58,563 bases of DNA, taken from contig JAGXRP010000046.1 in the NCBI GenBank assembly GCA_018335795.1, positions 1-58,563 on the forward strand, written 5' to 3'. The first letter of the stretch is position 1. Each line of letters starts with the position of its first letter. The notes beneath the pieces are model-generated. The model had not been told where the DNA came from. It worked only from the letters and a program-made list of their open reading frames with translations, and made no database searches. Below are positions 1 through 58,563 of this stretch, piece after piece. The position numbers and the translations under genes were made by a program. Origin of the DNA: Desulfobulbaceae bacterium (lineage in GTDB: Bacteria > Bacteroidota > Ignavibacteria > Kapaibacteriales > UBA2268).

Positions 1-174
1 TTCCATACATTAAAAATGGAATTAGTTTACCAAACACGATTTAAAACAAGGAGTGAAGCTGAGATGATGATATTCGAGTATATTGAAGTGTTCTATAACA
101 GACATAGGATGCATTCCAGTTTGAATTATTTATCTCCGCTAGAATTTGAACAACAATTTTTTAGTAACAAATAA
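1..174 (+). CDS. IS3-family transposase OrfB, C-terminal fragment (5' end outside window)
   Basis: Reading frame 1 is open from the first base to the TAA at 172-174 and encodes the last 57 residues of an rve-type (DDE) integrase core. The signature is the TLKxELVYQTRF stretch, then EYIEVFYNRHRMHSSLNY and SPLEFE, which closes IS3-family OrfB proteins. The final catalytic Glu lies upstream of the window. The product catalyses IS transposition. Nothing in the visible part suggests inactivation. Confidence 0.9.
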   Translation, partial: FHTLKMELVYQTRFKTRSEAEMMIFEYIEVFYNRHRMHSSLNYLSPLEFEQQFFSNK

Positions 175-212
175 TCTCTTATATTTGTGTACACAAAACT
201 GGGGGAAGATCA
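1..212 (+). mobile_element. IS3-family insertion sequence, right end only
   Basis: The window opens inside an insertion sequence and contains only its 3' part: the end of the transposase and the right terminal inverted repeat. The repeat ends at 212 and, read inward, begins TGATCTTCCCCCAGTTTTG; TGATCT followed by a C-rich stretch is typical of IS3-family ends. A perfect 14-bp palindrome (TTTGTGTACACAAA, 184-197) lies at the inner part of the repeat. The left end and target duplication are outside the window. The element lies inside a gene on the opposite strand (see 213-1001). Confidence 0.85.
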
Positions 213-1001
213 GATTGTTTATAGCTGCAATTTGTTCATCAAGCTGAGTAAATCTTAATTTATTATAAGTAAAATATGGAGCATTATAAGAATTATGTTC
301 AATAATGACTCGATATTGAACTACATCCAAATTAATAGTTGAAATTCTACTTTTTTTTTATCTTCATATTCATAACTGTCCTCAGCTAAAATTTCTGTTC
401 TGCTGTCATTAAAAATTAAATCAACATTATCAAATGAATAATTATGTACTAAATTTAATTTATCGAAACCATCAAATTTGAACACACTCAAATCGCTTCT
501 CGTAAAAAAAGAATTAGGGAATACAACTCCACTTATTGAATAAGCTAAATATATTTGTTCTCTGTAAAAATCATAATCAGCTAACATTCTATGAATTTCT
601 ATGATAGCATCACCTCCGAGAAAATTTCCTTTAGAATGTTTGATTAGGGAATCAGTTTTCATATCATAAACTTCAAAGCGAATATTATAAATCAATTCCT
701 TGTCTATCTTGAAGTAAGTTTTCAAATCGCTACTAATTTCATAAGCTCTAGCAAAAGATTTTTCAAATATCAACTTACCGTCCTCAACTTTCCAAAATCG
801 CAAAACGTTGTTTTTTGAGTATGTCCAGACTGTATCACCGCTTACAGACAAACCGAATTGAGTAATTGAATCAACTTGCATCCTCTGAAATAAAGCATTC
901 CCCTCCTGCACCCAGCCGCTTGTGTCTTGTTGAGCAAAAAGATTGAGGTTCGCTGCAAAGAGGAATGCGGCGATGGCGATGAGTCTGAGCATAAACAACA
1001 T
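213..1001 (-). pseudogene. Secreted protein gene, interrupted by IS3 element and frameshifted
   Basis: The reading frame begins with a signal peptide (Met-Leu-Phe-Met-Leu-Arg then a hydrophobic run ending near NLFAQ), followed by about 210 residues rich in Trp, Asp and aromatic beta-strand patterns resembling a WD40-like or beta-propeller protein. The frame stops near 321. In another frame, starting right after a run of nine A residues (coding strand; 351-359), an open frame continues to the IS boundary at 212 and runs into the IS. One extra base in the A-run would join the two. So the gene is cut by the IS and has probably also drifted at the homopolymer. Function unknown. The first ATG of the open frame, at 1037, would place charged residues before the signal peptide, so I prefer 1001 (or 992). 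Confidence 0.6.
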
Positions 1002-1121
1002 TTTTCGACTCCCAAAATAGAAAAAAACTTTTGGCAAATTTTATCTGCCCTCTATATACTATGACACATGAAAGTGCCTTGCGTTGCAAAGAATTTGAAA
1101 AAATCTAAAAAAATCACTTAA

Positions 1122-2366
1122 CTATTCGTAATCACCCTCGTTAGTTTCAAGCATCATGAAATCTGTTTCTTCGATTGCCTGCAACCCATAGCCTTTGATT
1201 GAGCCAAACATTTCCGACATTCCGAGCACAATGGATTCGATTTGTTTTTCGCGCATAGCCCAAATTTTTGTCATTTGGGTTCGTTCTTTGTTGATTCCGT
1301 CGCGTATTTTGTTGAATGTGTCAACGATTTGCGTTACGCGTTGGTTAAATTCGTTGCTCGTTAGGTAGTTATAAATCATTTCCTTTGCATCGCTTTTATT
1401 TGCTTCTTGGAGCTTGACTTGATTGACTGAAATCAGCATCTCACGCAAAACTGCCACGACGCTTTCAAATTCGCCAAAGCTGCAAACCCAAACTCCGTCA
1501 ATGTTCGAGAAAGATTTGACGCCTTGTGGCATAGTTTGGGTCACCAACACCCCGATATCGGCTTTGATTGCAATCATATCGTCCTTGAGCTTGGCAATCC
1601 ATTCCTTGTTGAAACTCACTGTACGCTTGCTCTCATATGCAATTTTGCCACATTCGGCATTCAAAGGATTGCGAACAGTTTGGATAATATCTGCACCGCT
1701 TTTGCCTTTGGGAACTTCGGATATTATGTCATATGGATATTTAACAGCTAAAAACTCCTCCAATATCAGTTCTTGTACTTCGCCTTGCATTTGCATCGAG
1801 CCTTGTTCGGCTTTACGACGCATCTCATCAGCTAATTTTTTTTGGTCATCAATTTGCTTTTTTAATTCTCGCATCTGAAGCTCGTATCTTTGGCTCATAC
1901 CAGCTTCCATTTCAATGCGGATTTGTTGTTGTTGTTCCAAAAGTTTACGTTCCAACTCCAAATCATGATTTTGCTTCATATCATTGAGTTTTTGTTGAGT
2001 TTGGAGTAATTCAATTTCCTTGCGTCTGAGCTGGGTATTTTCTTCTTTGGCAATTTTAGCATCATTCTCGAGTAATTTCATTTTCTCCTCGAATTCCCCT
2101 GCCAATTTTTGATTGATTTGTTCGCGTTCAAAATTCAAGCGTTTTGCAAGTTGACTCTGAATCATCTCCTCCATTTCTTGTCGTTGTTTGCCGATTTCAC
2201 TTTTTTGTTTTTCGAGTATTGCTCTTTCGGAATCAACAATTTGCTTGTAGTCGCTGATTTTTTTATCATAATCGTTTTTGATGGTGTTTTCGATTTGTGA
2301 TTTGATTACTTCTTCGACGCCAAATCTATTGTGGCAACTGGGACATTCGACTATAATTTCGGTCAT
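1122..2366 (-). CDS. DUF2130 domain protein (coiled coil plus nuclease-like domain)
   Basis: A 414-residue protein of the DUF2130 family. It starts with a short CPSCH zinc-ribbon-like motif (residues 8-12), continues as a long charged coiled coil (about residues 30-195, rich in Glu, Lys and Gln), and ends in the DUF2130 domain with the EEFLAVKYPYD, SGADIIQTV and YESKRT segments. The domain has the look of a PD-(D/E)xK-like fold (GAD then ESK), similar in layout to RmuC-type coiled-coil nucleases, but its biochemical role is not established. No signal peptide, so cytoplasmic. Single-gene transcript between the broken gene and a divergent secreted-protein gene. Confidence 0.85.
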   Translation of the reverse strand: MTEIIVECPSCHNRFGVEEVIKSQIENTIKNDYDKKISDYKQIVDSERAILEKQKSEIGKQRQEMEEMIQSQLAKRLNFEREQINQKLAGEFEEKMKLLENDAKIAKEENTQLRRKEIELLQTQQKLNDMKQNHDLELERKLLEQQQQIRIEMEAGMSQRYELQMRELKKQIDDQKKLADEMRRKAEQGSMQMQGEVQELILEEFLAVKYPYDIISEVPKGKSGADIIQTVRNPLNAECGKIAYESKRTVSFNKEWIAKLKDDMIAIKADIGVLVTQTMPQGVKSFSNIDGVWVCSFGEFESVVAVLREMLISVNQVKLQEANKSDAKEMIYNYLTSNEFNQRVTQIVDTFNKIRDGINKERTQMTKIWAMREKQIESIVLGMSEMFGSIKGYGLQAIEETDFMMLETNEGDYE

Positions 2367-2480
2367 GGTATAATCTCCAAAACATTAATGAACAAATATG
2401 CTGAAAAAGATGCAATATAATAAATTTTGGTGCAAATTTCGACTTTTGAAGTCACCAATTCAATGTTTTGGCACGGTTAT

Positions 2481-2528
2481 ACGTCATAAATTTTTGGCTC
2501 TTTGTAACAAAAGGGTGACTTATGACGT
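2481..2528. repeat. 9-bp inverted repeat between divergent genes
   Basis: ACGTCATAA at 2481-2489 is mirrored exactly by TTATGACGT at 2520-2528 with a 30-bp loop. It sits in the 216-bp space between two divergently transcribed genes, 55 bp before the ATG at 2583. It could be an operator, a paired regulator site or a leader hairpin; the loop is long for a terminator and there is no T-tract. Only the sequence symmetry is seen. Confidence 0.4.
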
Positions 2529-2582
2529 TATTAGTATATGTTTAAAGATGAAAATCAATTTTAAAATTTTATGGTGTTAGAA

Positions 2583-5222
2583 ATGAAAAGATTCAAACTT
2601 CTTGTTGTGGCTCTATTATTAATTGTGATGCAGCATTACGCTTATTCGCAAGTGCCACCCACTCTATTGCTTCCTACAAACAACAACAATTGCCAAAGTT
2701 TAACTGTTGATTTTGATTGGGAACCTACAAGCTTAGCACAGAGCTATACTGTCCAAATTTCCGAAAATGCAGACTTTGAAGATTATGTAATTAATCAACC
2801 CGGCTTGACAACAACGGAATTGAGAGTCATTTTGAATGATTGGGGCAAGCGTTATTGGTGGCGAGTAACTGCGGTTTATTCCGGCGGTGGAATGGGTACA
2901 TCGAATCCATTTTCCTTTTATACAAAAGCGGCTCCGGTAAACTTAGTCAATCCCAATAATGGTGTAGTTTGTACTGAATTAAATGTACAATTCAAATGGA
3001 CAAAAAATGGCGCAGAATTCTACAATATTAGAATAGCAAGCGATACTGCTTTCGGAAATATTGTTTACAGCAAGAGCAATATAACTGATAGTACAATATC
3101 TATTAAGTTGCCAAATTATGATACTAAGTATTTTTGGCAGGTGTCTTCGCTGAAAGGTACTTGCAGTAGCGAATGGTCTATGATTAGAACCTTGACTACT
3201 AAAACAGCTTTGCCTGTTCAATCTTTGCCTGCGAACTTATCATATGGTACTGCCATATTTCCTAGCCTACCATTCGCGACAACTTTAGTCTGGAAACCGG
3301 TCGAAAATGCAGAAAGTTATCTATTACAAATTTCTACTGACCCAACTTTTGCAAAAACTGAAGTTGATACTGTTGACCTAACAGATACAACTTTCAATTA
3401 TGTAATTGGAGAGATTTATAATACTGTTTATTATTGGAGAATTGCGGTTATTGTTGATGGATGTTTGAGCGATTGGACAAATAGTTTCTCATTTAAAACT
3501 CCTTATACTAACACAAATTTGATTACTCCCTTGCATAATGAAATATGTGTTTCGATGGTAGATAATTTATTCAAATGGACTGCAGTCGAATCCGCGACGA
3601 GATACAGAATACAAATATCTGATACAGATAACTTCGAAAATTTATTATTCGATATTGATAATATTGATGTTACAGAAGTTTCTGTCCATTTACTATTACC
3701 AATGACTCCACATTATTGGAGAATTAAAGCTCAAGACCAAAACAATGATGGATTATGGTCGGCAGTCCGTAAATTTTCGAGTACTCAAATCCAACCCGAT
3801 TTTGTATCGCCTGTGGATGGAGCTGTTGGATTACCAATGGTTGTAACTTTAGAATGGGAAGAGCTATCAGCATTTGATTTGTTTGACGTTAGAGTATCTT
3901 CTGACCCAACTTTCACAACAAAAATCGTTGATTCTACATCCTTGAATGGAAATTCTTTGACCATAACACTGCCTGAAAATAATACAGTTTATTATTGGCA
4001 AGTCAGAGCTCGTTTGGGTAGTTGTGTTGGAGATTGGTCTAATACTTATATGTTCAAAACACTCATTCAACCACCTATGTTGCTCATGCCTGATAATTTT
4101 AGTTCGAGTGTTTCAATCTATCCTATTTTCTCTTGGGAAGAAGTAGATGATGCGATAAATTATCAAATTAGAGTTTCAAAGGACAGTTTATTTGGTGTTA
4201 TATATAAAACATCTGATAATATTAATTCGACAAGTTTCACCTTTGCAGGTGAAGAATTCGAGGAAGAAACAACATATTATTGGCAAGTCAGAGCAAAAAA
4301 CAATGACGGAATAAGTCTCTGGTCTGAATTTTTCAGATTCAGTACTGGAACAAAACCTGCAAATGCTCCGCTGCTTTTATTGCCACAAAATGGTACTATC
4401 AAAGTACCATTCAGCGAAGATTTAGTATGGAGAATTGAAGATGAAGCAGAATTATACCGCGTACAATTAGCGTTGGATATGGATTTTGTTTCGATTGTAA
4501 TTGATAGTATTTTGATTGATACAAAAATGAACCTTGCAGCCTTTGTCGAACGTTACACTAATTATCATTGGAGAGTGGCTTCAATAAACAAGGGCGGACA
4601 AGGAGCGTGGTCAAGTGCATTCAGATTCCGCACTAAAGACATTGCACCGGAAGACCAAGTTACGCTTTCATCTCCTGCAAATAATGCAAGCGGATTGCCT
4701 AATTTCTTCACTTTCAATTGGGCAGAAGTTGATAGAGCATTCGGGTACGAATTGCAAATTGCTACTACAAATAACTTTGCCGATGGCAGCGTATTTTATA
4801 GCAACTCAAGCATTTGGCAAAATTCTAAACTGGTTTATGATATGCCTCACAATACCAAAATGTGGTGGAGAGTCAGAGCTTGGAACGAAGATGGCGAAGC
4901 ACCATGGTCAAATACTTGGACATTTAGCACTTTAGACCCAACTTCGGTAGAAGACTTTACTTCCGAAACTGAAACTTTTGCATTTCCTAACCCTGCAACA
5001 GATGCAACTTACATCGTATTCGATATGGACAAATCTGTAAATACGAATATCAAAATTATCAATATGCTTGGACGTGAAATTCAAAAAATTGACAATTATG
5101 CGACCCAATCAGGCGAGAACCGCTTACAAATTAACACATCGAATTTAGTACCGGGTCTGTACATATTCATAATTGAATATAGTGGCGGACGCATAAATGG
5201 CAAATTCGTAGTAAATAAGTAA
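2583..5222 (+). CDS. Secreted multi-repeat fibronectin-III-like protein with T9SS sorting domain
   Basis: About 879 residues. A Lys/Arg start and hydrophobic stretch ending AYSQ form a signal peptide. The body has about eight repeats of roughly 90-100 residues. Each repeat contains a P(A/T/D)N or PxNG opening, a FxW strand, a YxxQIS-DxxF strand and a YYWRV/YYWQVRA strand, and ends W(S/T)xxxxFxT: a fibronectin type III-like, Ig-fold architecture. The C-terminal ~80 residues contain FPNPAT and NLVPGLYIFII, the Por-type sorting domain recognised by type IX secretion. Predicted role: surface or extracellular adhesin/scaffold (inference). A start at 2571 would put MVLE before the basic n-region, so I prefer 2583. 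Followed by a strong terminator. Confidence 0.85.
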   Translation: MKRFKLLVVALLLIVMQHYAYSQVPPTLLLPTNNNNCQSLTVDFDWEPTSLAQSYTVQISENADFEDYVINQPGLTTTELRVILNDWGKRYWWRVTAVYSGGGMGTSNPFSFYTKAAPVNLVNPNNGVVCTELNVQFKWTKNGAEFYNIRIASDTAFGNIVYSKSNITDSTISIKLPNYDTKYFWQVSSLKGTCSSEWSMIRTLTTKTALPVQSLPANLSYGTAIFPSLPFATTLVWKPVENAESYLLQISTDPTFAKTEVDTVDLTDTTFNYVIGEIYNTVYYWRIAVIVDGCLSDWTNSFSFKTPYTNTNLITPLHNEICVSMVDNLFKWTAVESATRYRIQISDTDNFENLLFDIDNIDVTEVSVHLLLPMTPHYWRIKAQDQNNDGLWSAVRKFSSTQIQPDFVSPVDGAVGLPMVVTLEWEELSAFDLFDVRVSSDPTFTTKIVDSTSLNGNSLTITLPENNTVYYWQVRARLGSCVGDWSNTYMFKTLIQPPMLLMPDNFSSSVSIYPIFSWEEVDDAINYQIRVSKDSLFGVIYKTSDNINSTSFTFAGEEFEEETTYYWQVRAKNNDGISLWSEFFRFSTGTKPANAPLLLLPQNGTIKVPFSEDLVWRIEDEAELYRVQLALDMDFVSIVIDSILIDTKMNLAAFVERYTNYHWRVASINKGGQGAWSSAFRFRTKDIAPEDQVTLSSPANNASGLPNFFTFNWAEVDRAFGYELQIATTNNFADGSVFYSNSSIWQNSKLVYDMPHNTKMWWRVRAWNEDGEAPWSNTWTFSTLDPTSVEDFTSETETFAFPNPATDATYIVFDMDKSVNTNIKIINMLGREIQKIDNYATQSGENRLQINTSNLVPGLYIFIIEYSGGRINGKFVVNK

Positions 5223-5244
5223 AGTTGCATAGAATCACATTTTT

Positions 5245-5274
5245 AAAAGCTGTCCAAATGGGCAGCTTTTTTTT
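5245..5274 (+). terminator. Rho-independent terminator after the FN3-like gene
   Basis: An 11-bp stem AAAAGCTGTCC / GGGCAGCTTTT (one G-U pair) closed by an AAAT loop and followed by T8. It lies 22 bp after the stop codon at 5222. The core CTGTCCAAATGGGCAG recurs at 58365-58388 and, inverted, at 20514-20533. Confidence 0.9.
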
Positions 5275-5283
5275 GTGTTCTAT

Positions 5284-5366
5284 AGATGTGCCACACCTGG
5301 CAAATGTGAACATCTTAATTGATTAACTAATCCCATGACTCCAAGTGTCTCAGGTGTGGCACATCT
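5284..5366. repeat. 16-bp perfect inverted repeat flanking 51 bp
   Basis: AGATGTGCCACACCTG (5284-5299) is exactly mirrored by CAGGTGTGGCACATCT (5351-5366). The 51-bp interior contains no ORF. The arrangement resembles the ends of a very small non-autonomous mobile element (MITE-like) or a long hairpin; no flanking duplication is obvious by eye. It lies in the 600-bp gene-free stretch 5223-5822, between the terminator and the leader repeat. Confidence 0.6.
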
Positions 5367-5458
5367 TATTTGTTTTAAACTTTTTTTGATACAAATGTAA
5401 CAAAACGAACTTTCACTTGTTTATACATTATGAGAGAGTTCAAATTCAGAATGAAAAT

Positions 5459-5756
5459 TTGATGTTAAAAATTTGTAAAATAGGGATTTCTACAGAGCTA
5501 CAGAGCTACAGAGCTACAGAGCTACAGAGGAGCGACGAGATGCTAAAATCTTATTGTACCCTATTGCTCGGAACTTTTCCACATTCAAAAACACTTGAAA
5601 CACACAAGAATCATAGCTTTTATTTATCAACCAAACTCTCGCAAAGTTCATTGACAATACATAAATCGTATTCACTCATAAACAAGCGGGGTCATTTATG
5701 ATTGTCAGCTAAGTACCCAGAGCACGGGGAGCTTTGGGGGTGAACTGAATACCCAA
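5459..5756 (+). repeat. Leader repeat, copy A (upstream of secreted-protein gene pair)
   Basis: A 298-bp sequence that recurs in inverted orientation at 20069-20356, nearly 90% identical by my hand alignment. From 5' to 3' it holds TTGATGTT, an 8-bp tandem repeat, GAGGAGCGACGAGATGC, a long conserved block 5637-5690, a hairpin (GACAATACATAAAT 5653-5666 with ATTTATGATTGTC 5694-5706), CAGAGCACGGGGAG and a TTGGG/CCCAA hairpin at 5733-5756. It ends 66 bp before the ATG of the secreted-protein gene at 5823. A 94-codon ORF here (5417-5701) is destroyed in the other copy, so the element is DNA- or RNA-level, not coding. It could be a mobile repeat, a promoter/leader module or a small RNA gene. Confidence 0.85.
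5490..5529. repeat. 8-bp tandem repeat CTACAGAG x5
   Basis: Five perfect head-to-tail copies of CTACAGAG inside leader repeat copy A. Copy B has three units at the corresponding site (around 20301-20325 on the complementary strand), followed by CTTAAGAGG. The copy number therefore varies between the two elements, as expected for replication slippage. Confidence 0.9.
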
Positions 5757-5822
5757 CGCGGGAAATTATGAAAATGCTTTTTATTTTTTCTTAATAATTT
5801 AAAAATAATATAGGATTTATCA

Positions 5823-6782
5823 ATGAAAAAGGTTAGTAATAATATAACTATGAAATTTGCAACTTTCTTTGTAGTTGCTTTTGCTTTGTCTGCTTTCTTA
5901 ATTAACTCCACTTTTGCACAAAGTGGTTTACCTTGTGAACCAACTTTGGGGTATCCTGAAGTAGAATGGAATGATGGAGGTCCATTAGATGTTTACCCCT
6001 CGAGTATCGATTGTCCGGGTAATTGCAAAATTACTTTTGAATATAAACATAGATATGTTCAAACAATGTTAGGTTGGAGAAGAGATATAATTATAACAAA
6101 AATTACTCGGAGTGCAGGATGTGCAAATTGTGATTTTAATGAATTTAGACTAATGCTTTGGGGCATATGGGTTCATCATGCTGACATTGATGAATGGATT
6201 GATCCTGGTACTAATCAGTATAGCAATAGATATAGTGCGGCAAGTTGCTGGAGATATGAATTTGGTCCAATGGTTGAAGCATATCCTTGTTCCTCTGAAT
6301 GTTGTTCCCAATATTACAATGTAAGCCGTACAACCCAGGGAATTATATATTTCTGGATGACAGAACCAACTCCAATAACAAATAATTGTACTGAATATCC
6401 ATGCAACTACTTTATATGTGATAAGTTAAGTAATATTAGTATGACAGAGGAAGAATCTTCACCAATTTATGATGATAATCCTGGCTTGGGTGGATGGAAT
6501 AAACAAAGTTTAAACCCTAATGACAAATATCTTATTAGCGTTAACCCTAATCCTGCAACTCAAAACATTAATTTGAATATTAGTGGATTGTATGACAATT
6601 TCGTTTCTGTATCAATACATAATCAAAATGGTGAAGAAATTATTTCAAAACAATATAACACTTCTACAGGGACATTTGATAAAGATATTGATGTATCCAA
6701 TATTAATTCAGGAGTATATATTTTAACAATAAAAAGCAATGACAATATAATCCATACACAAAAAATAATAATATCAAAATAA
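5823..6782 (+). CDS. Cys-rich secreted protein with T9SS sorting domain
   Basis: 319 residues. A signal peptide (residues 1 to ~33, ending STFAQ) is followed by a Cys- and Trp-rich domain (residues 35-205, about 15 Cys including CPGNC, CANC and ECC), suggesting disulfides outside the cell, and a C-terminal sorting domain starting VNPNPAT with SGVYILTI near the end. The N-terminal domain matches no family I recognise. RBS-like AGGA lies 8 nt before ATG 5823; an alternative ATG is at 5850. First gene of a two-gene unit (10 bp or less to the next frame) headed by leader repeat copy A. Confidence 0.75.
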   Translation: MKKVSNNITMKFATFFVVAFALSAFLINSTFAQSGLPCEPTLGYPEVEWNDGGPLDVYPSSIDCPGNCKITFEYKHRYVQTMLGWRRDIIITKITRSAGCANCDFNEFRLMLWGIWVHHADIDEWIDPGTNQYSNRYSAASCWRYEFGPMVEAYPCSSECCSQYYNVSRTTQGIIYFWMTEPTPITNNCTEYPCNYFICDKLSNISMTEEESSPIYDDNPGLGGWNKQSLNPNDKYLISVNPNPATQNINLNISGLYDNFVSVSIHNQNGEEIISKQYNTSTGTFDKDIDVSNINSGVYILTIKSNDNIIHTQKIIISK

Positions 6783-6812
6783 TACAAGTATTTGTATAAA
6801 GGGGTTTTTCAA

Positions 6813-8111
6813 ATGAAATATTTAATATTACTACTATTTATTGTTAATTGCTTAATCTTAAAATCAGAAGACGAGTTCATTTATAAAAACTTGGTCGGCT
6901 TTCCATTACCTCAGGTTTACGGATATAATGATAATATAGCAATTATTGCATCAAGAATAGGTGATTCGAACTTTGTATATCTGACAGAAGATAAATGCGA
7001 AACTTGGAAGATGATTTATAAAGAGAAAAGAATAACAAAAGAGCCTTTTAGCGGTAACATTATGGATATATTATTTATTAGCAACCAATCTTTCCTATTA
7101 AATTTTCATAGGGGCACAATCGTAGTGACCACTGATAAAGGTGAAAATTGGATTGAATCTGTTCCTGATAGTGCATACTACAATTCCGGAGCATATATGT
7201 CATACCATCTTAATGACACCACATATTTATTTCATTATCATTTACTTCTAAAATCTTCTGATAATTTTAAAACTTGGCAATCATTTGAAAATCCTTTCGA
7301 AAAGGCTGACAGTATATCTATTGGCAGGATGCATTTGACAAAAGATGGTTATTTTATTGCATACTTGTATGATTGGATAAATGACCATCGGTATCATGCA
7401 TCGCTAAATTTGTATGATGGCAATTACCAATTAATTGAAACGCCACCTCATATGACCCAATCATATTTCATAAACAAGGATGTGGGGTGGTGCTTCAGAC
7501 GATTTAATTTTTTTGAATTTAATCCGGATACACTTAATTATCAATTAATATACAAAACAATTAATGGTGGTAAAGATTGGTTTAAGCAAATGGATACGAC
7601 TATTTTGCAATGTGAATTTACAGACATGAACTTTTTAAATGATAAAATCGGGTTTGCAATCGCAATAAATAGTCTTATATTGAATACTGAGGATGGTGGT
7701 GAAAATTGGAGAATACTTTTTGAAGTCAATGAAAATGATAAACCTTTTGGCACTATTTACAAAATAGTAACATTTGATGAGAACACGGCATTATTTAGAA
7801 GTTCAACAAAAGTCTTTTTGCTTCAAAGGAACCCAAGCGGAGTTTTTGAAATGATTCCGGAATTTGGAAGCAAGAATCAATCTTATTTAGCGAGACGTGG
7901 CGGGGAAATCCACTTACAAAATTTGGAAATACTAAATTCACCTGCCTTACATACAATTATGGGTGCTGAAGTCGAAAATAATTTGCATTTCAATATAGGA
8001 AAAAATGCTTCTGTAATCACTCTTCCGTCGGATATTTCGTGCGGATTATATTTCATTCATTTAGATACTTCCGAGGGTAGGCAATTTATACAAGTGCTCA
8101 TCCAAGACTAA
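6813..8111 (+). CDS. Secreted BNR/Asp-box (Ycf48-like) propeller protein
   Basis: 432 residues from the ATG at 6813, which is preceded by an AAAGGGG Shine-Dalgarno-like stretch and opens a good signal peptide (MKYLILLLFIVNCLI). The body holds recurring TTDKGENW, INGGKDWFK and TEDGGENWR strands, the S/TxDxGxxW Asp-box of BNR/Ycf48-like beta-propellers. The C-terminus (about residues 385-432, ISCGLYFIHLDT) resembles a degenerate Por sorting domain without a clear PNP motif. Probably a secreted propeller of unknown ligand. It is the second gene of the pair with 5823-6782 and ends at a strong terminator. Confidence 0.7.
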   Translation: MKYLILLLFIVNCLILKSEDEFIYKNLVGFPLPQVYGYNDNIAIIASRIGDSNFVYLTEDKCETWKMIYKEKRITKEPFSGNIMDILFISNQSFLLNFHRGTIVVTTDKGENWIESVPDSAYYNSGAYMSYHLNDTTYLFHYHLLLKSSDNFKTWQSFENPFEKADSISIGRMHLTKDGYFIAYLYDWINDHRYHASLNLYDGNYQLIETPPHMTQSYFINKDVGWCFRRFNFFEFNPDTLNYQLIYKTINGGKDWFKQMDTTILQCEFTDMNFLNDKIGFAIAINSLILNTEDGGENWRILFEVNENDKPFGTIYKIVTFDENTALFRSSTKVFLLQRNPSGVFEMIPEFGSKNQSYLARRGGEIHLQNLEILNSPALHTIMGAEVENNLHFNIGKNASVITLPSDISCGLYFIHLDTSEGRQFIQVLIQD

Positions 8112-8117
8112 AATTAT

Positions 8118-8147
8118 AGCCCGGCTCAATGGTCGGGCTTTTTTTTT
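8118..8147 (+). terminator. Rho-independent terminator
   Basis: Stem AGCCCG / CGGGCT (8118-8123 with 8134-8139) followed by nine T, just 7 bp after the stop codon at 8111. It closes the secreted-protein pair. Confidence 0.9.
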
Positions 8148-8213
8148 GTGAAAATTTCATTATCCCGAATATAAGAGACAGCTCTTTTAAACAACTTTTT
8201 TTTGGCATGATAT

Positions 8214-8681
8214 ATGAGTCATTTAAGCATTATGAAACATAAACAAAATGATGTGAAAATGCTTAGCTATAACAGGAATTTCAAATTAATATTATTGATA
8301 ATCTCGAGTGCGTTCGTGGTTAGTTGTTCGTCATCAGTCAGATTTTCTGATAGCGGCGATGCGGGATATGAAGATAATTTGAGCAAAGGTGAAGTATTTT
8401 ATGGCAAAGCCTCGTACTATGCAGATGCTTTTCATGGAAAACGAACTGCAAGCGGTGAAGTTTTTGATATGAACAAACTCACTGCTGCCCACAAAACTCT
8501 TCCTTTCGATACAATTTTGAACGTGAAAAATCTGAAAAACGGTAGAAGTGTAATGGTGAAAATCAACGACAGAGGACCCTTTGCCGGCTCTCGAGTTATA
8601 GATTTGTCAAAGGCTGCCGCTCAAGCATTGGATATGATTAGAGATGGCGTAATTGAAGTAGAAATCACAATAATGGAGTAA
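8214..8681 (+). CDS. rlpA: RlpA-like septal/peptidoglycan lytic protein, lipoprotein
   Basis: 155 residues. A lipoprotein signal ends VVSC, with the lipidated Cys at about residue 38 from the first ATG, followed by a double-psi beta-barrel domain. Typical RlpA motifs are [36 protein letters not shown] and [11 protein letters not shown]. RlpA family members cleave or bind denuded peptidoglycan at septa; this one lacks a SPOR domain, so it is the short form. The start is uncertain (8214, 8232 or 8259); 8259 gives the most compact signal peptide. Six bases separate it from the next gene. Confidence 0.9.
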
Positions 8682-8687
8682 ATGTAG

Positions 8688-9044
8688 ATGGATATTGCAG
8701 AATTGAGAGAATATTGCCTTGCCAAAAAAGGTACAACTGAGGATTACCCTTTTGACGAGACTACATTATGTTTGAGAGTCGGCGGAAAAATATTCGCTAT
8801 CACCGATATCGTAAAATTACCTTTCACGGTCAATTTGAAATGCGACCCCGAGCGTGCAATTGAGCTCCGAGAACGATATAGTAATATCATTCCGGGTTAT
8901 CACATGAATAAAAAGCTCTGGAATACGGTCGAACCCGGCGGAGAAGTGGATGACACATTGATGCGTCAACTAATTGACCATTCGTACGAATTAATCTTTG
9001 CGAGCCTGAAAAAAAAGCAACGAGACGAAATACTCGGCAATTAA
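8688..9044 (+). CDS. MmcQ/YjbR family protein
   Basis: 118 residues matching the MmcQ/YjbR family along its whole length: TTEDYPF near the N-terminus, KIFAITD, LKCDPERAIELRE, GYHMNKKLWNTV and a C-terminal LIxxSYELIFASL helix. The fold is CyaY-like and DNA binding has been proposed, but the cellular role is not settled. Probably co-transcribed with rlpA. Its stop overlaps the stop of the convergent M15 peptidase gene by 4 bp. Confidence 0.9.
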   Translation: MDIAELREYCLAKKGTTEDYPFDETTLCLRVGGKIFAITDIVKLPFTVNLKCDPERAIELRERYSNIIPGYHMNKKLWNTVEPGGEVDDTLMRQLIDHSYELIFASLKKKQRDEILGN

Positions 9045-9634
9045 GGTTTATCGAAGTGGTGGTAATCTTTTAATGAAGTCCAATCTCCACCCCATCGCCA
9101 CCCGCGAGATTTCAAGAATTTAACGACCTCCGAATCGGTTGTAAATGTTCCGGGAACTTTGGGATTATACTTGGCGCCCTTTGGTGATATTTTGCCATCA
9201 CCGTAAATTACCGGATTTTGCATAGGGTTGATATCAATCGCCCTACCTGCCGCATGGTGAGAAAGCCGCTCTGTGCCGGCAATGAATCTGTAATTGAAAG
9301 CGGAACTATTATTTGCATTCATCGAAGCATTATCATCCCAATCAAATTCTACAATCGGAATTGCCTTAGCAACGGGGAATTTAGTCTTTTTTAGTATCTC
9401 AAAAGCTTCTTTCACATCTTGAGCTACCGCAATATTCAGCACAAATTGTCCCGAGCGTAGTTTACCATCGGCATCATAATATTCGACATTGACAATTTCA
9501 AGCGAATCAATGATACTTTTGGGAGCTTTGGTTCCTGCAATAGATTGCTCGAAAGTCAAAGAACTATCTTTAATAGAAGTAGTATTCAATCCGTAAAGGA
9601 ATAAAATTGCTATAAATATCGTGGTTATTTTCAT
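9041..9634 (-). CDS. M15-family metallopeptidase (D-Ala-D-Ala carboxypeptidase-like), secreted
   Basis: 197 residues. An N-terminal hydrophobic signal (MKITTIFIAILFLYGL) is followed by a VanY/M15-type zinc peptidase domain. The SxHxxGxAxD zinc motif is seen as LSHHAAGRAIDI (around residue 124) and the second half as WGGDWTSLKDYHHF near the C-terminus. Expected to trim peptidoglycan cross-bridge peptides in the periplasm. Its start overlaps the end of the mlaD-like gene by 4 bp (ATGA-type), so it is the last gene of the Mla-type operon, an uncommon partner. Confidence 0.88.
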   Translation of the reverse strand: MKITTIFIAILFLYGLNTTSIKDSSLTFEQSIAGTKAPKSIIDSLEIVNVEYYDADGKLRSGQFVLNIAVAQDVKEAFEILKKTKFPVAKAIPIVEFDWDDNASMNANNSSAFNYRFIAGTERLSHHAAGRAIDINPMQNPVIYGDGKISPKGAKYNPKVPGTFTTDSEVVKFLKSRGWRWGGDWTSLKDYHHFDKP

Positions 9635-10602
9635 TTTTCCTTAGGAGGTGGTTCTGTTAAAAATATAGTAGCCGGGTCGTCCGAAAAAGCACGAAGGGCA
9701 TTTTGCAATTCTTTATTTGTGCGACGAATTTCGTTAAGTGTCTCTTGCAAGGTCAAAATTGAAGTTTGTGCGCGCAACCCGACTGCGCCAATCATTTCAT
9801 TAGTGTGTTGCATTGTAGAGTCATATCGCAAATACATCTCGTTAATATAATATGGTATTCTTGCGTCGGCAATTTGAGCATTTAGATTATCCACAGCTTC
9901 ACCAAGTTGCAAAGATGTTTCGTAAAATTCTTCTGTTGTCTTTGTTATATTGTCAATTGCAGACGATGATTCAACTTCTTGCATAACATTATCCAATCTT
10001 GTTGTAGCATGTGCAAGGTTTTCTATCATTCTGTTAAGAGCTTCGGAGCCAAAAAATTCGGATGTAACTTGCAAGAATTTCACAGTATTTAAGGAGATAC
10101 CCTCGACGTCGAGCTTAATAAGATTATTCATTACTTCACGAGCAGCCAAAGACATCTCTTCCAAACTCGAAGGTGCCGACCTGATATATTCGTATGGTGG
10201 GTCGAAAGTAATTTTGGGGAAAATCGTAGCGATTTTTTCATCCGTTGGATAATGCAATTGCAAGAAACTGCCACCGGCAATACCCGACATAGCCGGTTGG
10301 ACGCGTAAAGCATCGTTGATATCAATATTTTCGTTAATTTGCATGATTACCTCTACTAATCTCCCGTCGGGAGCCACAGCGATATTAACGATTCGACCGG
10401 CAGGCACACCCTGATATTTAACTGCGGAACCTACGTCGAGTCCTTCTACAGAAGTTTCAAAATATGTCACAAAATACAGTTGTTTTTTCAGAAACTTACC
10501 GGCACCAAGCCAAATAATAGCTCCTGCCATCAGTACTGTTCCGAAAATCACGAAAAGTCCAATAAGAAATGCAGAGGACGTTTTTTTTCTTTTATTTGCC
10601 AT
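9631..10602 (-). CDS. mlaD: MlaD/MCE-domain lipid-binding protein
   Basis: 323 residues. A single N-terminal transmembrane helix (residues ~11-33) anchors one MCE domain (residues ~38-118, with GLDVGSAVKYQGVPAGRI and the SGIAGGSFLQL segment). A long alpha-helical, coiled-coil-like C-terminus follows. In MCE systems this subunit binds lipid in the periplasm and docks on the MlaFE ABC transporter. One base separates it from the ATPase gene upstream. The long helical tail suggests a needle- or tunnel-forming variant rather than the short E. coli MlaD (inference). Confidence 0.9.
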   Translation of the reverse strand: MANKRKKTSSAFLIGLFVIFGTVLMAGAIIWLGAGKFLKKQLYFVTYFETSVEGLDVGSAVKYQGVPAGRIVNIAVAPDGRLVEVIMQINENIDINDALRVQPAMSGIAGGSFLQLHYPTDEKIATIFPKITFDPPYEYIRSAPSSLEEMSLAAREVMNNLIKLDVEGISLNTVKFLQVTSEFFGSEALNRMIENLAHATTRLDNVMQEVESSSAIDNITKTTEEFYETSLQLGEAVDNLNAQIADARIPYYINEMYLRYDSTMQHTNEMIGAVGLRAQTSILTLQETLNEIRRTNKELQNALRAFSDDPATIFLTEPPPKEK

Positions 10603-10603
10603 G

Positions 10604-11362
10604 TTACCCTTCCATCGGAATTCTATTAAAGAAATTATAAACTAATTCATTCTCTTTCATATTGAGCAACTCCTCAGGTTTACCTTCGGTAATTACACCT
10701 TTGACGCTTTTATCGAGCATCAAAACCCTGTGTGAGATAGTCAAAATACTTGCCAAGTCATGTGTAATGATTACCATAGTTGTGTTTAGTCCTGCGTTCA
10801 GTTCGATTATCAACTTATCCAATGCCGACGCTGTCAGAGGGTCTAACCCCGACGAAGGTTCGTCAAAAAACAGAATATCTGGGTCTAATGCCATTGCTCT
10901 GGCTAAAGCTGCTCTTTTTTGCATACCGCCGCTTATTTCTGAAGGATAAAAATTCTTATAATTTATCAACCCAACGGAATTTAATTTTATATCAATGATT
11001 CTGTCGGCAGTTTCCTCATCAAGCGAAGTATTACTGTCGAGCGCCAATTTTACATTTTCGCCGATAGTCATAGAAGCAAATAATCCATTCGATTGGAAAA
11101 GAATCCCGAATTTTTTCATAATTGATGATGAATCATCTTGCGAAGCCTCACTCAGATTTTCGCCCTCAATCAAAATTTGCCCTTCGGTGGGAACTTCCAA
11201 TCCGATTAATTGCCTGAGCAAAGTTGATTTGCCACAACCACTTCCTCCTACAATGACAAAAATTTCGCCTCTGCGAATTTTGAAATTTACATCTTCCAAT
11301 ACTGTGAGCTCACCATACCTGACAGTTATGTTTTGAGCTTCTATGATAAAATCGTCTTCCAA
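10604..11362 (-). CDS. mlaF: MlaF-like ABC transporter ATPase
   Basis: 252 residues, the normal size. Walker A GGSGCGKST (residues 39-47), ABC signature ISGGMQKRAALARA, Walker B DILFFDEP with SGLDP, and a switch His in MVIITHD. The family couples ATP hydrolysis to phospholipid movement between inner and outer membranes through MlaE and MlaD. It sits between the permease and MCE genes with 1-bp gaps on both sides, so all three are surely co-transcribed. Confidence 0.93.
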   Translation of the reverse strand: MEDDFIIEAQNITVRYGELTVLEDVNFKIRRGEIFVIVGGSGCGKSTLLRQLIGLEVPTEGQILIEGENLSEASQDDSSSIMKKFGILFQSNGLFASMTIGENVKLALDSNTSLDEETADRIIDIKLNSVGLINYKNFYPSEISGGMQKRAALARAMALDPDILFFDEPSSGLDPLTASALDKLIIELNAGLNTTMVIITHDLASILTISHRVLMLDKSVKGVITEGKPEELLNMKENELVYNFFNRIPMEG

Positions 11363-11363
11363 T

Positions 11364-12494
11364 TTAAATCCCTATTGCTTGAAAAATAAATGTAAAAATA
11401 GCATCCGACAAAATAATCATGAAAACGGATGCAACAACCGATGATGTAGTCATTCTACCGACTGAATCCGCACCACCTTCTACCTTCAGACCCTTGTAGC
11501 AACCTATTGCAGCAATGACAAACCCGAAAAATAAACTTTTTATCAAACCCGAAGCAATATCACCATAAGTCAACGACATTTCCAAACGATTAATGTAGCT
11601 TATTACCGTGACGTCTAATGTGGAAATAGCTGCAATAAGACCGCCAAACAAACCAACTACGTTGCAAATCATAACAATAAATGGCATAGATAAAACAACG
11701 GCTAAGACTCGTGGTAAGACTAAAAATTCATACTTGTCATATCCCATTGAAGTCATTGCATTTATTTCGTCAGTCACTTTCATCGAGCCAATTTCAGCTG
11801 CAAAAGCTGAGCCAGACCTTCCTGCTACAAGAATGGCAACCATCAGTGGCGATAATTCTCGCGTGATTGAAATACCTATCAAATCAGCAATAAACATATC
11901 AGCACCAAAGCGTTTGAGCTGAGTTGCACCTTGATAGCCTGTAATTAATCCGATCAGAAACACAATCAATATAGTAATCGGCAGAGCCATCACTCCCGAA
12001 CGGAACATCTGAGATGGAAAATCTTCCCATCGCATTGAAAGTGGTTTGACAAACAATTTCAACATTTTGGTAGTCAAGATTCCAAAGTATTCAACAAAAC
12101 CATGAATGTCGGTTAAATTGGTTTTGATTTTATTGCCCAAATTTTCGACCTTTAAAACAAATTTTGAGCCTTTCTCTTCTTTTTCAGGTTCGGCTTCATC
12201 TTTTGGCATGAGCAAGTCAAGGTAGCTTTGCATGTCAGTATTTACACCAATCATCTCAAATTTGATTTCTTTTTCCTTGCACATTGTTTCGACTCTGTAA
12301 ATGAAAGCGAGCATGAATGTATCATAACGCTCTACATTTTCCATATCCAATGTTATGCTTTTTGTATCTTTGGTAATTGGCATTTGCTTCAAATCATAAT
12401 TATCAGCATTTGTCATAACAAGCTCGCCCGAAGGTTTCATTGCAATTGAATCCCCTTCGTTTACATAATCAATCTGTACGATTTTCTTACTCAT
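11364..12494 (-). CDS. mlaE: MlaE-like permease with fused N-terminal STAS domain
   Basis: 376 residues from the ATG at 12494 (MSKKIVQIDYV); a longer frame reaches 12629 but adds a non-conserved hydrophobic leader. Residues 1-~115 look like a STAS-type domain with an ITLDMENVERYD strand/helix. The rest is the MlaE permease core with about five membrane segments, GLITGYQGA, REL(S)PLMVAILVAGRSGSAFAAE and EINAMTSMGYD. In E. coli the STAS subunit MlaB is separate; here it is fused to the permease, as in several other phyla. First gene of the operon mlaE-mlaF-mlaD-M15 peptidase. Confidence 0.92.
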   Translation of the reverse strand: MSKKIVQIDYVNEGDSIAMKPSGELVMTNADNYDLKQMPITKDTKSITLDMENVERYDTFMLAFIYRVETMCKEKEIKFEMIGVNTDMQSYLDLLMPKDEAEPEKEEKGSKFVLKVENLGNKIKTNLTDIHGFVEYFGILTTKMLKLFVKPLSMRWEDFPSQMFRSGVMALPITILIVFLIGLITGYQGATQLKRFGADMFIADLIGISITRELSPLMVAILVAGRSGSAFAAEIGSMKVTDEINAMTSMGYDKYEFLVLPRVLAVVLSMPFIVMICNVVGLFGGLIAAISTLDVTVISYINRLEMSLTYGDIASGLIKSLFFGFVIAAIGCYKGLKVEGGADSVGRMTTSSVVASVFMIILSDAIFTFIFQAIGI

Positions 12495-12674
12495 ATCAAT
12501 CCGATTTTCAAAAATAATTATGATATTTCTACATATCAAAATGTGAAGAATATTATATGCAACACCTTCGTATATAATTGAAGGAATTGAATATAAGAAA
12601 TTGTATATTTTTTTCGTGTGTTCTTTCAATAAAAAGTGTTATTTTTGAAGATTGATTATTTTGTATTATGATAA

Positions 12675-13271
12675 ATGCCATTTGAAAATCCAGATTCTTT
12701 CCCTCTGAGCAGGGTGACCACATTACGAGGTAATCGCAGATTAGCTCGTGAGAAGGTTCTACAGTTATTGATGGTCAAGATTGTATCAGACACACCCATT
12801 GATAAAATTTATTCCCATATCTTTTACCGCCGATTCAATTTTGGTGATGCTGAAGAACATTTGGTAGAAAATAAGATTCTCAAACCCGACGAAGTTTACG
12901 AATTGGAAGCCGATATTCCGATAATTTGGTCAGAAAATGACGAAGCTTTTGCAAAAAAACTCTTACTTCATTGTGTCGAAAATATGGAAAGATTCAATAA
13001 AACAATAAAGGATAATTCTTCAAATTGGAACTTTGACCGCATCACCTTGACTGATAAAATATTGATTCATATGGCTACTAACGAGTTTATCTATTTCGAT
13101 GATGTACCGCCTTTCGTAACTCTCAACGAAGCCTTATCAATTGCCAAGAGATATTCCACCGACAAGAGTTACGTCTTTATCAACGGAATACTTGACAAAA
13201 TTCTCAAAGAGCTTACCGAAAGCGGCGATATACACAAAACCGGCAGAGGGTTGATCGGCTGGGATAAATAG
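12675..13271 (+). CDS. nusB: Transcription antitermination factor NusB
   Basis: 198 residues, longer than E. coli NusB (about 139) because of an N-terminal extension and central insertion, as is common in Bacteroidota-like genomes. N-terminal RRLAREKVLQLL and the C-terminal hallmark TLNEALSIAKRYSTDKSY followed by VFINGILDKI identify it. NusB with NusE (S10) binds boxA RNA in rRNA leaders to suppress premature termination. Monocistronic; its stop lies 5 bp from the convergent metG stop. Confidence 0.93.
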   Translation: MPFENPDSFPLSRVTTLRGNRRLAREKVLQLLMVKIVSDTPIDKIYSHIFYRRFNFGDAEEHLVENKILKPDEVYELEADIPIIWSENDEAFAKKLLLHCVENMERFNKTIKDNSSNWNFDRITLTDKILIHMATNEFIYFDDVPPFVTLNEALSIAKRYSTDKSYVFINGILDKILKELTESGDIHKTGRGLIGWDK

Positions 13272-13276
13272 TCGAA

Positions 13277-15436
13277 CTATCTGACCTCAGCACCTTCACC
13301 AATTTCTTTTTCCGGCGTTACAAACAGCAATTTCCCATCTTTGGACGCAGCCAACATCATTCCTTCTGACATTTCGCCCATTAATTTTGCGGGTTTAAGA
13401 TTTGCTACCACGACTATGATTTTCCCGACCAAATAATCAGGTTCGTAGAATTCGGCTACTCCAGCCAGAATTTGACGTTTTTCCGTTCCTGTATCAATCT
13501 GCAATTTCAACAATTTTTTAGATTTGGGCAACTTCTCGGCGCTTATGATTTTCGCAGTAACGAGTTTCACTTTCGAGAAATAATCAATATCAATCAATTC
13601 TTGCTCCGGCTCGGCATTTTTTGGTCCTTTATCGCCAAGCTTCGCCATTTGTGCTTCGACTACATCGTTTTCGATATGTGTAAACAAGATTTCCGGTTTG
13701 TGGATTGGGCTACCCGATTTCAAAGTTGGATATGATGCTTCTTTCCATAGATTTGTCGCAATTGGTTCGGCATTTTGAGATTGCCCGGTATAGTTATTCT
13801 GCGAAAGAAGATTCAAGATTGTAGCCGAGGTATTGGGCGTAATCGGAGCGAAAAGTACGCCGAGAGTACGAACAAATTGGCAGCATACAAACAAAGTTTT
13901 GGCACATTTGTCGGGGTCAGATTTGCCGGATTTCCAAGGCTCTTCGTCATTGAAATATTTGTTAGCAGCTCTAGCGACGTTCATAATATCAGTGATACCA
14001 TCACGGAAGCGATATTTTCTGAAATTTTTGTCGGATTTGGCTATTCCTTCGATTAATGCTCTGACAGCGTTGGCGTCATTTTCGGAATATTTGCTCACAA
14101 ACAATTCATAGGCATCAGCATTTTCAGACTCTGCCCATTTTTGCCAATCTTGAGCCAAATCTGCATATTTACCGGAGAGTTCGGGAACATTTCCATCATA
14201 ATTTTTGTGCAAAAACTGAAGCGTACGATTGACAAAATTCCCGAATATTGAAGCTAATTCACTATTGTTGCGAGTTTGGAAATCTTTCCAAGTAAAATCG
14301 GAATCCCGTGTTTCAGGGAAATTCATCGCCAATGAGTAACGCAGCACATCCACATGAATTGGCGATGGGAAATCTGCAAGAAAATCGCGTAAATCAATGG
14401 ACCAATTCCTCGATTTGGAGAATTTCTGCCCTTCGAGATTCAAAAATTCATTTGCGGGTACATTATGCGGCAAAATATAATCACCAAATCCGTGCAAATA
14501 AGCCGGGAAAATCAACGTATGAAACACGATATTGTCTTTGCCAATGAAAGCGATATAGTCAGTATCGGGATTTTTCCACCATTTAGTCCAATCAGCATTA
14601 TTCTCATTAGCCCAAATTTTTGTAGCCGAAATATAGCCAAGCACCGCATCAAACCAAACATAGAGTCTCTTTCCGAAAGCTTTTTCGTCGGAAATACCTT
14701 CGATACCCTCAATTTTGACGCCCCAATCCAAATCTCTTGTAATTGCACGCTCTGCCATTCCGACTTTCAGCCAACTACGGGTTTGAGCAACCACATTTTC
14801 TTTCCATTCATGCTCGTGCGATTGGAGAAATCCCTCCAAGAATGTTTGGAATTTGTCAAAAGCAAAATACCAATGCGTGGTTTTGCGAACTTCGGGAGTT
14901 TTGCCCGAAACAATTGAAATAGGAGATTTGAGTTCAGTTTGATTATAATACGCTCCGCAGCTATCGCATTGGTCGCCGCGAGCCTTGTCAAAGCCACAAT
15001 TAGGGCAAATACCTTCAACGTACCTATCGGGAAGGAAAATTCCTGCTACTTTGTCGAAAAACTGTTCCTCTTCTTTTTCGGTCAGATAGCCTTTTTTCAA
15101 GAAATCAGCGAAAAATTCTCGTGCAGTTTCGTGATGCAGCGGTTCTGAAGTGCGGGAATAAATATCGAAAGTCATCCCGAATTTGTCGAAGGCTTCTTTA
15201 TTTGCAAAGTGATATTTATCAACGATTTGCTGAGGAGTGACTTTTTCCTTTTCAGCTGAAATCGTAATAGCAACGCCGTGCTCGTCGGAGCCACAAACAT
15301 ATAAAATTTCCTCGCCGCTCAGTCGCATAAAGCGAGCAAAAATATCTGCGGGCAAATATGCTCCGGCAGCGTGACCCAAGTGTAAATGTCCGTTAGCATA
15401 AGGCAAGGCTGACGTAATAAGAGTTCGTTTCTTCAT
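13277..15436 (-). CDS. metG: Methionyl-tRNA synthetase
   Basis: 719 residues. Class I motifs: HIGH-type PYANGHLHLGH near residue 17 and KMSKS variant KFSKS. Zinc knuckle CPNCGFDKARGDQCDSC (about residues 143-159) is of the four-Cys type. A C-terminal Trbp111/EMAP-like tRNA-binding domain (from about residue 610) with KVVTA-like KLVTAKII, GTEKRQILAGVAEFY and SEGMMLAAS completes the dimer-forming long form. It charges tRNA-Met with methionine. Single gene, convergent with nusB. Confidence 0.97.
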   Translation of the reverse strand: MKKRTLITSALPYANGHLHLGHAAGAYLPADIFARFMRLSGEEILYVCGSDEHGVAITISAEKEKVTPQQIVDKYHFANKEAFDKFGMTFDIYSRTSEPLHHETAREFFADFLKKGYLTEKEEEQFFDKVAGIFLPDRYVEGICPNCGFDKARGDQCDSCGAYYNQTELKSPISIVSGKTPEVRKTTHWYFAFDKFQTFLEGFLQSHEHEWKENVVAQTRSWLKVGMAERAITRDLDWGVKIEGIEGISDEKAFGKRLYVWFDAVLGYISATKIWANENNADWTKWWKNPDTDYIAFIGKDNIVFHTLIFPAYLHGFGDYILPHNVPANEFLNLEGQKFSKSRNWSIDLRDFLADFPSPIHVDVLRYSLAMNFPETRDSDFTWKDFQTRNNSELASIFGNFVNRTLQFLHKNYDGNVPELSGKYADLAQDWQKWAESENADAYELFVSKYSENDANAVRALIEGIAKSDKNFRKYRFRDGITDIMNVARAANKYFNDEEPWKSGKSDPDKCAKTLFVCCQFVRTLGVLFAPITPNTSATILNLLSQNNYTGQSQNAEPIATNLWKEASYPTLKSGSPIHKPEILFTHIENDVVEAQMAKLGDKGPKNAEPEQELIDIDYFSKVKLVTAKIISAEKLPKSKKLLKLQIDTGTEKRQILAGVAEFYEPDYLVGKIIVVVANLKPAKLMGEMSEGMMLAASKDGKLLFVTPEKEIGEGAEVR

Positions 15437-15606
15437 TTTAATAAATCCGTATCAGGTATATTACAAACTTACAAATATAGCACTTTTAGAGCGACTTTAT
15501 GTCGGAATTAATTACATGGCTACATATAGAAGACTTAAGTGATATATTACAATTTATTCATATTGCTTCGTTTATATAGTATGTTTAAATATGAGGAAAA
15601 ATAATC

Positions 15607-16083
15607 ATGGGAAATTTAAATGCAATCGGTCTTGACTCCGAAAAAACAATGAAACTCGCTACAAAATTGAATGAATTACTTGCTAACTATTCGTTCTTCT
15701 ACCAAAATACTCGCGGCTATCACTGGAATATCAAAGGTGAAAAGTTTTTCGAACTTCACCTAAAATTTGAAGAATTATACAATGACCTCTTTTTGAAAAT
15801 TGACGAAGTTGCCGAAAGGATTTTGACACTTGGATTCACTCCAAACCATAACTACACAGATTATGCGAAACTTTCTAAAATCGAAGAAAGCAAACATGTC
15901 ACAGATGGCAAAAAGGGCGTCGAAGAAGTGCTGAATGCTTTCAAATTAATCATCACATTGCAAAGAGAAATTCTCGATTTATCCGGTGATGCCGGTGACG
16001 AAGGCACAAACGCATTGATGAGCGATTATATTCGCGAACAAGAAAAATTAGTTTGGATGTATTCTGCTTATCTGAACAAATAA
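15607..16083 (+). CDS. dps: Dps-family ferritin-like DNA-protection protein
   Basis: 158 residues. The intersubunit ferroxidase centre is visible in YHWNIKGEKFFELHLKFEE and DEVAERILTLG (His, His, Asp, Glu ligands). Dps dodecamers oxidise Fe(II) with peroxide, store iron and can coat DNA. The N-terminus is short with few Lys, so DNA binding may be weak. RBS-like GAGG lies 12 nt before the ATG. Monocistronic, ended by the terminator at 16111-16141. Fits the other peroxide-defence genes of the window. Confidence 0.93.
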   Translation: MGNLNAIGLDSEKTMKLATKLNELLANYSFFYQNTRGYHWNIKGEKFFELHLKFEELYNDLFLKIDEVAERILTLGFTPNHNYTDYAKLSKIEESKHVTDGKKGVEEVLNAFKLIITLQREILDLSGDAGDEGTNALMSDYIREQEKLVWMYSAYLNK

Positions 16084-16110
16084 GAATTGCAAGCAAAAAT
16101 CAGAGAAAGG

Positions 16111-16141
16111 GTTTGCCTCACGAGGGCAAACTTTTTTTTTT
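16111..16141 (+). terminator. Rho-independent terminator of dps
   Basis: Stem GTTTGCC / GGGCAAAC (16111-16117 with 16124-16131) with a TCACGA loop, followed by about ten T. It lies 28 bp after the dps stop. Confidence 0.92.
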
Positions 16142-16189
16142 TATGGGGTGAGTTGTCTCGTCAGGTGATGCACTTACCGGATGGATTAA

Positions 16190-16218
16190 CAAAAAAAGCC
16201 CGACAATTTTGCCGGGCT
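16190..16218 (-). terminator. Terminator of the convergent secreted-protein operon (possibly bidirectional)
   Basis: Stem AGCCCG / CGGGCT (16197-16202 with 16213-16218). On the minus strand it is followed by seven T (16190-16196); on the plus strand an A and then seven T follow too. It lies 60 bp downstream of the minus-strand stop at 16278. Confidence 0.85.
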
Positions 16219-16277
16219 ATTTTTTTAGGATTGTATAAATCATTTTCCTTGTTAAACTCAATATGAGTACTATTTCT

Positions 16278-18680
16278 TTACCTTGCAACCATAACCGACT
16301 GTGTCATTATTTTGCCTTCAATATTTATTTTTAAATAATATTGAGAAGGCGGCAAATCAATAGTTGATAGACGTGTTGAATTTTTACCCTCGCGAACTTT
16401 GATTGTTTTTGTCAACATTTCTTCTCCCATCAATGAATAAATTGCAAGTTTGCACTCAGAAGCAACTTCGGAATTGAAATAGATGTCAATCCAATTGTCT
16501 GTGGGGTTCGGAATGATTTTTATTTCATCTGGTTCGATTTGATTATCAGGTAAGTCCCTGTGTAAGTCATATTGTGGACCACTTGTTCCTATGACGTCAC
16601 AAAATACCCAAAAACACTTTTCACATAATTCTTGTGTTCTTAAATTAGTAATACGAACACAAATTTCAGTATAGCCATTGAATAAGATTAATGGACTTAT
16701 TGGAACCGGAAATTGAGTAATATCAGACAATCTTAATGTAGAACCTATCCAAACCATTTGAGCATAATTATCATTTACCATAACATTCAATGAATCATCA
16801 AAGTTACAATAATCAGGAGTATTTTTGTAATCAAGCTTTAAATAAACTCCGCATTCAAAATTTGAAGAATCAATCGGGAATTTATAAACTGAATCAATTA
16901 CAATAGTGTAAGTGTCACAACATGATTCAACTGAATCGCAACTTAGTTTTTGAGTTAAAACTGTAGCACATTTTACACTATCATGAGATGAAGTTGTACT
17001 TGAAAATACAAAATTAAGCTTGATTTCATTAAACATTGCAGGAATACCTTTTGAACAAATCGTACCTATCCTTTTACTTTCACCAAAATTAAGAATGAAA
17101 TCTGAAGGTGTTTGGTAGGTTTTATTAAAAGGTGTTTGTTGTGTTAAAGCAAATTCATCAAGATAAAAATCATAACTGTCAGAAGGGACATCCGAATCGA
17201 CAATGAGATATTGATTTGATAAATCAAATTTACAAGAACTGCTATCTGAGGCTGAGGTGTTATTTATCATAATATCCCAACAACAATCACCTGTTGATGA
17301 AGAATCTACTTTCTGTAAATAGAAATTAATGCCACTCGGGTTATTTGCCATGGATTCTAAGTCGTTGCAATCACAAAGACAATTCAATTTAAATTCCTTT
17401 GTACATTCAGAAAGCAAGGAATCGTTATCCGAATAAAGTTGAATTGTAAATTTATTATTTTCTGAATCAAAATTATCTATACAAAAGCTATTCACAACAG
17501 GTGTGCCATTGAAAACGTAAGGTGGATAGCTAGCTATAGTATCTAATATCTGTGATTGGGCATGGAAGATTTTTATCCTGCGTATTCCACAATGACCTAT
17601 ATGAGTATATTTGATCGGAATTTCTATTTGGAAATTATAACAACACTTTGTGGAATCGTCGGGTAATGACTGCCTTTCGATTTGAAATTCATAACTATAT
17701 GATTTACAAATGCATGGTTCTGGCTCAGTTGAATCATAAGGGATAATTGTTAGATTATCAATGAAATAGTATCTCTCATAATTATCTCTAGTCCAATTAG
17801 ATTTATATTGATTTGCGGATGCTGATAAATCATAATCATCTTCAAAATTACCAATTGTTACGTAATTATATGTAATACCTTCTGGCACCTCAAGTATCCC
17901 GGAAATTTCTTGCCATCCTCCTAATCCATTTACATCCGCTGATTGATACAAGGAATCTTTGCTACAAATCTGGGCTTCTGTTATATAATGGATAGGCTCT
18001 GTGTCATTATATGCGAGATTAACAGTCCATGCTGTATCTTTGACCGGAAATTGATTAACAATGGCTGTATCAGAAAAGAAAGCACATATCTGTTTAATTG
18101 GAAAATTTCTTCTTTGGGATTTTGATACATAAAATTTAACCTTATATAATGCAGGACCCACCAAAGGAATTAATAATCTGGATTGAATGTACTCCTTATA
18201 ACTCAAGAATGTACCCTTTTCATATTCACCGTTTAATCGTTTAGGTTTAATCTGTCCTATTCTAATGCCTGTAAATGCACTATCTTTATTATTATAGTCT
18301 GGATAACCGTAAGGATATCGTTTCTCAGGCTGCGCACCAAAAATCACACTGACATTTGGCGATTTTGCAGAACCAAGCCCATTACGATGGAAATAGTCAG
18401 GTGAGCCATTCGATGTTGCCCAGTACCAGCCACCGAACCAATTGCCAAGACCATCTTTATAATCACAATAGCAGGGAGCCCCGACTGGGGGCCAAGTAAA
18501 AACGTCATTAGGTGGTTGAAAAGCACAAAAACCAATGCATTTCATTAATTCATTAATCTCGTAAAAATTACTTCCGGTAAGTTTAATTGGATACATGTTA
18601 TTTTTCGGGAATTCAAAACTCCCATCCTTAACTATCTGTTGAGATGCCAAATCACTTATGCTTGCAGTCGCAATTACCAC
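16278..18680 (-). CDS. Large Cys-rich secreted protein with T9SS sorting domain; apparent 5' frameshift
   Basis: At least 800 residues. The N-terminal part (around residues 1-290 of the frame) looks like a galactose-binding/jelly-roll domain (QIVKDGSFEFPKN, LGGWQEISGILEVP, YFIDNLTIIPYD). Cys-rich segments follow (CCYNFQIEI, CDCND, CCWDIMI, CCDTYTIVI), then a C-terminal sorting domain starting IPNPTDNWIDIYF. The frame lacks an ATG before the signal peptide. In frame just upstream is KASLLFQINLLLFVVVIA, and an ATG with GGAG ribosome site lies at 18751 in the -1 frame. One extra A in the AAAA run at 18721-18724 would give a normal signal peptide. So this is either a frameshift mutation, a sequencing error, or a start on GTG 18680. 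Second gene of the operon with 18767-20026. Confidence 0.7.
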   Translation of the reverse strand: MVIATASISDLASQQIVKDGSFEFPKNNMYPIKLTGSNFYEINELMKCIGFCAFQPPNDVFTWPPVGAPCYCDYKDGLGNWFGGWYWATSNGSPDYFHRNGLGSAKSPNVSVIFGAQPEKRYPYGYPDYNNKDSAFTGIRIGQIKPKRLNGEYEKGTFLSYKEYIQSRLLIPLVGPALYKVKFYVSKSQRRNFPIKQICAFFSDTAIVNQFPVKDTAWTVNLAYNDTEPIHYITEAQICSKDSLYQSADVNGLGGWQEISGILEVPEGITYNYVTIGNFEDDYDLSASANQYKSNWTRDNYERYYFIDNLTIIPYDSTEPEPCICKSYSYEFQIERQSLPDDSTKCCYNFQIEIPIKYTHIGHCGIRRIKIFHAQSQILDTIASYPPYVFNGTPVVNSFCIDNFDSENNKFTIQLYSDNDSLLSECTKEFKLNCLCDCNDLESMANNPSGINFYLQKVDSSSTGDCCWDIMINNTSASDSSSCKFDLSNQYLIVDSDVPSDSYDFYLDEFALTQQTPFNKTYQTPSDFILNFGESKRIGTICSKGIPAMFNEIKLNFVFSSTTSSHDSVKCATVLTQKLSCDSVESCCDTYTIVIDSVYKFPIDSSNFECGVYLKLDYKNTPDYCNFDDSLNVMVNDNYAQMVWIGSTLRLSDITQFPVPISPLILFNGYTEICVRITNLRTQELCEKCFWVFCDVIGTSGPQYDLHRDLPDNQIEPDEIKIIPNPTDNWIDIYFNSEVASECKLAIYSLMGEEMLTKTIKVREGKNSTRLSTIDLPPSQYYLKINIEGKIMTQSVMVAR

Positions 18681-18766
18681 AACAAATAAGAGTAAATTGA
18701 TTTGGAATAAAAGCGATGCCTTTTAAACAACATTTCTAAATTAATTTTCATTTTTTCTCCATTCTT

Positions 18767-20026
18767 TTATTTTTTAATAAATTTCAAATAAAAATCATCT
18801 ACTTTTAAGAAATAAAAACCTGAACTCAATGCGGATACGTCAATATCATGATAAAATATACCTTCAAGAACTATTTGCCCCAATATATTCGTGATTTTGT
18901 ATTTTCGTTCCCTCATCACAATACCAGTAACTCGAATCATATCTACCGCAGGGTTTGGAATCACCAAAGGTTCTTTATTTTTCAATCTTTCAATAGACTC
19001 CTTAGCACTTGTTGGAAGTAAAACTCCCCCTTCTCTAAATACTTCAAGTCCTATAGTTTCCTGGGTTAGCACTGAATACACATACATCCATTTATTATTA
19101 AACCTGTCTGTGCATAGATTACTAACGCCTTCACCTGATATTCCTGAATTTGAAGGAGTGAAATTTGACCAAGTAGTTCCATCAAATTTACTTAATCCGT
19201 TATAATAGCTTCCTACCCAAACTATATCATTACTATCAATGGTTAAAGTAGTCAGCTGATTGCTCGCAAGTTCGGAATTTTTGTTGTTATATTCTACCCA
19301 CGAAGCATTATCGTATTTTATCAGTCCACCTAAAGTATCTATAAAGTCGATCCCTGCAACAAACCATTTATTGCCTTTGCTGTCAATTCCAATTTTTTTT
19401 GTCAAATGAAGATTAAAAAAACCAGTATTTTCAGAATTATATAGAAGAAACTCCCCATTAGTTTGATGATAAACCCGTGAACCATTAATTAAATGCCATG
19501 TAGAGCCATCTTTATCTATCACAACTTCACCAAATTCATTATCAAATTGTCCACTACCATCTGTACGAAGGACTTCCCAGTCTTGACCATCAAATTTCGA
19601 AAGACCGTTTTTTGTAGCACACCATAAATTATTTTTATTGTCAAAAGCAATATCATGAACTACATGGTGACTTAATCCCGAGTTTTGAGGATTGTATTCT
19701 GTTATTATACCATCCTTGTAATGCATCACTCCCTTGCCTCTTGTACTCATCCATATGTCGCCATTAGCATCCATAGCAATGCTACTTATTGAATAGCGAC
19801 CTATAGTATCAATTGATAAGTCTTCTAAGTTAAGTCTTATAACCCAATGTGTTCCTTCATCATTAGTTTGAATATAAATCGAATTTCCAAGAGCAGCTAT
19901 TGTCCAAGATGGCTTTATATCATGAAAATACATCCACTCGGGGTTTTCGGACTTCATTTTCAGTGTGAATACAGATAAAAGACTTATCATGAAAATGATA
20001 CAGATGTTTAATATGCTTTTTTTCAT
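18767..20026 (-). CDS. Secreted beta-propeller protein (two-component-regulator-propeller-like) with T9SS sorting domain
   Basis: 419 residues from the ATG at 20026 (MKKSILNICIIFMISLL, a signal peptide preceded by GGAAAA); the longer frame to 20089 adds residues overlapping the leader repeat. Repeated units of about 40-50 residues carry DxNGDIWMST, DNKNNLWCAT, DSKGNKWFV and DSNDIVWVGS with GLSKFDG, the pattern of regulator-propeller (two-component-system sensor-like) blades. The C-terminus has VIPNPAVDMI and LSSGFYFLKV, a sorting domain. No sensor kinase part is present. It is the first gene of a two-gene unit headed by leader repeat copy B; 15 bp precede the apparent ATG of the next gene. 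Confidence 0.8.
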   Translation of the reverse strand: MKKSILNICIIFMISLLSVFTLKMKSENPEWMYFHDIKPSWTIAALGNSIYIQTNDEGTHWVIRLNLEDLSIDTIGRYSISSIAMDANGDIWMSTRGKGVMHYKDGIITEYNPQNSGLSHHVVHDIAFDNKNNLWCATKNGLSKFDGQDWEVLRTDGSGQFDNEFGEVVIDKDGSTWHLINGSRVYHQTNGEFLLYNSENTGFFNLHLTKKIGIDSKGNKWFVAGIDFIDTLGGLIKYDNASWVEYNNKNSELASNQLTTLTIDSNDIVWVGSYYNGLSKFDGTTWSNFTPSNSGISGEGVSNLCTDRFNNKWMYVYSVLTQETIGLEVFREGGVLLPTSAKESIERLKNKEPLVIPNPAVDMIRVTGIVMRERKYKITNILGQIVLEGIFYHDIDVSALSSGFYFLKVDDFYLKFIKK

Positions 20027-20068
20027 ATAATTTTCCAATTTTATTATAAAAAATTTTAACTTCAATGC

Positions 20069-20356
20069 TTGGGTATAAGACACCCCCAAATCTCCCCGTG
20101 CTCTGGGAGCTTAGCTGACAATCATAAACGACCTCGCTTGTTTATGAGTGAATACGATTTATGTATTGTCAATGAACTTTGCGAGAGTTTAGATGGTAGA
20201 ATAAAAATATGATTATTGTGTGTTGCAAGTGTATTTGAATGTGGAAAAGTTCTGAGCAAAAGGGTACAATAAGATTTTAGCATCTCGTCGCTCCTCTTAA
20301 GCTCTGTAGCTCTGTAGCTCTGTAGAAATCCCTATTTTACAAATTTTCAACATCAA
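20069..20356 (-). repeat. Leader repeat, copy B (upstream of secreted-protein gene pair, inverted)
   Basis: Minus-strand copy of the element at 5459-5756. Both run in the direction of the downstream secreted-protein gene: this copy ends 42 bp before the ATG at 20026. The blocks GAGGAGCGACGAGATGC, AACTCTCGCAAAGTTCATTG and the hairpin region are conserved; the 8-bp repeat has three units rather than five. The CTCCC...GGGAG stem present here is broken in copy A (TACCC), while the TTGGG/CCCAA stem is kept in both. An ORF in copy A is stopped here by TAA. Confidence 0.85.
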
Positions 20357-20474
20357 TTGTCTTTATTGTATGTTTGTACAATGCCAATATAAATAAAATT
20401 CCTTATTTCCAAATAAAAATTGAAAATATTTTCAAAAATTTGCACTTTTCTTTCTCCATCTCCTTGGGAGAGGG

Positions 20475-20487
20475 TCGGGGTGAGGTT
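20475..20487. repeat. Short dispersed motif TCGGGGTGAGGTT
   Basis: Thirteen bases identical, in inverted orientation, to 58295-58307. It sits in the gene-free stretch 20357-20559, next to a 9-C/8-A homopolymer (20497-20513). The surrounding GGGAGAGGGTCGGGGTGAGG resembles a degenerate intergenic repeat I have seen in many bacterial genomes (established only by recall). No gene is evident in this stretch. Confidence 0.5.
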
Positions 20488-20505
20488 TCTAATCTTCCCC
20501 CCCCC

Positions 20506-20533
20506 AAAAAAAAGGCTGCCCATTTGGACAGCC
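20506..20533 (-). terminator. Rho-independent terminator of the trxA-PCD unit
   Basis: On the minus strand, stem GGCTGTCC / GGGCAGCC with an AAAT loop is followed by T8. It lies 26 bp after the stop of the dehydratase gene. Same core as the terminators at 5245 and 58365. Unusually, the T-tract runs straight into nine G (minus strand). Confidence 0.9.
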
Positions 20534-20559
20534 CTGCAATTATTGAATATTATCGCGAC

Positions 20560-20853
20560 TTAAAATTTTAAGTCGTCAATTTTTTTCGCAAGTTCAAAAT
20601 CTGCTTTTGTCAAGCCGCCTTTATCGTGTGTGCTTAGCGAAATTCGGAGCTTATTGTACCCATAAATCAAAACGTCAGGGTGATGATCGGCTACTTCGGC
20701 AAGCACAGCAATTGAATTAATCGCTCCCACTGCCGCTACAAAATTCGAGAACACAAGCTCTCGGACAATCAATTTGTCGTCACGCTCCCAAAGTGGCAAA
20801 TTACTGAGGTAAAGCTCTATTTCTTGCTCATCGCATAAAGTTGGTCTTGGCAT
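20560..20853 (-). CDS. Pterin-4a-carbinolamine dehydratase
   Basis: 97 residues, normal family length. The active-site region is EVADHHPDV followed by YNKLRISLSTHD and GGLTKADFELAKKID, with the His-His pair and the distal His of the PCD fold. The enzyme dehydrates 4a-hydroxytetrahydropterin to regenerate the cofactor of aromatic amino-acid hydroxylases; in bacteria without a hydroxylase it may serve pterin/molybdopterin metabolism. No hydroxylase gene is visible here. It follows trxA by 11 bp, so it is probably co-transcribed. Confidence 0.93.
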   Translation of the reverse strand: MPRPTLCDEQEIELYLSNLPLWERDDKLIVRELVFSNFVAAVGAINSIAVLAEVADHHPDVLIYGYNKLRISLSTHDKGGLTKADFELAKKIDDLKF

Positions 20854-20864
20854 AATAATCTCGA

Positions 20865-21188
20865 TTACATGTGAGTTTGGATTCTATCAACGATTTTTTG
20901 TTTTGGCACTGCACCAAGAATCGAATCCACAACTTCACCATTCTTAAAAATGAGAACTGTAGGAATTGAACGAATACCATATTGGAATGCAGTCTTTTGG
21001 TTGTTATCAACATCGAGTTTGCATATTTTGAATTTTCCGGCATATTCTCCGGCAAGTTCCTCGACAATTGGAGCGATAAGTTTGCAAGGACCGCACCAAG
21101 CCGCCCAAAAATCAATCAAAACCGGAATATCGGACTTCAAAACTACAGAATCAAAATCAGCATCTGTTACATGAATTGCATTAGACAT
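20865..21188 (-). CDS. trxA: Thioredoxin
   Basis: 107 residues from the ATG at 21188, chosen because AAGGAG lies 7 nt upstream; a longer frame to 21263 lacks a ribosome site. Catalytic WCGPC at residues 31-35, the cis-Pro segment RSIPTVLIF, and DFWAAWCGPCK typical of TrxA. It reduces protein disulfides in the cytoplasm. Divergent from the UPF0173 hydrolase gene (141 bp between starts). Confidence 0.96.
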   Translation of the reverse strand: MSNAIHVTDADFDSVVLKSDIPVLIDFWAAWCGPCKLIAPIVEELAGEYAGKFKICKLDVDNNQKTAFQYGIRSIPTVLIFKNGEVVDSILGAVPKQKIVDRIQTHM

Positions 21189-21329
21189 TTCAAAAACTCC
21201 TTGTACTTTATAAAATTTTTTCGTAAAATTGACTTCGTTTAAAGTAGCAAACTTTAAAATCATTTTAAGTTTTTGTTATAAACGTTTTACAAACAATTTG
21301 ATTGATTGATAACAACTATAGGAGGCAAA

Positions 21330-22007
21330 ATGTTGAAAATTACTTACATAGGGCATTCGTGCTTTATACTCGACGATGGGACGTACCGATTAATTATTGA
21401 CCCTTTCATTACGAATAACTCACTGGCAACTGTCAACACTGATGATGTCAAAGTTGATTACATAGTATTGACACATGCTCACGGCGACCATATCGGAGAT
21501 ACATTTGAAATAGCCAAGCGTTGCAATGCAATGGTGATTTGTATTAACGAAATTGGGCATTATTTGGACGATAAAGCTATCAAAAACCACAAAATGCACA
21601 TTGGTGGCGGATTCAATTTCCCATTTGGGCGATTGAAATTTACAATTGCGCATCATGGTTCGTGGACTGCAGATAGTGGCGAATTGGGCAATCCGGCTGG
21701 CGTTGTAATCAAATTTGGTGGCAAAACTGTTTACCATTGTGGCGATACGGGATTATTTTTGGATATGAAATTGATTGGCGAATTGGACAAAATTGATATT
21801 ATGATGCTGCCAATTGGCGATAATTTCACTATGGGAATTGACGATGCAGTCATAGCAGTAGATTTTGTCAATCCGGCACTTGCCATTCCGATGCATTATA
21901 ATACTTTCGAGGTGATTGAGGCTGACCCACACGAATTCGTTGGGAAAGTGAGTGCAATCAATAAAAAAGCACGTGTAATGGAATTCGGCGAGACGATAGA
22001 ATTCTAA
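21330..22007 (+). CDS. UPF0173 metal-dependent hydrolase (metallo-beta-lactamase fold)
   Basis: 225 residues from ATG 21330, supported by AGGAGG 6 nt upstream. MBL-fold motif THAHGDHIGD gives His49, His51, Asp53 and His54; further ligands lie in AHHGSW and HCGDTGLF and the C-terminal PMHYNTF. The combination GHSCFIL near the start and PMHYNTF identifies the UPF0173 group; substrate unknown. The stop overlaps that of the convergent 22004-22591 gene by 4 bp. Confidence 0.92.
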   Translation: MLKITYIGHSCFILDDGTYRLIIDPFITNNSLATVNTDDVKVDYIVLTHAHGDHIGDTFEIAKRCNAMVICINEIGHYLDDKAIKNHKMHIGGGFNFPFGRLKFTIAHHGSWTADSGELGNPAGVVIKFGGKTVYHCGDTGLFLDMKLIGELDKIDIMMLPIGDNFTMGIDDAVIAVDFVNPALAIPMHYNTFEVIEADPHEFVGKVSAINKKARVMEFGETIEF

Positions 22008-22591
22008 TTTGAACGTACAGTAAAGAGCAACAACACTGTAATAGCGGCTGTAGTAATATACACGACCGGTTTGATGATTTTGTCAAAAAGTGATAAATTC
22101 GGTTCAGGGACATCGGCGAGAGTAAATGGGAATGAGAAGTTTTGAATGGTAGCGACTTCGTCTCTGCCGATTATATCGCTGTAGCTTTTATCGAATTTTG
22201 AGAGCATCGTAGTTGAATTGCCGGTATTTAAGATGCTCGAACAGTTGTACAAAATCTCACGCATTAAACTATCGGAATCTTCATGTTGTAAGTATCGGAC
22301 AATGACTTCGCCCAAATTTACTTCCAAAGCTGCAATTCCGGCTTCGTCCGAAATTTTGATGTCGCTATTTGACAAATGCTCAATGAAATGCATTTCGGAA
22401 AATTTTGCAAGCTGATGAGATGATATTTTCAAATTTACACCGCTCAAACCTTGAGTCTTCACTTCTGAAGCTATTTTCCGAGCATATTCCGATGCTAAAG
22501 AGTCAATGATTTGATAATTTGTCGGTCTGAAGTCGGCATGGACGACGCCAAATGAAAAAATCAACAGGAAAATTGAAATCAATAGTTTCAT
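22004..22591 (-). CDS. Hypothetical envelope protein with signal peptide and C-terminal membrane helix
   Basis: 195 residues, not recognised. An N-terminal signal (MKLLISIFLLIFSFGVVHA), about 130 residues of mixed helix with no catalytic motif I can name, and a single C-terminal hydrophobic helix (VVYITTAAITVLLLFTV) followed by Arg-Ser-Asn. Likely anchored in the inner membrane with most of the chain outside the cytoplasm. It overlaps the upstream PH-like gene by 4 bp and is the end of the yyaL-murG-22588 unit, so a link to envelope assembly is plausible but inferred. Confidence 0.7.
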   Translation of the reverse strand: MKLLISIFLLIFSFGVVHADFRPTNYQIIDSLASEYARKIASEVKTQGLSGVNLKISSHQLAKFSEMHFIEHLSNSDIKISDEAGIAALEVNLGEVIVRYLQHEDSDSLMREILYNCSSILNTGNSTTMLSKFDKSYSDIIGRDEVATIQNFSFPFTLADVPEPNLSLFDKIIKPVVYITTAAITVLLLFTVRSN

Positions 22592-23055
22592 TGTTTGCCC
22601 TTGAGCAATGATTTGAGTCTTTTAAGGTCGTCAACCAAACCGGCTTCTTCGTCGAAAGCTGATGGGCGAATTCTGATAGGCATAATCTTGTTTTCAACTT
22701 TGATTTTAATCACGCTGTAACGTCTGCGAGTACGGAAAATACGTTCACGAGCAAAATCAATGCTTTCAATTTGGCTAAGAGAGTAAAATTTTTCGCGGAA
22801 TCTATTGCTGAATTGGATACCTTTCTCGGAAATTGCGATAGCTCTTTCGCCATAAAATCGGGATAGCATAGATATTGCTGAAGCTACAATGATAATACTC
22901 AGCAATATAACGAATGGGTCCGCAAGTTTGAGCGAGAGGGTACCTTCGGCAATTGAGCCTGCCATCAAACTGTACAAAATCAACACAATTGAATAAAAGG
23001 AAATGGATTTCCAGTAAAAATCAATTGTTTGCGAGTATTTTCTAATATCTTTCAT
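22588..23055 (-). CDS. Small membrane protein, PH-like (bacterial PH) domain candidate
   Basis: 155 residues. Two membrane helices (residues ~17-36 and ~46-64) are followed by a short cytoplasmic beta-rich domain with AISEKGIQFSNRF and FYSLSQIESIDFARE, the pattern of bacterial PH-like domains attached to membrane hairpins. Basic C-terminus. Function unknown. It overlaps murG (upstream) and the next gene (downstream) by 4 bp each, so it is translationally coupled to both. Confidence 0.65.
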   Translation of the reverse strand: MKDIRKYSQTIDFYWKSISFYSIVLILYSLMAGSIAEGTLSLKLADPFVILLSIIIVASAISMLSRFYGERAIAISEKGIQFSNRFREKFYSLSQIESIDFARERIFRTRRRYSVIKIKVENKIMPIRIRPSAFDEEAGLVDDLKRLKSLLKGKQ

Positions 23056-24134
23056 TTTTGAGCCAATTTGTAAATGATAGATGCAATCTCTTCACCGGCT
23101 TTGGGTTTACCAAGAATTCGGGCATTTTCTGCCATTTTTCCCAATTTTTCAAAATCAAATATAACATCTTTTACAACATGAAGCAAGCGATTTGAAATTT
23201 CATTGTCATGAATCACAATCGAAGCACCTTTTTGTTCCATCAATCGAGCATTTTTCTCTTGTTCGCCCGTTGAAGAAGTTGGAAGCGGAACGAGAACAGA
23301 TGCTTTGCCTGTAATAGTTAATTCAGCTACGGTAGTCGCACCGGAGCGAGATATAATTAAATCGGAGACTGCAAAAGCCGATGCCATATCGTCAATATAT
23401 TTCATTATTTGTACATTTGGGTAATCGTCGTTGTTTGCGATGAGAGAATTTCCCGTTTGCCATATGATATTTATATCAAGGCTATGCAGTTGTTCGAGAT
23501 TGTTCAAAACGGCACGATTGATAGATTCCGCACCGAGACTGCCGCCAAAAATCAAAAGTGTTCGTTTTTCGGGATTAATATTGAAAAGCTTTTGAGCCTC
23601 GGGCATATCAATAGACTTGATAAATGTATCTCGGACAGGATTGCCAAGATGATTGATTTTGCTATGAATTTTATAATTGAAATAGTCTCGAGTACCTTCA
23701 AAAGCAGTAAAAATGAGGTCTGCCCTATTTGCCAAATATTTGACTGCTTTGCCTGGATTGAGATTGGATTCCATCAAAGCAAGTTTTGCCCCCGAAAGTT
23801 TCGAAGCAATACCGGGAGGAATACTAATATACGCACCTGCACAAACCACCATATTGACTTTTTCCGACTTTATAAATGAGCGAATTTTTCTAATTGCTCG
23901 AACCATTTTAACCGGAAATAGAAAAGTACTCAAATTGGCTTTCAAAACTGGGGGCTGAATATCCATCGTGATAAATTCGTAACCGTATTGGGGCACGACT
24001 CGCGCTTCAATTTTATCGGCTCGCCCGGCGAAAGTGATTCGAATGTCGGGGTTGATTTTTTTCAATTCATCGGCAACCGACAGCGCCGGATAGAGATGTC
24101 CACCGGTTCCACCGGCTCCAAATAATATGTGCAT
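23052..24134 (-). CDS. murG: UDP-GlcNAc transferase MurG (lipid II synthesis)
   Basis: 360 residues from ATG 24134, which gives the family-typical start MHILFGAGGTGGHLYPA; an upstream TTG at 24146 is less likely. GT-B fold with the glycine-rich GGTGGHLYPA loop, VVCAGAYISIPPGI, the GGSLGAESIN second loop and ISRSGATTVAELT donor-binding region. Transfers GlcNAc from UDP-GlcNAc to lipid I on the cytoplasmic membrane face. It is isolated from the usual dcw/mur cluster; instead it is flanked by a yyaL-like gene and two small membrane proteins. Confidence 0.96.
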   Translation of the reverse strand: MHILFGAGGTGGHLYPALSVADELKKINPDIRITFAGRADKIEARVVPQYGYEFITMDIQPPVLKANLSTFLFPVKMVRAIRKIRSFIKSEKVNMVVCAGAYISIPPGIASKLSGAKLALMESNLNPGKAVKYLANRADLIFTAFEGTRDYFNYKIHSKINHLGNPVRDTFIKSIDMPEAQKLFNINPEKRTLLIFGGSLGAESINRAVLNNLEQLHSLDINIIWQTGNSLIANNDDYPNVQIMKYIDDMASAFAVSDLIISRSGATTVAELTITGKASVLVPLPTSSTGEQEKNARLMEQKGASIVIHDNEISNRLLHVVKDVIFDFEKLGKMAENARILGKPKAGEEIASIIYKLAQK

Positions 24135-24146
24135 TTTTTCAGCCAA

Positions 24147-26216
24147 TTAAAGTTCCCGTATTTTGGCAAGAATTTCTTCATCACCGCTAATCGGCTCGGA
24201 ACAAGTAAAATTGTTGCAAATATAAGCAGTGATTTTGCCGTCAATTGCTACATTATTTTTCAAATGCTCGCCCAATAGTAGCGAATTTCCCGATGTTTTC
24301 ACAATCACTATATATGATGATTTCAATTCGGCATAAAGAGCTTTCATGAAATCACTTCGTGGCTCTGTGCCGACAATTACAATTTCACCGTTTTGCAAAA
24401 TCAGGGAATCGAGCCCTAGCAAAAATGATGTATAAGCCGAAGGAGCGGCTGTCACTGACCCGGCGAATGCTTTAGTAGCTTTATCGGCGATGTCAATATA
24501 AGCAGTATTTCCTGTGATTTTCGATAATTTCACCAAATTTGCGAGCATAATCGAATTACCTGAGGGAATTGCTCCATCGTAAATTTCTTTTTTTCGGACG
24601 ATTAGTTTTTCCGCCAAATCGGACGTGAAGAAAAATCCGCCCTTGGAGTCTTGGAAATGCTCTATCAAATAATCAGTCAATTTGATGGCATCAGCGAGAT
24701 ATTCGGATTTTGCAGTTGCTGAAAATAGCTCTAACAAAGCCGAAATCGTATAAGCATAATCGTCAATCATGCCGTCAATTCCAGCAATTCCGTCACGAAA
24801 GCGATGGTATAAACCGCCATCGGGCGTGAACATTTTTGATTTGATAAATGAATAAGTACGTTCGGCATAAGCGATAAATTCATCATCTGCAAAGATTTTT
24901 CCGGCATTTGCAAGTGCTGCCGTAATCAATCCATTCCAATCAGTCAAAATCTTATCATCGAGATGCGGACGGATTCTTTTGGAACGCTCTGAGAGAAGAA
25001 TTTGCCTGATATTTTCGAGCTTACTGTTTAATTCCACTAAGTCCAAATCTCGCGATTTGGCGAAATTCGCAATCGTATCCTTTAACGAAAAGTGATTTTT
25101 GCCGTTTTTCTCTCTCGTTGCTTCATCCAAGAAATTCCCAGTTTCTTCAATTCCGAATAATTCTGAAACCAATTCCACATTTCCGATGAGATGTTCGCGA
25201 ATTTCTTCGATTTCCCAAACGTAAAATTTTCCTTCTTCGCCTTCGCTATCGGCATCTTCGGCGGAATAATATGCACCTTCGGGCGATAGCAAATCGCGAT
25301 TAATATATTCGATTATTTCATAAGCGGTCTTGCGAAATAATTCATTTTTTGTTTGCAAATATGCTTCGGAATAGGCATTGAGCAACATTGCTTGGTCATA
25401 CAGCATTTTCTCGAAATGTGGCAAAAACCATTTTGCATCAGTTGAATAGCGGTGAAATCCAAAACCAACATGGTCATAAATCCCTCCGAGTCTCATTCGA
25501 GTTAATGTATTGATTACCATTTGCAGAGCTTCGTCATTGTTGGCTCGGCGCGAATGCTTCATCAAAAACAACAAATTATGCGGCACGGGAAACTTAGGGC
25601 GAGTGCCGAATCCGCCATGGAATTCGTCATATGTGCCCGCCAATTCGTGAAATGCCTTACGGAAAATATTCTCCGAAATGACGGCACCCTCGGTAGTTGG
25701 GAGCATATTTTGCAATTGTTCGGCAATGTCATCGGCAGTTTCAGCGAGCTCAGCTTGATGTGTCTGCCAAACTTCCTTAGTGCGAGTGATTAAATCAATG
25801 ATTCCCGGGCGTTCCCCGCGAGCATATTTTGGGAAATATGTTCCTGCATAAAACGGCTTACCTACGGGTGTCATCAAAATTGTGAGTGGCCAGCCTCCTG
25901 CTCCGGTCATCATTTGGCAAACAGTCATGTAGATATGGTCAACATCGGGTCTCTCCTCTCGGTCAACCTTAATATTGATAAAAGTATCATTCATCAATTT
26001 TGCAACCTCAGCATCCTCGAATGATTCCCTTTCCATAACGTGACACCAATGGCAGGTTGAATAACCGATGGAAAGAAAAATCGGCTTATTTTCGGCTTTT
26101 GCTTTGTCGAATGCTTCTTCAGACCAAGGATACCAATCAACAGGATTGTGTTTGTGTTGGAGCAAATAAGGGCTTAGTTCTGAGGCTAATTTATTGGTTC
26201 TATAATTTTCGTTCAT
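24147..26216 (-). CDS. YyaL/SSP411-like thioredoxin-domain protein (DUF255)
   Basis: 689 residues, the normal length. N-terminal DUF255 thioredoxin-like domain with [16 protein letters not shown] and [15 protein letters not shown] (CxxC at Cys-His-Trp-Cys), followed by an (alpha/alpha)6 barrel similar to GlcNAc 2-epimerases ([45 protein letters not shown]). Widespread and conserved (human SPATA20, B. subtilis YyaL), molecular role unsettled. Its stop lies 12 bp before the murG ATG. Confidence 0.93.
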
Positions 26217-26298
26217 AAGTTTACTCTTTCGTATAAAATAACATGTTCAGAAACGAAAATGATACGAATAACTTATATTTTCATCGTGAACTACAACA

Positions 26299-26793
26299 TC
26301 AACTGAAATGAGGTGCATTGTTTTTTTGTCTTGATTCATCAGCGATGCGTTTTTTGTAATCAAGGATTTTTTTTCGCAAATCATTATCCGCTGTGCCAAG
26401 TATTTCTATTGCGAGCAAACCCGCATTGAAGGCATTGCCGATAGCAACGGTGGCTACAGGAACTCCAGTCGGCATTTGGACAATTGATAGGAGCGAATCC
26501 ATTCCGCTGAGGGCTTTGGATTGGACAGGCACACCGATTACAGGCAAAGGGCTATTCGCTGCAATCATCCCGGGCAAATGAGCGGCACCACCGGCTCCGG
26601 CAATTATAACACGGATGCCGTGCAGATGAGCTTTTTGTCCATATTCGGTCATATCAAGAGGGGTCCTGTGGGCACTGATAACCTTAATTTCGAACGGCAC
26701 ACCGAATTCTTCGCAAACGTCTGCCGCTGATTTCATTGTGGGGTAATCACTATCGCTACCCATTATTATTCCAACTATAGGATTTGATGCCAT
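26299..26793 (-). CDS. purE: N5-carboxyaminoimidazole ribonucleotide mutase PurE
   Basis: 164 residues. Class I PurE signatures: [10 protein letters not shown] at the N-terminus, [22 protein letters not shown] and the [18 protein letters not shown] segment with [13 protein letters not shown]. It converts N5-CAIR to CAIR in purine synthesis; a partner PurK is not in the window. Preceded closely (10 bp) by the PAS-protein gene on the same strand, so possibly co-transcribed. Confidence 0.96.
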
Positions 26794-26803
26794 TTTTATT
26801 CCA

Positions 26804-28171
26804 TTAATAAATTAATCTAATCAATCTCGTAGGTAAATTCTTTTCATTCGTAAATGCCATTTGTAATATCGTATAATCTTTATATTTAAGTTTGATTGGT
26901 TGCATTGTTTTGATTGTTTCCTTGAAAATTCCATTTAATTCAATAATCAAATCCTTATCCAATAATTCTTCATCACGTTTGCCGACAACATCAGTTTTCT
27001 TAGTATTCATCCATTCATGCATCTTAGCATTGACGAATTCATATTTCAAAGTTGGCAAATCAATAATACAAATCGGTATGGGCATATTCTCGAGATAGTT
27101 GTAGAGTTGCTTTAGCGATTTGTGCAAGAGTTTGATATTTTGATTGGATTCCTCCATTTTCTTCATCATCCAATGCTGATTATAGTCTAATTCTTTAATT
27201 CGTTCATCAGCATAAGTTTTTTCGCTTTGCATTTTCTGAACTGCAGTACTCATACGCTTGACTTTTTGTTCCAATTCATTAGAAATCATTGTTGGTTTGA
27301 GCGAAGTTACAATTACTAAACCTTGAACATCACCGAATTCGTTCTGGTCAGGGTATATACTAAAATGAATATCACCATCTGGACTTTTTTTGATGAAACT
27401 TTCAGCTTGATTAGTAGAAAATACTCTCTTATTCACTTCAAGTTTTCGGTTGATTTCTTCAATGTTGTCATTAACAAATATTTCACGGTATAATCTGCCT
27501 CTAACGTCAGCATCCATGAGTCTTTTGACATTTTGAGCCATGAGAGCTTTCCGAGCATTACGACTAATAAAGGTAATTTTACCAACTTTATCCAAAATAA
27601 TGAATCCATCACTGGAAAATTCAACTAAATATTCACCTCTTCTTTTCAAAAATTCAATTTCTTGTTCGTGTTTCTCGCTTATTTTGTCGAGTATTAAATT
27701 AGCAGGAATTGAAGTGAAAAAAGACCTGAAATAGCGACCAAAACGCTTCATGCGCCAAATTAAGATGAAAGGTTCACCTTTAATCGTTTCTCCCACTACT
27801 TTGAGCAAAATTTCATTTCGTTTGCTTTGCATGAACTCTATGATTTTTTGCTCCAAATTTTTAGCTTCGTTCGTATTAGAATGAAGTTTTAATTCATCTT
27901 GGTCAATGATATTCTTAGTAGTCGCATAGACAATTTTCATCAAATTTCCGCCGTGTTTGAATTTATCGCGATGCTCGTGGAAAACTTGGTCATAAGGTCC
28001 GAGCACAGCATTAATTCTAAAATCTTCGGTACTATCAACAATGACAGTGTCGGAGTGCCGGAGCGTTTCATCTAATAATTCCACATGAGCATCAAGTTTG
28101 GATTTGAGCTCTTCTTTATCTTTAGTCAAAATTTCTAATTTTGATTTTAGTTCTTCTATCGAATCAGCCAT
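26804..28171 (-). CDS. PAS-domain protein without a visible output domain
   Basis: 455 residues. A short N-terminal coiled coil is followed by three PAS-like regions: roughly residues 40-150 ([21 protein letters not shown]), 175-280 ([21 protein letters not shown]) and 345-440 ([19 protein letters not shown]). Coiled-coil linkers separate the last two. No histidine-kinase, GGDEF, HTH or methyl-acceptor domain and no membrane segment can be seen. It would act as a cytoplasmic ligand-sensing or scaffold protein, perhaps working with a partner elsewhere (inference). Located between divergent osmC-like gene and purE. Confidence 0.7.
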
Positions 28172-28301
28172 TTTATGAAATTGTATCTATAATATATTTA
28201 AAACTACGAAAAAAGTACAAAACAACATTCATCTTATCATTTACTTGACGTCGAATCGTCTTTTATCTTATGTTTTTTTTTAGATACAGACCAACACAGC
28301 G

Positions 28302-28721
28302 ATGAAAGTACATTTGAAACTTGACCACAATATGAGACTGATAGCAACGAATGCTCTCGGACAGGAAACGCCGTTTGATGCGAACCCGGACATAGGCGGT
28401 GAAAATTCCGCTCCAACGCCTATGCAAGTTTTTTTGCAATCAATGGTAGCATGTACAATGATGGATACAATATCAATACTCAGGAAAAGACGCAAACAAA
28501 TTGATGAGCTTCAAGTAGAAGTATCGAGCACGCGTGCAGAAAGCCACCCAAAAGTATTCACACAAGTAACGATGAATTTCCACCTCATCAGCCCCGATGC
28601 CCAATTAGAAGACTTAAACCGTGCATTAGAACTCTCCCACCAAAACTATTGCAGCGCCTCGGCAATGTTCCAGCGTTCAGGCTGCAAAGTTGTATGGACT
28701 GCAGTGGTGGAGAAGGGATGA
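28302..28721 (+). CDS. OsmC/Ohr-family protein
   Basis: 139 residues. The pattern GGENSAPTPMQVFLQSMVACTMMD, with a buried Cys (around residue 51), and the second Cys in SHQNYCSASAMFQRS match the OsmC family of thiol-dependent hydroperoxidases. Length and both Cys are conserved. Probably detoxifies organic peroxides in the cytoplasm, consistent with dps, peroxiredoxin and msrC in the window. Divergent from the PAS gene, with 130 bp between them. Confidence 0.9.
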   Translation: MKVHLKLDHNMRLIATNALGQETPFDANPDIGGENSAPTPMQVFLQSMVACTMMDTISILRKRRKQIDELQVEVSSTRAESHPKVFTQVTMNFHLISPDAQLEDLNRALELSHQNYCSASAMFQRSGCKVVWTAVVEKG

Positions 28722-28852
28722 GACAGATTTTTTGTTTAGTCTCAGGATGTTTAAGACCATTTCTTATGCGGCAGAAATTGTTAATTAGAGAATCCAAATT
28801 CTCATAGTCATAAACCGTCACATACATAATCAAAGTTGAAACGAGAAATGTA

Positions 28853-29722
28853 ATGAGCATTGAACAAACAGCAATTAGAACAACATATTTTAGTATCGCA
28901 GGAAATACAGCCCTTGCAACAATCAAAGGAATTGCCGGATTATTCGGGAACTCTTTTGCGCTAATTGCAGACGCTATTGAATCTACGACAGACATTTTTG
29001 CATCCCTTTTGGTTTTACTTGGGCTTAAATATGCCAATAAGCCGGCAGACAAGAATCATCCATACGGACACGGACGTGTTGAACCATTAGTAACATTCAT
29101 AATTGTTGGATTCTTGATTATTTCAGCTACTATCATAGCTTACCAGAGCATAAGAAATATCGGGACACCTCACGAACTACCAAAAGTATGGACACTTTTT
29201 GTTTTGGGTGCCATTATAATTTGGAAAGAAGTATCATATCAATTCGTGCTTAAAAAAAGCAAAGAAACGAATAGTTCATCTTTAAAAGCCGACGCATGGC
29301 ATCATCGAAGTGATGCAATCACATCAGTAGCGGCATTTATAGGTATTACTGTTGCTGTCATCCTTGGCAATGGATACGAGAATGCTGACGATTGGGCAGC
29401 ATTGTTGGCTTCGGGATTTATCCTTTATAACTGCTACTTGATTTTCCGACCGGCATTAGGTGAAATAATGGACGAGCATACTTATGATGAACTTGTGCAT
29501 GAGATTAGGACTATTTCGGTAAAAGTGGATGGTGTACGTGATACGGAAAAGTGTTTTGTCAGAAAAGCCGGATTAAAATATCATATTGACCTTCATGCAA
29601 TTGTTGACGGTAACATAAGTGTTAAACAAGGGCACGACATTGCCCATAAACTCAAAGACACTTTGCAACAACAATTGCCACAGCTTGGAAATGTTTTAAT
29701 ACATATTGAACCAAACGAGTGA
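28853..29722 (+). CDS. Cation diffusion facilitator (CDF) family transporter
   Basis: 289 residues with six predicted membrane helices and a C-terminal cytoplasmic domain. The helix-2 metal site reads DAIESTTD, where the first Asp of the YiiP site is Glu; helix 5 carries AWHHRSDAITS (HxxxD). NHPYGHGRVEPL is the conserved loop. The family exports divalent metals (Zn, Fe, Mn, Co) using proton antiport. The Glu at the metal site may alter selectivity (inference). A stretch of 130 bp separates it from osmC. Confidence 0.92.
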   Translation: MSIEQTAIRTTYFSIAGNTALATIKGIAGLFGNSFALIADAIESTTDIFASLLVLLGLKYANKPADKNHPYGHGRVEPLVTFIIVGFLIISATIIAYQSIRNIGTPHELPKVWTLFVLGAIIIWKEVSYQFVLKKSKETNSSSLKADAWHHRSDAITSVAAFIGITVAVILGNGYENADDWAALLASGFILYNCYLIFRPALGEIMDEHTYDELVHEIRTISVKVDGVRDTEKCFVRKAGLKYHIDLHAIVDGNISVKQGHDIAHKLKDTLQQQLPQLGNVLIHIEPNE

Positions 29723-29729
29723 AAAATAC

Positions 29730-30605
29730 ATGAATAATATTCTGATAACCGGTGCGACGGGAAACATTGGGTTTGAAGTGATTAGGTTCTTATATAAAAA
29801 TGGTACTTCGCATCGGATAATAGCAGCTGTAAGAAATATCGAAAAAGCTAAAATTGTTTTCGAAGAATATCCAAAACTAGAGTATGTTCATTTCGATTTT
29901 GAGGATTCAGATACTTTTGCGAATGCTCTGACTGATATTGACAAGATTTTTTTGCTCAGACCACCGCACATTTCTGATGTGGACAAATTTTTCAAACCCT
30001 TGATTGCAAAGATTAAGGAAAGCCACATCAACAAAATTGTTTTTTTATCAGTTCAGGGAGCTGAAAAAAGCAAGGTCATTCCCCATAACAAAATCGAGCG
30101 ACTGATAGTTGAAAATGGTTTGGATTATATTTTCATGCGTCCAAGTTACTTTATGCAAAACTTGACCACCACCTTGATTGATGATATTAGAAATAAAAGG
30201 GAGATTATCTTACCCGCTGGGAATGCTAAGTTCAATTGGATTGATATTGAAAATATTGGCGAACTTGGGGCAATTTTACTTGTCAAATTCGCCGATTATA
30301 AAAACCAAGCTTATGAGATTACCGGTTTGGAAAACAAAAATTTTGCCGAAGTGACTTCGCTGATAAATAGGGCGATTGAAAACCAAATTCGATTTACGAA
30401 TGTTAGTCCTTTCGCATTCTACAGCATCAAGAAAAAAGAAGGGATGGCAGCGGGAATGATTATAGTAATGATTCTACTCCATTTTTTGCCAAGATTTCAA
30501 AAAGAGCCAAAGATTTCTGATTTTTATGAACGCTTGACAGGGAAAAAACCTACTAATTTGGCAACATTTATTGAAAGAGCAAAGAATCAATTTGAGAAGC
30601 AATAA
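29730..30605 (+). CDS. NmrA-like NAD(P)-binding oxidoreductase
   Basis: 291 residues from ATG 29730; a longer frame begins inside the CDF gene. The Rossmann start NNILITGATGNIGFEVIRFL has the GxxGxxG pattern, and the PSYFMQNL, INKIVFLSVQGAEKS and WIDIENIGELGAILL segments match the NmrA/SDR a5-type group (quinone reductase 2-like). It could be an NAD(P)H-dependent reductase or redox-sensing regulator; no Tyr-xxx-Lys catalytic pair is evident. The gene follows the CDF gene by 7 bp. Confidence 0.85.
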   Translation: MNNILITGATGNIGFEVIRFLYKNGTSHRIIAAVRNIEKAKIVFEEYPKLEYVHFDFEDSDTFANALTDIDKIFLLRPPHISDVDKFFKPLIAKIKESHINKIVFLSVQGAEKSKVIPHNKIERLIVENGLDYIFMRPSYFMQNLTTTLIDDIRNKREIILPAGNAKFNWIDIENIGELGAILLVKFADYKNQAYEITGLENKNFAEVTSLINRAIENQIRFTNVSPFAFYSIKKKEGMAAGMIIVMILLHFLPRFQKEPKISDFYERLTGKKPTNLATFIERAKNQFEKQ

Positions 30606-30707
30606 ATCCCACTAAATTTTGTCGTTCCTTGCGATTCCGCGAACGATTCGTAAGAAATTTTCAATAGCGGTAATTTATAATACCATTTTCGAATAATGAG
30701 GTTAGAA

Positions 30708-31634
30708 ATGTCAGAGACGGTGCTGTGGATAGGGTTTAATGTATTCATTTTAATAATGCTTATACTTGATTTAGGAGTTTTTAACAGAAGAGAACATGAA
30801 ATCAAGGTAAAAGAAGCACTTTTATGGTCATTGTTCTGGATAGTGCTATCATTGCTGCTTAATATTGGGATCTATTACTATATGGGTACAGAAAAGGCAC
30901 TCCAATTTCTGACCGGCTATATAATCGAAAAATCTCTAAGTGTTGATAATATTTTTGTGTTTTTAATGGTTTTTACTTATTTCAAAGTTCCACCAAAATA
31001 CCAACATAAGGTATTATTTTATGGGATTATTGGTGCACTCGTCTTTCGAGTCATTTTCATTTTTGCCGGTGTAACGCTTATTAATAATTTCCACTGGATA
31101 ATCTATGTTTTTGGCTCATTTCTTATCTATACAGGTATTAAGATGGTTTCTGAGAAAGATAAGGAAATAGACCCTGAAACAAACCCTCTTTTGAAGCTCT
31201 TTAGAAGATTCTTTCCGGTAACAAGCGAGTACTTTGGTTCAAAGTTTTTTGTCAGAATTGACAGTAAGTTGTTTGCGACCCCCCTTTTTATAGTTGTATT
31301 GGTGATTGAGTCGACTGATATCATATTTGCAGTAGATTCGATACCTGCAATTTTGGCTATCACGAATGACCCCTTTATTGTTTATACATCAAACGTAATG
31401 GCGATCTTAGGTCTAAGAGCTCTTTATTTTGCTTTGTCAGCTGTAATGCAGCTTTTCCATTATATACATTACGGACTATCATTAATACTTGTATTTGTTG
31501 GTGCTAAGATGCTACTTTCCGGTTTGGATATCTCGATTCCTATTTACATTACTTTACCGGTAGTCGGACTAATATTGCTTCTATCAATTGTCGCTTCATG
31601 GGTATTCCCCAAAAAAGAGAAAGAAAGTGAATGA
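30708..31634 (+). CDS. TerC/Alx-family membrane protein
   Basis: 308 residues from ATG 30708, chosen since GAGG precedes it by 6 nt; 30696 is an alternative. About nine membrane helices with the family signatures EKSLSVDNIFVFLMVF and ESTDIIFAVDSIPAI (acidic residues in the membrane), and LRALYFAL. Alx/TerC proteins export manganese and support metal loading of exported enzymes. No yybP-ykoY-type riboswitch could be recognised upstream. Confidence 0.93.
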   Translation: MSETVLWIGFNVFILIMLILDLGVFNRREHEIKVKEALLWSLFWIVLSLLLNIGIYYYMGTEKALQFLTGYIIEKSLSVDNIFVFLMVFTYFKVPPKYQHKVLFYGIIGALVFRVIFIFAGVTLINNFHWIIYVFGSFLIYTGIKMVSEKDKEIDPETNPLLKLFRRFFPVTSEYFGSKFFVRIDSKLFATPLFIVVLVIESTDIIFAVDSIPAILAITNDPFIVYTSNVMAILGLRALYFALSAVMQLFHYIHYGLSLILVFVGAKMLLSGLDISIPIYITLPVVGLILLLSIVASWVFPKKEKESE

Positions 31635-31701
31635 TGAATGTTCAGAAATTTGAACATGATAAAGTCAGTTTAATCCCCACTCTTCACCAGCCATTAATCA
31701 A

Positions 31702-31736
31702 CAAAAAAAATAGCCCACAAATTTCTAAGTGGGCTA
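31702..31736 (-). terminator. Rho-independent terminator of the tryptophanase gene
   Basis: Stem TAGCCCAC / GTGGGCTA (31711-31718 with 31729-31736). On the minus strand it is followed by eight or more T. It lies 26 bp after the stop at 31762. Confidence 0.9.
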
Positions 31737-31761
31737 TGAAATTAATTTTCAATCTCACACT

Positions 31762-33135
31762 TTAGTCAATATATTCCAATTTGGCTGTGAAATGGCGAAG
31801 GAATTTAGTTTCGTATAGTAGTCGCATCTTTTTCAATTTAGTGCGATTTTTATAAACTTCTTCGCAAGCTTCGGCGACGTAATCGGTGTGTGCTTGGGTG
31901 TATACGCGTCTCGGGATTGCAAGTCTGACGAGTTCCATTGGTGGTCCGACATGGTTGCCGTTTTCATCGCGTTTGCCGAACATCAATGAGCCAATTTCGA
32001 CTGAACGAATGCCACCAACCAAATACAATTCGCATAGGATAGCCTGAGCCGGGAAATATTCCGGTGAAATATGTGGAGTAAAGCGTTTGGCATCCAAATA
32101 GACGGCATGACCGCCTGTAGGCATCAAAATCGGCACTCCTGCTTCGATTAGCTTATTGCCCAAATACTTAATTTGACCGACTCGATATTCTAAATAATTT
32201 TCGTCCATCACTTCTACGAACCCTTGAGCTAATGCTTCGAGGTCGCGTCGAGTCATCCCACCGTATGTGATGAAACCTTCGGTGATAATCAACAATGATT
32301 GGGCTTGTTCGGCTAATGCGTCATCGTTTGTAGCCAAAAATCCGCCGGTATTGGATAGCCCGTCTTTTTTGGCAGACATTGTGGCACCATCAGCGTAGGA
32401 AAACATTTCGTTGCAAATCTCTTTGATTGATTTGTCGGCATATCCCGGTTCACGAGTCTTGATGAAATAAGCATTTTCGGCAAAACGACAGCAATCGAGG
32501 TAGAATGGAATGCCATTTTCACTACAAACTTGACTTACTTCTCGAATATTTTGCATCGAAACAGGCTGTCCGCCGCCACTATTGTTAGTGATTGTGAGCA
32601 TACAAACGGGAATATTTTCTTTCCCGCGTTTTTGGATGTAATTCTTCAATCTTTCAACGTCCATGTTGCCTTTGAAAGGTGCTTCCAATTCAGGAATTGT
32701 ACCAATTTCGACAGGGAAATCACAAGCTTCGATGCCATTATATTCGATATTACCACGAGTAGTGTCGAAATGAGTGTTGTTCGGAATTGACTTGTTATCG
32801 CCTTTGAGTAACGTGAATAAAATCCTTTCGGCGGCTCTGCCTTGGTGAGTTGGTATAATATGCTTGAAATTTGTAATCTCTTTTACAATGTTCTCAAATT
32901 TGTAATAGCTACGACTACCTGCGTATGCTTCGTCGCCATCCATCAATCCTGCCCATTGCTTGGAACTCATAGCAGTAGTTCCGCTATCGGTAAGCAAATC
33001 TATTGTTATGTGTTCGGACCTGAGAAAAAACGGATTATTAAATGCCTCTTTTAAAAATATTTCTCTATCTTCACGCTTTGTGATTGGGATCTCTTCAATT
33101 GTTTTGATTTTGAAGGGCTCTATCAAAGTTTTCAT
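31762..33135 (-). CDS. tnaA: Tryptophanase (beta-eliminating lyase)
   Basis: 457 residues. PLP lysine Lys257 in SYADGATMSAKKDG, plus PTHQGRAAE, TNNSGGGQPVSM and GSRSYY. The residue that is Arg381 in tyrosine phenol-lyase is Val here (IRSVEIGSLM), as in tryptophanases, so indole, pyruvate and ammonia from tryptophan is the expected reaction. Closely resembles the tryptophanase type found in Bacteroidota. No TnaC-like leader or TnaB permease is visible nearby; the upstream 100 bp are non-coding. Monocistronic with its own terminator. Confidence 0.93.
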   Translation of the reverse strand: MKTLIEPFKIKTIEEIPITKREDREIFLKEAFNNPFFLRSEHITIDLLTDSGTTAMSSKQWAGLMDGDEAYAGSRSYYKFENIVKEITNFKHIIPTHQGRAAERILFTLLKGDNKSIPNNTHFDTTRGNIEYNGIEACDFPVEIGTIPELEAPFKGNMDVERLKNYIQKRGKENIPVCMLTITNNSGGGQPVSMQNIREVSQVCSENGIPFYLDCCRFAENAYFIKTREPGYADKSIKEICNEMFSYADGATMSAKKDGLSNTGGFLATNDDALAEQAQSLLIITEGFITYGGMTRRDLEALAQGFVEVMDENYLEYRVGQIKYLGNKLIEAGVPILMPTGGHAVYLDAKRFTPHISPEYFPAQAILCELYLVGGIRSVEIGSLMFGKRDENGNHVGPPMELVRLAIPRRVYTQAHTDYVAEACEEVYKNRTKLKKMRLLYETKFLRHFTAKLEYID

Positions 33136-33238
33136 CTTGTTCCCTTATTTCGTAAATTCATAATATTATTCAAAAATAAGTAAAAAATTCATAATGAAAG
33201 AATTTTCATTGAAAGATTGTTGACAAATTGGGGTTGAA

Positions 33239-33916
33239 TCAAGTGTTCATCGAATTGAGTTCTTGGATGATTTTCACTCCGGAACTTGTGCCAATTCTAT
33301 CGGCTCCGGCATTGATTAATTCAATTGCAAATTGTGCCGTTTTGATGCCGCCTGAGGCTTTAATTTTTACCTTTTCGTGACTGTATTTCCTTAGTAACGC
33401 AACGTCGTGTAGTGTAGCTCCACCGTGAGAAAATCCGGTTGAAGTTTTTATGTAATCAGCTCCACTATCACTAACAATTTTGCTTACATCAATTTTTTGT
33501 TGTTCGGTAAGTAAGCATGTTTCGACAATCACTTTGACTTTTGCTAAAGTGTTGTGGGCAATATCAACAACCGATGAGATTTCGGTCGAGACTGTTCGGA
33601 AATCGTGAGCCAACAATGCAGCTATATTGATTACCATGTCAATTTCACCGGCACCATTTCTTAGAGCATGAACACATTCGTCCATCTTTGAAAAAACGAA
33701 TGAAGCTCCTAGGGGAAATCCTATTACCGTGCAAACTTTTTCTCTTTTGACCAAGATTGAGCGACTATATCCTGCAAAATAGGGCAAAACACAAACGCAA
33801 GCAAAATTGTTGTCTTGAACTTCTTTGCATAGTTTTTCTATCTCCTGATAGATGGTATCAGGCTTTAATAACGTATGTTCAATACGTGAGGCAATTTCAT
33901 CAACATTGATACCCAT
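33239..33916 (-). CDS. deoC: Deoxyribose-phosphate aldolase
   Basis: 225 residues from ATG 33916 (MGINVDEIASRIEHTLLKPD). Class I aldolase of the DeoC family: Schiff-base Lys in KIKASGGIKTA, second Lys in GADYIKTSTGF, Asp in GEIDMVINI. It splits 2-deoxyribose-5-phosphate to acetaldehyde and glyceraldehyde-3-phosphate in nucleoside salvage. It starts 84 bp from the divergent HhH protein gene; a longer frame running into that space is not supported. Confidence 0.96.
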   Translation of the reverse strand: MGINVDEIASRIEHTLLKPDTIYQEIEKLCKEVQDNNFACVCVLPYFAGYSRSILVKREKVCTVIGFPLGASFVFSKMDECVHALRNGAGEIDMVINIAALLAHDFRTVSTEISSVVDIAHNTLAKVKVIVETCLLTEQQKIDVSKIVSDSGADYIKTSTGFSHGGATLHDVALLRKYSHEKVKIKASGGIKTAQFAIELINAGADRIGTSSGVKIIQELNSMNT

Positions 33917-34000
33917 ATGCAATTTGAAAAACAAATTAATCAAAATATCATTACTTTCGTTTACAATTTCGTACAAAAAAACAAAATAAAAAAATTATTT

Positions 34001-34498
34001 ATGAAAGAAAAAATAATCGAGTTACTAAATAATATTGCAAAGTTGCTTGAAATCAAAGGCGATATGTTTTTTAAGTATAACGCCTATGTTATTGCAGCCG
34101 ATAGATTGAAGTCCGTAGAAGCAGATATCGAAAATATGGCAAAGGAGAACAAATTATCGGAAATTGAGGGCATCGGTAAAGCACTCGACACCAAAATCAG
34201 CGAGTTTGTACTCACAGGCAAAATGAGCTATTATGAAAAACTGACTGCCGAATACCCCGAATCACTACTTGGGCTTCTCAAAATAGATGGTCTTGGAGCA
34301 AAAAAAATCAAACAAATTTATACAGAACTTGGAATTATAGACATTGAGGGTCTTGAATCGTCTTGTATAAAGGGAGATGTTGCTAAATTGAGGGGCTTTT
34401 CTGAAGTTTCGCAGACTAAGATTTTAGACTCAATTCAGCACATCAGGAGCAATCCTAATTATAAGGTCACTAATATACATTTTAGGGATATTCAATGA
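34001..34498 (+). CDS. Orphan PolX-type helix-hairpin-helix protein (no polymerase domain)
   Basis: 165 residues from ATG 34001. It is homologous by pattern to the N-terminal 8-kDa and helix-hairpin-helix region of family X DNA polymerases: IIELLNNIAKLLEIKG, YVIAADRLKSV, IEGIGKALDTKISEFVLTGK and LLKIDGLGAKKIKQIYTELG (two HhH units). The catalytic palm and PHP phosphoesterase parts of the ~570-residue bacterial PolX are absent. The ORF ends by a normal stop overlapping the next start (ATGA), so it looks like a stand-alone gene rather than a fragment. Predicted DNA-binding, perhaps repair-related; low certainty about function. Confidence 0.8.
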   Translation: MKEKIIELLNNIAKLLEIKGDMFFKYNAYVIAADRLKSVEADIENMAKENKLSEIEGIGKALDTKISEFVLTGKMSYYEKLTAEYPESLLGLLKIDGLGAKKIKQIYTELGIIDIEGLESSCIKGDVAKLRGFSEVSQTKILDSIQHIRSNPNYKVTNIHFRDIQ

Positions 34499-35454
34499 AG
34501 CAACTTAAGTTAATATCGATATTTTTTCTTCTTTTTACGTATTTTTCAAAGTCCGAATCATTTATGCCTGCAAGGATTTTAAATCCTGAACCGGGTCATG
34601 CCATATCGGAAACAAAAATTGATATGGCTCTTTCATTTGCATTTACTATTCTTGATAGTAAACAATACATTAGCGCCAAAGAGCGAGATTCTGTTTCGTC
34701 TCATTTATATGAAATGAATGAAAAGCCGGAACTGATGAGAGTAGCAAATTTGACAAAAGCTGAAAATCTTCTTTTTGTAAAAGTGAATGTGCTGGGAAAT
34801 ATTATAAGAGCAGACATTGATATTATCAATTTTGCAGACACTACTAAGCGTAGTCGTGGGTTTGGTTATGCTTTAGTTCGATATTATGATAACGAAACCG
34901 GAGATTTGATTTATGACCCGGCACTATTGACTTCTATTCAAAGGGCTTTAGCAGTTGCAATGAATGATTCACTACTTTTCGTTGATTCAACCAAGGGTTT
35001 CAACGTACGCCCTCTCCCAACATTGGTGATTGGTAGTATTTACTATGTTGATTACGAAGCGTTCAAGGATTGGGAAATAATGCGTAATCATGTTGTATCC
35101 TCATATTCGGCTGTCGAATCAATTTTTGAAGCAGCCTATAAAAGCGATAAATACGTTGTTTATGACCTTGCAACAAGGGATTCGGTATATACTAAATTCA
35201 AATTATACGGAATTGAAAATTATGCCGCGCCGTCTGAACATGAGTTGGATGCCTTGTATAAAGTTGGTGTAGATTATTTCATAACGGGCTCATTAGAACG
35301 TCAAGAAAAGGGTGCGAAAGTAATGATGAGTTTATACGCTATCCGAAACAGAGGCTTATTATTAATAGAAGAGGTTGAAGGAATTCTCAATAACGACAAA
35401 TTGAGTGAATTACAAGTGCTGGTTAGGAAATTGACACGAGAGTTACTTGAATAG
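34495..35454 (+). CDS. Hypothetical secreted protein
   Basis: 319 residues, not recognised. An N-terminal signal (MKQLKLISIFFLLFTYFSKS) is followed by two alpha/beta halves, roughly residues 40-160 and 170-310. Both contain a KAENLLFVKVNVLG or VGVDYFITGSLER style strand-turn-strand, faintly like TolB/CsgG-type amino-terminal domains (lipoprotein assembly or periplasmic binding), but I would not call it. The ATG overlaps the stop of the HhH gene by 4 bp, implying translation coupling. Confidence 0.6.
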   Translation: MKQLKLISIFFLLFTYFSKSESFMPARILNPEPGHAISETKIDMALSFAFTILDSKQYISAKERDSVSSHLYEMNEKPELMRVANLTKAENLLFVKVNVLGNIIRADIDIINFADTTKRSRGFGYALVRYYDNETGDLIYDPALLTSIQRALAVAMNDSLLFVDSTKGFNVRPLPTLVIGSIYYVDYEAFKDWEIMRNHVVSSYSAVESIFEAAYKSDKYVVYDLATRDSVYTKFKLYGIENYAAPSEHELDALYKVGVDYFITGSLERQEKGAKVMMSLYAIRNRGLLLIEEVEGILNNDKLSELQVLVRKLTRELLE

Positions 35455-35459
35455 ATTTT

Positions 35460-37136
35460 TTATTCAGCGATTACAATCATAATTTTATCAAAATATGCTT
35501 CACCCGTTGGACTTTCGATTGCTTCAAAGTAGAGTATATAAGGTCCGACGGGCAATTTCATACCCGCATCGTCTCGACCGTCCCAAGCGAAGAAACCTTC
35601 GTTTGACGTCCAATATTCAGATAAAATTATTCTAACTGGATTTGCAGCCATATCATATATTTTTGCAGAAATTTTGGCTCGTTCATAAAGTAAACTGTAG
35701 GAAATCAAACAATGATTGCCATCGCTTGAAATATTTGTTGAAAATGGATTTGGAGCAGCATTTAACATGCCTTCTCGTATTAGTTCAACATAGGTTGAAT
35801 TTTGCAACCCCGGAGTACCGCCTGATGGTTGCATACAAGTCGTCCATGACATTTCTTCTGAAGATGGCATCTCTATATTGATTTTCTCCAAGCTTCGGTT
35901 TCTGGTATCAATATCGTCTTTTATATGCCATTTTATTAAATATGTCAGCGAATCCAAAATGCTTTTATCGGGCATCGCCAGTACAAGCAAATCTTCACTA
36001 TTGTTCAAATTCAATTTATTATTTGGAATGTTAACGTTTTTTAAAATATTCAAATAATCATAATTCTCCAAAATCGTGCTATCATAAGCAATTACGAAAT
36101 ATTCCTTTGGAGGAATAATTAAATTCTGAAAAATATACTTTGGAGACCAAATTTCGGCTCTATCGAATAAGCCCACACCATTCAAATTTACCGCTTTATT
36201 TTCGTGATTATATAATTCGATATATTCGGAATATTCGGCACTTGTTTCAAACATTATTTCATTAATCGTTATTTTGGGTATTTTGCCCTTCATAAATGCA
36301 GGGAATCTTGAGACATTATTCTCAGGATTATCATCATTTGAAGCTAAAACTTCAATTTGTATGTTGTATATTGAAGAATAAAATTCTTCAGTATTTAGTG
36401 CATTTTCAATCTCTACAATTGCAATATTGTCATTCAGAACAATTTGGGAATCAAAAAATGCTTCACTTTCATCAAATTTATTATCGAAATTCAAATCGGC
36501 ATACATCACAAGTTTACAGGAACTGATAGATTTCGCACCAATGCTTTCAATCAAAACCGTAATCGTGTAATCATCAGTATTTTGGGCGGCACTTGTAATC
36601 GAAATATCATAATCTAAAGGGAACACACTATTTCGTCTTCCGGGTGTAGCACCGCTAATGTCCGCAGAGTGCTTTAAATTACTCGGTGTGGATGCCGGTA
36701 AATTTGAATAAACCCGTTCTAAAGATACGCCCTTGATTCCATGTTTCATGTCATAAAATACACCATCGAGCACTACTGTATCTTTGTTGAATACTTTGAG
36801 CGAGTCAAATGTATTATTCAATGCGGGAATATTGAACTGATATAATCGAACATTATCATTAACAGTACGGTGTGTTTTAAACAGACTTGTATCTTTAGTT
36901 ATGATACAATATGATTTTCCTTCAAGAAAAAAATCTTTTAAGGTACGACACGATGCAATATCGCATATAATTAAATAATCTTGCAAATAAAGATTATCGG
37001 AAGTATTAAAGAGCTCAAGCCATTCCGGTTCTGTTCCATTTGGAACAGGCATCAATTCATTCACAATTATCTGGGAATGTGACTGGAATATAAAACAAAT
37101 AAAAAGAAACAATATAAGCGAAAAATGCTTAGCCAT
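35460..37136 (-). CDS. Secreted lamin-tail-domain (LTD) protein
   Basis: 558 residues from ATG 37136; a signal peptide ends QSHSQ. It has two lamin-tail domains: residues ~25-125 (IIVNELMPVPNGTEPEWLEL, YLIICD) and ~285-385 (ITINEIMFETSAEYSEYIEL, KEYFVIAYDS). Between them lies a beta-rich CARDB-like segment. The C-terminus (~455-558) starts APNPFSTN and continues with IYDMAANPVRI and WDGRDDAGMKLPVGPYIL, a FlgD-Ig-like module used by some T9SS substrates in place of the standard sorting domain. LTD proteins are common extracellular components; role here unknown. Its start overlaps the msrC stop by a few bases. Confidence 0.8.
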   Translation of the reverse strand: MAKHFSLILFLFICFIFQSHSQIIVNELMPVPNGTEPEWLELFNTSDNLYLQDYLIICDIASCRTLKDFFLEGKSYCIITKDTSLFKTHRTVNDNVRLYQFNIPALNNTFDSLKVFNKDTVVLDGVFYDMKHGIKGVSLERVYSNLPASTPSNLKHSADISGATPGRRNSVFPLDYDISITSAAQNTDDYTITVLIESIGAKSISSCKLVMYADLNFDNKFDESEAFFDSQIVLNDNIAIVEIENALNTEEFYSSIYNIQIEVLASNDDNPENNVSRFPAFMKGKIPKITINEIMFETSAEYSEYIELYNHENKAVNLNGVGLFDRAEIWSPKYIFQNLIIPPKEYFVIAYDSTILENYDYLNILKNVNIPNNKLNLNNSEDLLVLAMPDKSILDSLTYLIKWHIKDDIDTRNRSLEKINIEMPSSEEMSWTTCMQPSGGTPGLQNSTYVELIREGMLNAAPNPFSTNISSDGNHCLISYSLLYERAKISAKIYDMAANPVRIILSEYWTSNEGFFAWDGRDDAGMKLPVGPYILYFEAIESPTGEAYFDKIMIVIAE

Positions 37137-37617
37137 TGTAATATTTTGCAATCTTCGACATATCGGAATTTTCTAATAGATGATAAAGCAATTTCTTATA
37201 TAATTCTAAATCTTGTTCATTAAATCGTGAAAATTTAGGGCTATCAACATCGAGAACACCATATAAAACATCATCAACAATCATTGGAATAACAATTTCC
37301 GAATTTGAAGCATAGTCACAAGCAATGTGCCCGGGGAACTCATGAACATTATCTACTATAATATCTTTTCTTTCGAGAGCAGCTGTGCCACATACTCCTC
37401 TTCCGAGTTCGATTCTGATACAAGCCGGTTTTCCCTGAAAAGGTCCGAGAATCAGTTCATCGCCACTTAAAAGATAAAAACCTACCCAGTTAATATCTTC
37501 AATAGCATTAAAAAACCATGCTGCAAAGTTAGATGAATTAGCGAAAAAGTCAGGCTCGTCCTCAGTCAGAGCCTTAATTTGCACAACAAAATCTATATTT
37601 TCATCAATTTTATTCAT
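37129..37617 (-). CDS. msrC: Free methionine-(R)-sulfoxide reductase (GAF-type)
   Basis: 162 residues, the family length. GAF fold with the three catalytic-type Cys: ACIRIELGRGVCGTAA (two Cys) and FPGHIACDYASNSEIV (third). NWVGFYLL and LGPFQGKPAC are hallmark segments. It reduces free Met-R-sulfoxide with thioredoxin as donor, consistent with trxA and other oxidant defences in the window. Overlaps the start of the LTD gene by 8 bp. Confidence 0.95.
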   Translation of the reverse strand: MNKIDENIDFVVQIKALTEDEPDFFANSSNFAAWFFNAIEDINWVGFYLLSGDELILGPFQGKPACIRIELGRGVCGTAALERKDIIVDNVHEFPGHIACDYASNSEIVIPMIVDDVLYGVLDVDSPKFSRFNEQDLELYKKLLYHLLENSDMSKIAKYYNG

Positions 37618-37655
37618 TCAATTGTTTAAAATTAAGCAAAGATAGTGAATTGAAC

Positions 37656-37692
37656 AAAAAAAAAGTGAAATTGTTACTGAAACAAATTCACT
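37656..37692 (-). terminator. Rho-independent terminator of efp
   Basis: A 12-bp stem (AGTGAAATTGTT 37664-37675 with AACAAATTCACT 37681-37692, one mismatch) with an ACTGA loop, followed on the minus strand by eight T or more. It lies 22 bp beyond the efp stop at 37714. Confidence 0.88.
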
Positions 37693-37713
37693 TCTTTAAA
37701 AAAAAAGATAAGT

Positions 37714-38274
37714 CTATTTTACGCGTTCCATGTAATTGCCTGTAGCTGTATCAATTTTCACCACATCGCCTTCGTTGATAAAAAGAGGTACATACACCTG
37801 AGCACCAGTTTCGACAGTAGCCGGTTTTAAAGCATTTGTGGCAGTGTCTCCTTTCATTCCAGGTTCAGTATGAATAATTTGAAGTGTTACGCTCGGGGGC
37901 AAATCAACGCCAAGAATAATTGAGCCTTCAAAATTGACTGATACTTCTTGATTTTCTTTTAAAAATCGGATACTATCTCCAATTACCTCTTGCATGACCG
38001 GAATTTGTTCGTAATTTTCTTGGTCCATAAAGACTAAAGAATCGCCATCTTTATATAGATACTGGTATGATTTTTTATCAACTCGCACAAACTCAATTGA
38101 TTCGCCTGCACGAAATCGGTTTTCGGTCAGTTTGCCTGAACGAACGTTTCGCATTTTCACTTGGAAAAAGGCACGGAGATTTCCCGGAGTTCTGTGCTGT
38201 GAATCAAGCACTTGGCATAGTTCGCCATTGTATTTGATATAAGCACCCGGTCTTAAATCTGATGTAGTTCCCAT
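37714..38274 (-). CDS. efp: Elongation factor P (unmodified, PGNLR loop)
   Basis: 186 residues, usual length. Three beta-barrel domains; C-terminal GDTATNALKPATVETGAQVYVP with DTATGNYMERVK is diagnostic. The tip of domain I reads TPGNLRAFF, aligning Asn32 with Lys34 of E. coli EF-P, so the lysylation/arginylation chemistry seen elsewhere cannot apply to that residue. This PGNLR loop is what I recall from Chlorobi-type EF-P. It rescues ribosomes stalled at polyproline. No epmA/epmB or earP near it. Confidence 0.97.
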   Translation of the reverse strand: MGTTSDLRPGAYIKYNGELCQVLDSQHRTPGNLRAFFQVKMRNVRSGKLTENRFRAGESIEFVRVDKKSYQYLYKDGDSLVFMDQENYEQIPVMQEVIGDSIRFLKENQEVSVNFEGSIILGVDLPPSVTLQIIHTEPGMKGDTATNALKPATVETGAQVYVPLFINEGDVVKIDTATGNYMERVK

Positions 38275-38405
38275 TTTTCGATTACATATTATTTACAAAA
38301 TTTATATCTATGCCAAGAAGTTTGAACATCGGTTTTATTTTGTATAAAATGTTCAAAAAGTCAATCAGTTGATAAAATTCAAGTAGATTTGAAATGATTA
38401 ACCTA

Positions 38406-38699
38406 TTAACCGAAATAATCCTTACCCAAATAATCTAATGTATAAGAAATTGTATTCATTCCGAATGGGTTGTGACCAATGATTTTCTTAATAAAGTTCT
38501 TTTTCTCAAGCCATGATAAATTAAGGCTGATTTCTTGGTCGCTATATTTAGAGAGTTTTTCATGAATTGAAATCACTTCTCGCATTTCGTCTCTTAGGTA
38601 GTGAAGAATATCAACGTCACATTGATTTAATTTCACAGGTTTAATGGGTTCTTTTGCAGGCTTCCCTGCATAACCCTTTTTCTTGGCAGCAAACATCAT
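38406..38699 (-). CDS. Small basic protein with winged-helix-like C-terminus
   Basis: 97 residues. A Lys/Pro-rich N-terminus (AAKKKGYAGKPAKEPIKPVK) is followed by a ~65-residue helical domain, CDVDILHYLRDEMREVISIHE then YSDQEISLNLSWLEKKNFIKK and ISYTLDYLGKDYF, the pattern of a small wHTH regulator (helix-helix-recognition, then wing). Not identified further. Located between efp and the GH3 gene in a 543-bp interval, which holds only this ORF. Start could be the second Met. Confidence 0.6.
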   Translation of the reverse strand: MMFAAKKKGYAGKPAKEPIKPVKLNQCDVDILHYLRDEMREVISIHEKLSKYSDQEISLNLSWLEKKNFIKKIIGHNPFGMNTISYTLDYLGKDYFG

Positions 38700-38817
38700 T
38701 CGTCTTTTTATTAACTGAAAATAAATAAAGTACTAACTTATTATTGATTTGTACTAAGCGAAATTAATCAAATTCAACAATATTTCAAAAAAAAGTTGAA
38801 AATTTTTTAGATTAATA

Positions 38818-39951
38818 TCAATTTATCAAATATTGAGATTTCAGTTTCATGATTCTATCATAGGAAATCTTGATTCGCTCTCGCGAAATTTTTCCGTTTT
38901 TGACCAAATCAATTATTATTTTATGGGCTTTATCAGCGATAATTTCATCATATATAAGATTGTTAGCAAAAATGATAATATCCGAACCGGCTAAGATAGT
39001 TAATTCGATTGCATTTTCAAGTCCGTAGTGTTCAGTAATGGATTTCATGTTCATATCATCAGTTATTACCACACCATCAAAATTTAATTGCTCACGCAAA
39101 ATTCCTGTAATGATATTTTTCGAGAGAGTTGCAGGATATCGGGCATCAAGATTGGAATTGAAAACGTGTGCTGTCATAACCACATCTGCCTTATCCAAGT
39201 CAATGAGTTGTCTGTAAGGTTCGAGTTCGATGTTCTGCCAAGTCGAAGTAACATCAGTAAACCCAAGATGAGAGTCTGATTGGGCGCTACCATGACCCGG
39301 AAAATGCTTCAATGTTGTGATGATTTTTTTCTTGCGATGCTCATTAATCAAAATTGCCGAATTGCGAACAACAACATCTGGTGATGCGGAAAAACTTCGC
39401 TCTATTGCTCCAATTGCAGGGCTTTCGGGATTAATATTCAAATCAACTACCGGCGCAAGATTTTGATTGAATCCGGCTTCACTAAGAGTTTTAGCTGTTA
39501 ATTGACCAAAAAGAGTTGTCAAAAATTCACTATCGGATTCACCAAGATATTGTTGCGAAACGGTCTCAGGAAAACCAAAAAATTCATTCAACCTTGCAAC
39601 GTATCCACCTTCTTGGTCAACAGCAATTAGTAATCGTATTTTAGCATAAGATTGTAATTGCGAATTAAGTATTTTTACTTGCCAAGGAGATTGAATATTT
39701 CTAATGCCGCTACCGATAGCAACATCACGACTAAACAGTACCACACCACCTACACGACCATTTTTGATTTGTTGAGCGATTTGCGAATTATCATCAATTT
39801 CCAATCCTCTGAACCCGACCATGAGCATTTGCCCAACCCATTCATCAAGCTCTTCGTCTGAAGTATTGGTAGAGTTGTCTTCGCTACAACTTATTGCAAA
39901 AATTAAGAGAAATATGAGTAAAAGTATTTTCTTGAGCATAAAATATTTCAA
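38818..39951 (-). CDS. Glycoside hydrolase family 3 lipoprotein (NagZ-like)
   Basis: 377 residues. Lipobox FAISC (Cys about residue 22) gives a lipoprotein signal. GH3 N-terminal TIM-barrel signatures are seen: VDQEGGYVARL, KHFPGHGSAQSDSHLG, and VVITDDMNMKSI containing the catalytic nucleophile Asp. The KHFPGHG(x)5SH loop carries the His/Asp dyad characteristic of beta-N-acetylglucosaminidases. E. coli NagZ is cytoplasmic; this one is predicted to be membrane-anchored outside the cytoplasm, so it may recycle or degrade peptidoglycan or chitin fragments. Confidence 0.92.
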   Translation of the reverse strand: MKYFMLKKILLLIFLLIFAISCSEDNSTNTSDEELDEWVGQMLMVGFRGLEIDDNSQIAQQIKNGRVGGVVLFSRDVAIGSGIRNIQSPWQVKILNSQLQSYAKIRLLIAVDQEGGYVARLNEFFGFPETVSQQYLGESDSEFLTTLFGQLTAKTLSEAGFNQNLAPVVDLNINPESPAIGAIERSFSASPDVVVRNSAILINEHRKKKIITTLKHFPGHGSAQSDSHLGFTDVTSTWQNIELEPYRQLIDLDKADVVMTAHVFNSNLDARYPATLSKNIITGILREQLNFDGVVITDDMNMKSITEHYGLENAIELTILAGSDIIIFANNLIYDEIIADKAHKIIIDLVKNGKISRERIKISYDRIMKLKSQYLIN

Positions 39952-39973
39952 AATTTAATCCGAATTTGTAACT

Positions 39974-40001
39974 TTTGTTTGACTAATGTGTCTTAAGTTT
40001 G
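39974..40001 (+). promoter_or_regulatory. Candidate Bacteroidota-type promoter of subtilase gene
   Basis: TAAGTTTG at 39994-40001 fits the TAnnTTTG -7 element of Bacteroidota sigma-ABfr, with TTTG at 39974-39977 as a -33 element. The spacing (16 nt) is shorter than the usual 19-21, so this is tentative. It precedes the ATG at 40029 by 27 bp. Confidence 0.3.
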
Positions 40002-40028
40002 TTTTTACAAAACTAACAATTTAAAAGT

Positions 40029-42899
40029 ATGAAAAAAATTATAATATTTTTGTTTTTTATCTTATATATGCCATCTTTGGCGGAAGAACTGCACCCAGAG
40101 TATTATGCCAACAAAGTGGTTATCAAAATCAAGACCAATAGCGTCGAATCATTGAGCAATGAAACAAAGCAAGTGCTGAATTCGCTTTTGGGGCAATATA
40201 AACATAGAACATTTCTGAATCCTGCACTAATTGAACAACACAACTTGCGTCATAATGATAACTTGATGAGTTTGGGCGGTGGAAGCAATGTTACTTCTCC
40301 CATTCACAGAATACTTGTCTTTGAATACACTTCACCAATTGACCCATTAGTCGCAGCAAAGAAAATTTCAAATTTATTTGAAATCGAATACGCAGAGCCA
40401 ATTTTCATCAGGCAATTTGCTGATTTGCCAAATGATTCATTGCTTTTAGAACAATATATGCTTCCACTGATTGGAGTAATACCTGCATGGGAAATTATGG
40501 ATTCGACTGATTCTGACACTATAGTAGTGGCAGTAGTTGATACAGGTGTTGATTATTTACACGAAGATTTGCTTGGCACATTATACATCAATCCGGGAGA
40601 AGACGGATTGGACAATGAAGGGAATGACAAAAGAACAAACGGAATTGATGATGATGAGAATGGATTTGTAGATGATTTCATGGGTTGGGATTTTGGGAGC
40701 AACTCGGACGAGAGCGGGTTTGACAACGACCCAAAGCCGGGGCACGCTCACGGTACTCACGTAGCGGGAATTATCGCTGCAATTCGCAATAACGAAAAAG
40801 GGATAGCAGGAATCATGAACAAAGTAAAAATCATGCCTGTAAAGATAGGCTATGACTCGCAATTCAGCCGAACTTTGGTTAATGGTTACGATGGAGTATT
40901 GTATGCTGCTATGAATGGTGCCCAGGTCATAAATTGTAGTTGGGGCGGTGGTGGATTTTCTGAAGCCGAGCAAGAAGTAATTGACGCTGCAAATACCTAC
41001 GGTTGCGTAATTGTAGCCGCTGCGGGCAATAATGCGGTCGAATCTTCATTTTACCCAGCTGCTTATGACGGAATCATCTCGGTGGCTTCTTCCACCGCAT
41101 TAGACCAAAGGTCGGGGTTCTCGAATTTCCATTCCACAGTTGATATTTCAGCGCCGGGTACTCAAATTATGTCAACGATACCAATTGATATATATACTTC
41201 ATGGGACGGCACTTCAATGGCATCGCCCGTAGTTGCAGCTTGCGCTGCAGTTGTCAGGAGTATGTTCCCTGAATATTCAAACAAAGAAGTCGCTGAAGTA
41301 CTAAAAGCTACATCGGATAATTTTTATGACAAAAATACATTCTATATCGGGAAACTTGGTGCCGGCAGAGTAAATTTGCTAAACGCCATTACCAAAAAAG
41401 ACCCAAAATGGGTTTCGCTTCATACTACGGAAGTAATTGATGAAGATGGCGATGATATCGTATCGCCCGGAAATTTAATATCAATCAATTTGACTTTGAG
41501 CAATTACTTGGCAGATGTTGATTCGGTTTACATCAAAGCCTATGCAGAAACTTTTAATGCCGAAATGCTTGTTGATAGCGTTTGGGTAGGCACAATACTC
41601 AAGAATTCAATTGTAGGTGCAGGTCAATCCTTACGTTTGCGGATACCTGACGATATTCCGATCAATCATAGATTTAATGTGCGAATCCAAATCACTCGCG
41701 ACGGCTATTTCACAAATGTAAATGCTATCGAACTAATGGCTCGTCCATCATGGCGGACTCTTAAAACCAATAAATTGAAAGCGACGGTAACAAGTCAAGG
41801 TAATGTTGCATATAACGATTTCCCGAATAATCAGATGGGAGAAGGTTTTGCGTGGAATCAATCATCAGGTATGCTGTTTGAAGGTGCATTGATGATAGCT
41901 GCAGATAGTTCTATGGTAGCAAACGTTGCCCGAGGTGCAAGCGGAAATAATGCTAATCGCCACTTTGAAATCGTAAAATCAATCGAATTTGTTGAAAGAA
42001 CTGAGGAAGTAAATCACACTTATACGGAATTCAAAGAAAAGTTGGATTCAGTCATGGTGGGTGTTTCCGTGCTTAATAACGCATTTATATTAAGCTCGGA
42101 AGGTCTTCGAGATGCACTCGTTTTGAATTACGATGTGATTAACCAATCGGGTCTCTATCGCGATTCATTGTTTGTGGCAATGTATTTCGATTGGGATATT
42201 GGTCCTGGTGGTTCTAATAATGTTGCAAAATGGGATTCAGACAATGAATTCGGCTATGTTCAAAATATTGCAAATGAAAGCTATCCGCTAGCTGCCGTGA
42301 AAATGCTAAATCAAGGCGAGAATAATTTCTATGCAATTGATAATGACGGCACAAGCGAAGATAATTTCGGTGTTTACGACGGATTTAGCACTAAAGAAAA
42401 ATGGTATATGATGAGCAATGGTATTGCAAGAGCAGAATCGGGAGTGAAAGATGTTAGTATGGTGATTGGTTCAGGACCGCTCAGAGTGAGACCTGATGAC
42501 ACTGTAAGAGTAACTTTCGTTGTATTTGCAAATGCGGATTATGAAGCACTCGTTAATACTTCAAAAGATATTAAGTCATTATTACCAATGAAAATAAACC
42601 CTGATGGAGCCTTTAATTCTCGTCCAAAAAATGCTTTCATTCATAAAATTTATCCGAATCCCTCGACCGGCAACCAAGTCAATATCGAATTCGCAGTGAC
42701 TGAATCAAACTTAATAACTATTGATGTAATTGATATTACAGGCAAACAAGTCAAAGAGCTAATCACAATTTCGGGAAATAAATTCTCGGAGTATTATTTG
42801 TACAGTTTCAACGCAAGCGAATTGGCTATCGGTAAATATTTCGTCCGATTGGCAAGCGTTTCCACGACTGACGTTTATCCATTTGTAATCGAAAGATAA
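40029..42899 (+). CDS. Secreted subtilisin-like serine protease (S8) with T9SS sorting domain
   Basis: 956 residues. Signal peptide, an I9-like propeptide region (~residues 25-130), then the S8 domain with the triad Asp171 (VVDTGVDYLHEDL), His241 (HAHGTHVAG) and Ser396 (GTSMASP), and oxyanion Asn in AAAGNN. An acidic insert at residues 189-225 (NEGNDKRTNGIDDDENG) looks like a calcium-binding loop. Beta-rich domains follow; the C-terminus has KIYPNPSTGNQVNIEF and ASELAIGKYFVRL, the Por sorting domain. Predicted to digest extracellular protein. Possible promoter at 39974. Confidence 0.93.
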   Translation: MKKIIIFLFFILYMPSLAEELHPEYYANKVVIKIKTNSVESLSNETKQVLNSLLGQYKHRTFLNPALIEQHNLRHNDNLMSLGGGSNVTSPIHRILVFEYTSPIDPLVAAKKISNLFEIEYAEPIFIRQFADLPNDSLLLEQYMLPLIGVIPAWEIMDSTDSDTIVVAVVDTGVDYLHEDLLGTLYINPGEDGLDNEGNDKRTNGIDDDENGFVDDFMGWDFGSNSDESGFDNDPKPGHAHGTHVAGIIAAIRNNEKGIAGIMNKVKIMPVKIGYDSQFSRTLVNGYDGVLYAAMNGAQVINCSWGGGGFSEAEQEVIDAANTYGCVIVAAAGNNAVESSFYPAAYDGIISVASSTALDQRSGFSNFHSTVDISAPGTQIMSTIPIDIYTSWDGTSMASPVVAACAAVVRSMFPEYSNKEVAEVLKATSDNFYDKNTFYIGKLGAGRVNLLNAITKKDPKWVSLHTTEVIDEDGDDIVSPGNLISINLTLSNYLADVDSVYIKAYAETFNAEMLVDSVWVGTILKNSIVGAGQSLRLRIPDDIPINHRFNVRIQITRDGYFTNVNAIELMARPSWRTLKTNKLKATVTSQGNVAYNDFPNNQMGEGFAWNQSSGMLFEGALMIAADSSMVANVARGASGNNANRHFEIVKSIEFVERTEEVNHTYTEFKEKLDSVMVGVSVLNNAFILSSEGLRDALVLNYDVINQSGLYRDSLFVAMYFDWDIGPGGSNNVAKWDSDNEFGYVQNIANESYPLAAVKMLNQGENNFYAIDNDGTSEDNFGVYDGFSTKEKWYMMSNGIARAESGVKDVSMVIGSGPLRVRPDDTVRVTFVVFANADYEALVNTSKDIKSLLPMKINPDGAFNSRPKNAFIHKIYPNPSTGNQVNIEFAVTESNLITIDVIDITGKQVKELITISGNKFSEYYLYSFNASELAIGKYFVRLASVSTTDVYPFVIER

Positions 42900-43622
42900 T
42901 TATTTAACTATAAAAGCAACTTGGAAGTAATTGTTTACAGCAGCGATTATTTCAGTTTCTATTCGGAATGCTTTTGTAAATTCCATATATGCTTTGAATT
43001 CATGCATCGGCACCCCGAATTCGTCAAAAATGATAATGTCATCTTTGCGTAAAAGGTGTGCCATAGAAGTAAGCACAAACAAAGTTGAAGTGTATAAATC
43101 GGCATCAATATGGATTACTTTGCGTCTTTCATTTTTGTAATTTTGAAGAAAAACCGGCAATGTGTCTTGGAATAGTCCGACTAAAAAATCAGCTCTATTG
43201 TCATTGATTTCGGGTAATTTCCCATCAGCGGACATATCACCTTTTTTGAACAAATTCCAATCTTCAGGAAGACCTTCGAAAGTATCGAATCCATAGAATC
43301 GCGAATCTGCATTGTTATTATTTCCAGCCCACCATTTGAATGTTCTGCCATAAGCCACTCCAAATTCGAGATAATCAATCGGGCAATCTAAAGCGTACTT
43401 TTTCATGATAAAGTCGAAAAGCTCAAATCTTCTGCCTGTACCGAAGTTTGGATTGAAAAAGTCATCTAATTCGGGCTTGATAATCGAAGCTCTCCAACGC
43501 GAAAATTCATTCAAATAAGACAAATTGAACATAAAACCATTCATTAAGCCGAAAATTTTGTGTAATTTCAGCTTCAAAAAGATTGCCTTCGTTTTACGAA
43601 TGAAAAATAATTTTACTTTCAT
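42900..43622 (-). CDS. TylF-family SAM-dependent methyltransferase
   Basis: 240 residues. Motif I is seen in DYLEFGVAYGRTFKWW and the following motif in FYGFDTFEGLPEDW, plus KVIHIDADLYTST and IIIFDEFG, which characterise the macrocin O-methyltransferase (TylF/MycF) group. In this group SAM and Mg2+ are used to O-methylate sugars; in Bacteroidota many homologues lie in glycan or surface-polysaccharide loci. No glycan-synthesis genes are adjacent here. Stop of the subtilase gene and of this gene abut (convergent). It is downstream of topA on the same strand, with 5 bp between. Confidence 0.85.
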   Translation of the reverse strand: MKVKLFFIRKTKAIFLKLKLHKIFGLMNGFMFNLSYLNEFSRWRASIIKPELDDFFNPNFGTGRRFELFDFIMKKYALDCPIDYLEFGVAYGRTFKWWAGNNNNADSRFYGFDTFEGLPEDWNLFKKGDMSADGKLPEINDNRADFLVGLFQDTLPVFLQNYKNERRKVIHIDADLYTSTLFVLTSMAHLLRKDDIIIFDEFGVPMHEFKAYMEFTKAFRIETEIIAAVNNYFQVAFIVK

Positions 43623-43627
43623 ATTTT

Positions 43628-45967
43628 TTATTTCTTTTTTGCGACACGTGTTTTTGGCTTTACAACAGCTTTATCGAGTAATTCTTTACATTCTTCGAGA
43701 GTCAAATCAGCAGGATTCTTGTCTTTCGGAACTCTGGCGTTTTTCTTGCCGTCAGTAACATAGGGACCGAATTTTCCATTTAGCACTTTGATTGAATCAT
43801 CGTTTTCAAATTCTTTCAAAGTATTAGCTTTTTTGGCATCAGCTTTAGCTTCAATTCTAATAATTGCTTCTTCGAGCGTTATTTCATGAATCTCTTCCTC
43901 TTTAATAGAGACGAAGATTTTATCATGTTTGAGATATGGTCCGAAACGTCCTATTTGAGCTGAGATTTCGATACCATTTGAATCAACTCCGATTATACGC
44001 GGCAAATCGAATGCCTTCAAAGCCTCTTCGAGGGTGATTTGGTCAATCCTCGAATTTTTCGGCATTTTAGCGAATCTCGGCTTATCCTCATCATCAGATT
44101 CGCCGATTTGCAACATTGGTCCGTATCTGCCTATTCGGGCAATAATTGGTTTGCCTGTTTTCGGGTCATTCCCCAAAACACGATTTTCGACAGCATCAGT
44201 ACGTTTAATATCTTGAGAGGCTTCGATAGTCTTGTGGAATTTGCCATAAAAGCCCTGAATCATCTTTTGCCAAGTTTTTTTCCCTTTAGCAATATCGTCA
44301 AATTCGCTTTCTACCTTAGCAGTAAAATTGAAATCCACAATTACGGGAAAGAATTTCATCAGAAAGTCATTTACGACCATTCCGATGTCAGTCGGGAATA
44401 ACTTAGATTTTTCAGCACCGGTAATTTCAGTTTTCTGTTCGGATTTTAAGCCATTGCGTGTCAAATTGAAATATGAATAAGTTCGCTGCTTACCTTCTTT
44501 GTCTTTCTTTTCGACATATTCTCTATCTTGAATTGTTGAGATAGTAGGAGCATAAGTCGAAGGGCGACCAATACCGAGTTCTTCCAATTTCTTCACAAGG
44601 CTTGCTTCCGTGTATCTCGGAGGCGGATTTTTGAAAGTTTCACGTGAAGTAATTGAAGAATAATCAACTATTTGCCCTTTGGCAAGTGGTGGTAATATTT
44701 TTGTTTCGTCATCGATACCGTTTTCATCGTCGCTTGATTCAAAGTATAACTTCAAAAAGCCGTCAAATTTGATTACTTCACCTGTCGCAACGAAAACATT
44801 ATTATCGTTAGATATTTCAATATTAGCTGTAGTGCGTTCAAGTTCAGCATCAGCCATTTGGGAAGCCATTGTACGTTTCCAAATCAAATCATACAATCGC
44901 ATCATGTTGGAATCGCCCTTGATTACCGATTTAGACATATCTGTCGGACGAATTGCTTCGTGAGCTTCTTGAGCCGAAGCTGATTTTGTCTTGTAATGGC
45001 GAAGATGGAAATATTTACTGCCATATTCGGCACTAATTACTTTTTTTGCTTGTTCGAGAGCAGAGTCAGCTAAATTGAGCGAATCTGTCCTCATATATGT
45101 TATAAATCCACTTTCGTACAATTTTTGTGCTACTACCATCGTTTGTTTCACGGAAAAACTCAATTTACGGGATGCTTCCTGTTGCAATGTTGAGGTTGTA
45201 AATGGAGCAGATGGAGTTCGTTTTGATGGTTTAACAACTACGTCTGTTATTTTAAAATCGGAATTGCGAATTTTTTCTAAGAATGCTTTTGCTTTGTCGA
45301 AATCTTCAAAACGTTTCTTTAGTTCAGCTTTGAATTTCTTTCCTTCTTCCGAAATGAATTCGCCAACAACACGATAATTCGGTTCAGATTCGAATGCGTC
45401 AATTTCGCGTTCACGTTCTACAATTACTCTAACTGTGACGGATTGTACACGACCGGCAGAAAGACCTTTTTTGACTTTTCTCCACAAAACGGGTGATAGT
45501 TCATATCCCACAAGTCGGTCAAGTACACGACGTGCTTGTTGGGCATCAATCAAATTTTTATCTAAGGAACGAGGATTCTCGATTGCATTAAGAATGGCAG
45601 TTTTAGTAATTTCGTGAAAAACGATACGATTCGTTTTTTTGTCACTGAGCTTCAAAGTTTCGAAAAGATGCCAAGCAATAGCCTCACCTTCACGATCCTC
45701 GTCCGTAGCCAACCACACTGTTTCGGCTTGCTTAGCCAATTTTTTCAATTCTGTGACAACTTTTTGTTTATCTTGATTCACTTCGTATGTAGGTTTAAAG
45801 CCGTTTTCGATGTCAATTCCCATATCTTTTTTGGGCAAATCTCTGATATGCCCCACGCTTGAAGCCACATAAAAATCTGAACCAAGAATTTTTTCAATTG
45901 TTTTTGCTTTAGATGGTGACTCCACAATCACCAAGGATTTAAAATTGCTTTCAACTGTTTTAGCCAT
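43628..45967 (-). CDS. topA: DNA topoisomerase I
   Basis: 779 residues. Toprim domain (SLVIVESPSKAKTI; DEDREGEAIAWH), catalytic Tyr291 in GFITYMRTDS, plus EAHEAIRPTD and LGIGRPSTYAPTI. The C-terminus lacks Cys4 zinc fingers and instead has three glycine-aromatic repeats (RIGRYGPMLQIG, QIGRFGPYLKHD, NGKFGPYVTDG) followed by a short basic tail KPKTRVAKKK. This zinc-free form is common in Bacteroidota-like genomes. It relaxes negative supercoils. Single ATG at 45967. Confidence 0.97.
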   Translation of the reverse strand: MAKTVESNFKSLVIVESPSKAKTIEKILGSDFYVASSVGHIRDLPKKDMGIDIENGFKPTYEVNQDKQKVVTELKKLAKQAETVWLATDEDREGEAIAWHLFETLKLSDKKTNRIVFHEITKTAILNAIENPRSLDKNLIDAQQARRVLDRLVGYELSPVLWRKVKKGLSAGRVQSVTVRVIVEREREIDAFESEPNYRVVGEFISEEGKKFKAELKKRFEDFDKAKAFLEKIRNSDFKITDVVVKPSKRTPSAPFTTSTLQQEASRKLSFSVKQTMVVAQKLYESGFITYMRTDSLNLADSALEQAKKVISAEYGSKYFHLRHYKTKSASAQEAHEAIRPTDMSKSVIKGDSNMMRLYDLIWKRTMASQMADAELERTTANIEISNDNNVFVATGEVIKFDGFLKLYFESSDDENGIDDETKILPPLAKGQIVDYSSITSRETFKNPPPRYTEASLVKKLEELGIGRPSTYAPTISTIQDREYVEKKDKEGKQRTYSYFNLTRNGLKSEQKTEITGAEKSKLFPTDIGMVVNDFLMKFFPVIVDFNFTAKVESEFDDIAKGKKTWQKMIQGFYGKFHKTIEASQDIKRTDAVENRVLGNDPKTGKPIIARIGRYGPMLQIGESDDEDKPRFAKMPKNSRIDQITLEEALKAFDLPRIIGVDSNGIEISAQIGRFGPYLKHDKIFVSIKEEEIHEITLEEAIIRIEAKADAKKANTLKEFENDDSIKVLNGKFGPYVTDGKKNARVPKDKNPADLTLEECKELLDKAVVKPKTRVAKKK

Positions 45968-46135
45968 GTTTGATTTTCTGTTTTTTTAAATACAATTTGT
46001 CATAATAAGAATTAGGTTTTACGTATTACTCATATTAGAATTGCAAATCGAAATAAAAAGTAACACTAAAGGTTCAGAAATTACGTTCAAAATGCTATTG
46101 ATCATTTATAATTTAAAAATATATTAGGAAAATTT

Positions 46136-46687
46136 ATGAGTTTATTAGTAGGAAAAAAAGCACCGGATTTCAGAGGGAAAGCGGTAATTGGCGGTAATGC
46201 AGACTTGCTTACGCCTGACAACGCCTTTGTCGAAATATCAATTGATGATTATAAAGGTAAGTGGGTTGTACTTTTTTTCTATCCATTGGATTTCACATTT
46301 GTTTGCCCAACTGAAATAGAAGATTTCGGGTTACAATATGATAAATTCAAAGAATTGAATTGCGAAGTAATCGCATGCTCGACTGACAGCCACTATTCGC
46401 ACTTGGCTTGGCGCTCATCACACAATAGTTTGAAGAATCTACCCTATCCGATGCTTGCTGATTTCACTCGCAAAATAGCAACTAATTACGAAGTTTTGAA
46501 AGAAGAAACCGGCTATGCACTTCGCGGATTATACATAATCAATCCCGATGGCGATTTGGTTTATTCCGTTATACATCCCGAAGCGGTCGGTCGCAACACA
46601 CTCGAAGTACTCAGAGTTTTAGAAGCATTGCAAAGTGGCAAACAAACACCTTGCAATTGGAATCCCGGCGAAAAAACTTTAAACTAA
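46136..46687 (+). CDS. Typical 2-Cys peroxiredoxin (AhpC/Prx1-like)
   Basis: 183 residues. Peroxidatic Cys57 in FTFVCPTEIEDF; resolving Cys near residue 173 in TPCNWNPGE; YPLDFTF and HLAWRSS/PYPMLAD (the LGGL-equivalent) are conserved. Reduces hydroperoxides; reductant could be thioredoxin (trxA at 20865) or AhpF, not seen here. Start codon preceded by TTAGGA; 168 bp separate it from topA (divergent). Confidence 0.95.
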   Translation: MSLLVGKKAPDFRGKAVIGGNADLLTPDNAFVEISIDDYKGKWVVLFFYPLDFTFVCPTEIEDFGLQYDKFKELNCEVIACSTDSHYSHLAWRSSHNSLKNLPYPMLADFTRKIATNYEVLKEETGYALRGLYIINPDGDLVYSVIHPEAVGRNTLEVLRVLEALQSGKQTPCNWNPGEKTLN

Positions 46688-46715
46688 TCATCCGATAATT
46701 TATCAGGAGTCTCTT

Positions 46716-47345
46716 ATGCGATTGTCAATTTTTAATGTAGCCCTGCTATCATTGTTAGTTTTAACAGCTTGTTCGAAAAAGGAGGAGGAGCCTATTCCAG
46801 AACCTATCATCAAGGCAGAGCAGCGAACATATTCTGAATCTGAAAAGCGCTATATGGCAATTGGCGACAGCATAACAAATTTAGTATCGGAAAAATTAAA
46901 AGCCGAATTGATGAAAGCAATCAGCGAAGGCGGATACGAGAATGCAATTCAGTTTTGTAATATCAATGCTTTGCCGTTCACATCCAAAGTTGTGGACGGC
47001 ACAGGCATGACGATTAAACGTGTATCGGCTGATTACCGAAACCCTCAGAACAAACCTGATGATTTGGAGGACGGTGTGCTTTTCGATTACACTTACGACG
47101 AGCATGTCGGTGAAGTCCCACAGCCATTGCTAATGAAAGCTGATGGCAAATTGCATTATTTCAAACCAATAATTGTGCAAAGCTTTTGCTTGAGTTGTCA
47201 CGGCACTCCGGGAGAAGAATTAAATGCAGATTTGTATAAAAAGATTAAGGAACTATATCCCGATGACTTAGCTACCCGATATAAATCAGGGCATTTGCGC
47301 GGCGCTTTTCATTTAGTTTTTGGGGATGAGGGGGAAAAGGAGTAG
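46716..47345 (+). CDS. DUF3365 (Tll0287-like) heme lipoprotein
   Basis: 209 residues. Lipobox LTAC (Cys about residue 19) marks an exported lipoprotein. A DUF3365/Tll0287-like domain follows: EGGYENAIQFCNINALPF, IKRVSADYRNPQNKPDD, and a CLSCHG motif that would bind one c-type heme, with SGHLRGAF near the end. It probably lies in the periplasm or outer membrane as a redox-sensing or electron-transfer protein (role inferred). It follows peroxiredoxin by 28 bp and may share its transcript. Confidence 0.88.
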   Translation: MRLSIFNVALLSLLVLTACSKKEEEPIPEPIIKAEQRTYSESEKRYMAIGDSITNLVSEKLKAELMKAISEGGYENAIQFCNINALPFTSKVVDGTGMTIKRVSADYRNPQNKPDDLEDGVLFDYTYDEHVGEVPQPLLMKADGKLHYFKPIIVQSFCLSCHGTPGEELNADLYKKIKELYPDDLATRYKSGHLRGAFHLVFGDEGEKE

Positions 47346-47383
47346 ATTTAACATTAGGGATTTAGAAAACGAGAAAAAAAATT

Positions 47384-48475
47384 ATGGAGATTACAGCGAG
47401 AATTACGGGAATAAAATACAAGTTCACAAACAGTAATTTGCTCCCTGCGTTTGCACTTGATTCTAATGATGTTAATAAACTGCCAACAGCGTGTCTCATA
47501 GAACATGGTAAACATCAGTTTGCTATATCGAAGTGGGTGTCGCCAAAGAGAACTCGCTCATATCCTTATGAAAGAGTTTACAATACTTTATCTTATCCCA
47601 AAAGAATAACTATCATCCCTATAATAAAAGATGAAGGTTTGTTAGGAGATAGAGATTATATTCAATGGGACACAATCTCGCTCATGTCCCTGTTAGATGT
47701 TTATGTTATACTTGGTTACTATCATAAAGCATCTAAAAGAGGTTCTAAAATCACAAAGCAACAATTTGAAAACTCTTATATAAAGTCCAAAATCATTGAA
47801 ATTAGCCAATATCATAGTTCAGCTTTACATTGGAACCTGAATGAATTGAACGCCAACATTCATAATATAATTGATAACGTTAGAACTTCATATGAACAAA
47901 TTTCGATTGACACAGGAGTACAACTACACAATCCGGATGGTATAGTAAAATTTAAGGAACAAATCGGCAAAGACGTTTCCCTTTTTATGAATTTTTCTAG
48001 AAATAAGGCATTACAATCACAATCAAGAGAGTTCATAACAATTCAGCCCAAAGAAAGATTGGCTTCGCTAACTAAAGCAAAAATTACAATAAACAACTAT
48101 CTTGGTGGACTGTATTATTTGACTGTTGATGAAATTTTAATAGATAAAACAAAATTGAAGTTGATTGAATCCAAACATAGTGCAAACAATCTCTTCCCAA
48201 GTAGAGGCGATATAAAAGACGGCTTATTGAAAATGGTTTTATTTAGCAACTTGGTAGATGTTGAAGTAAATGGAATCACATATCAAAATGAAGCATATTT
48301 GAATCTCACTTCATCAAAATTAGTTGGTGAAGTTAGTTCCAACAGTAGTAAAATCAATTTTGAGGAATTTGTAAAAGCGAATTTACTTACTAACAATCAA
48401 CTTCTCTTTATCCAAGAAATCTTTAAGGAAGCACGTTTGAACAATTTCACAATAAATATCCAACATTCATCATGA
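47384..48475 (+). CDS. Putative type II restriction endonuclease (PD-(D/E)xK-like)
   Basis: 363 residues of a family I cannot name. The central region has GDRDYIQWDTISLMSLLDVYVILGYY, and the C-terminal half has TVDEILIDKTKLKLIESKHS (residues 248-266), where D249 plus E262-S-K264 could be the D-(x)n-ExK nuclease site, followed by GDIKDGLLKM. Its stop overlaps the start of a D12-class adenine methylase by 4 bp (ATGA), the arrangement of type II R-M operons. It does not resemble MboI or DpnII in length (these are about 280-290). No other candidate nuclease adjoins. Function inferred from context and active-site pattern. Confidence 0.6.
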   Translation: MEITARITGIKYKFTNSNLLPAFALDSNDVNKLPTACLIEHGKHQFAISKWVSPKRTRSYPYERVYNTLSYPKRITIIPIIKDEGLLGDRDYIQWDTISLMSLLDVYVILGYYHKASKRGSKITKQQFENSYIKSKIIEISQYHSSALHWNLNELNANIHNIIDNVRTSYEQISIDTGVQLHNPDGIVKFKEQIGKDVSLFMNFSRNKALQSQSREFITIQPKERLASLTKAKITINNYLGGLYYLTVDEILIDKTKLKLIESKHSANNLFPSRGDIKDGLLKMVLFSNLVDVEVNGITYQNEAYLNLTSSKLVGEVSSNSSKINFEEFVKANLLTNNQLLFIQEIFKEARLNNFTINIQHSS

Positions 48476-49329
48476 TAAAAAGCCCTCTCAGATATCCGGG
48501 TGGTAAAAGCCGAGCAGTTGATTTGATCTCAACTTTGGTTCCTGAGTTCGATGAATACAGAGAACCTTTCTTGGGTGGCGGTTCAATGTTTTTGTATTTG
48601 AAACAAGTCCAAAAAAACAAGCAATTTTGGGTGAATGATTTATATCCTGAACTTTATGCATTTTGGATGATGTTGCAGAAAGATGTGCATGTACTTTTCG
48701 ATAAAATTTACGAGTGGCGTTTGAAATTTCAAAATGGAAAGGAATTACATAAATTTTTAAACGAGAATTTGAAAAATTTCGGTGATTTGGAACGAGCAGC
48801 TGCATTTTTCATTTACAATAGGATTACCTTTTCAGGGACAAGTTTAAGCGGAGGTTTCAGTCAGGCTGCTTTTGAAGGTAGATTTACAAATAATAGCATA
48901 CAGAAGCTCAAACAAGTTGCCGAGCTTCTGAATGGAACTAATATTACTTGCTCCGATTATGAAGAATTAGTAAAAGCAGATGGCGACAATGTTTTCATCT
49001 TTCTCGATCCACCCTATTTTTCAGCTACAAAATCTGCACTTTACGGCAAAAATGGAAATATGCACAAGTCATTTGACCACCTAAGATTTGCCAACAATAT
49101 GAAAAATTGTACGCACAATTGGCTCATAACCTATGATGATAGCCAATATATAAGAGATTTGTTTTCGTTTGCAAACATAATGTCTTGGGATATGACATAT
49201 GGAATGCGAAATGTAGGGAAAAATTCTGACCAAATAGGCAAAGAATTGTTCATTTCCAACTATTTGGAAGCATTGCCGACAAGCTCTCAGATTAACATGT
49301 TTGAATCTTCTATCATCGTCCCTGCTTAA
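48472..49329 (+). CDS. D12-class DNA adenine methyltransferase (Dam-like)
   Basis: 285 residues. N6-adenine methylase motifs: SPLRYPGGKSR at the N-terminus (motif X region), FLGGGSMF (motif I, Gly-rich SAM loop) and IFLDPPYFSATKS (motif IV, DPPY). The order X-I-IV is the D12/alpha group that includes Dam and M.DpnII. Target is not stated by the sequence, but the GATC scarcity of the window suggests GATC. Coupled to the upstream nuclease candidate by ATGA. It ends 13 bp before the stop of the convergent uvrC. Confidence 0.9.
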   Translation: MIKSPLRYPGGKSRAVDLISTLVPEFDEYREPFLGGGSMFLYLKQVQKNKQFWVNDLYPELYAFWMMLQKDVHVLFDKIYEWRLKFQNGKELHKFLNENLKNFGDLERAAAFFIYNRITFSGTSLSGGFSQAAFEGRFTNNSIQKLKQVAELLNGTNITCSDYEELVKADGDNVFIFLDPPYFSATKSALYGKNGNMHKSFDHLRFANNMKNCTHNWLITYDDSQYIRDLFSFANIMSWDMTYGMRNVGKNSDQIGKELFISNYLEALPTSSQINMFESSIIVPA

Positions 49330-49342
49330 CACGTCTCTTTCC

Positions 49343-51217
49343 CTACTCCTCTCCCTTCGCTGCTTCCTGCTGAAAATGTTCCATCACTTTGAGTGCAATT
49401 TTTGAATTGACAATTCGTTCCAAATCTCGAATTCCGGCGATTTTGATTGCTGTGACGGAGCCGAAATGCTTTAGCAATTTTTCAGCCGTTGATTTGCCAA
49501 TCCCCTTTATGTCTTGAAGCTCGGTATGTAGAGTGCGTTTTTTGCGTAATGAACGGTGATAGGTTATGGCAAATCTATGGGCTTCGTCGCGAAGTTGCTG
49601 GATTAGCCGAAGGCTGCTCGATGTTCGTGGCAATATCATTGACTCACTTTTGCCGGGCAGGAAGACCTCTTCGAGCCTTTTTGCAAGACCGATAATCTGA
49701 ATTTTTTCGGTAAGATCAAGCTCATGCAAAACGCCATAAGCTGAGGACAGCTGCCCTTTGCCACCATCAACGATTATCAAATCGGGCAGCTCGCTCTCTT
49801 CGTTGATAGCCCGTGTGTAACGCCTTCTGATGACTTCTCGCATTGCTTCAAAATCGTCATTTCGCAAAACAGTTAAATTCTTATATTTACGATATTCGGA
49901 CTTTTTGGGCTTCCCGTCCACAAAGACGACCATCGAAGATACTAAATCCGTGCCTTGGAGGTGAGAATTATCGAAACATTCAATTCGTCGAGGTACATTC
50001 TTGAGCCTTAAATCACGCTGCAAAGAAAGCACCGGTCGTGGCACAACTTGCTCGCGCTTTTCTTGAGCCATGATATATTCCTTCAACATGAAATGTGCGT
50101 TCGTATTAGCCATTTCGACATATTTTCGCCTATCGCCGATTTTGGGAAGCAAAATGTCAAGCGATTTGCCGCGCAATTCTGTGAGCCAATCAGTCATATA
50201 CTCAATATCATCGACATCGCACGGTAAATACAATTCCCGCGGAATGAAATCGGATTCCATATACCATTTTTCAATCGTGCGTTGCATGATTTGCTCGTCA
50301 GTTTTTTCGATTGCGTTTTTGATTATATAATGGCGTTTGCCGATTAATTTGCCGTCGCGAACCTTCAAAACTAATGTACAAGCCAAATCATCAATTCGAG
50401 TCAACCCAAAAATATCGCGGTCCATCAAATCGGCGGAAACAATTTTTTGATTATTTGTATAATCCTTCAAAATTGCCAATTTATTTCGCATAACCGCAGC
50501 TTGCTCAAATTTCATTTCTTCGGCAAATTTTTGCATTTCCGATACGAGTATTTTTTCAAGTTCGTTAGTTTTTCCTTGCAAAATTTTAGTAGCATTTCGG
50601 ACATTATTGCGATATTCCTCTACACTCACGAGTCCCTCGCAAGGTCCTTGGCATTTGTGTATATGAAAATCAAGGCAAATTCGGTGCTTCTTTTTCTCGA
50701 TGCTTAATTCGTTTATATTCAAATCGCAACTACGTATATAAAACAAAGTACGAATGATTTTCATGAGTTGTTTGATATTCCTGACTTCAGTGAAAGGTCC
50801 GAAATATTTTGAGCCGTCTTTATCGACTCTTCGCGTAGGGATTAATCGCGGATATAGCTCATTTGTAACTTTGATATAAGGATATGTTTTGTCGTCACGC
50901 AAAAGCACATTATATCTGGGCTTGTGCTTTTTGATTAGCGTGTCTTCGAGTATAAGTGCTTCAACTTCCGAGTCAACCAAAATTACTTCAACATTGCGAA
51001 TTTTATCCAACATTGCATTCGTCTTGGCATCGCCCATTCTGCCGAGATGGAAATATGAACGCACTCGACTGCGCAAATTTTTAGCTTTGCCAATATATAT
51101 CAATTTCTCGTTTTCGTCAAAATATTGGTAAATACCCGGAGCAGTTGGCAGATTTGAGACCTTGCTTTTGAATTCTTCACTCGGATATTTTTCAGGTGCT
51201 TTCTTTTCGTCAGACAT
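49343..51217 (-). CDS. uvrC: Excinuclease ABC subunit C
   Basis: 624 residues. GIY-YIG nuclease domain at the N-terminus (GIYQYFDENEKLIYIGKAKN and RSRVRSYF), a UVR/UvrB-interaction region around residues 200-235 (coiled EKILVSEMQKFAEEMKFEQAA), RNase-H-like UvrC_C domain (IECFDNSHLQGTDLVSSMVVF, LPDLIIVDGGKGQL) and C-terminal HhH (DIKGIGKSTAEKLLKHFGSV). Performs dual incision in nucleotide excision repair. Complete, usual length, ATG 51217. Confidence 0.97.
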   Translation of the reverse strand: MSDEKKAPEKYPSEEFKSKVSNLPTAPGIYQYFDENEKLIYIGKAKNLRSRVRSYFHLGRMGDAKTNAMLDKIRNVEVILVDSEVEALILEDTLIKKHKPRYNVLLRDDKTYPYIKVTNELYPRLIPTRRVDKDGSKYFGPFTEVRNIKQLMKIIRTLFYIRSCDLNINELSIEKKKHRICLDFHIHKCQGPCEGLVSVEEYRNNVRNATKILQGKTNELEKILVSEMQKFAEEMKFEQAAVMRNKLAILKDYTNNQKIVSADLMDRDIFGLTRIDDLACTLVLKVRDGKLIGKRHYIIKNAIEKTDEQIMQRTIEKWYMESDFIPRELYLPCDVDDIEYMTDWLTELRGKSLDILLPKIGDRRKYVEMANTNAHFMLKEYIMAQEKREQVVPRPVLSLQRDLRLKNVPRRIECFDNSHLQGTDLVSSMVVFVDGKPKKSEYRKYKNLTVLRNDDFEAMREVIRRRYTRAINEESELPDLIIVDGGKGQLSSAYGVLHELDLTEKIQIIGLAKRLEEVFLPGKSESMILPRTSSSLRLIQQLRDEAHRFAITYHRSLRKKRTLHTELQDIKGIGKSTAEKLLKHFGSVTAIKIAGIRDLERIVNSKIALKVMEHFQQEAAKGEE

Positions 51218-51289
51218 TTTTTAAAAATTTGTAACTAAAATTAAGAATTATTCGTAATACGTTTTTGAACATTGTCATAAAGGAAAGAC

Positions 51290-52000
51290 GTGAAAAAAAT
51301 AATATTAATACTATTCGCTGTGACATTGGCTTTTGCAGGCTGTCGAACTAATAATCTTGAAAATTATGATTTGAATCGAAAGAAAATCTACTTTGAAGAA
51401 GTCGTTTCGGCAAATGCCCGTCAGGTTGAGATTATACATGATGAAGCCCCACCGACAAATGAGAAAAAATCAACCGGTGAAACTATAGCCAACATTGCTG
51501 TATCGGTATCAAGCATATTTGTAGGCTCTGAATTGGAAAACAAATTAATACGTGCTGTGAATCCGGATTCAGTCGCTTACGCAGTTTCAGATGGAGTTGG
51601 CACTACTTTACGCAAATATCTGATGGTAGAGCCTGTGTGGGATTTGGTGGATGATGCTGAATTTGTGGCAACTACTACGGTCGAGGAAATTCGATTACAT
51701 TCTACGTCCGGATCAATTTATATTAAAGTGCAAGCTAGCACCCAAATCACTTCTCGCAATGATGGCGAAGTAGTATGGGAAAACACTGAATCCGAATCAT
51801 ACCCATTGAGAAGCTATTACGGAGGGGAAGAAACTGCGATGGGACGAACGCTAAAGAATGTGCTTCAAACTACTGAATTGGCTTCATTGAGCGAAGACCA
51901 ACTTCGCAATGCAATTAATGATGCCGCAACAAGAGTAGGAATCTATATGGCGGAAACATTGCGTAAGGATATTGCTAAGTCGAAAAAAGCTAAGACCTAA
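51290..52000 (+). CDS. Hypothetical lipoprotein
   Basis: 236 residues; not recognised. Lipobox LAFAGC with Cys at residue 18. The mature part has a glycine/serine-rich stretch (GETIANIAVSVSSIFVGSE) and a beta-rich segment (FVATTTVEEIRLHSTSG, VVWENTESESYPLRSYYGG), ending in a long helix. Some resemblance in layout to LptE- or CsgG-like assembly lipoproteins, not enough to call. Single-gene transcript; starts 72 bp from the divergent uvrC. Confidence 0.6.
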   Translation: MKKIILILFAVTLAFAGCRTNNLENYDLNRKKIYFEEVVSANARQVEIIHDEAPPTNEKKSTGETIANIAVSVSSIFVGSELENKLIRAVNPDSVAYAVSDGVGTTLRKYLMVEPVWDLVDDAEFVATTTVEEIRLHSTSGSIYIKVQASTQITSRNDGEVVWENTESESYPLRSYYGGEETAMGRTLKNVLQTTELASLSEDQLRNAINDAATRVGIYMAETLRKDIAKSKKAKT

Positions 52001-52018
52001 GTTGGTGCGGGGTGGGTA

Positions 52019-52732
52019 TTAGAAACTGAAGGCAATCTTGAATACTTGAGCCCAGTTTGTAAATGCGACTAATCTCCATCCCAAAAATCCGCCGAAACCT
52101 ATAAAAGTTAGTCCGGCAAATTGCTTGATTCGCAACATTGATGTTTCGGAAAGTTTGTGTTTGTTTCGCATTACAAAATAAGCGAGAAGGAATAACCAAG
52201 AAAAATTGCCGATTCCAAATCCAATCGAAAACAACAAATTAGTCCCGAATGATGATACGAACAAGTCCAATTTGTTGACCCATGCAGTCATTAGCATAAG
52301 TGTGGACATAAAGGAAGGATTGGCAATATTAGTCAATGCCATCGCAACGCCTAACAAAAATGGTCCACGGCTTTTGAGTGTAGATATAAAAGTAGGAGAC
52401 TTTTTCAAGCTGACTTCGTCAGTTTCGATTTTATTCTTTTTGAATTGAGACAATCCAAAATATACTAACAGGGCTACGATTACGATTTGTATTGTGAGGT
52501 ATATAAGAGGATTTGAATCTAAAAAATTGCTTAAAGTGGCTTCTACGGCAGTGGCGGCAAAAATAGCAATAACGCAATAGACAGTATCCATAAGTGCTGT
52601 GCCGATTGACAGCTCAAAACATTCCCTACGCCCGTTTTGAAGTCCAACCTTGACACAAGCCATTGCAACCGGTCCCGGTGGCATCGCCAAGATAAAACCA
52701 ATTACTGCACCTATGATAATTGCTGTTAGCAC
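52019..52732 (-). CDS. LysE-family amino-acid exporter
   Basis: 238 residues from the GTG at 52732, which gives the family-type start LTAIIIGAVIGFILAMPPGPVAMACVKVGL; the frame extends to 52828 (ATG) with a 32-residue unusual N-terminus. Six hydrophobic segments and the MPPGPV loop identify LysE/RhtB transporters, which export amino acids such as lysine, threonine or homoserine lactones. Not near any amino-acid biosynthesis gene. It converges on the lipoprotein gene at 51290 and diverges from the permease gene at 52970. Confidence 0.87.
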   Translation of the reverse strand: MLTAIIIGAVIGFILAMPPGPVAMACVKVGLQNGRRECFELSIGTALMDTVYCVIAIFAATAVEATLSNFLDSNPLIYLTIQIVIVALLVYFGLSQFKKNKIETDEVSLKKSPTFISTLKSRGPFLLGVAMALTNIANPSFMSTLMLMTAWVNKLDLFVSSFGTNLLFSIGFGIGNFSWLFLLAYFVMRNKHKLSETSMLRIKQFAGLTFIGFGGFLGWRLVAFTNWAQVFKIAFSF

Positions 52733-52969
52733 TATAATCCCATAATAAAATCTAACATCTAAACAAATTAACGAAAAAAAATCAAAAAGTGTGTAAAAAA
52801 TATGACACAATGTATTAATTTTTTTCATACTCACCAAATAAAAAAATCACATGAAAATATTTTAACCATTTCTTCATACTTCATAATTAGAAATTAAGAT
52901 TTTGTATAGTTAAACTTTTTTATAATATTTGAAAGTAGAGTTTTGTTTTTTTCAGATATCTTATTTCCA

Positions 52970-54400
52970 ATGAGCGACAAGAAAGATTTAATCAAAGCAC
53001 TTGGTTTATACACAACGATTGCAATAGTAGTAGGTGCCGTAATCGGCTCGGGAATTTTCAAAAAGCCATCAGTGATGGCAATGTATTTGGGCTCGCCCGA
53101 GCTTGTGATGCTAATTTGGATTGTCGCAGGATTGATAACCTTAGCAGGTGCATTGACAAACGCAGAAATTGCAGGGATGATTACCGAAACAGGAGGACAA
53201 TATGTCTATTTCCGAAAGATGTATGGTGATTTGACTGCCTACTTGTATGGATGGTCGCTTTTGGCAGTAATTCAAACTGCTTCGATAGCATCAATTGCAT
53301 ATGTTTTTGCTGAATATAGCGAATACTTTTTCCAACTTCCTCGATTTGCGGCTGAAATTGAGAATAATTTCAAATTATATATGCCATTTGTAGGTGTGAT
53401 TTATCCTCTCAAGAATGTTGGTGTTAAAATGCTGACTTCAGGAGTTATCATATTTCTGACAATTGCGAACTATTTCGGTATCAAAAATGGCGGCAGAATT
53501 GCTGATATATTCACAACAACTAAAGTGTTGGCAATTTTATTGTTGATTTTTGCCGGGTTTGTATTTGGCAATGGTACAACTGAAAATCTGACGAATGACA
53601 TTCCGAATTTTTCATTTGCGGGGCTTGGCATTCTTGGTGGAGTCGTGGCGGCGTTGTCTGCGGCATTTTGGGCTTATGACGGTTGGAACAATGTCACTTA
53701 CATCGCAGGAGAAGTGAAAAATCCGGCGAAGAATATTCCTATGGCTTTGACTATCGGCACTTTAATCGTCATTGGTGTTTATATTCTGACTAATCTTTCC
53801 GTTTTTTATGTTTTGCCAATTGAAATTGCTGCACAATCGCATCTTGTGGCAGCCGATGCAGCCGAAAGAGCCTTAGGTCCAATTGCCGCAGGAGTTGTTA
53901 CGGCTCTTGTGATGATTTCGACATTTGGCACAGCCAACGGTACAATCATGGTAAGCGCCCGAGTATATTTTGCAATGGCTCGACGCAAAGTCTTCTTTTC
54001 GGGTCTTGGTCAAGTGCACGAAAAGTACAGAACTCCTGCAAATGCTTTGATTTTGCAATGTATTTGGTCCTGTGCCTTTGTTTTTAGCGGCTCATTTGAT
54101 GATTTGACCGATATGCTCATTTTTGTCTCTTGGATATTCTATGGTCTTGGTGCATATGGAGTTTTTGTACTTCGCAAAAAGATGCCGGATGTACATCGAC
54201 CATATAAAGTACCTTTTTATCCCATATTACCGATACTATTTGTCCTTTTTTCCCTTATTTTTGTAATATTGACTTTATTTAATGATATTAGTAATTACAT
54301 TAATGGCGAAAGTGAAATGATAAATTCAGTTTGGGGCTTGTTAATGGTTTTAATTGGGATTCCGATATTTTATTATTATAGAAAAAGAAACAAAGAATGA
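52970..54400 (+). CDS. APC-superfamily amino-acid permease
   Basis: 476 residues from ATG 52970 (MSDKKDLIKALGLYTT); 52943 would add nine residues. Twelve membrane helices predicted. The first helix has the unwound TM1 signature VVGAVIGSGIFKKP, and TM6 has AFWAYDGWNNVTYIAGEVKNP, characteristic of LAT/heteromeric-amino-acid-transporter-like exchangers (serine/threonine or cationic). Likely a proton- or exchange-driven amino-acid importer; substrate unresolved. Its stop overlaps pdxA by 4 bp (ATGA). Confidence 0.92.
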   Translation: MSDKKDLIKALGLYTTIAIVVGAVIGSGIFKKPSVMAMYLGSPELVMLIWIVAGLITLAGALTNAEIAGMITETGGQYVYFRKMYGDLTAYLYGWSLLAVIQTASIASIAYVFAEYSEYFFQLPRFAAEIENNFKLYMPFVGVIYPLKNVGVKMLTSGVIIFLTIANYFGIKNGGRIADIFTTTKVLAILLLIFAGFVFGNGTTENLTNDIPNFSFAGLGILGGVVAALSAAFWAYDGWNNVTYIAGEVKNPAKNIPMALTIGTLIVIGVYILTNLSVFYVLPIEIAAQSHLVAADAAERALGPIAAGVVTALVMISTFGTANGTIMVSARVYFAMARRKVFFSGLGQVHEKYRTPANALILQCIWSCAFVFSGSFDDLTDMLIFVSWIFYGLGAYGVFVLRKKMPDVHRPYKVPFYPILPILFVLFSLIFVILTLFNDISNYINGESEMINSVWGLLMVLIGIPIFYYYRKRNKE

Positions 54401-55389
54401 AAATTGTGGTAACTTGTGGAGATGTTAATGGCATCGGTTTGGAAACTTTGCTAAAGTCCGCCGATGTTATGTCATCGAATTTATATTTCAAAGATACTGA
54501 ATTTTACTTGGCTTGCAACAGTCAATCATTGCTGGAATATGCAAAAAAAATTGGTTATGATATTGAAATTCTCAATGAACGTGTAATAGTCTCAGACCAT
54601 TACATGAAGATACTTGAGTGCGATAACTACTCCCCTGTAGAATTTGGGAAAGTGACCAGAAATGCAGGCTCACTTTCTGTGGAGTCGCTCGAAAAAGCAA
54701 TTGTCCAAACGCTCAATCATAAATTTGATGCATTGGTAACATTGCCAATCAGCAAGGAATCTGCTTATCTTGCCGGATTCAAATATCCCGGACAAACCGA
54801 GATGTTGGCTGAAAAATCGAAAGTAACGTCGCCTTTGATGATATTATTCAAAGATGATTTGAGAGTAGCTTTGGCTACAATTCATGAGCCACTAAGAAAA
54901 GTACCTGATTTGATAACAAAGGAGAAATTGATTGCATTGATTAGTCAATTCAATAATTCTTTAAAAATTGATTTTGGAATTGAAAAACCCATAATTGCAG
55001 TTCTCGGGCTGAATCCTCATGCCGGAGAGAATGGTAAAATCGGGATGGAAGAAAATACTATCATTAGCGTTGCTTTGGACCATTTAAAAACTGATGGAGT
55101 ATTAGTTCGTGGACCGTATCCGGCAGACGGATTTTTTGCTCATGGTGATTATAAAAACTTCGATGGTATTGTAGCGATGTTTCATGACCAAGGATTAGTT
55201 CCTTTGAAATTGTTGGCACATGGTACGGGTGTCAATTTTACTGCAGGTTTGCCTGTTGTTAGAACTTCGCCGGATCACGGAACAGCATATGGAATTTCGG
55301 GCAAAGGCATTGCATCACCGAATTCTTTGATAGCAGCACTTATATCGGCTGTTAAAATCGTCAAAGCACGAAAAAATCACAAAAACTAA
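54397..55389 (+). CDS. pdxA: 4-hydroxythreonine-4-phosphate dehydrogenase
   Basis: 330 residues. PdxA motifs: TCGDVNGIGLE at the N-terminus, TLPISKESAYLAGF, GQTEMLAEK, GLNPHAGENGKIG with the metal-binding His, GPYPADGFFAHGD and FHDQGLVPLKLLA, then RTSPDHGTAYGI. It oxidises 4-phosphohydroxy-threonine in pyridoxal phosphate synthesis (DXP-dependent route). ATG overlaps the permease stop; the coupling is unexplained by pathway. Complete. Confidence 0.96.
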   Translation: MKIVVTCGDVNGIGLETLLKSADVMSSNLYFKDTEFYLACNSQSLLEYAKKIGYDIEILNERVIVSDHYMKILECDNYSPVEFGKVTRNAGSLSVESLEKAIVQTLNHKFDALVTLPISKESAYLAGFKYPGQTEMLAEKSKVTSPLMILFKDDLRVALATIHEPLRKVPDLITKEKLIALISQFNNSLKIDFGIEKPIIAVLGLNPHAGENGKIGMEENTIISVALDHLKTDGVLVRGPYPADGFFAHGDYKNFDGIVAMFHDQGLVPLKLLAHGTGVNFTAGLPVVRTSPDHGTAYGISGKGIASPNSLIAALISAVKIVKARKNHKN

Positions 55390-55441
55390 AATTTTTACAG
55401 AAAATTAATCGAAATTCGCATTTTTTTTGATAACTTAGTAA

Positions 55442-56764
<1,323 letters not shown>

Positions 56765-56801
56765 ATAAACATAATTTGTACAAATAACAAAATAGATTCA
56801 A

Positions 56802-58205
56802 ATGATAAAATTCGGAACTGATGGATGGCGTGGACTGATTGCCAGAGATTTTACTTTCGAGAATGTACAAAAAGTAGCATTGGCTACCACTCGATTGATT
56901 ATAAAATCGAACCCGAACTCGAAAAATTATTCGGCAGTGATTGGTTATGACACGCGTTTTTTATCAAAGCAATTCGCCATCGAAACTGCTTGTGTTTTGG
57001 CATGGCAGGGCATAACGGTCTATCTGACCGATAACATTGCTTCGACACCGCAAGTATCGTATCATACAAAGCAAAAAAATGTAGATTTGGGAATAGTGAT
57101 TACGGCGAGCCATAATCCGCCGCTTTATAATGGATATAAGATCAAAGCGAATTTTGGCGGTCCTGCAAAACCCGAGGACATTGCGAAATTGGAAGTTGAA
57201 TTGAAAAAGATTTGGAACAAGCCGCCACTGATGAAATTCAGAACATTGGAGGAATATACCAAATTGAAGTTAATTCGCTTGTTTTCATCGGCAGATTCAT
57301 ATTTGAGGCTTTTGAAGCGGAAAATTGACCTGGAAGCAATCAACAAATCAAAATTTAAAATTTTGTACGACCCTATGTATGGCGCCGGAATCAATACTAT
57401 GAAGCATCTTTTGCCAAATGCGCATGAGATACACGGAACATACAATCCATCTTTCGGAGAGATTGACCATCCCGAGCCAATCGGCGAATGCTTGGGGATT
57501 TTGATGAGCAAAGTCGTCGAAGGCAAATACGACATCGGAATTGCAACCGATGGCGATGCCGACAGACTTGGGCTGATTGACCATGAAGGCACCTTCGTTG
57601 ATTCGCACCGCATTTTTATGATCATGTTGAAATATCTGTTCGAGCACAAAAAGAAACGCGGTGCAGTAGCCAAAACGGTCTCGCTGACCACAATGGTAAA
57701 TATGTATTGCGAGAAGAATAACATTAAATTGCACGAAACTCCCGTCGGGTTCAAACATATTGCAAAATTGATGAATGAGGAGAAAATCCTCATCGGTGGC
57801 GAGGAATCCGGTGGTTTGAGCTCTATTCTGCATATTCCTGAGCGAGATGGCTTGTTCAACGCGCTTTTGGTACTCGAAATTATGGCAAAGAGGAAAATGT
57901 CGTTGAAAGCATTATGCGATGAGCTTGACCAAGAATTCGGCATTCACAGATTCAACCGCAGAGATGTCTATGTTACCGAGGAAGTGAAATCTGCCATTTT
58001 GAATGCAGCAAACAAAAAGCCCAAGAAATTAGGAAGATTCGAGGTTTTGAACATTCAAGTTACGGACGGTTACAAATTTTTTGTGGACGGCGGATGGCTT
58101 TTAATCCGTGCATCAGGAACTGAACCTTTGATTCGATTTTACGCAGAAGCCAATACAGTGACCAAGGTCAACCAACTATTGGATGCCGGATTGAAGTTGA
58201 AGTGA
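56802..58205 (+). CDS. Phosphohexomutase (phosphoglucomutase/phosphomannomutase family)
   Basis: 467 residues. Four-domain alpha-D-phosphohexomutase: FGTDGWRG at residue 4, phosphoserine loop TASHNPP with Ser103, metal loop GIATDGDADRLG, sugar-binding GGEESGG and phosphate-binding RASGTEPLIRFY. It could act on glucose, mannose or glucosamine phosphates; the sequence alone does not decide. In this lineage a bifunctional PGM/PMM is common. Normal length, ATG 56802. Confidence 0.93.
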   Translation: MIKFGTDGWRGLIARDFTFENVQKVALATTRLIIKSNPNSKNYSAVIGYDTRFLSKQFAIETACVLAWQGITVYLTDNIASTPQVSYHTKQKNVDLGIVITASHNPPLYNGYKIKANFGGPAKPEDIAKLEVELKKIWNKPPLMKFRTLEEYTKLKLIRLFSSADSYLRLLKRKIDLEAINKSKFKILYDPMYGAGINTMKHLLPNAHEIHGTYNPSFGEIDHPEPIGECLGILMSKVVEGKYDIGIATDGDADRLGLIDHEGTFVDSHRIFMIMLKYLFEHKKKRGAVAKTVSLTTMVNMYCEKNNIKLHETPVGFKHIAKLMNEEKILIGGEESGGLSSILHIPERDGLFNALLVLEIMAKRKMSLKALCDELDQEFGIHRFNRRDVYVTEEVKSAILNAANKKPKKLGRFEVLNIQVTDGYKFFVDGGWLLIRASGTEPLIRFYAEANTVTKVNQLLDAGLKLK

Positions 58206-58563
58206 GTTGGATTGATATTTTCTTGAACAGGATTATCAAGATTACAAGATAGACAGGATTAAGAAACAAATCTTATACATAAAAATGCCTGAAGAACCTC
58301 ACCCCGAGAGGCTGACTCATAAGGGCAACTTTATTTTTTCAAGACAAACAAAATCCCCCTTAATGAGGCTGTCCAAATGGGCAGCCTCTTTTGATTTAAA
58401 TTGGGGATAAAATTAGTCTAATTGATATAATAGGCATTGTAAATTTGATTAATTCACTAAAAATGTGTATTATTTCATTTTTTGGTATGTTTTGATGTTA
58501 ATTTGAGGCTATTTTGGAGAGGTAAGAGAGATATTTTGCTTTTTTAAGCTACAAATTTGCTTA
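58206..58563. other. Gene-free end of window with short dispersed repeats
   Basis: No ORF is credible here. Two ACAGGATTA units (58227 and 58252 regions) sit in ACAGGATTATCAAGATTACAAGATAGACAGGATTA, a sequence I recall as a dispersed intergenic repeat in Bacteroidota-like genomes. AACCTCACCCCGA at 58295-58307 is the inverse of 20475-20487. The terminator at 58365-58391 follows. The last 170 bp are AT-rich with nothing recognisable. Confidence 0.6.
58365..58391 (+). terminator. Rho-independent terminator
   Basis: Perfect but for one G-U, stem GAGGCTGTCC / GGGCAGCCTC with AAAT loop (58365-58374 with 58379-58388), followed by TTTTG. It shares the core CTGTCCAAATGGGCAG with the terminators at 5245-5274 and 20506-20533. 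It is 159 bp past the phosphohexomutase stop, so it may terminate that transcript. Confidence 0.8.

What the first reader, a model, noticed from the sequence alone, without database searches (positions are those of the whole stretch)
5459..20356. A ~290-bp leader repeat heads two separate pairs of secreted-protein genes in inverted orientation
5459-5756 (+) and 20069-20356 (-) are copies of one element, roughly 88-90% identical by hand alignment. Both point toward, and end 42-66 bp before, the first ATG of a two-gene unit. Each unit has one propeller-type and one Cys-rich secreted protein, at least three of the four with a T9SS sorting domain (5823 plus 6813; 18767 plus 16278). The element holds a slippage-prone 8-bp repeat (5 units versus 3), a conserved imperfect hairpin GACAAT..ATTGTC and a TTGGG..CCCAA stem. 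An ORF in copy A is not conserved. Two matched pairs with the same leader argue for a duplicated regulatory cassette or an RNA element, not chance. Its function is unknown to me.
Basis: partly seen in the sequence, partly recalled or inferred. Interest (0 to 1): 0.75.

Follow-up and report, generated by a model that had tools for sequence, protein, structure and literature searches.

The report
Shared leader heading swappable secreted-protein cassettes
A roughly 300-base stretch of DNA sits in front of many different secreted-protein genes in one genus of Ignavibacteria-like bacteria; it looks like a shared, hairpin-bearing, repeat-tuned control leader for surface-protein cassettes that are swapped in and out at set places in the chromosome.

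Summary
The element has 11 copies in this genome, and full or short copies in both other held species of the genus, with no convincing match in 51 further family genomes. By eye, every G000 copy points at a secreted-type ORF. In seven chosen pairs the post-array leader is 89-100% identical, the genes behind it only 43-75%. Its parts: a promoter-like box ~60 bp upstream (13 of 17 units), an octamer array of 3-13 units (exact pattern found only in leaders in the three genomes), and a 3' module whose hairpin H3 (loop ACGGGGA) is 97.4% paired in 19 sequences with three compensated pairs.

At seven loci compared with G001 (four by both flanks, three by one) the cassette is replaced, truncated or absent, flanks 82-93% identical. 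Two G001 leaders identical over 117 nt have 10 and 13 units, then switch 3' module.

Best reading: a transcribed ~350-460 nt 5' leader acting as a rheostat for exchangeable, mostly T9SS-exported protein cassettes. Transcription and function are inferred. Main rival: alike only because it recombines.

The parts
5459..5756 (+). Leader copy A (element as given; conserved block runs to about 5770)
   Evidence: blastn and alignments
20069..20356 (-). Leader copy B
   Evidence: 91% identical to A, E 5.2e-110; alignment
20384..20413 (-). Promoter-like pair TTTG-N18-TATATTGG upstream of leader B (a pair of this kind at -57 to -60 in 13 of 17 units; copy A has another upstream type without it)
   Evidence: motif match only, no transcription data
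5491..5529 (+). Octamer array of copy A, 5 units of TACAGAGC
20302..20324 (-). Octamer array of copy B, 3 units of TACAGAGC
5530..5645 (+). Post-array segment of A with small hairpin H1 (GAGAT..ATCTT)
5664..5703 (+). Hairpin H2 of A (AATCGTA..TATGATT); its inner part occurs in alternative sequence types in different copies
5716..5738 (+). Hairpin H3 of A: CCCAGAGC-ACGGGGA-GCTTTGGG
   Evidence: 97.4% of cells paired in 19 sequences, 3 pairs with changes on both sides; in the minimum-energy fold of A
20085..20107 (-). H3 position in copy B (one C-A mismatch; H3 is not in B's minimum-energy fold)
5823..6782 (+). A1, secreted-type Cys-rich protein (319 aa, 12 Cys) with T9SS sorting domain
   Evidence: Pfam PF18962 2.5e-11
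6813..8111 (+). A2, BNR/sortilin-like propeller, 432 aa, no sorting domain found by Pfam
18767..20026 (-). B1, Reg_prop propeller with T9SS sorting domain, 419 aa
16278..18596 (-). B2, Cys-rich protein (31 Cys) with T9SS sorting domain; ORF may start at 18680 (GTG)
5280..8100 (.). Variable locus A: in G001 a 421-aa gene 47% identical to B1, in G002 a 745-aa gene with a sorting-domain-like C-terminus; both flanks syntenic
16152..20505 (.). Variable locus B: no comparable cargo in G001 (about 770 bp), a 406-aa propeller-type gene in G002; both flanks syntenic

Best explanation
The element is a shared 5' leader of a genus-specific family of exchangeable secreted-protein cassettes. Transcription probably starts about 25 bp upstream of the 'element', from a sigma-ABfr-like promoter, and gives a 5' untranslated leader of roughly 350-460 nt. 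Near its 5' end lies an octamer array whose unit number changes by slippage (3-13 units) and which I propose tunes expression of the operon. Its 3' part folds into hairpins H2 and H3; H3 presents a nearly invariant ACGGGGA loop to a partner (protein or RNA) that co-regulates the cassettes. Behind the leader come one to three secreted-type proteins, often a small Cys-rich one plus a beta-propeller, most units with a type IX sorting domain. Whole cassettes are gained, lost and replaced at set chromosomal places, often beside dispersed repeats, and leaders recombine with each other. Shown: copy number, position and orientation, block boundaries, restriction of the exact array to leaders, length variation, H3 pairing with some compensated change, cassette turnover between species, leader mosaicism. 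Inferred: transcription, promoter identity, expression tuning, the H3 partner, the role of the repeats, surface exposure.
For: 11 of 11 G000 copies and the 5 further full copies lie 5' of a secreted-type ORF (by eye) in the same orientation, with 62-99 nt from H3 to ATG in 17 units. In 7 chosen pairs the post-array leader is 89-100% and H2-H3 79-96% identical, against 60-73% between H3 and ATG and 43-75% in the gene. H3: 97.4% of cells paired over 19 sequences, 3 pairs with changes on both sides; the whole structure is 94.7% paired against 31-52% when slid. A TTTG-N17-22-TAnnTTnG pair lies upstream in 13 of 17 units and no such pair between H3 and ATG in any of the 17; the described consensus is TAnnTTTG with TTTG at -33 (PMC7366714, passages seen). 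The exact two-unit array pattern occurs only in leaders in G000 (33 matches), G001 (27) and G002 (16); backwards control 0. Two G001 leaders are 100% identical over 117 nt after the array but have 10 and 13 units, then differ in H2-H3. Seven loci (A, B, F, G by both flanks; C, D, I by one) differ from G001 although the flanks match at 82-93%.
Against: No RNA data. Covariation rests mainly on H3, and the shuffle control is mild: 67 of 500 shuffles reach the observed covariation score and the percentage paired, 24 of 500 the number of compensated pairs. H3 is absent from the minimum-energy fold in 5 of 21 sequences that carry its loop motif, B among them, closes by only 3 bp in g1c, and is replaced by other sequence in 2 leaders. 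A, F, g2a and g1d lack the promoter pair as searched, and C and I have a lone TAnnTTTG-like box between H3 and ATG. In B. thetaiotaomicron the median 5' UTR is 32 nt, so this would be a very long leader. Four of 11 units show no sorting domain (E, H, I, K; E is cut by the contig end, K was looked up only in the capped genome-wide list). Relatives of some cargo genes have the promoter module but no leader, so the leader is not essential for them. Upstream identity reaches 91% in one pair (A/C, over 45 columns only).
Confidence: 0.6

Rival explanations
1. Passive homology arm: the leader has no regulatory role of its own; it is alike between copies because cassettes are copied and converted into each other, and it serves only as a recombination tract.
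For: Leaders are mosaics: 9 pairs with 88-100% identity in the 5' part and 74-78% in the 3' part, 4 pairs the reverse (E/K 67% and 91%). At the G locus, G000 and G002 are alike through the leader and then carry different genes. Many cassettes lie beside dispersed repeats with tens of hits.
Against: A pure homology tract would not need H3 with compensated changes, a fixed 62-99 nt to ATG, or short leaders that keep H2-H3 while losing the rest. Promoter-only units also differ in place between species, so the leader is not needed for movement.
Confidence: 0.2
2. DNA-level switch: the leader holds a recognition site for a recombinase that inverts or exchanges the DNA between copies, as its inverted arrangement in the window might suggest.
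For: Two copies in inverted orientation 15 kb apart; cargo exchange; mosaic leaders.
Against: In both sister genomes the 8 kb between A and B is collinear with this one, so no inversion between A and B is seen; no common short core was noticed at the F, A and B junctions read by eye. A recombinase gene was not searched for.
Confidence: 0.08
3. The leader encodes a leader peptide (frame ...SYCTLL...SQSSLTYHKSYSLINKRGRL*), translated as an attenuator or small peptide.
For: From the SYC codons on this frame has no stop in all 16 full copies and ends at the same place in 15 (L041 shifts frame and ends earlier); a GAGGAG motif precedes the ATG in most (by eye).
Against: Codon positions 1, 2 and 3 diverge equally (0.155, 0.153, 0.150; 13 of 16 rows, subfamily 2 left out). 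The ATG is missing in 4 of 16 (H, I, J, K), and in L050 a 10-bp duplication puts it out of frame; short leaders lack the frame.
Confidence: 0.06
4. A non-autonomous mobile repeat (MITE-like) that happens to lie near these genes.
For: Dispersed, ~300 bp, genus-restricted, many copies.
Against: Co-oriented with a secreted-type ORF at a fixed distance in the full copies; no terminal inverted repeats or target duplications noticed by eye in 11 aligned copies; at F the sister genomes lack the whole cassette, not the leader alone.
Confidence: 0.04

Closest known systems
Heptanucleotide-repeat rheostat of Haemophilus influenzae hmw1A/hmw2A adhesin genes (PMC8262952, passages seen)
   Same: Short tandem array of variable unit number downstream of a promoter, in the 5' UTR of surface-protein genes that exist as paralogues.
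   Different: Unit is 8 bp, not 7; arrays here have 3-13 units (11-24 in the passages); here a conserved structured leader follows, the leaders head unrelated gene families, and no expression effect has been measured.
Upstream-conserved-sequence / expression-site systems of variable surface antigens, e.g. Pneumocystis MSG (search listing only; details recalled)
   Same: A constant 5' segment with a variable repertoire of surface-protein genes behind it.
   Different: Here there are many loci each with its own leader, no sign of a single expression site, and the exchange is seen between species, not within a strain.
Cis-regulatory RNA leaders of Bacteroidota (riboswitch-type or protein-bound 5' UTR motifs)
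   Same: Structured 5' element upstream of a functionally similar gene set, with a conserved hairpin loop.
   Different: No Rfam family matches; found in one genus only; contains a slippage-prone array; partner or ligand unknown.
T9SS cargo proteins with type A sorting domain (PF18962, TIGR04183)
   Same: Seven of 11 G000 units carry at least one such domain, one of them (F) below the Pfam cut-off.
   Different: The Cys-rich partners belong to families without a name in the libraries searched; surface location not tested.

Membership tests
Cis-regulatory structured RNA leader | Constant position and orientation 5' of a coherent gene set | tested here: met
   All 11 G000 copies and 5 further full copies
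Cis-regulatory structured RNA leader | Secondary structure kept by compensated changes | tested here: inconclusive
   H3 three compensated pairs, 97.4% paired in 19 sequences; H1 one compensated pair; H2 none; shuffle control mild
Cis-regulatory structured RNA leader | Transcribed as part of the mRNA | not testable with these tools
   Only promoter-like motifs upstream in 13 of 17 units
Cis-regulatory structured RNA leader | Member of a described RNA family | tested here: not met
   No Rfam match at gathering threshold in the window, both copies included; for copy A only mir-122 at E 0.37, 18.3 bits against a gathering score of 70
Simple-sequence-repeat contingency locus (hmw type) | Short tandem repeat between promoter and start codon | tested here: met
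   Octamer arrays of 3-13 units in all 16 full leaders and the cut one; in copy B the array starts 60 bp after the promoter-like box. That the box is a promoter is inferred
Simple-sequence-repeat contingency locus (hmw type) | Unit number changes faster than the surrounding sequence | tested here: inconclusive
   g1b and g1c identical over 117 nt beside arrays of 10 and 13 units; one pair, two loci of one assembly, so assembly error is not excluded
Simple-sequence-repeat contingency locus (hmw type) | Unit number alters expression | not testable with these tools
   No expression data
MITE / mobile repeat | Terminal inverted repeats and target-site duplications | tested here: not met
Variable surface-antigen cassette system | Cargo exchanged at constant sites | tested here: met
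   A, B, F, G differ from G001 and G002 with both flanks matched; C, D, I differ from G001 with one flank matched; between species only
Variable surface-antigen cassette system | Switching within a strain | not tested
   One genome per species is held

The most novel reading that the evidence does not exclude
The leader is the common tag of a bacterial surface-protein repertoire: one structured RNA leader whose octamer array sets the expression of each cassette by slippage, whose H3 loop lets one trans-acting factor control all cassettes together, and whose homology lets new Cys-rich/propeller cassettes be dropped behind it at set chromosomal docking sites. It would be an expression-site-like variation system in Ignavibacteria-like bacteria built on type IX secretion.
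Probability: 0.22. Interest if true: 0.82.

Novelty: new variant of a known kind. Interest (0 to 1): 0.58.

Why it matters
If right, it gives a testable case of coordinated, tunable variation of secreted proteins in bacteria known here only from assemblies, and an unnamed RNA element with a defined hairpin and gene set on which to look for a partner. Array length and cassette content could be measured in metagenomic long reads without culture.

Tried and rejected
Rejected readings: chance similarity (E 5.2e-110). Mobile repeat (no terminal repeats or duplications noticed by eye; fixed orientation). Conserved peptide: the frame without stops in all 16 copies looked striking, but codon positions diverge equally and the start is not kept. 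A second frame through H3 looked protein-like in some copies but has stops in others. Intrinsic terminator for H3: no U run follows (by eye).

Led nowhere: a scan of GTDB contigs with a 23-base H3 pattern returned only two contigs of G002, which gave that species a name (HGW-Ignavibacteriae-1), and one match in G+C-rich DNA of a Phycisphaeraceae contig taken as chance. Phage collection: no match. Twelve stretches of G000 with other sorting-domain genes, chosen, held no leader core by nhmmer; one of the 12 had the promoter module (L067), others only dispersed repeats or weak matches. Paper searches on NVEALA, T9SS cassettes, Ignavibacteria with T9SS, slippage in Bacteroidetes and the G002 isolate name showed nothing on this element in the listings. 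NCBIfam and PDB searches of some cargo gave sorting domains, models matched through the sorting domain and a weak partial PorZ match below cut-off. Weak model hits in G031 and G066 at E 0.06-0.1: the G031 hit overlaps an ORF unlike the cargo; the G066 hit was not inspected. The G001 hit L119 (E 0.03) has no secreted-type gene behind it and was taken as chance. A strict form of the palindromic repeat seen after many cassettes matches in only 5 of 137 loci and, with up to 3 mismatches, not in the window. Structure prediction was not used.
Full report
WHAT IS THERE. A search of the window's own assembly (3.53 Mb, 82 contigs) gives 11 copies, the weakest at E 7.4e-37, and then only matches of 15-24 bases with E above 0.07. 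Among 59 other genomes searched with copy A, the two species of the same genus (G001, G002) have copies; two more genomes (G034, G036) match only in the octamer repeat.

POSITION. For each copy I listed the ORFs around it. All 11 copies in G000 lie upstream of, and co-oriented with, an ORF with a hydrophobic N-terminus of signal-peptide or lipoprotein type (by eye; no predictor was run). The distance from the GGGGAG[CA]TT of H3 to the start codon is 62-99 nt in the 17 units measured (11 G000, 5 further full copies, one short one). The first genes belong to several families; A1/J1, I1/K1, D1/b1 and d1/e1 resemble each other clearly, with weaker matches among A1, J1, D1 and b1. The later genes are mostly BNR/sortilin-like propellers. 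Seven of 11 G000 units (A, B, C, D, F, G, J) carry at least one type IX sorting domain: F is below the Pfam cut-off, J is read from the genome-wide list, and E, H, I, K showed none (J1 and K's proteins were not scanned one by one, and E2 is cut by the contig end). The genome has at least 150 such domains (150 of 220 candidates scored), so most sorting-domain genes do not have this leader.

ANATOMY. No pair of this kind lies between H3 and ATG in the 17, but C and I have a lone TAnnTTTG-like box there. In 153 upstream regions of fetched DNA the pair TTTG-N18-21-TAnnTTnG is commoner on the sense strand (9) than antisense (3) or in mononucleotide shuffles (mean 1.1), so the genus plausibly uses the TTTG / TAnnTTTG promoter described for Bacteroides (PMC7366714, passages seen). 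(2) An octamer array. The exact pattern TACAGAG[C/G]TACAGAG matches 33, 27 and 16 times in G000, G001 and G002, and every match lies in a leader (10 of 11 in G000, 3 in G001, 3 in G002, one of these cut by a contig end); the read-backwards control gives 0. Units per array: 3-13; each array is nearly uniform; three unit types; copy H has TACATCGG, which that pattern cannot find. (3) A post-array segment with a small hairpin H1. (4) H2, whose inner part exists in alternative sequence types. (5) H3, an 8-bp stem with loop ACGGGGA (ATGGGGA in F). (6) An A+T-rich, less similar stretch to the ATG.

BOUNDARIES. In seven pairs that I chose, the post-array leader is 89-100% identical and H2-H3 79-96%; the 110 bp upstream are 49-91% (the 91% over 45 columns only), H3-to-ATG 60-73% and the first 300 nt of the gene 43-75%. 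For I and K, which share a gene family, the post-array segment is 97% identical and the gene 75%. The leader is a discrete conserved block.

STRUCTURE. On 16 full copies, three helices pair in 96.9% of cells against 31-54% when slid; two pairs are compensated (118 of 500 shuffles reach that; 4 of 500 reach the covariation score). With three short leaders added (19 sequences, 18 pairs) it is 94.7% against 31-52%; three H3 pairs show changes on both sides, among them two C-G to U-A in L098; H2 shows none. The shuffle control is mild: 67 of 500 reach the covariation score and 24 of 500 the number of compensated pairs. Single-sequence folds have the H3 loop closed in 16 of 21 sequences with the loop motif (not in B, g1b, L081, L115, L121; by 3 bp only in g1c), and z-scores of the 23 sequences folded run from -4.2 to +1.3. 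H3 is thus the only hairpin with fair support, and copy B itself has a mismatch in it. No Rfam family matches.

A model of H2-H3 finds 11 matches in G000, 9 in G001 and 4 in G002 at E up to 1. Twenty of these 24 have E of 2.8e-15 or less; 19 of the 20 are the sequences the model was built from, and L115 is the one new strong copy. Two more (L111, L117, E about 1e-6) keep H2 but have other sequence in place of H3. One weak one (L121, E 0.06) stands before a gene that starts like B1 and is probably a diverged member. One (L119, E 0.03) has no such gene. In the family, 54 genomes searched with stricter filters, only the three of this genus have convincing matches; two others have one hit each at E 0.06-0.1.

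SHORT AND MISSING LEADERS. L052, L081, L098 and L115 lack array, H1 and the middle but keep H2 and an H3-like sequence. Promoter-module sites without leader core stand before single propeller-type genes (L067, L054/L083) and before 385-aa genes (L078, L089). In L067 and L054 the missing leader goes with a missing first, Cys-rich gene that units with related second genes (g1a, A) have. L086 has promoter and leader start joined to a palindromic repeat, with no gene in the stretch that could be read. Of 16 full leaders, 15 head two or more ORFs; F heads one.

TURNOVER. With flanking DNA I looked at seven G000 loci in sister genomes. Both flanks matched: A, a 421-aa gene 47% identical to B1 in G001, and a 745-aa gene with a sorting-domain-like C-terminus in G002; B, no comparable cargo in about 770 bp in G001, a 406-aa propeller-type gene in G002; F, about 153 bp in G001 and 135 bp in G002, no cassette; G, other genes in G001 and G002. 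One flank matched: D, a truncated leader followed by another gene in G001; C, in G001 the matched flank is followed by a dispersed-repeat piece and not by the cassette, and a C1 homologue lies on another contig; I, flank present in G001 without a match to the cargo. Flank identity is 82-93%. In G002, A, B, F and G differ; for C no cargo match was found but the far side was not read; D was not followed there; I leads to a leader start at a contig end. J is rearranged between the genomes and was not counted. E, H and K were not tested.

MOSAIC LEADERS AND SLIPPAGE. Pairwise identities of the 5' and 3' leader parts correlate at 0.42 (120 pairs of 16 leaders); nine pairs are alike in the 5' part and unlike in the 3' part, four the reverse (thresholds). 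g1b and g1c in G001 are identical over 117 nt after the array, have 10 and 13 units, and then carry different H2-H3 types. This points to both array change and recombination, though from one pair of assembled loci.

CODING TEST. One frame has no stop from the SYC codons on in all 16 full copies and ends at the same place in 15 (L041 shifts frame), which made a leader peptide worth testing. Differences by codon position are 0.155, 0.153, 0.150 in 13 rows (the three subfamily-2 copies were left out), so there is no sign of selection on amino acids; the ATG is missing in 4 of 16 and out of frame in L050.

INTERPRETATION. Position, boundaries, H3 and the array fit a transcribed regulatory leader. 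The nearest known mechanism is the hmw1A repeat rheostat of Haemophilus influenzae, where more 7-bp units lower expression and whether this acts on transcription, stability or translation is left open (PMC8262952, passages seen). The constant leader before variable cargo recalls expression-site systems (search listing only; otherwise recalled). I do not file the element as a member of either: the effect on expression and switching within a strain are untested. The main rival is that the leader is alike between copies only because it recombines; H3 compensation and the short leaders argue against this but not conclusively.

VERDICT. A real, genus-specific, multi-copy leader of exchangeable secreted-protein cassettes; regulatory role likely, not shown.

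Noticed in passing
L040:3143-3250 and L044:10919-10985: A palindromic dispersed repeat (TTCTTCGCTTCGCTCAGAATGAC type) lies just upstream of 6 of 11 G000 leaders (by eye) and has tens of hits in G001 and G002. Another (CCGTCAG..CTGACGG) follows several cassettes, not A or B. They may be recombination arms.
   Followed up: partly
L043, L045 (units I and K): A 99-aa secreted-type peptide followed by a 433-aa lipoprotein-like gene recalls, from memory, NVEALA peptide/6-bladed propeller pairs of Bacteroides; I1 and I2 have no Pfam or NCBIfam match.
   Followed up: partly
L009-L011, post-array segment: Subfamily-2 leaders contain TTATCCACA, a DnaA-box-like nonamer (recalled consensus), where most others have TTTTCCACA.
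   Followed up: no
G000 contigs C1, C2, C32, C58; G002 contigs C7, C14, C22: Several leaders lie within about 0.1-2.6 kb of contig ends, so assemblies break in or near these cassettes and copy numbers may be underestimates.
   Followed up: no
L048, between c1 and c2: In G001 a gene that looks like a transposase (by eye) interrupts a cassette between its Cys-rich and propeller genes.
   Followed up: no
L037:1944-3020: C2 (16 Cys, sorting domain) has weak matches to matrixin/reprolysin-type metallopeptidases, best E 1e-4 and below cut-off, so some cargo may be enzymatic.
   Followed up: no
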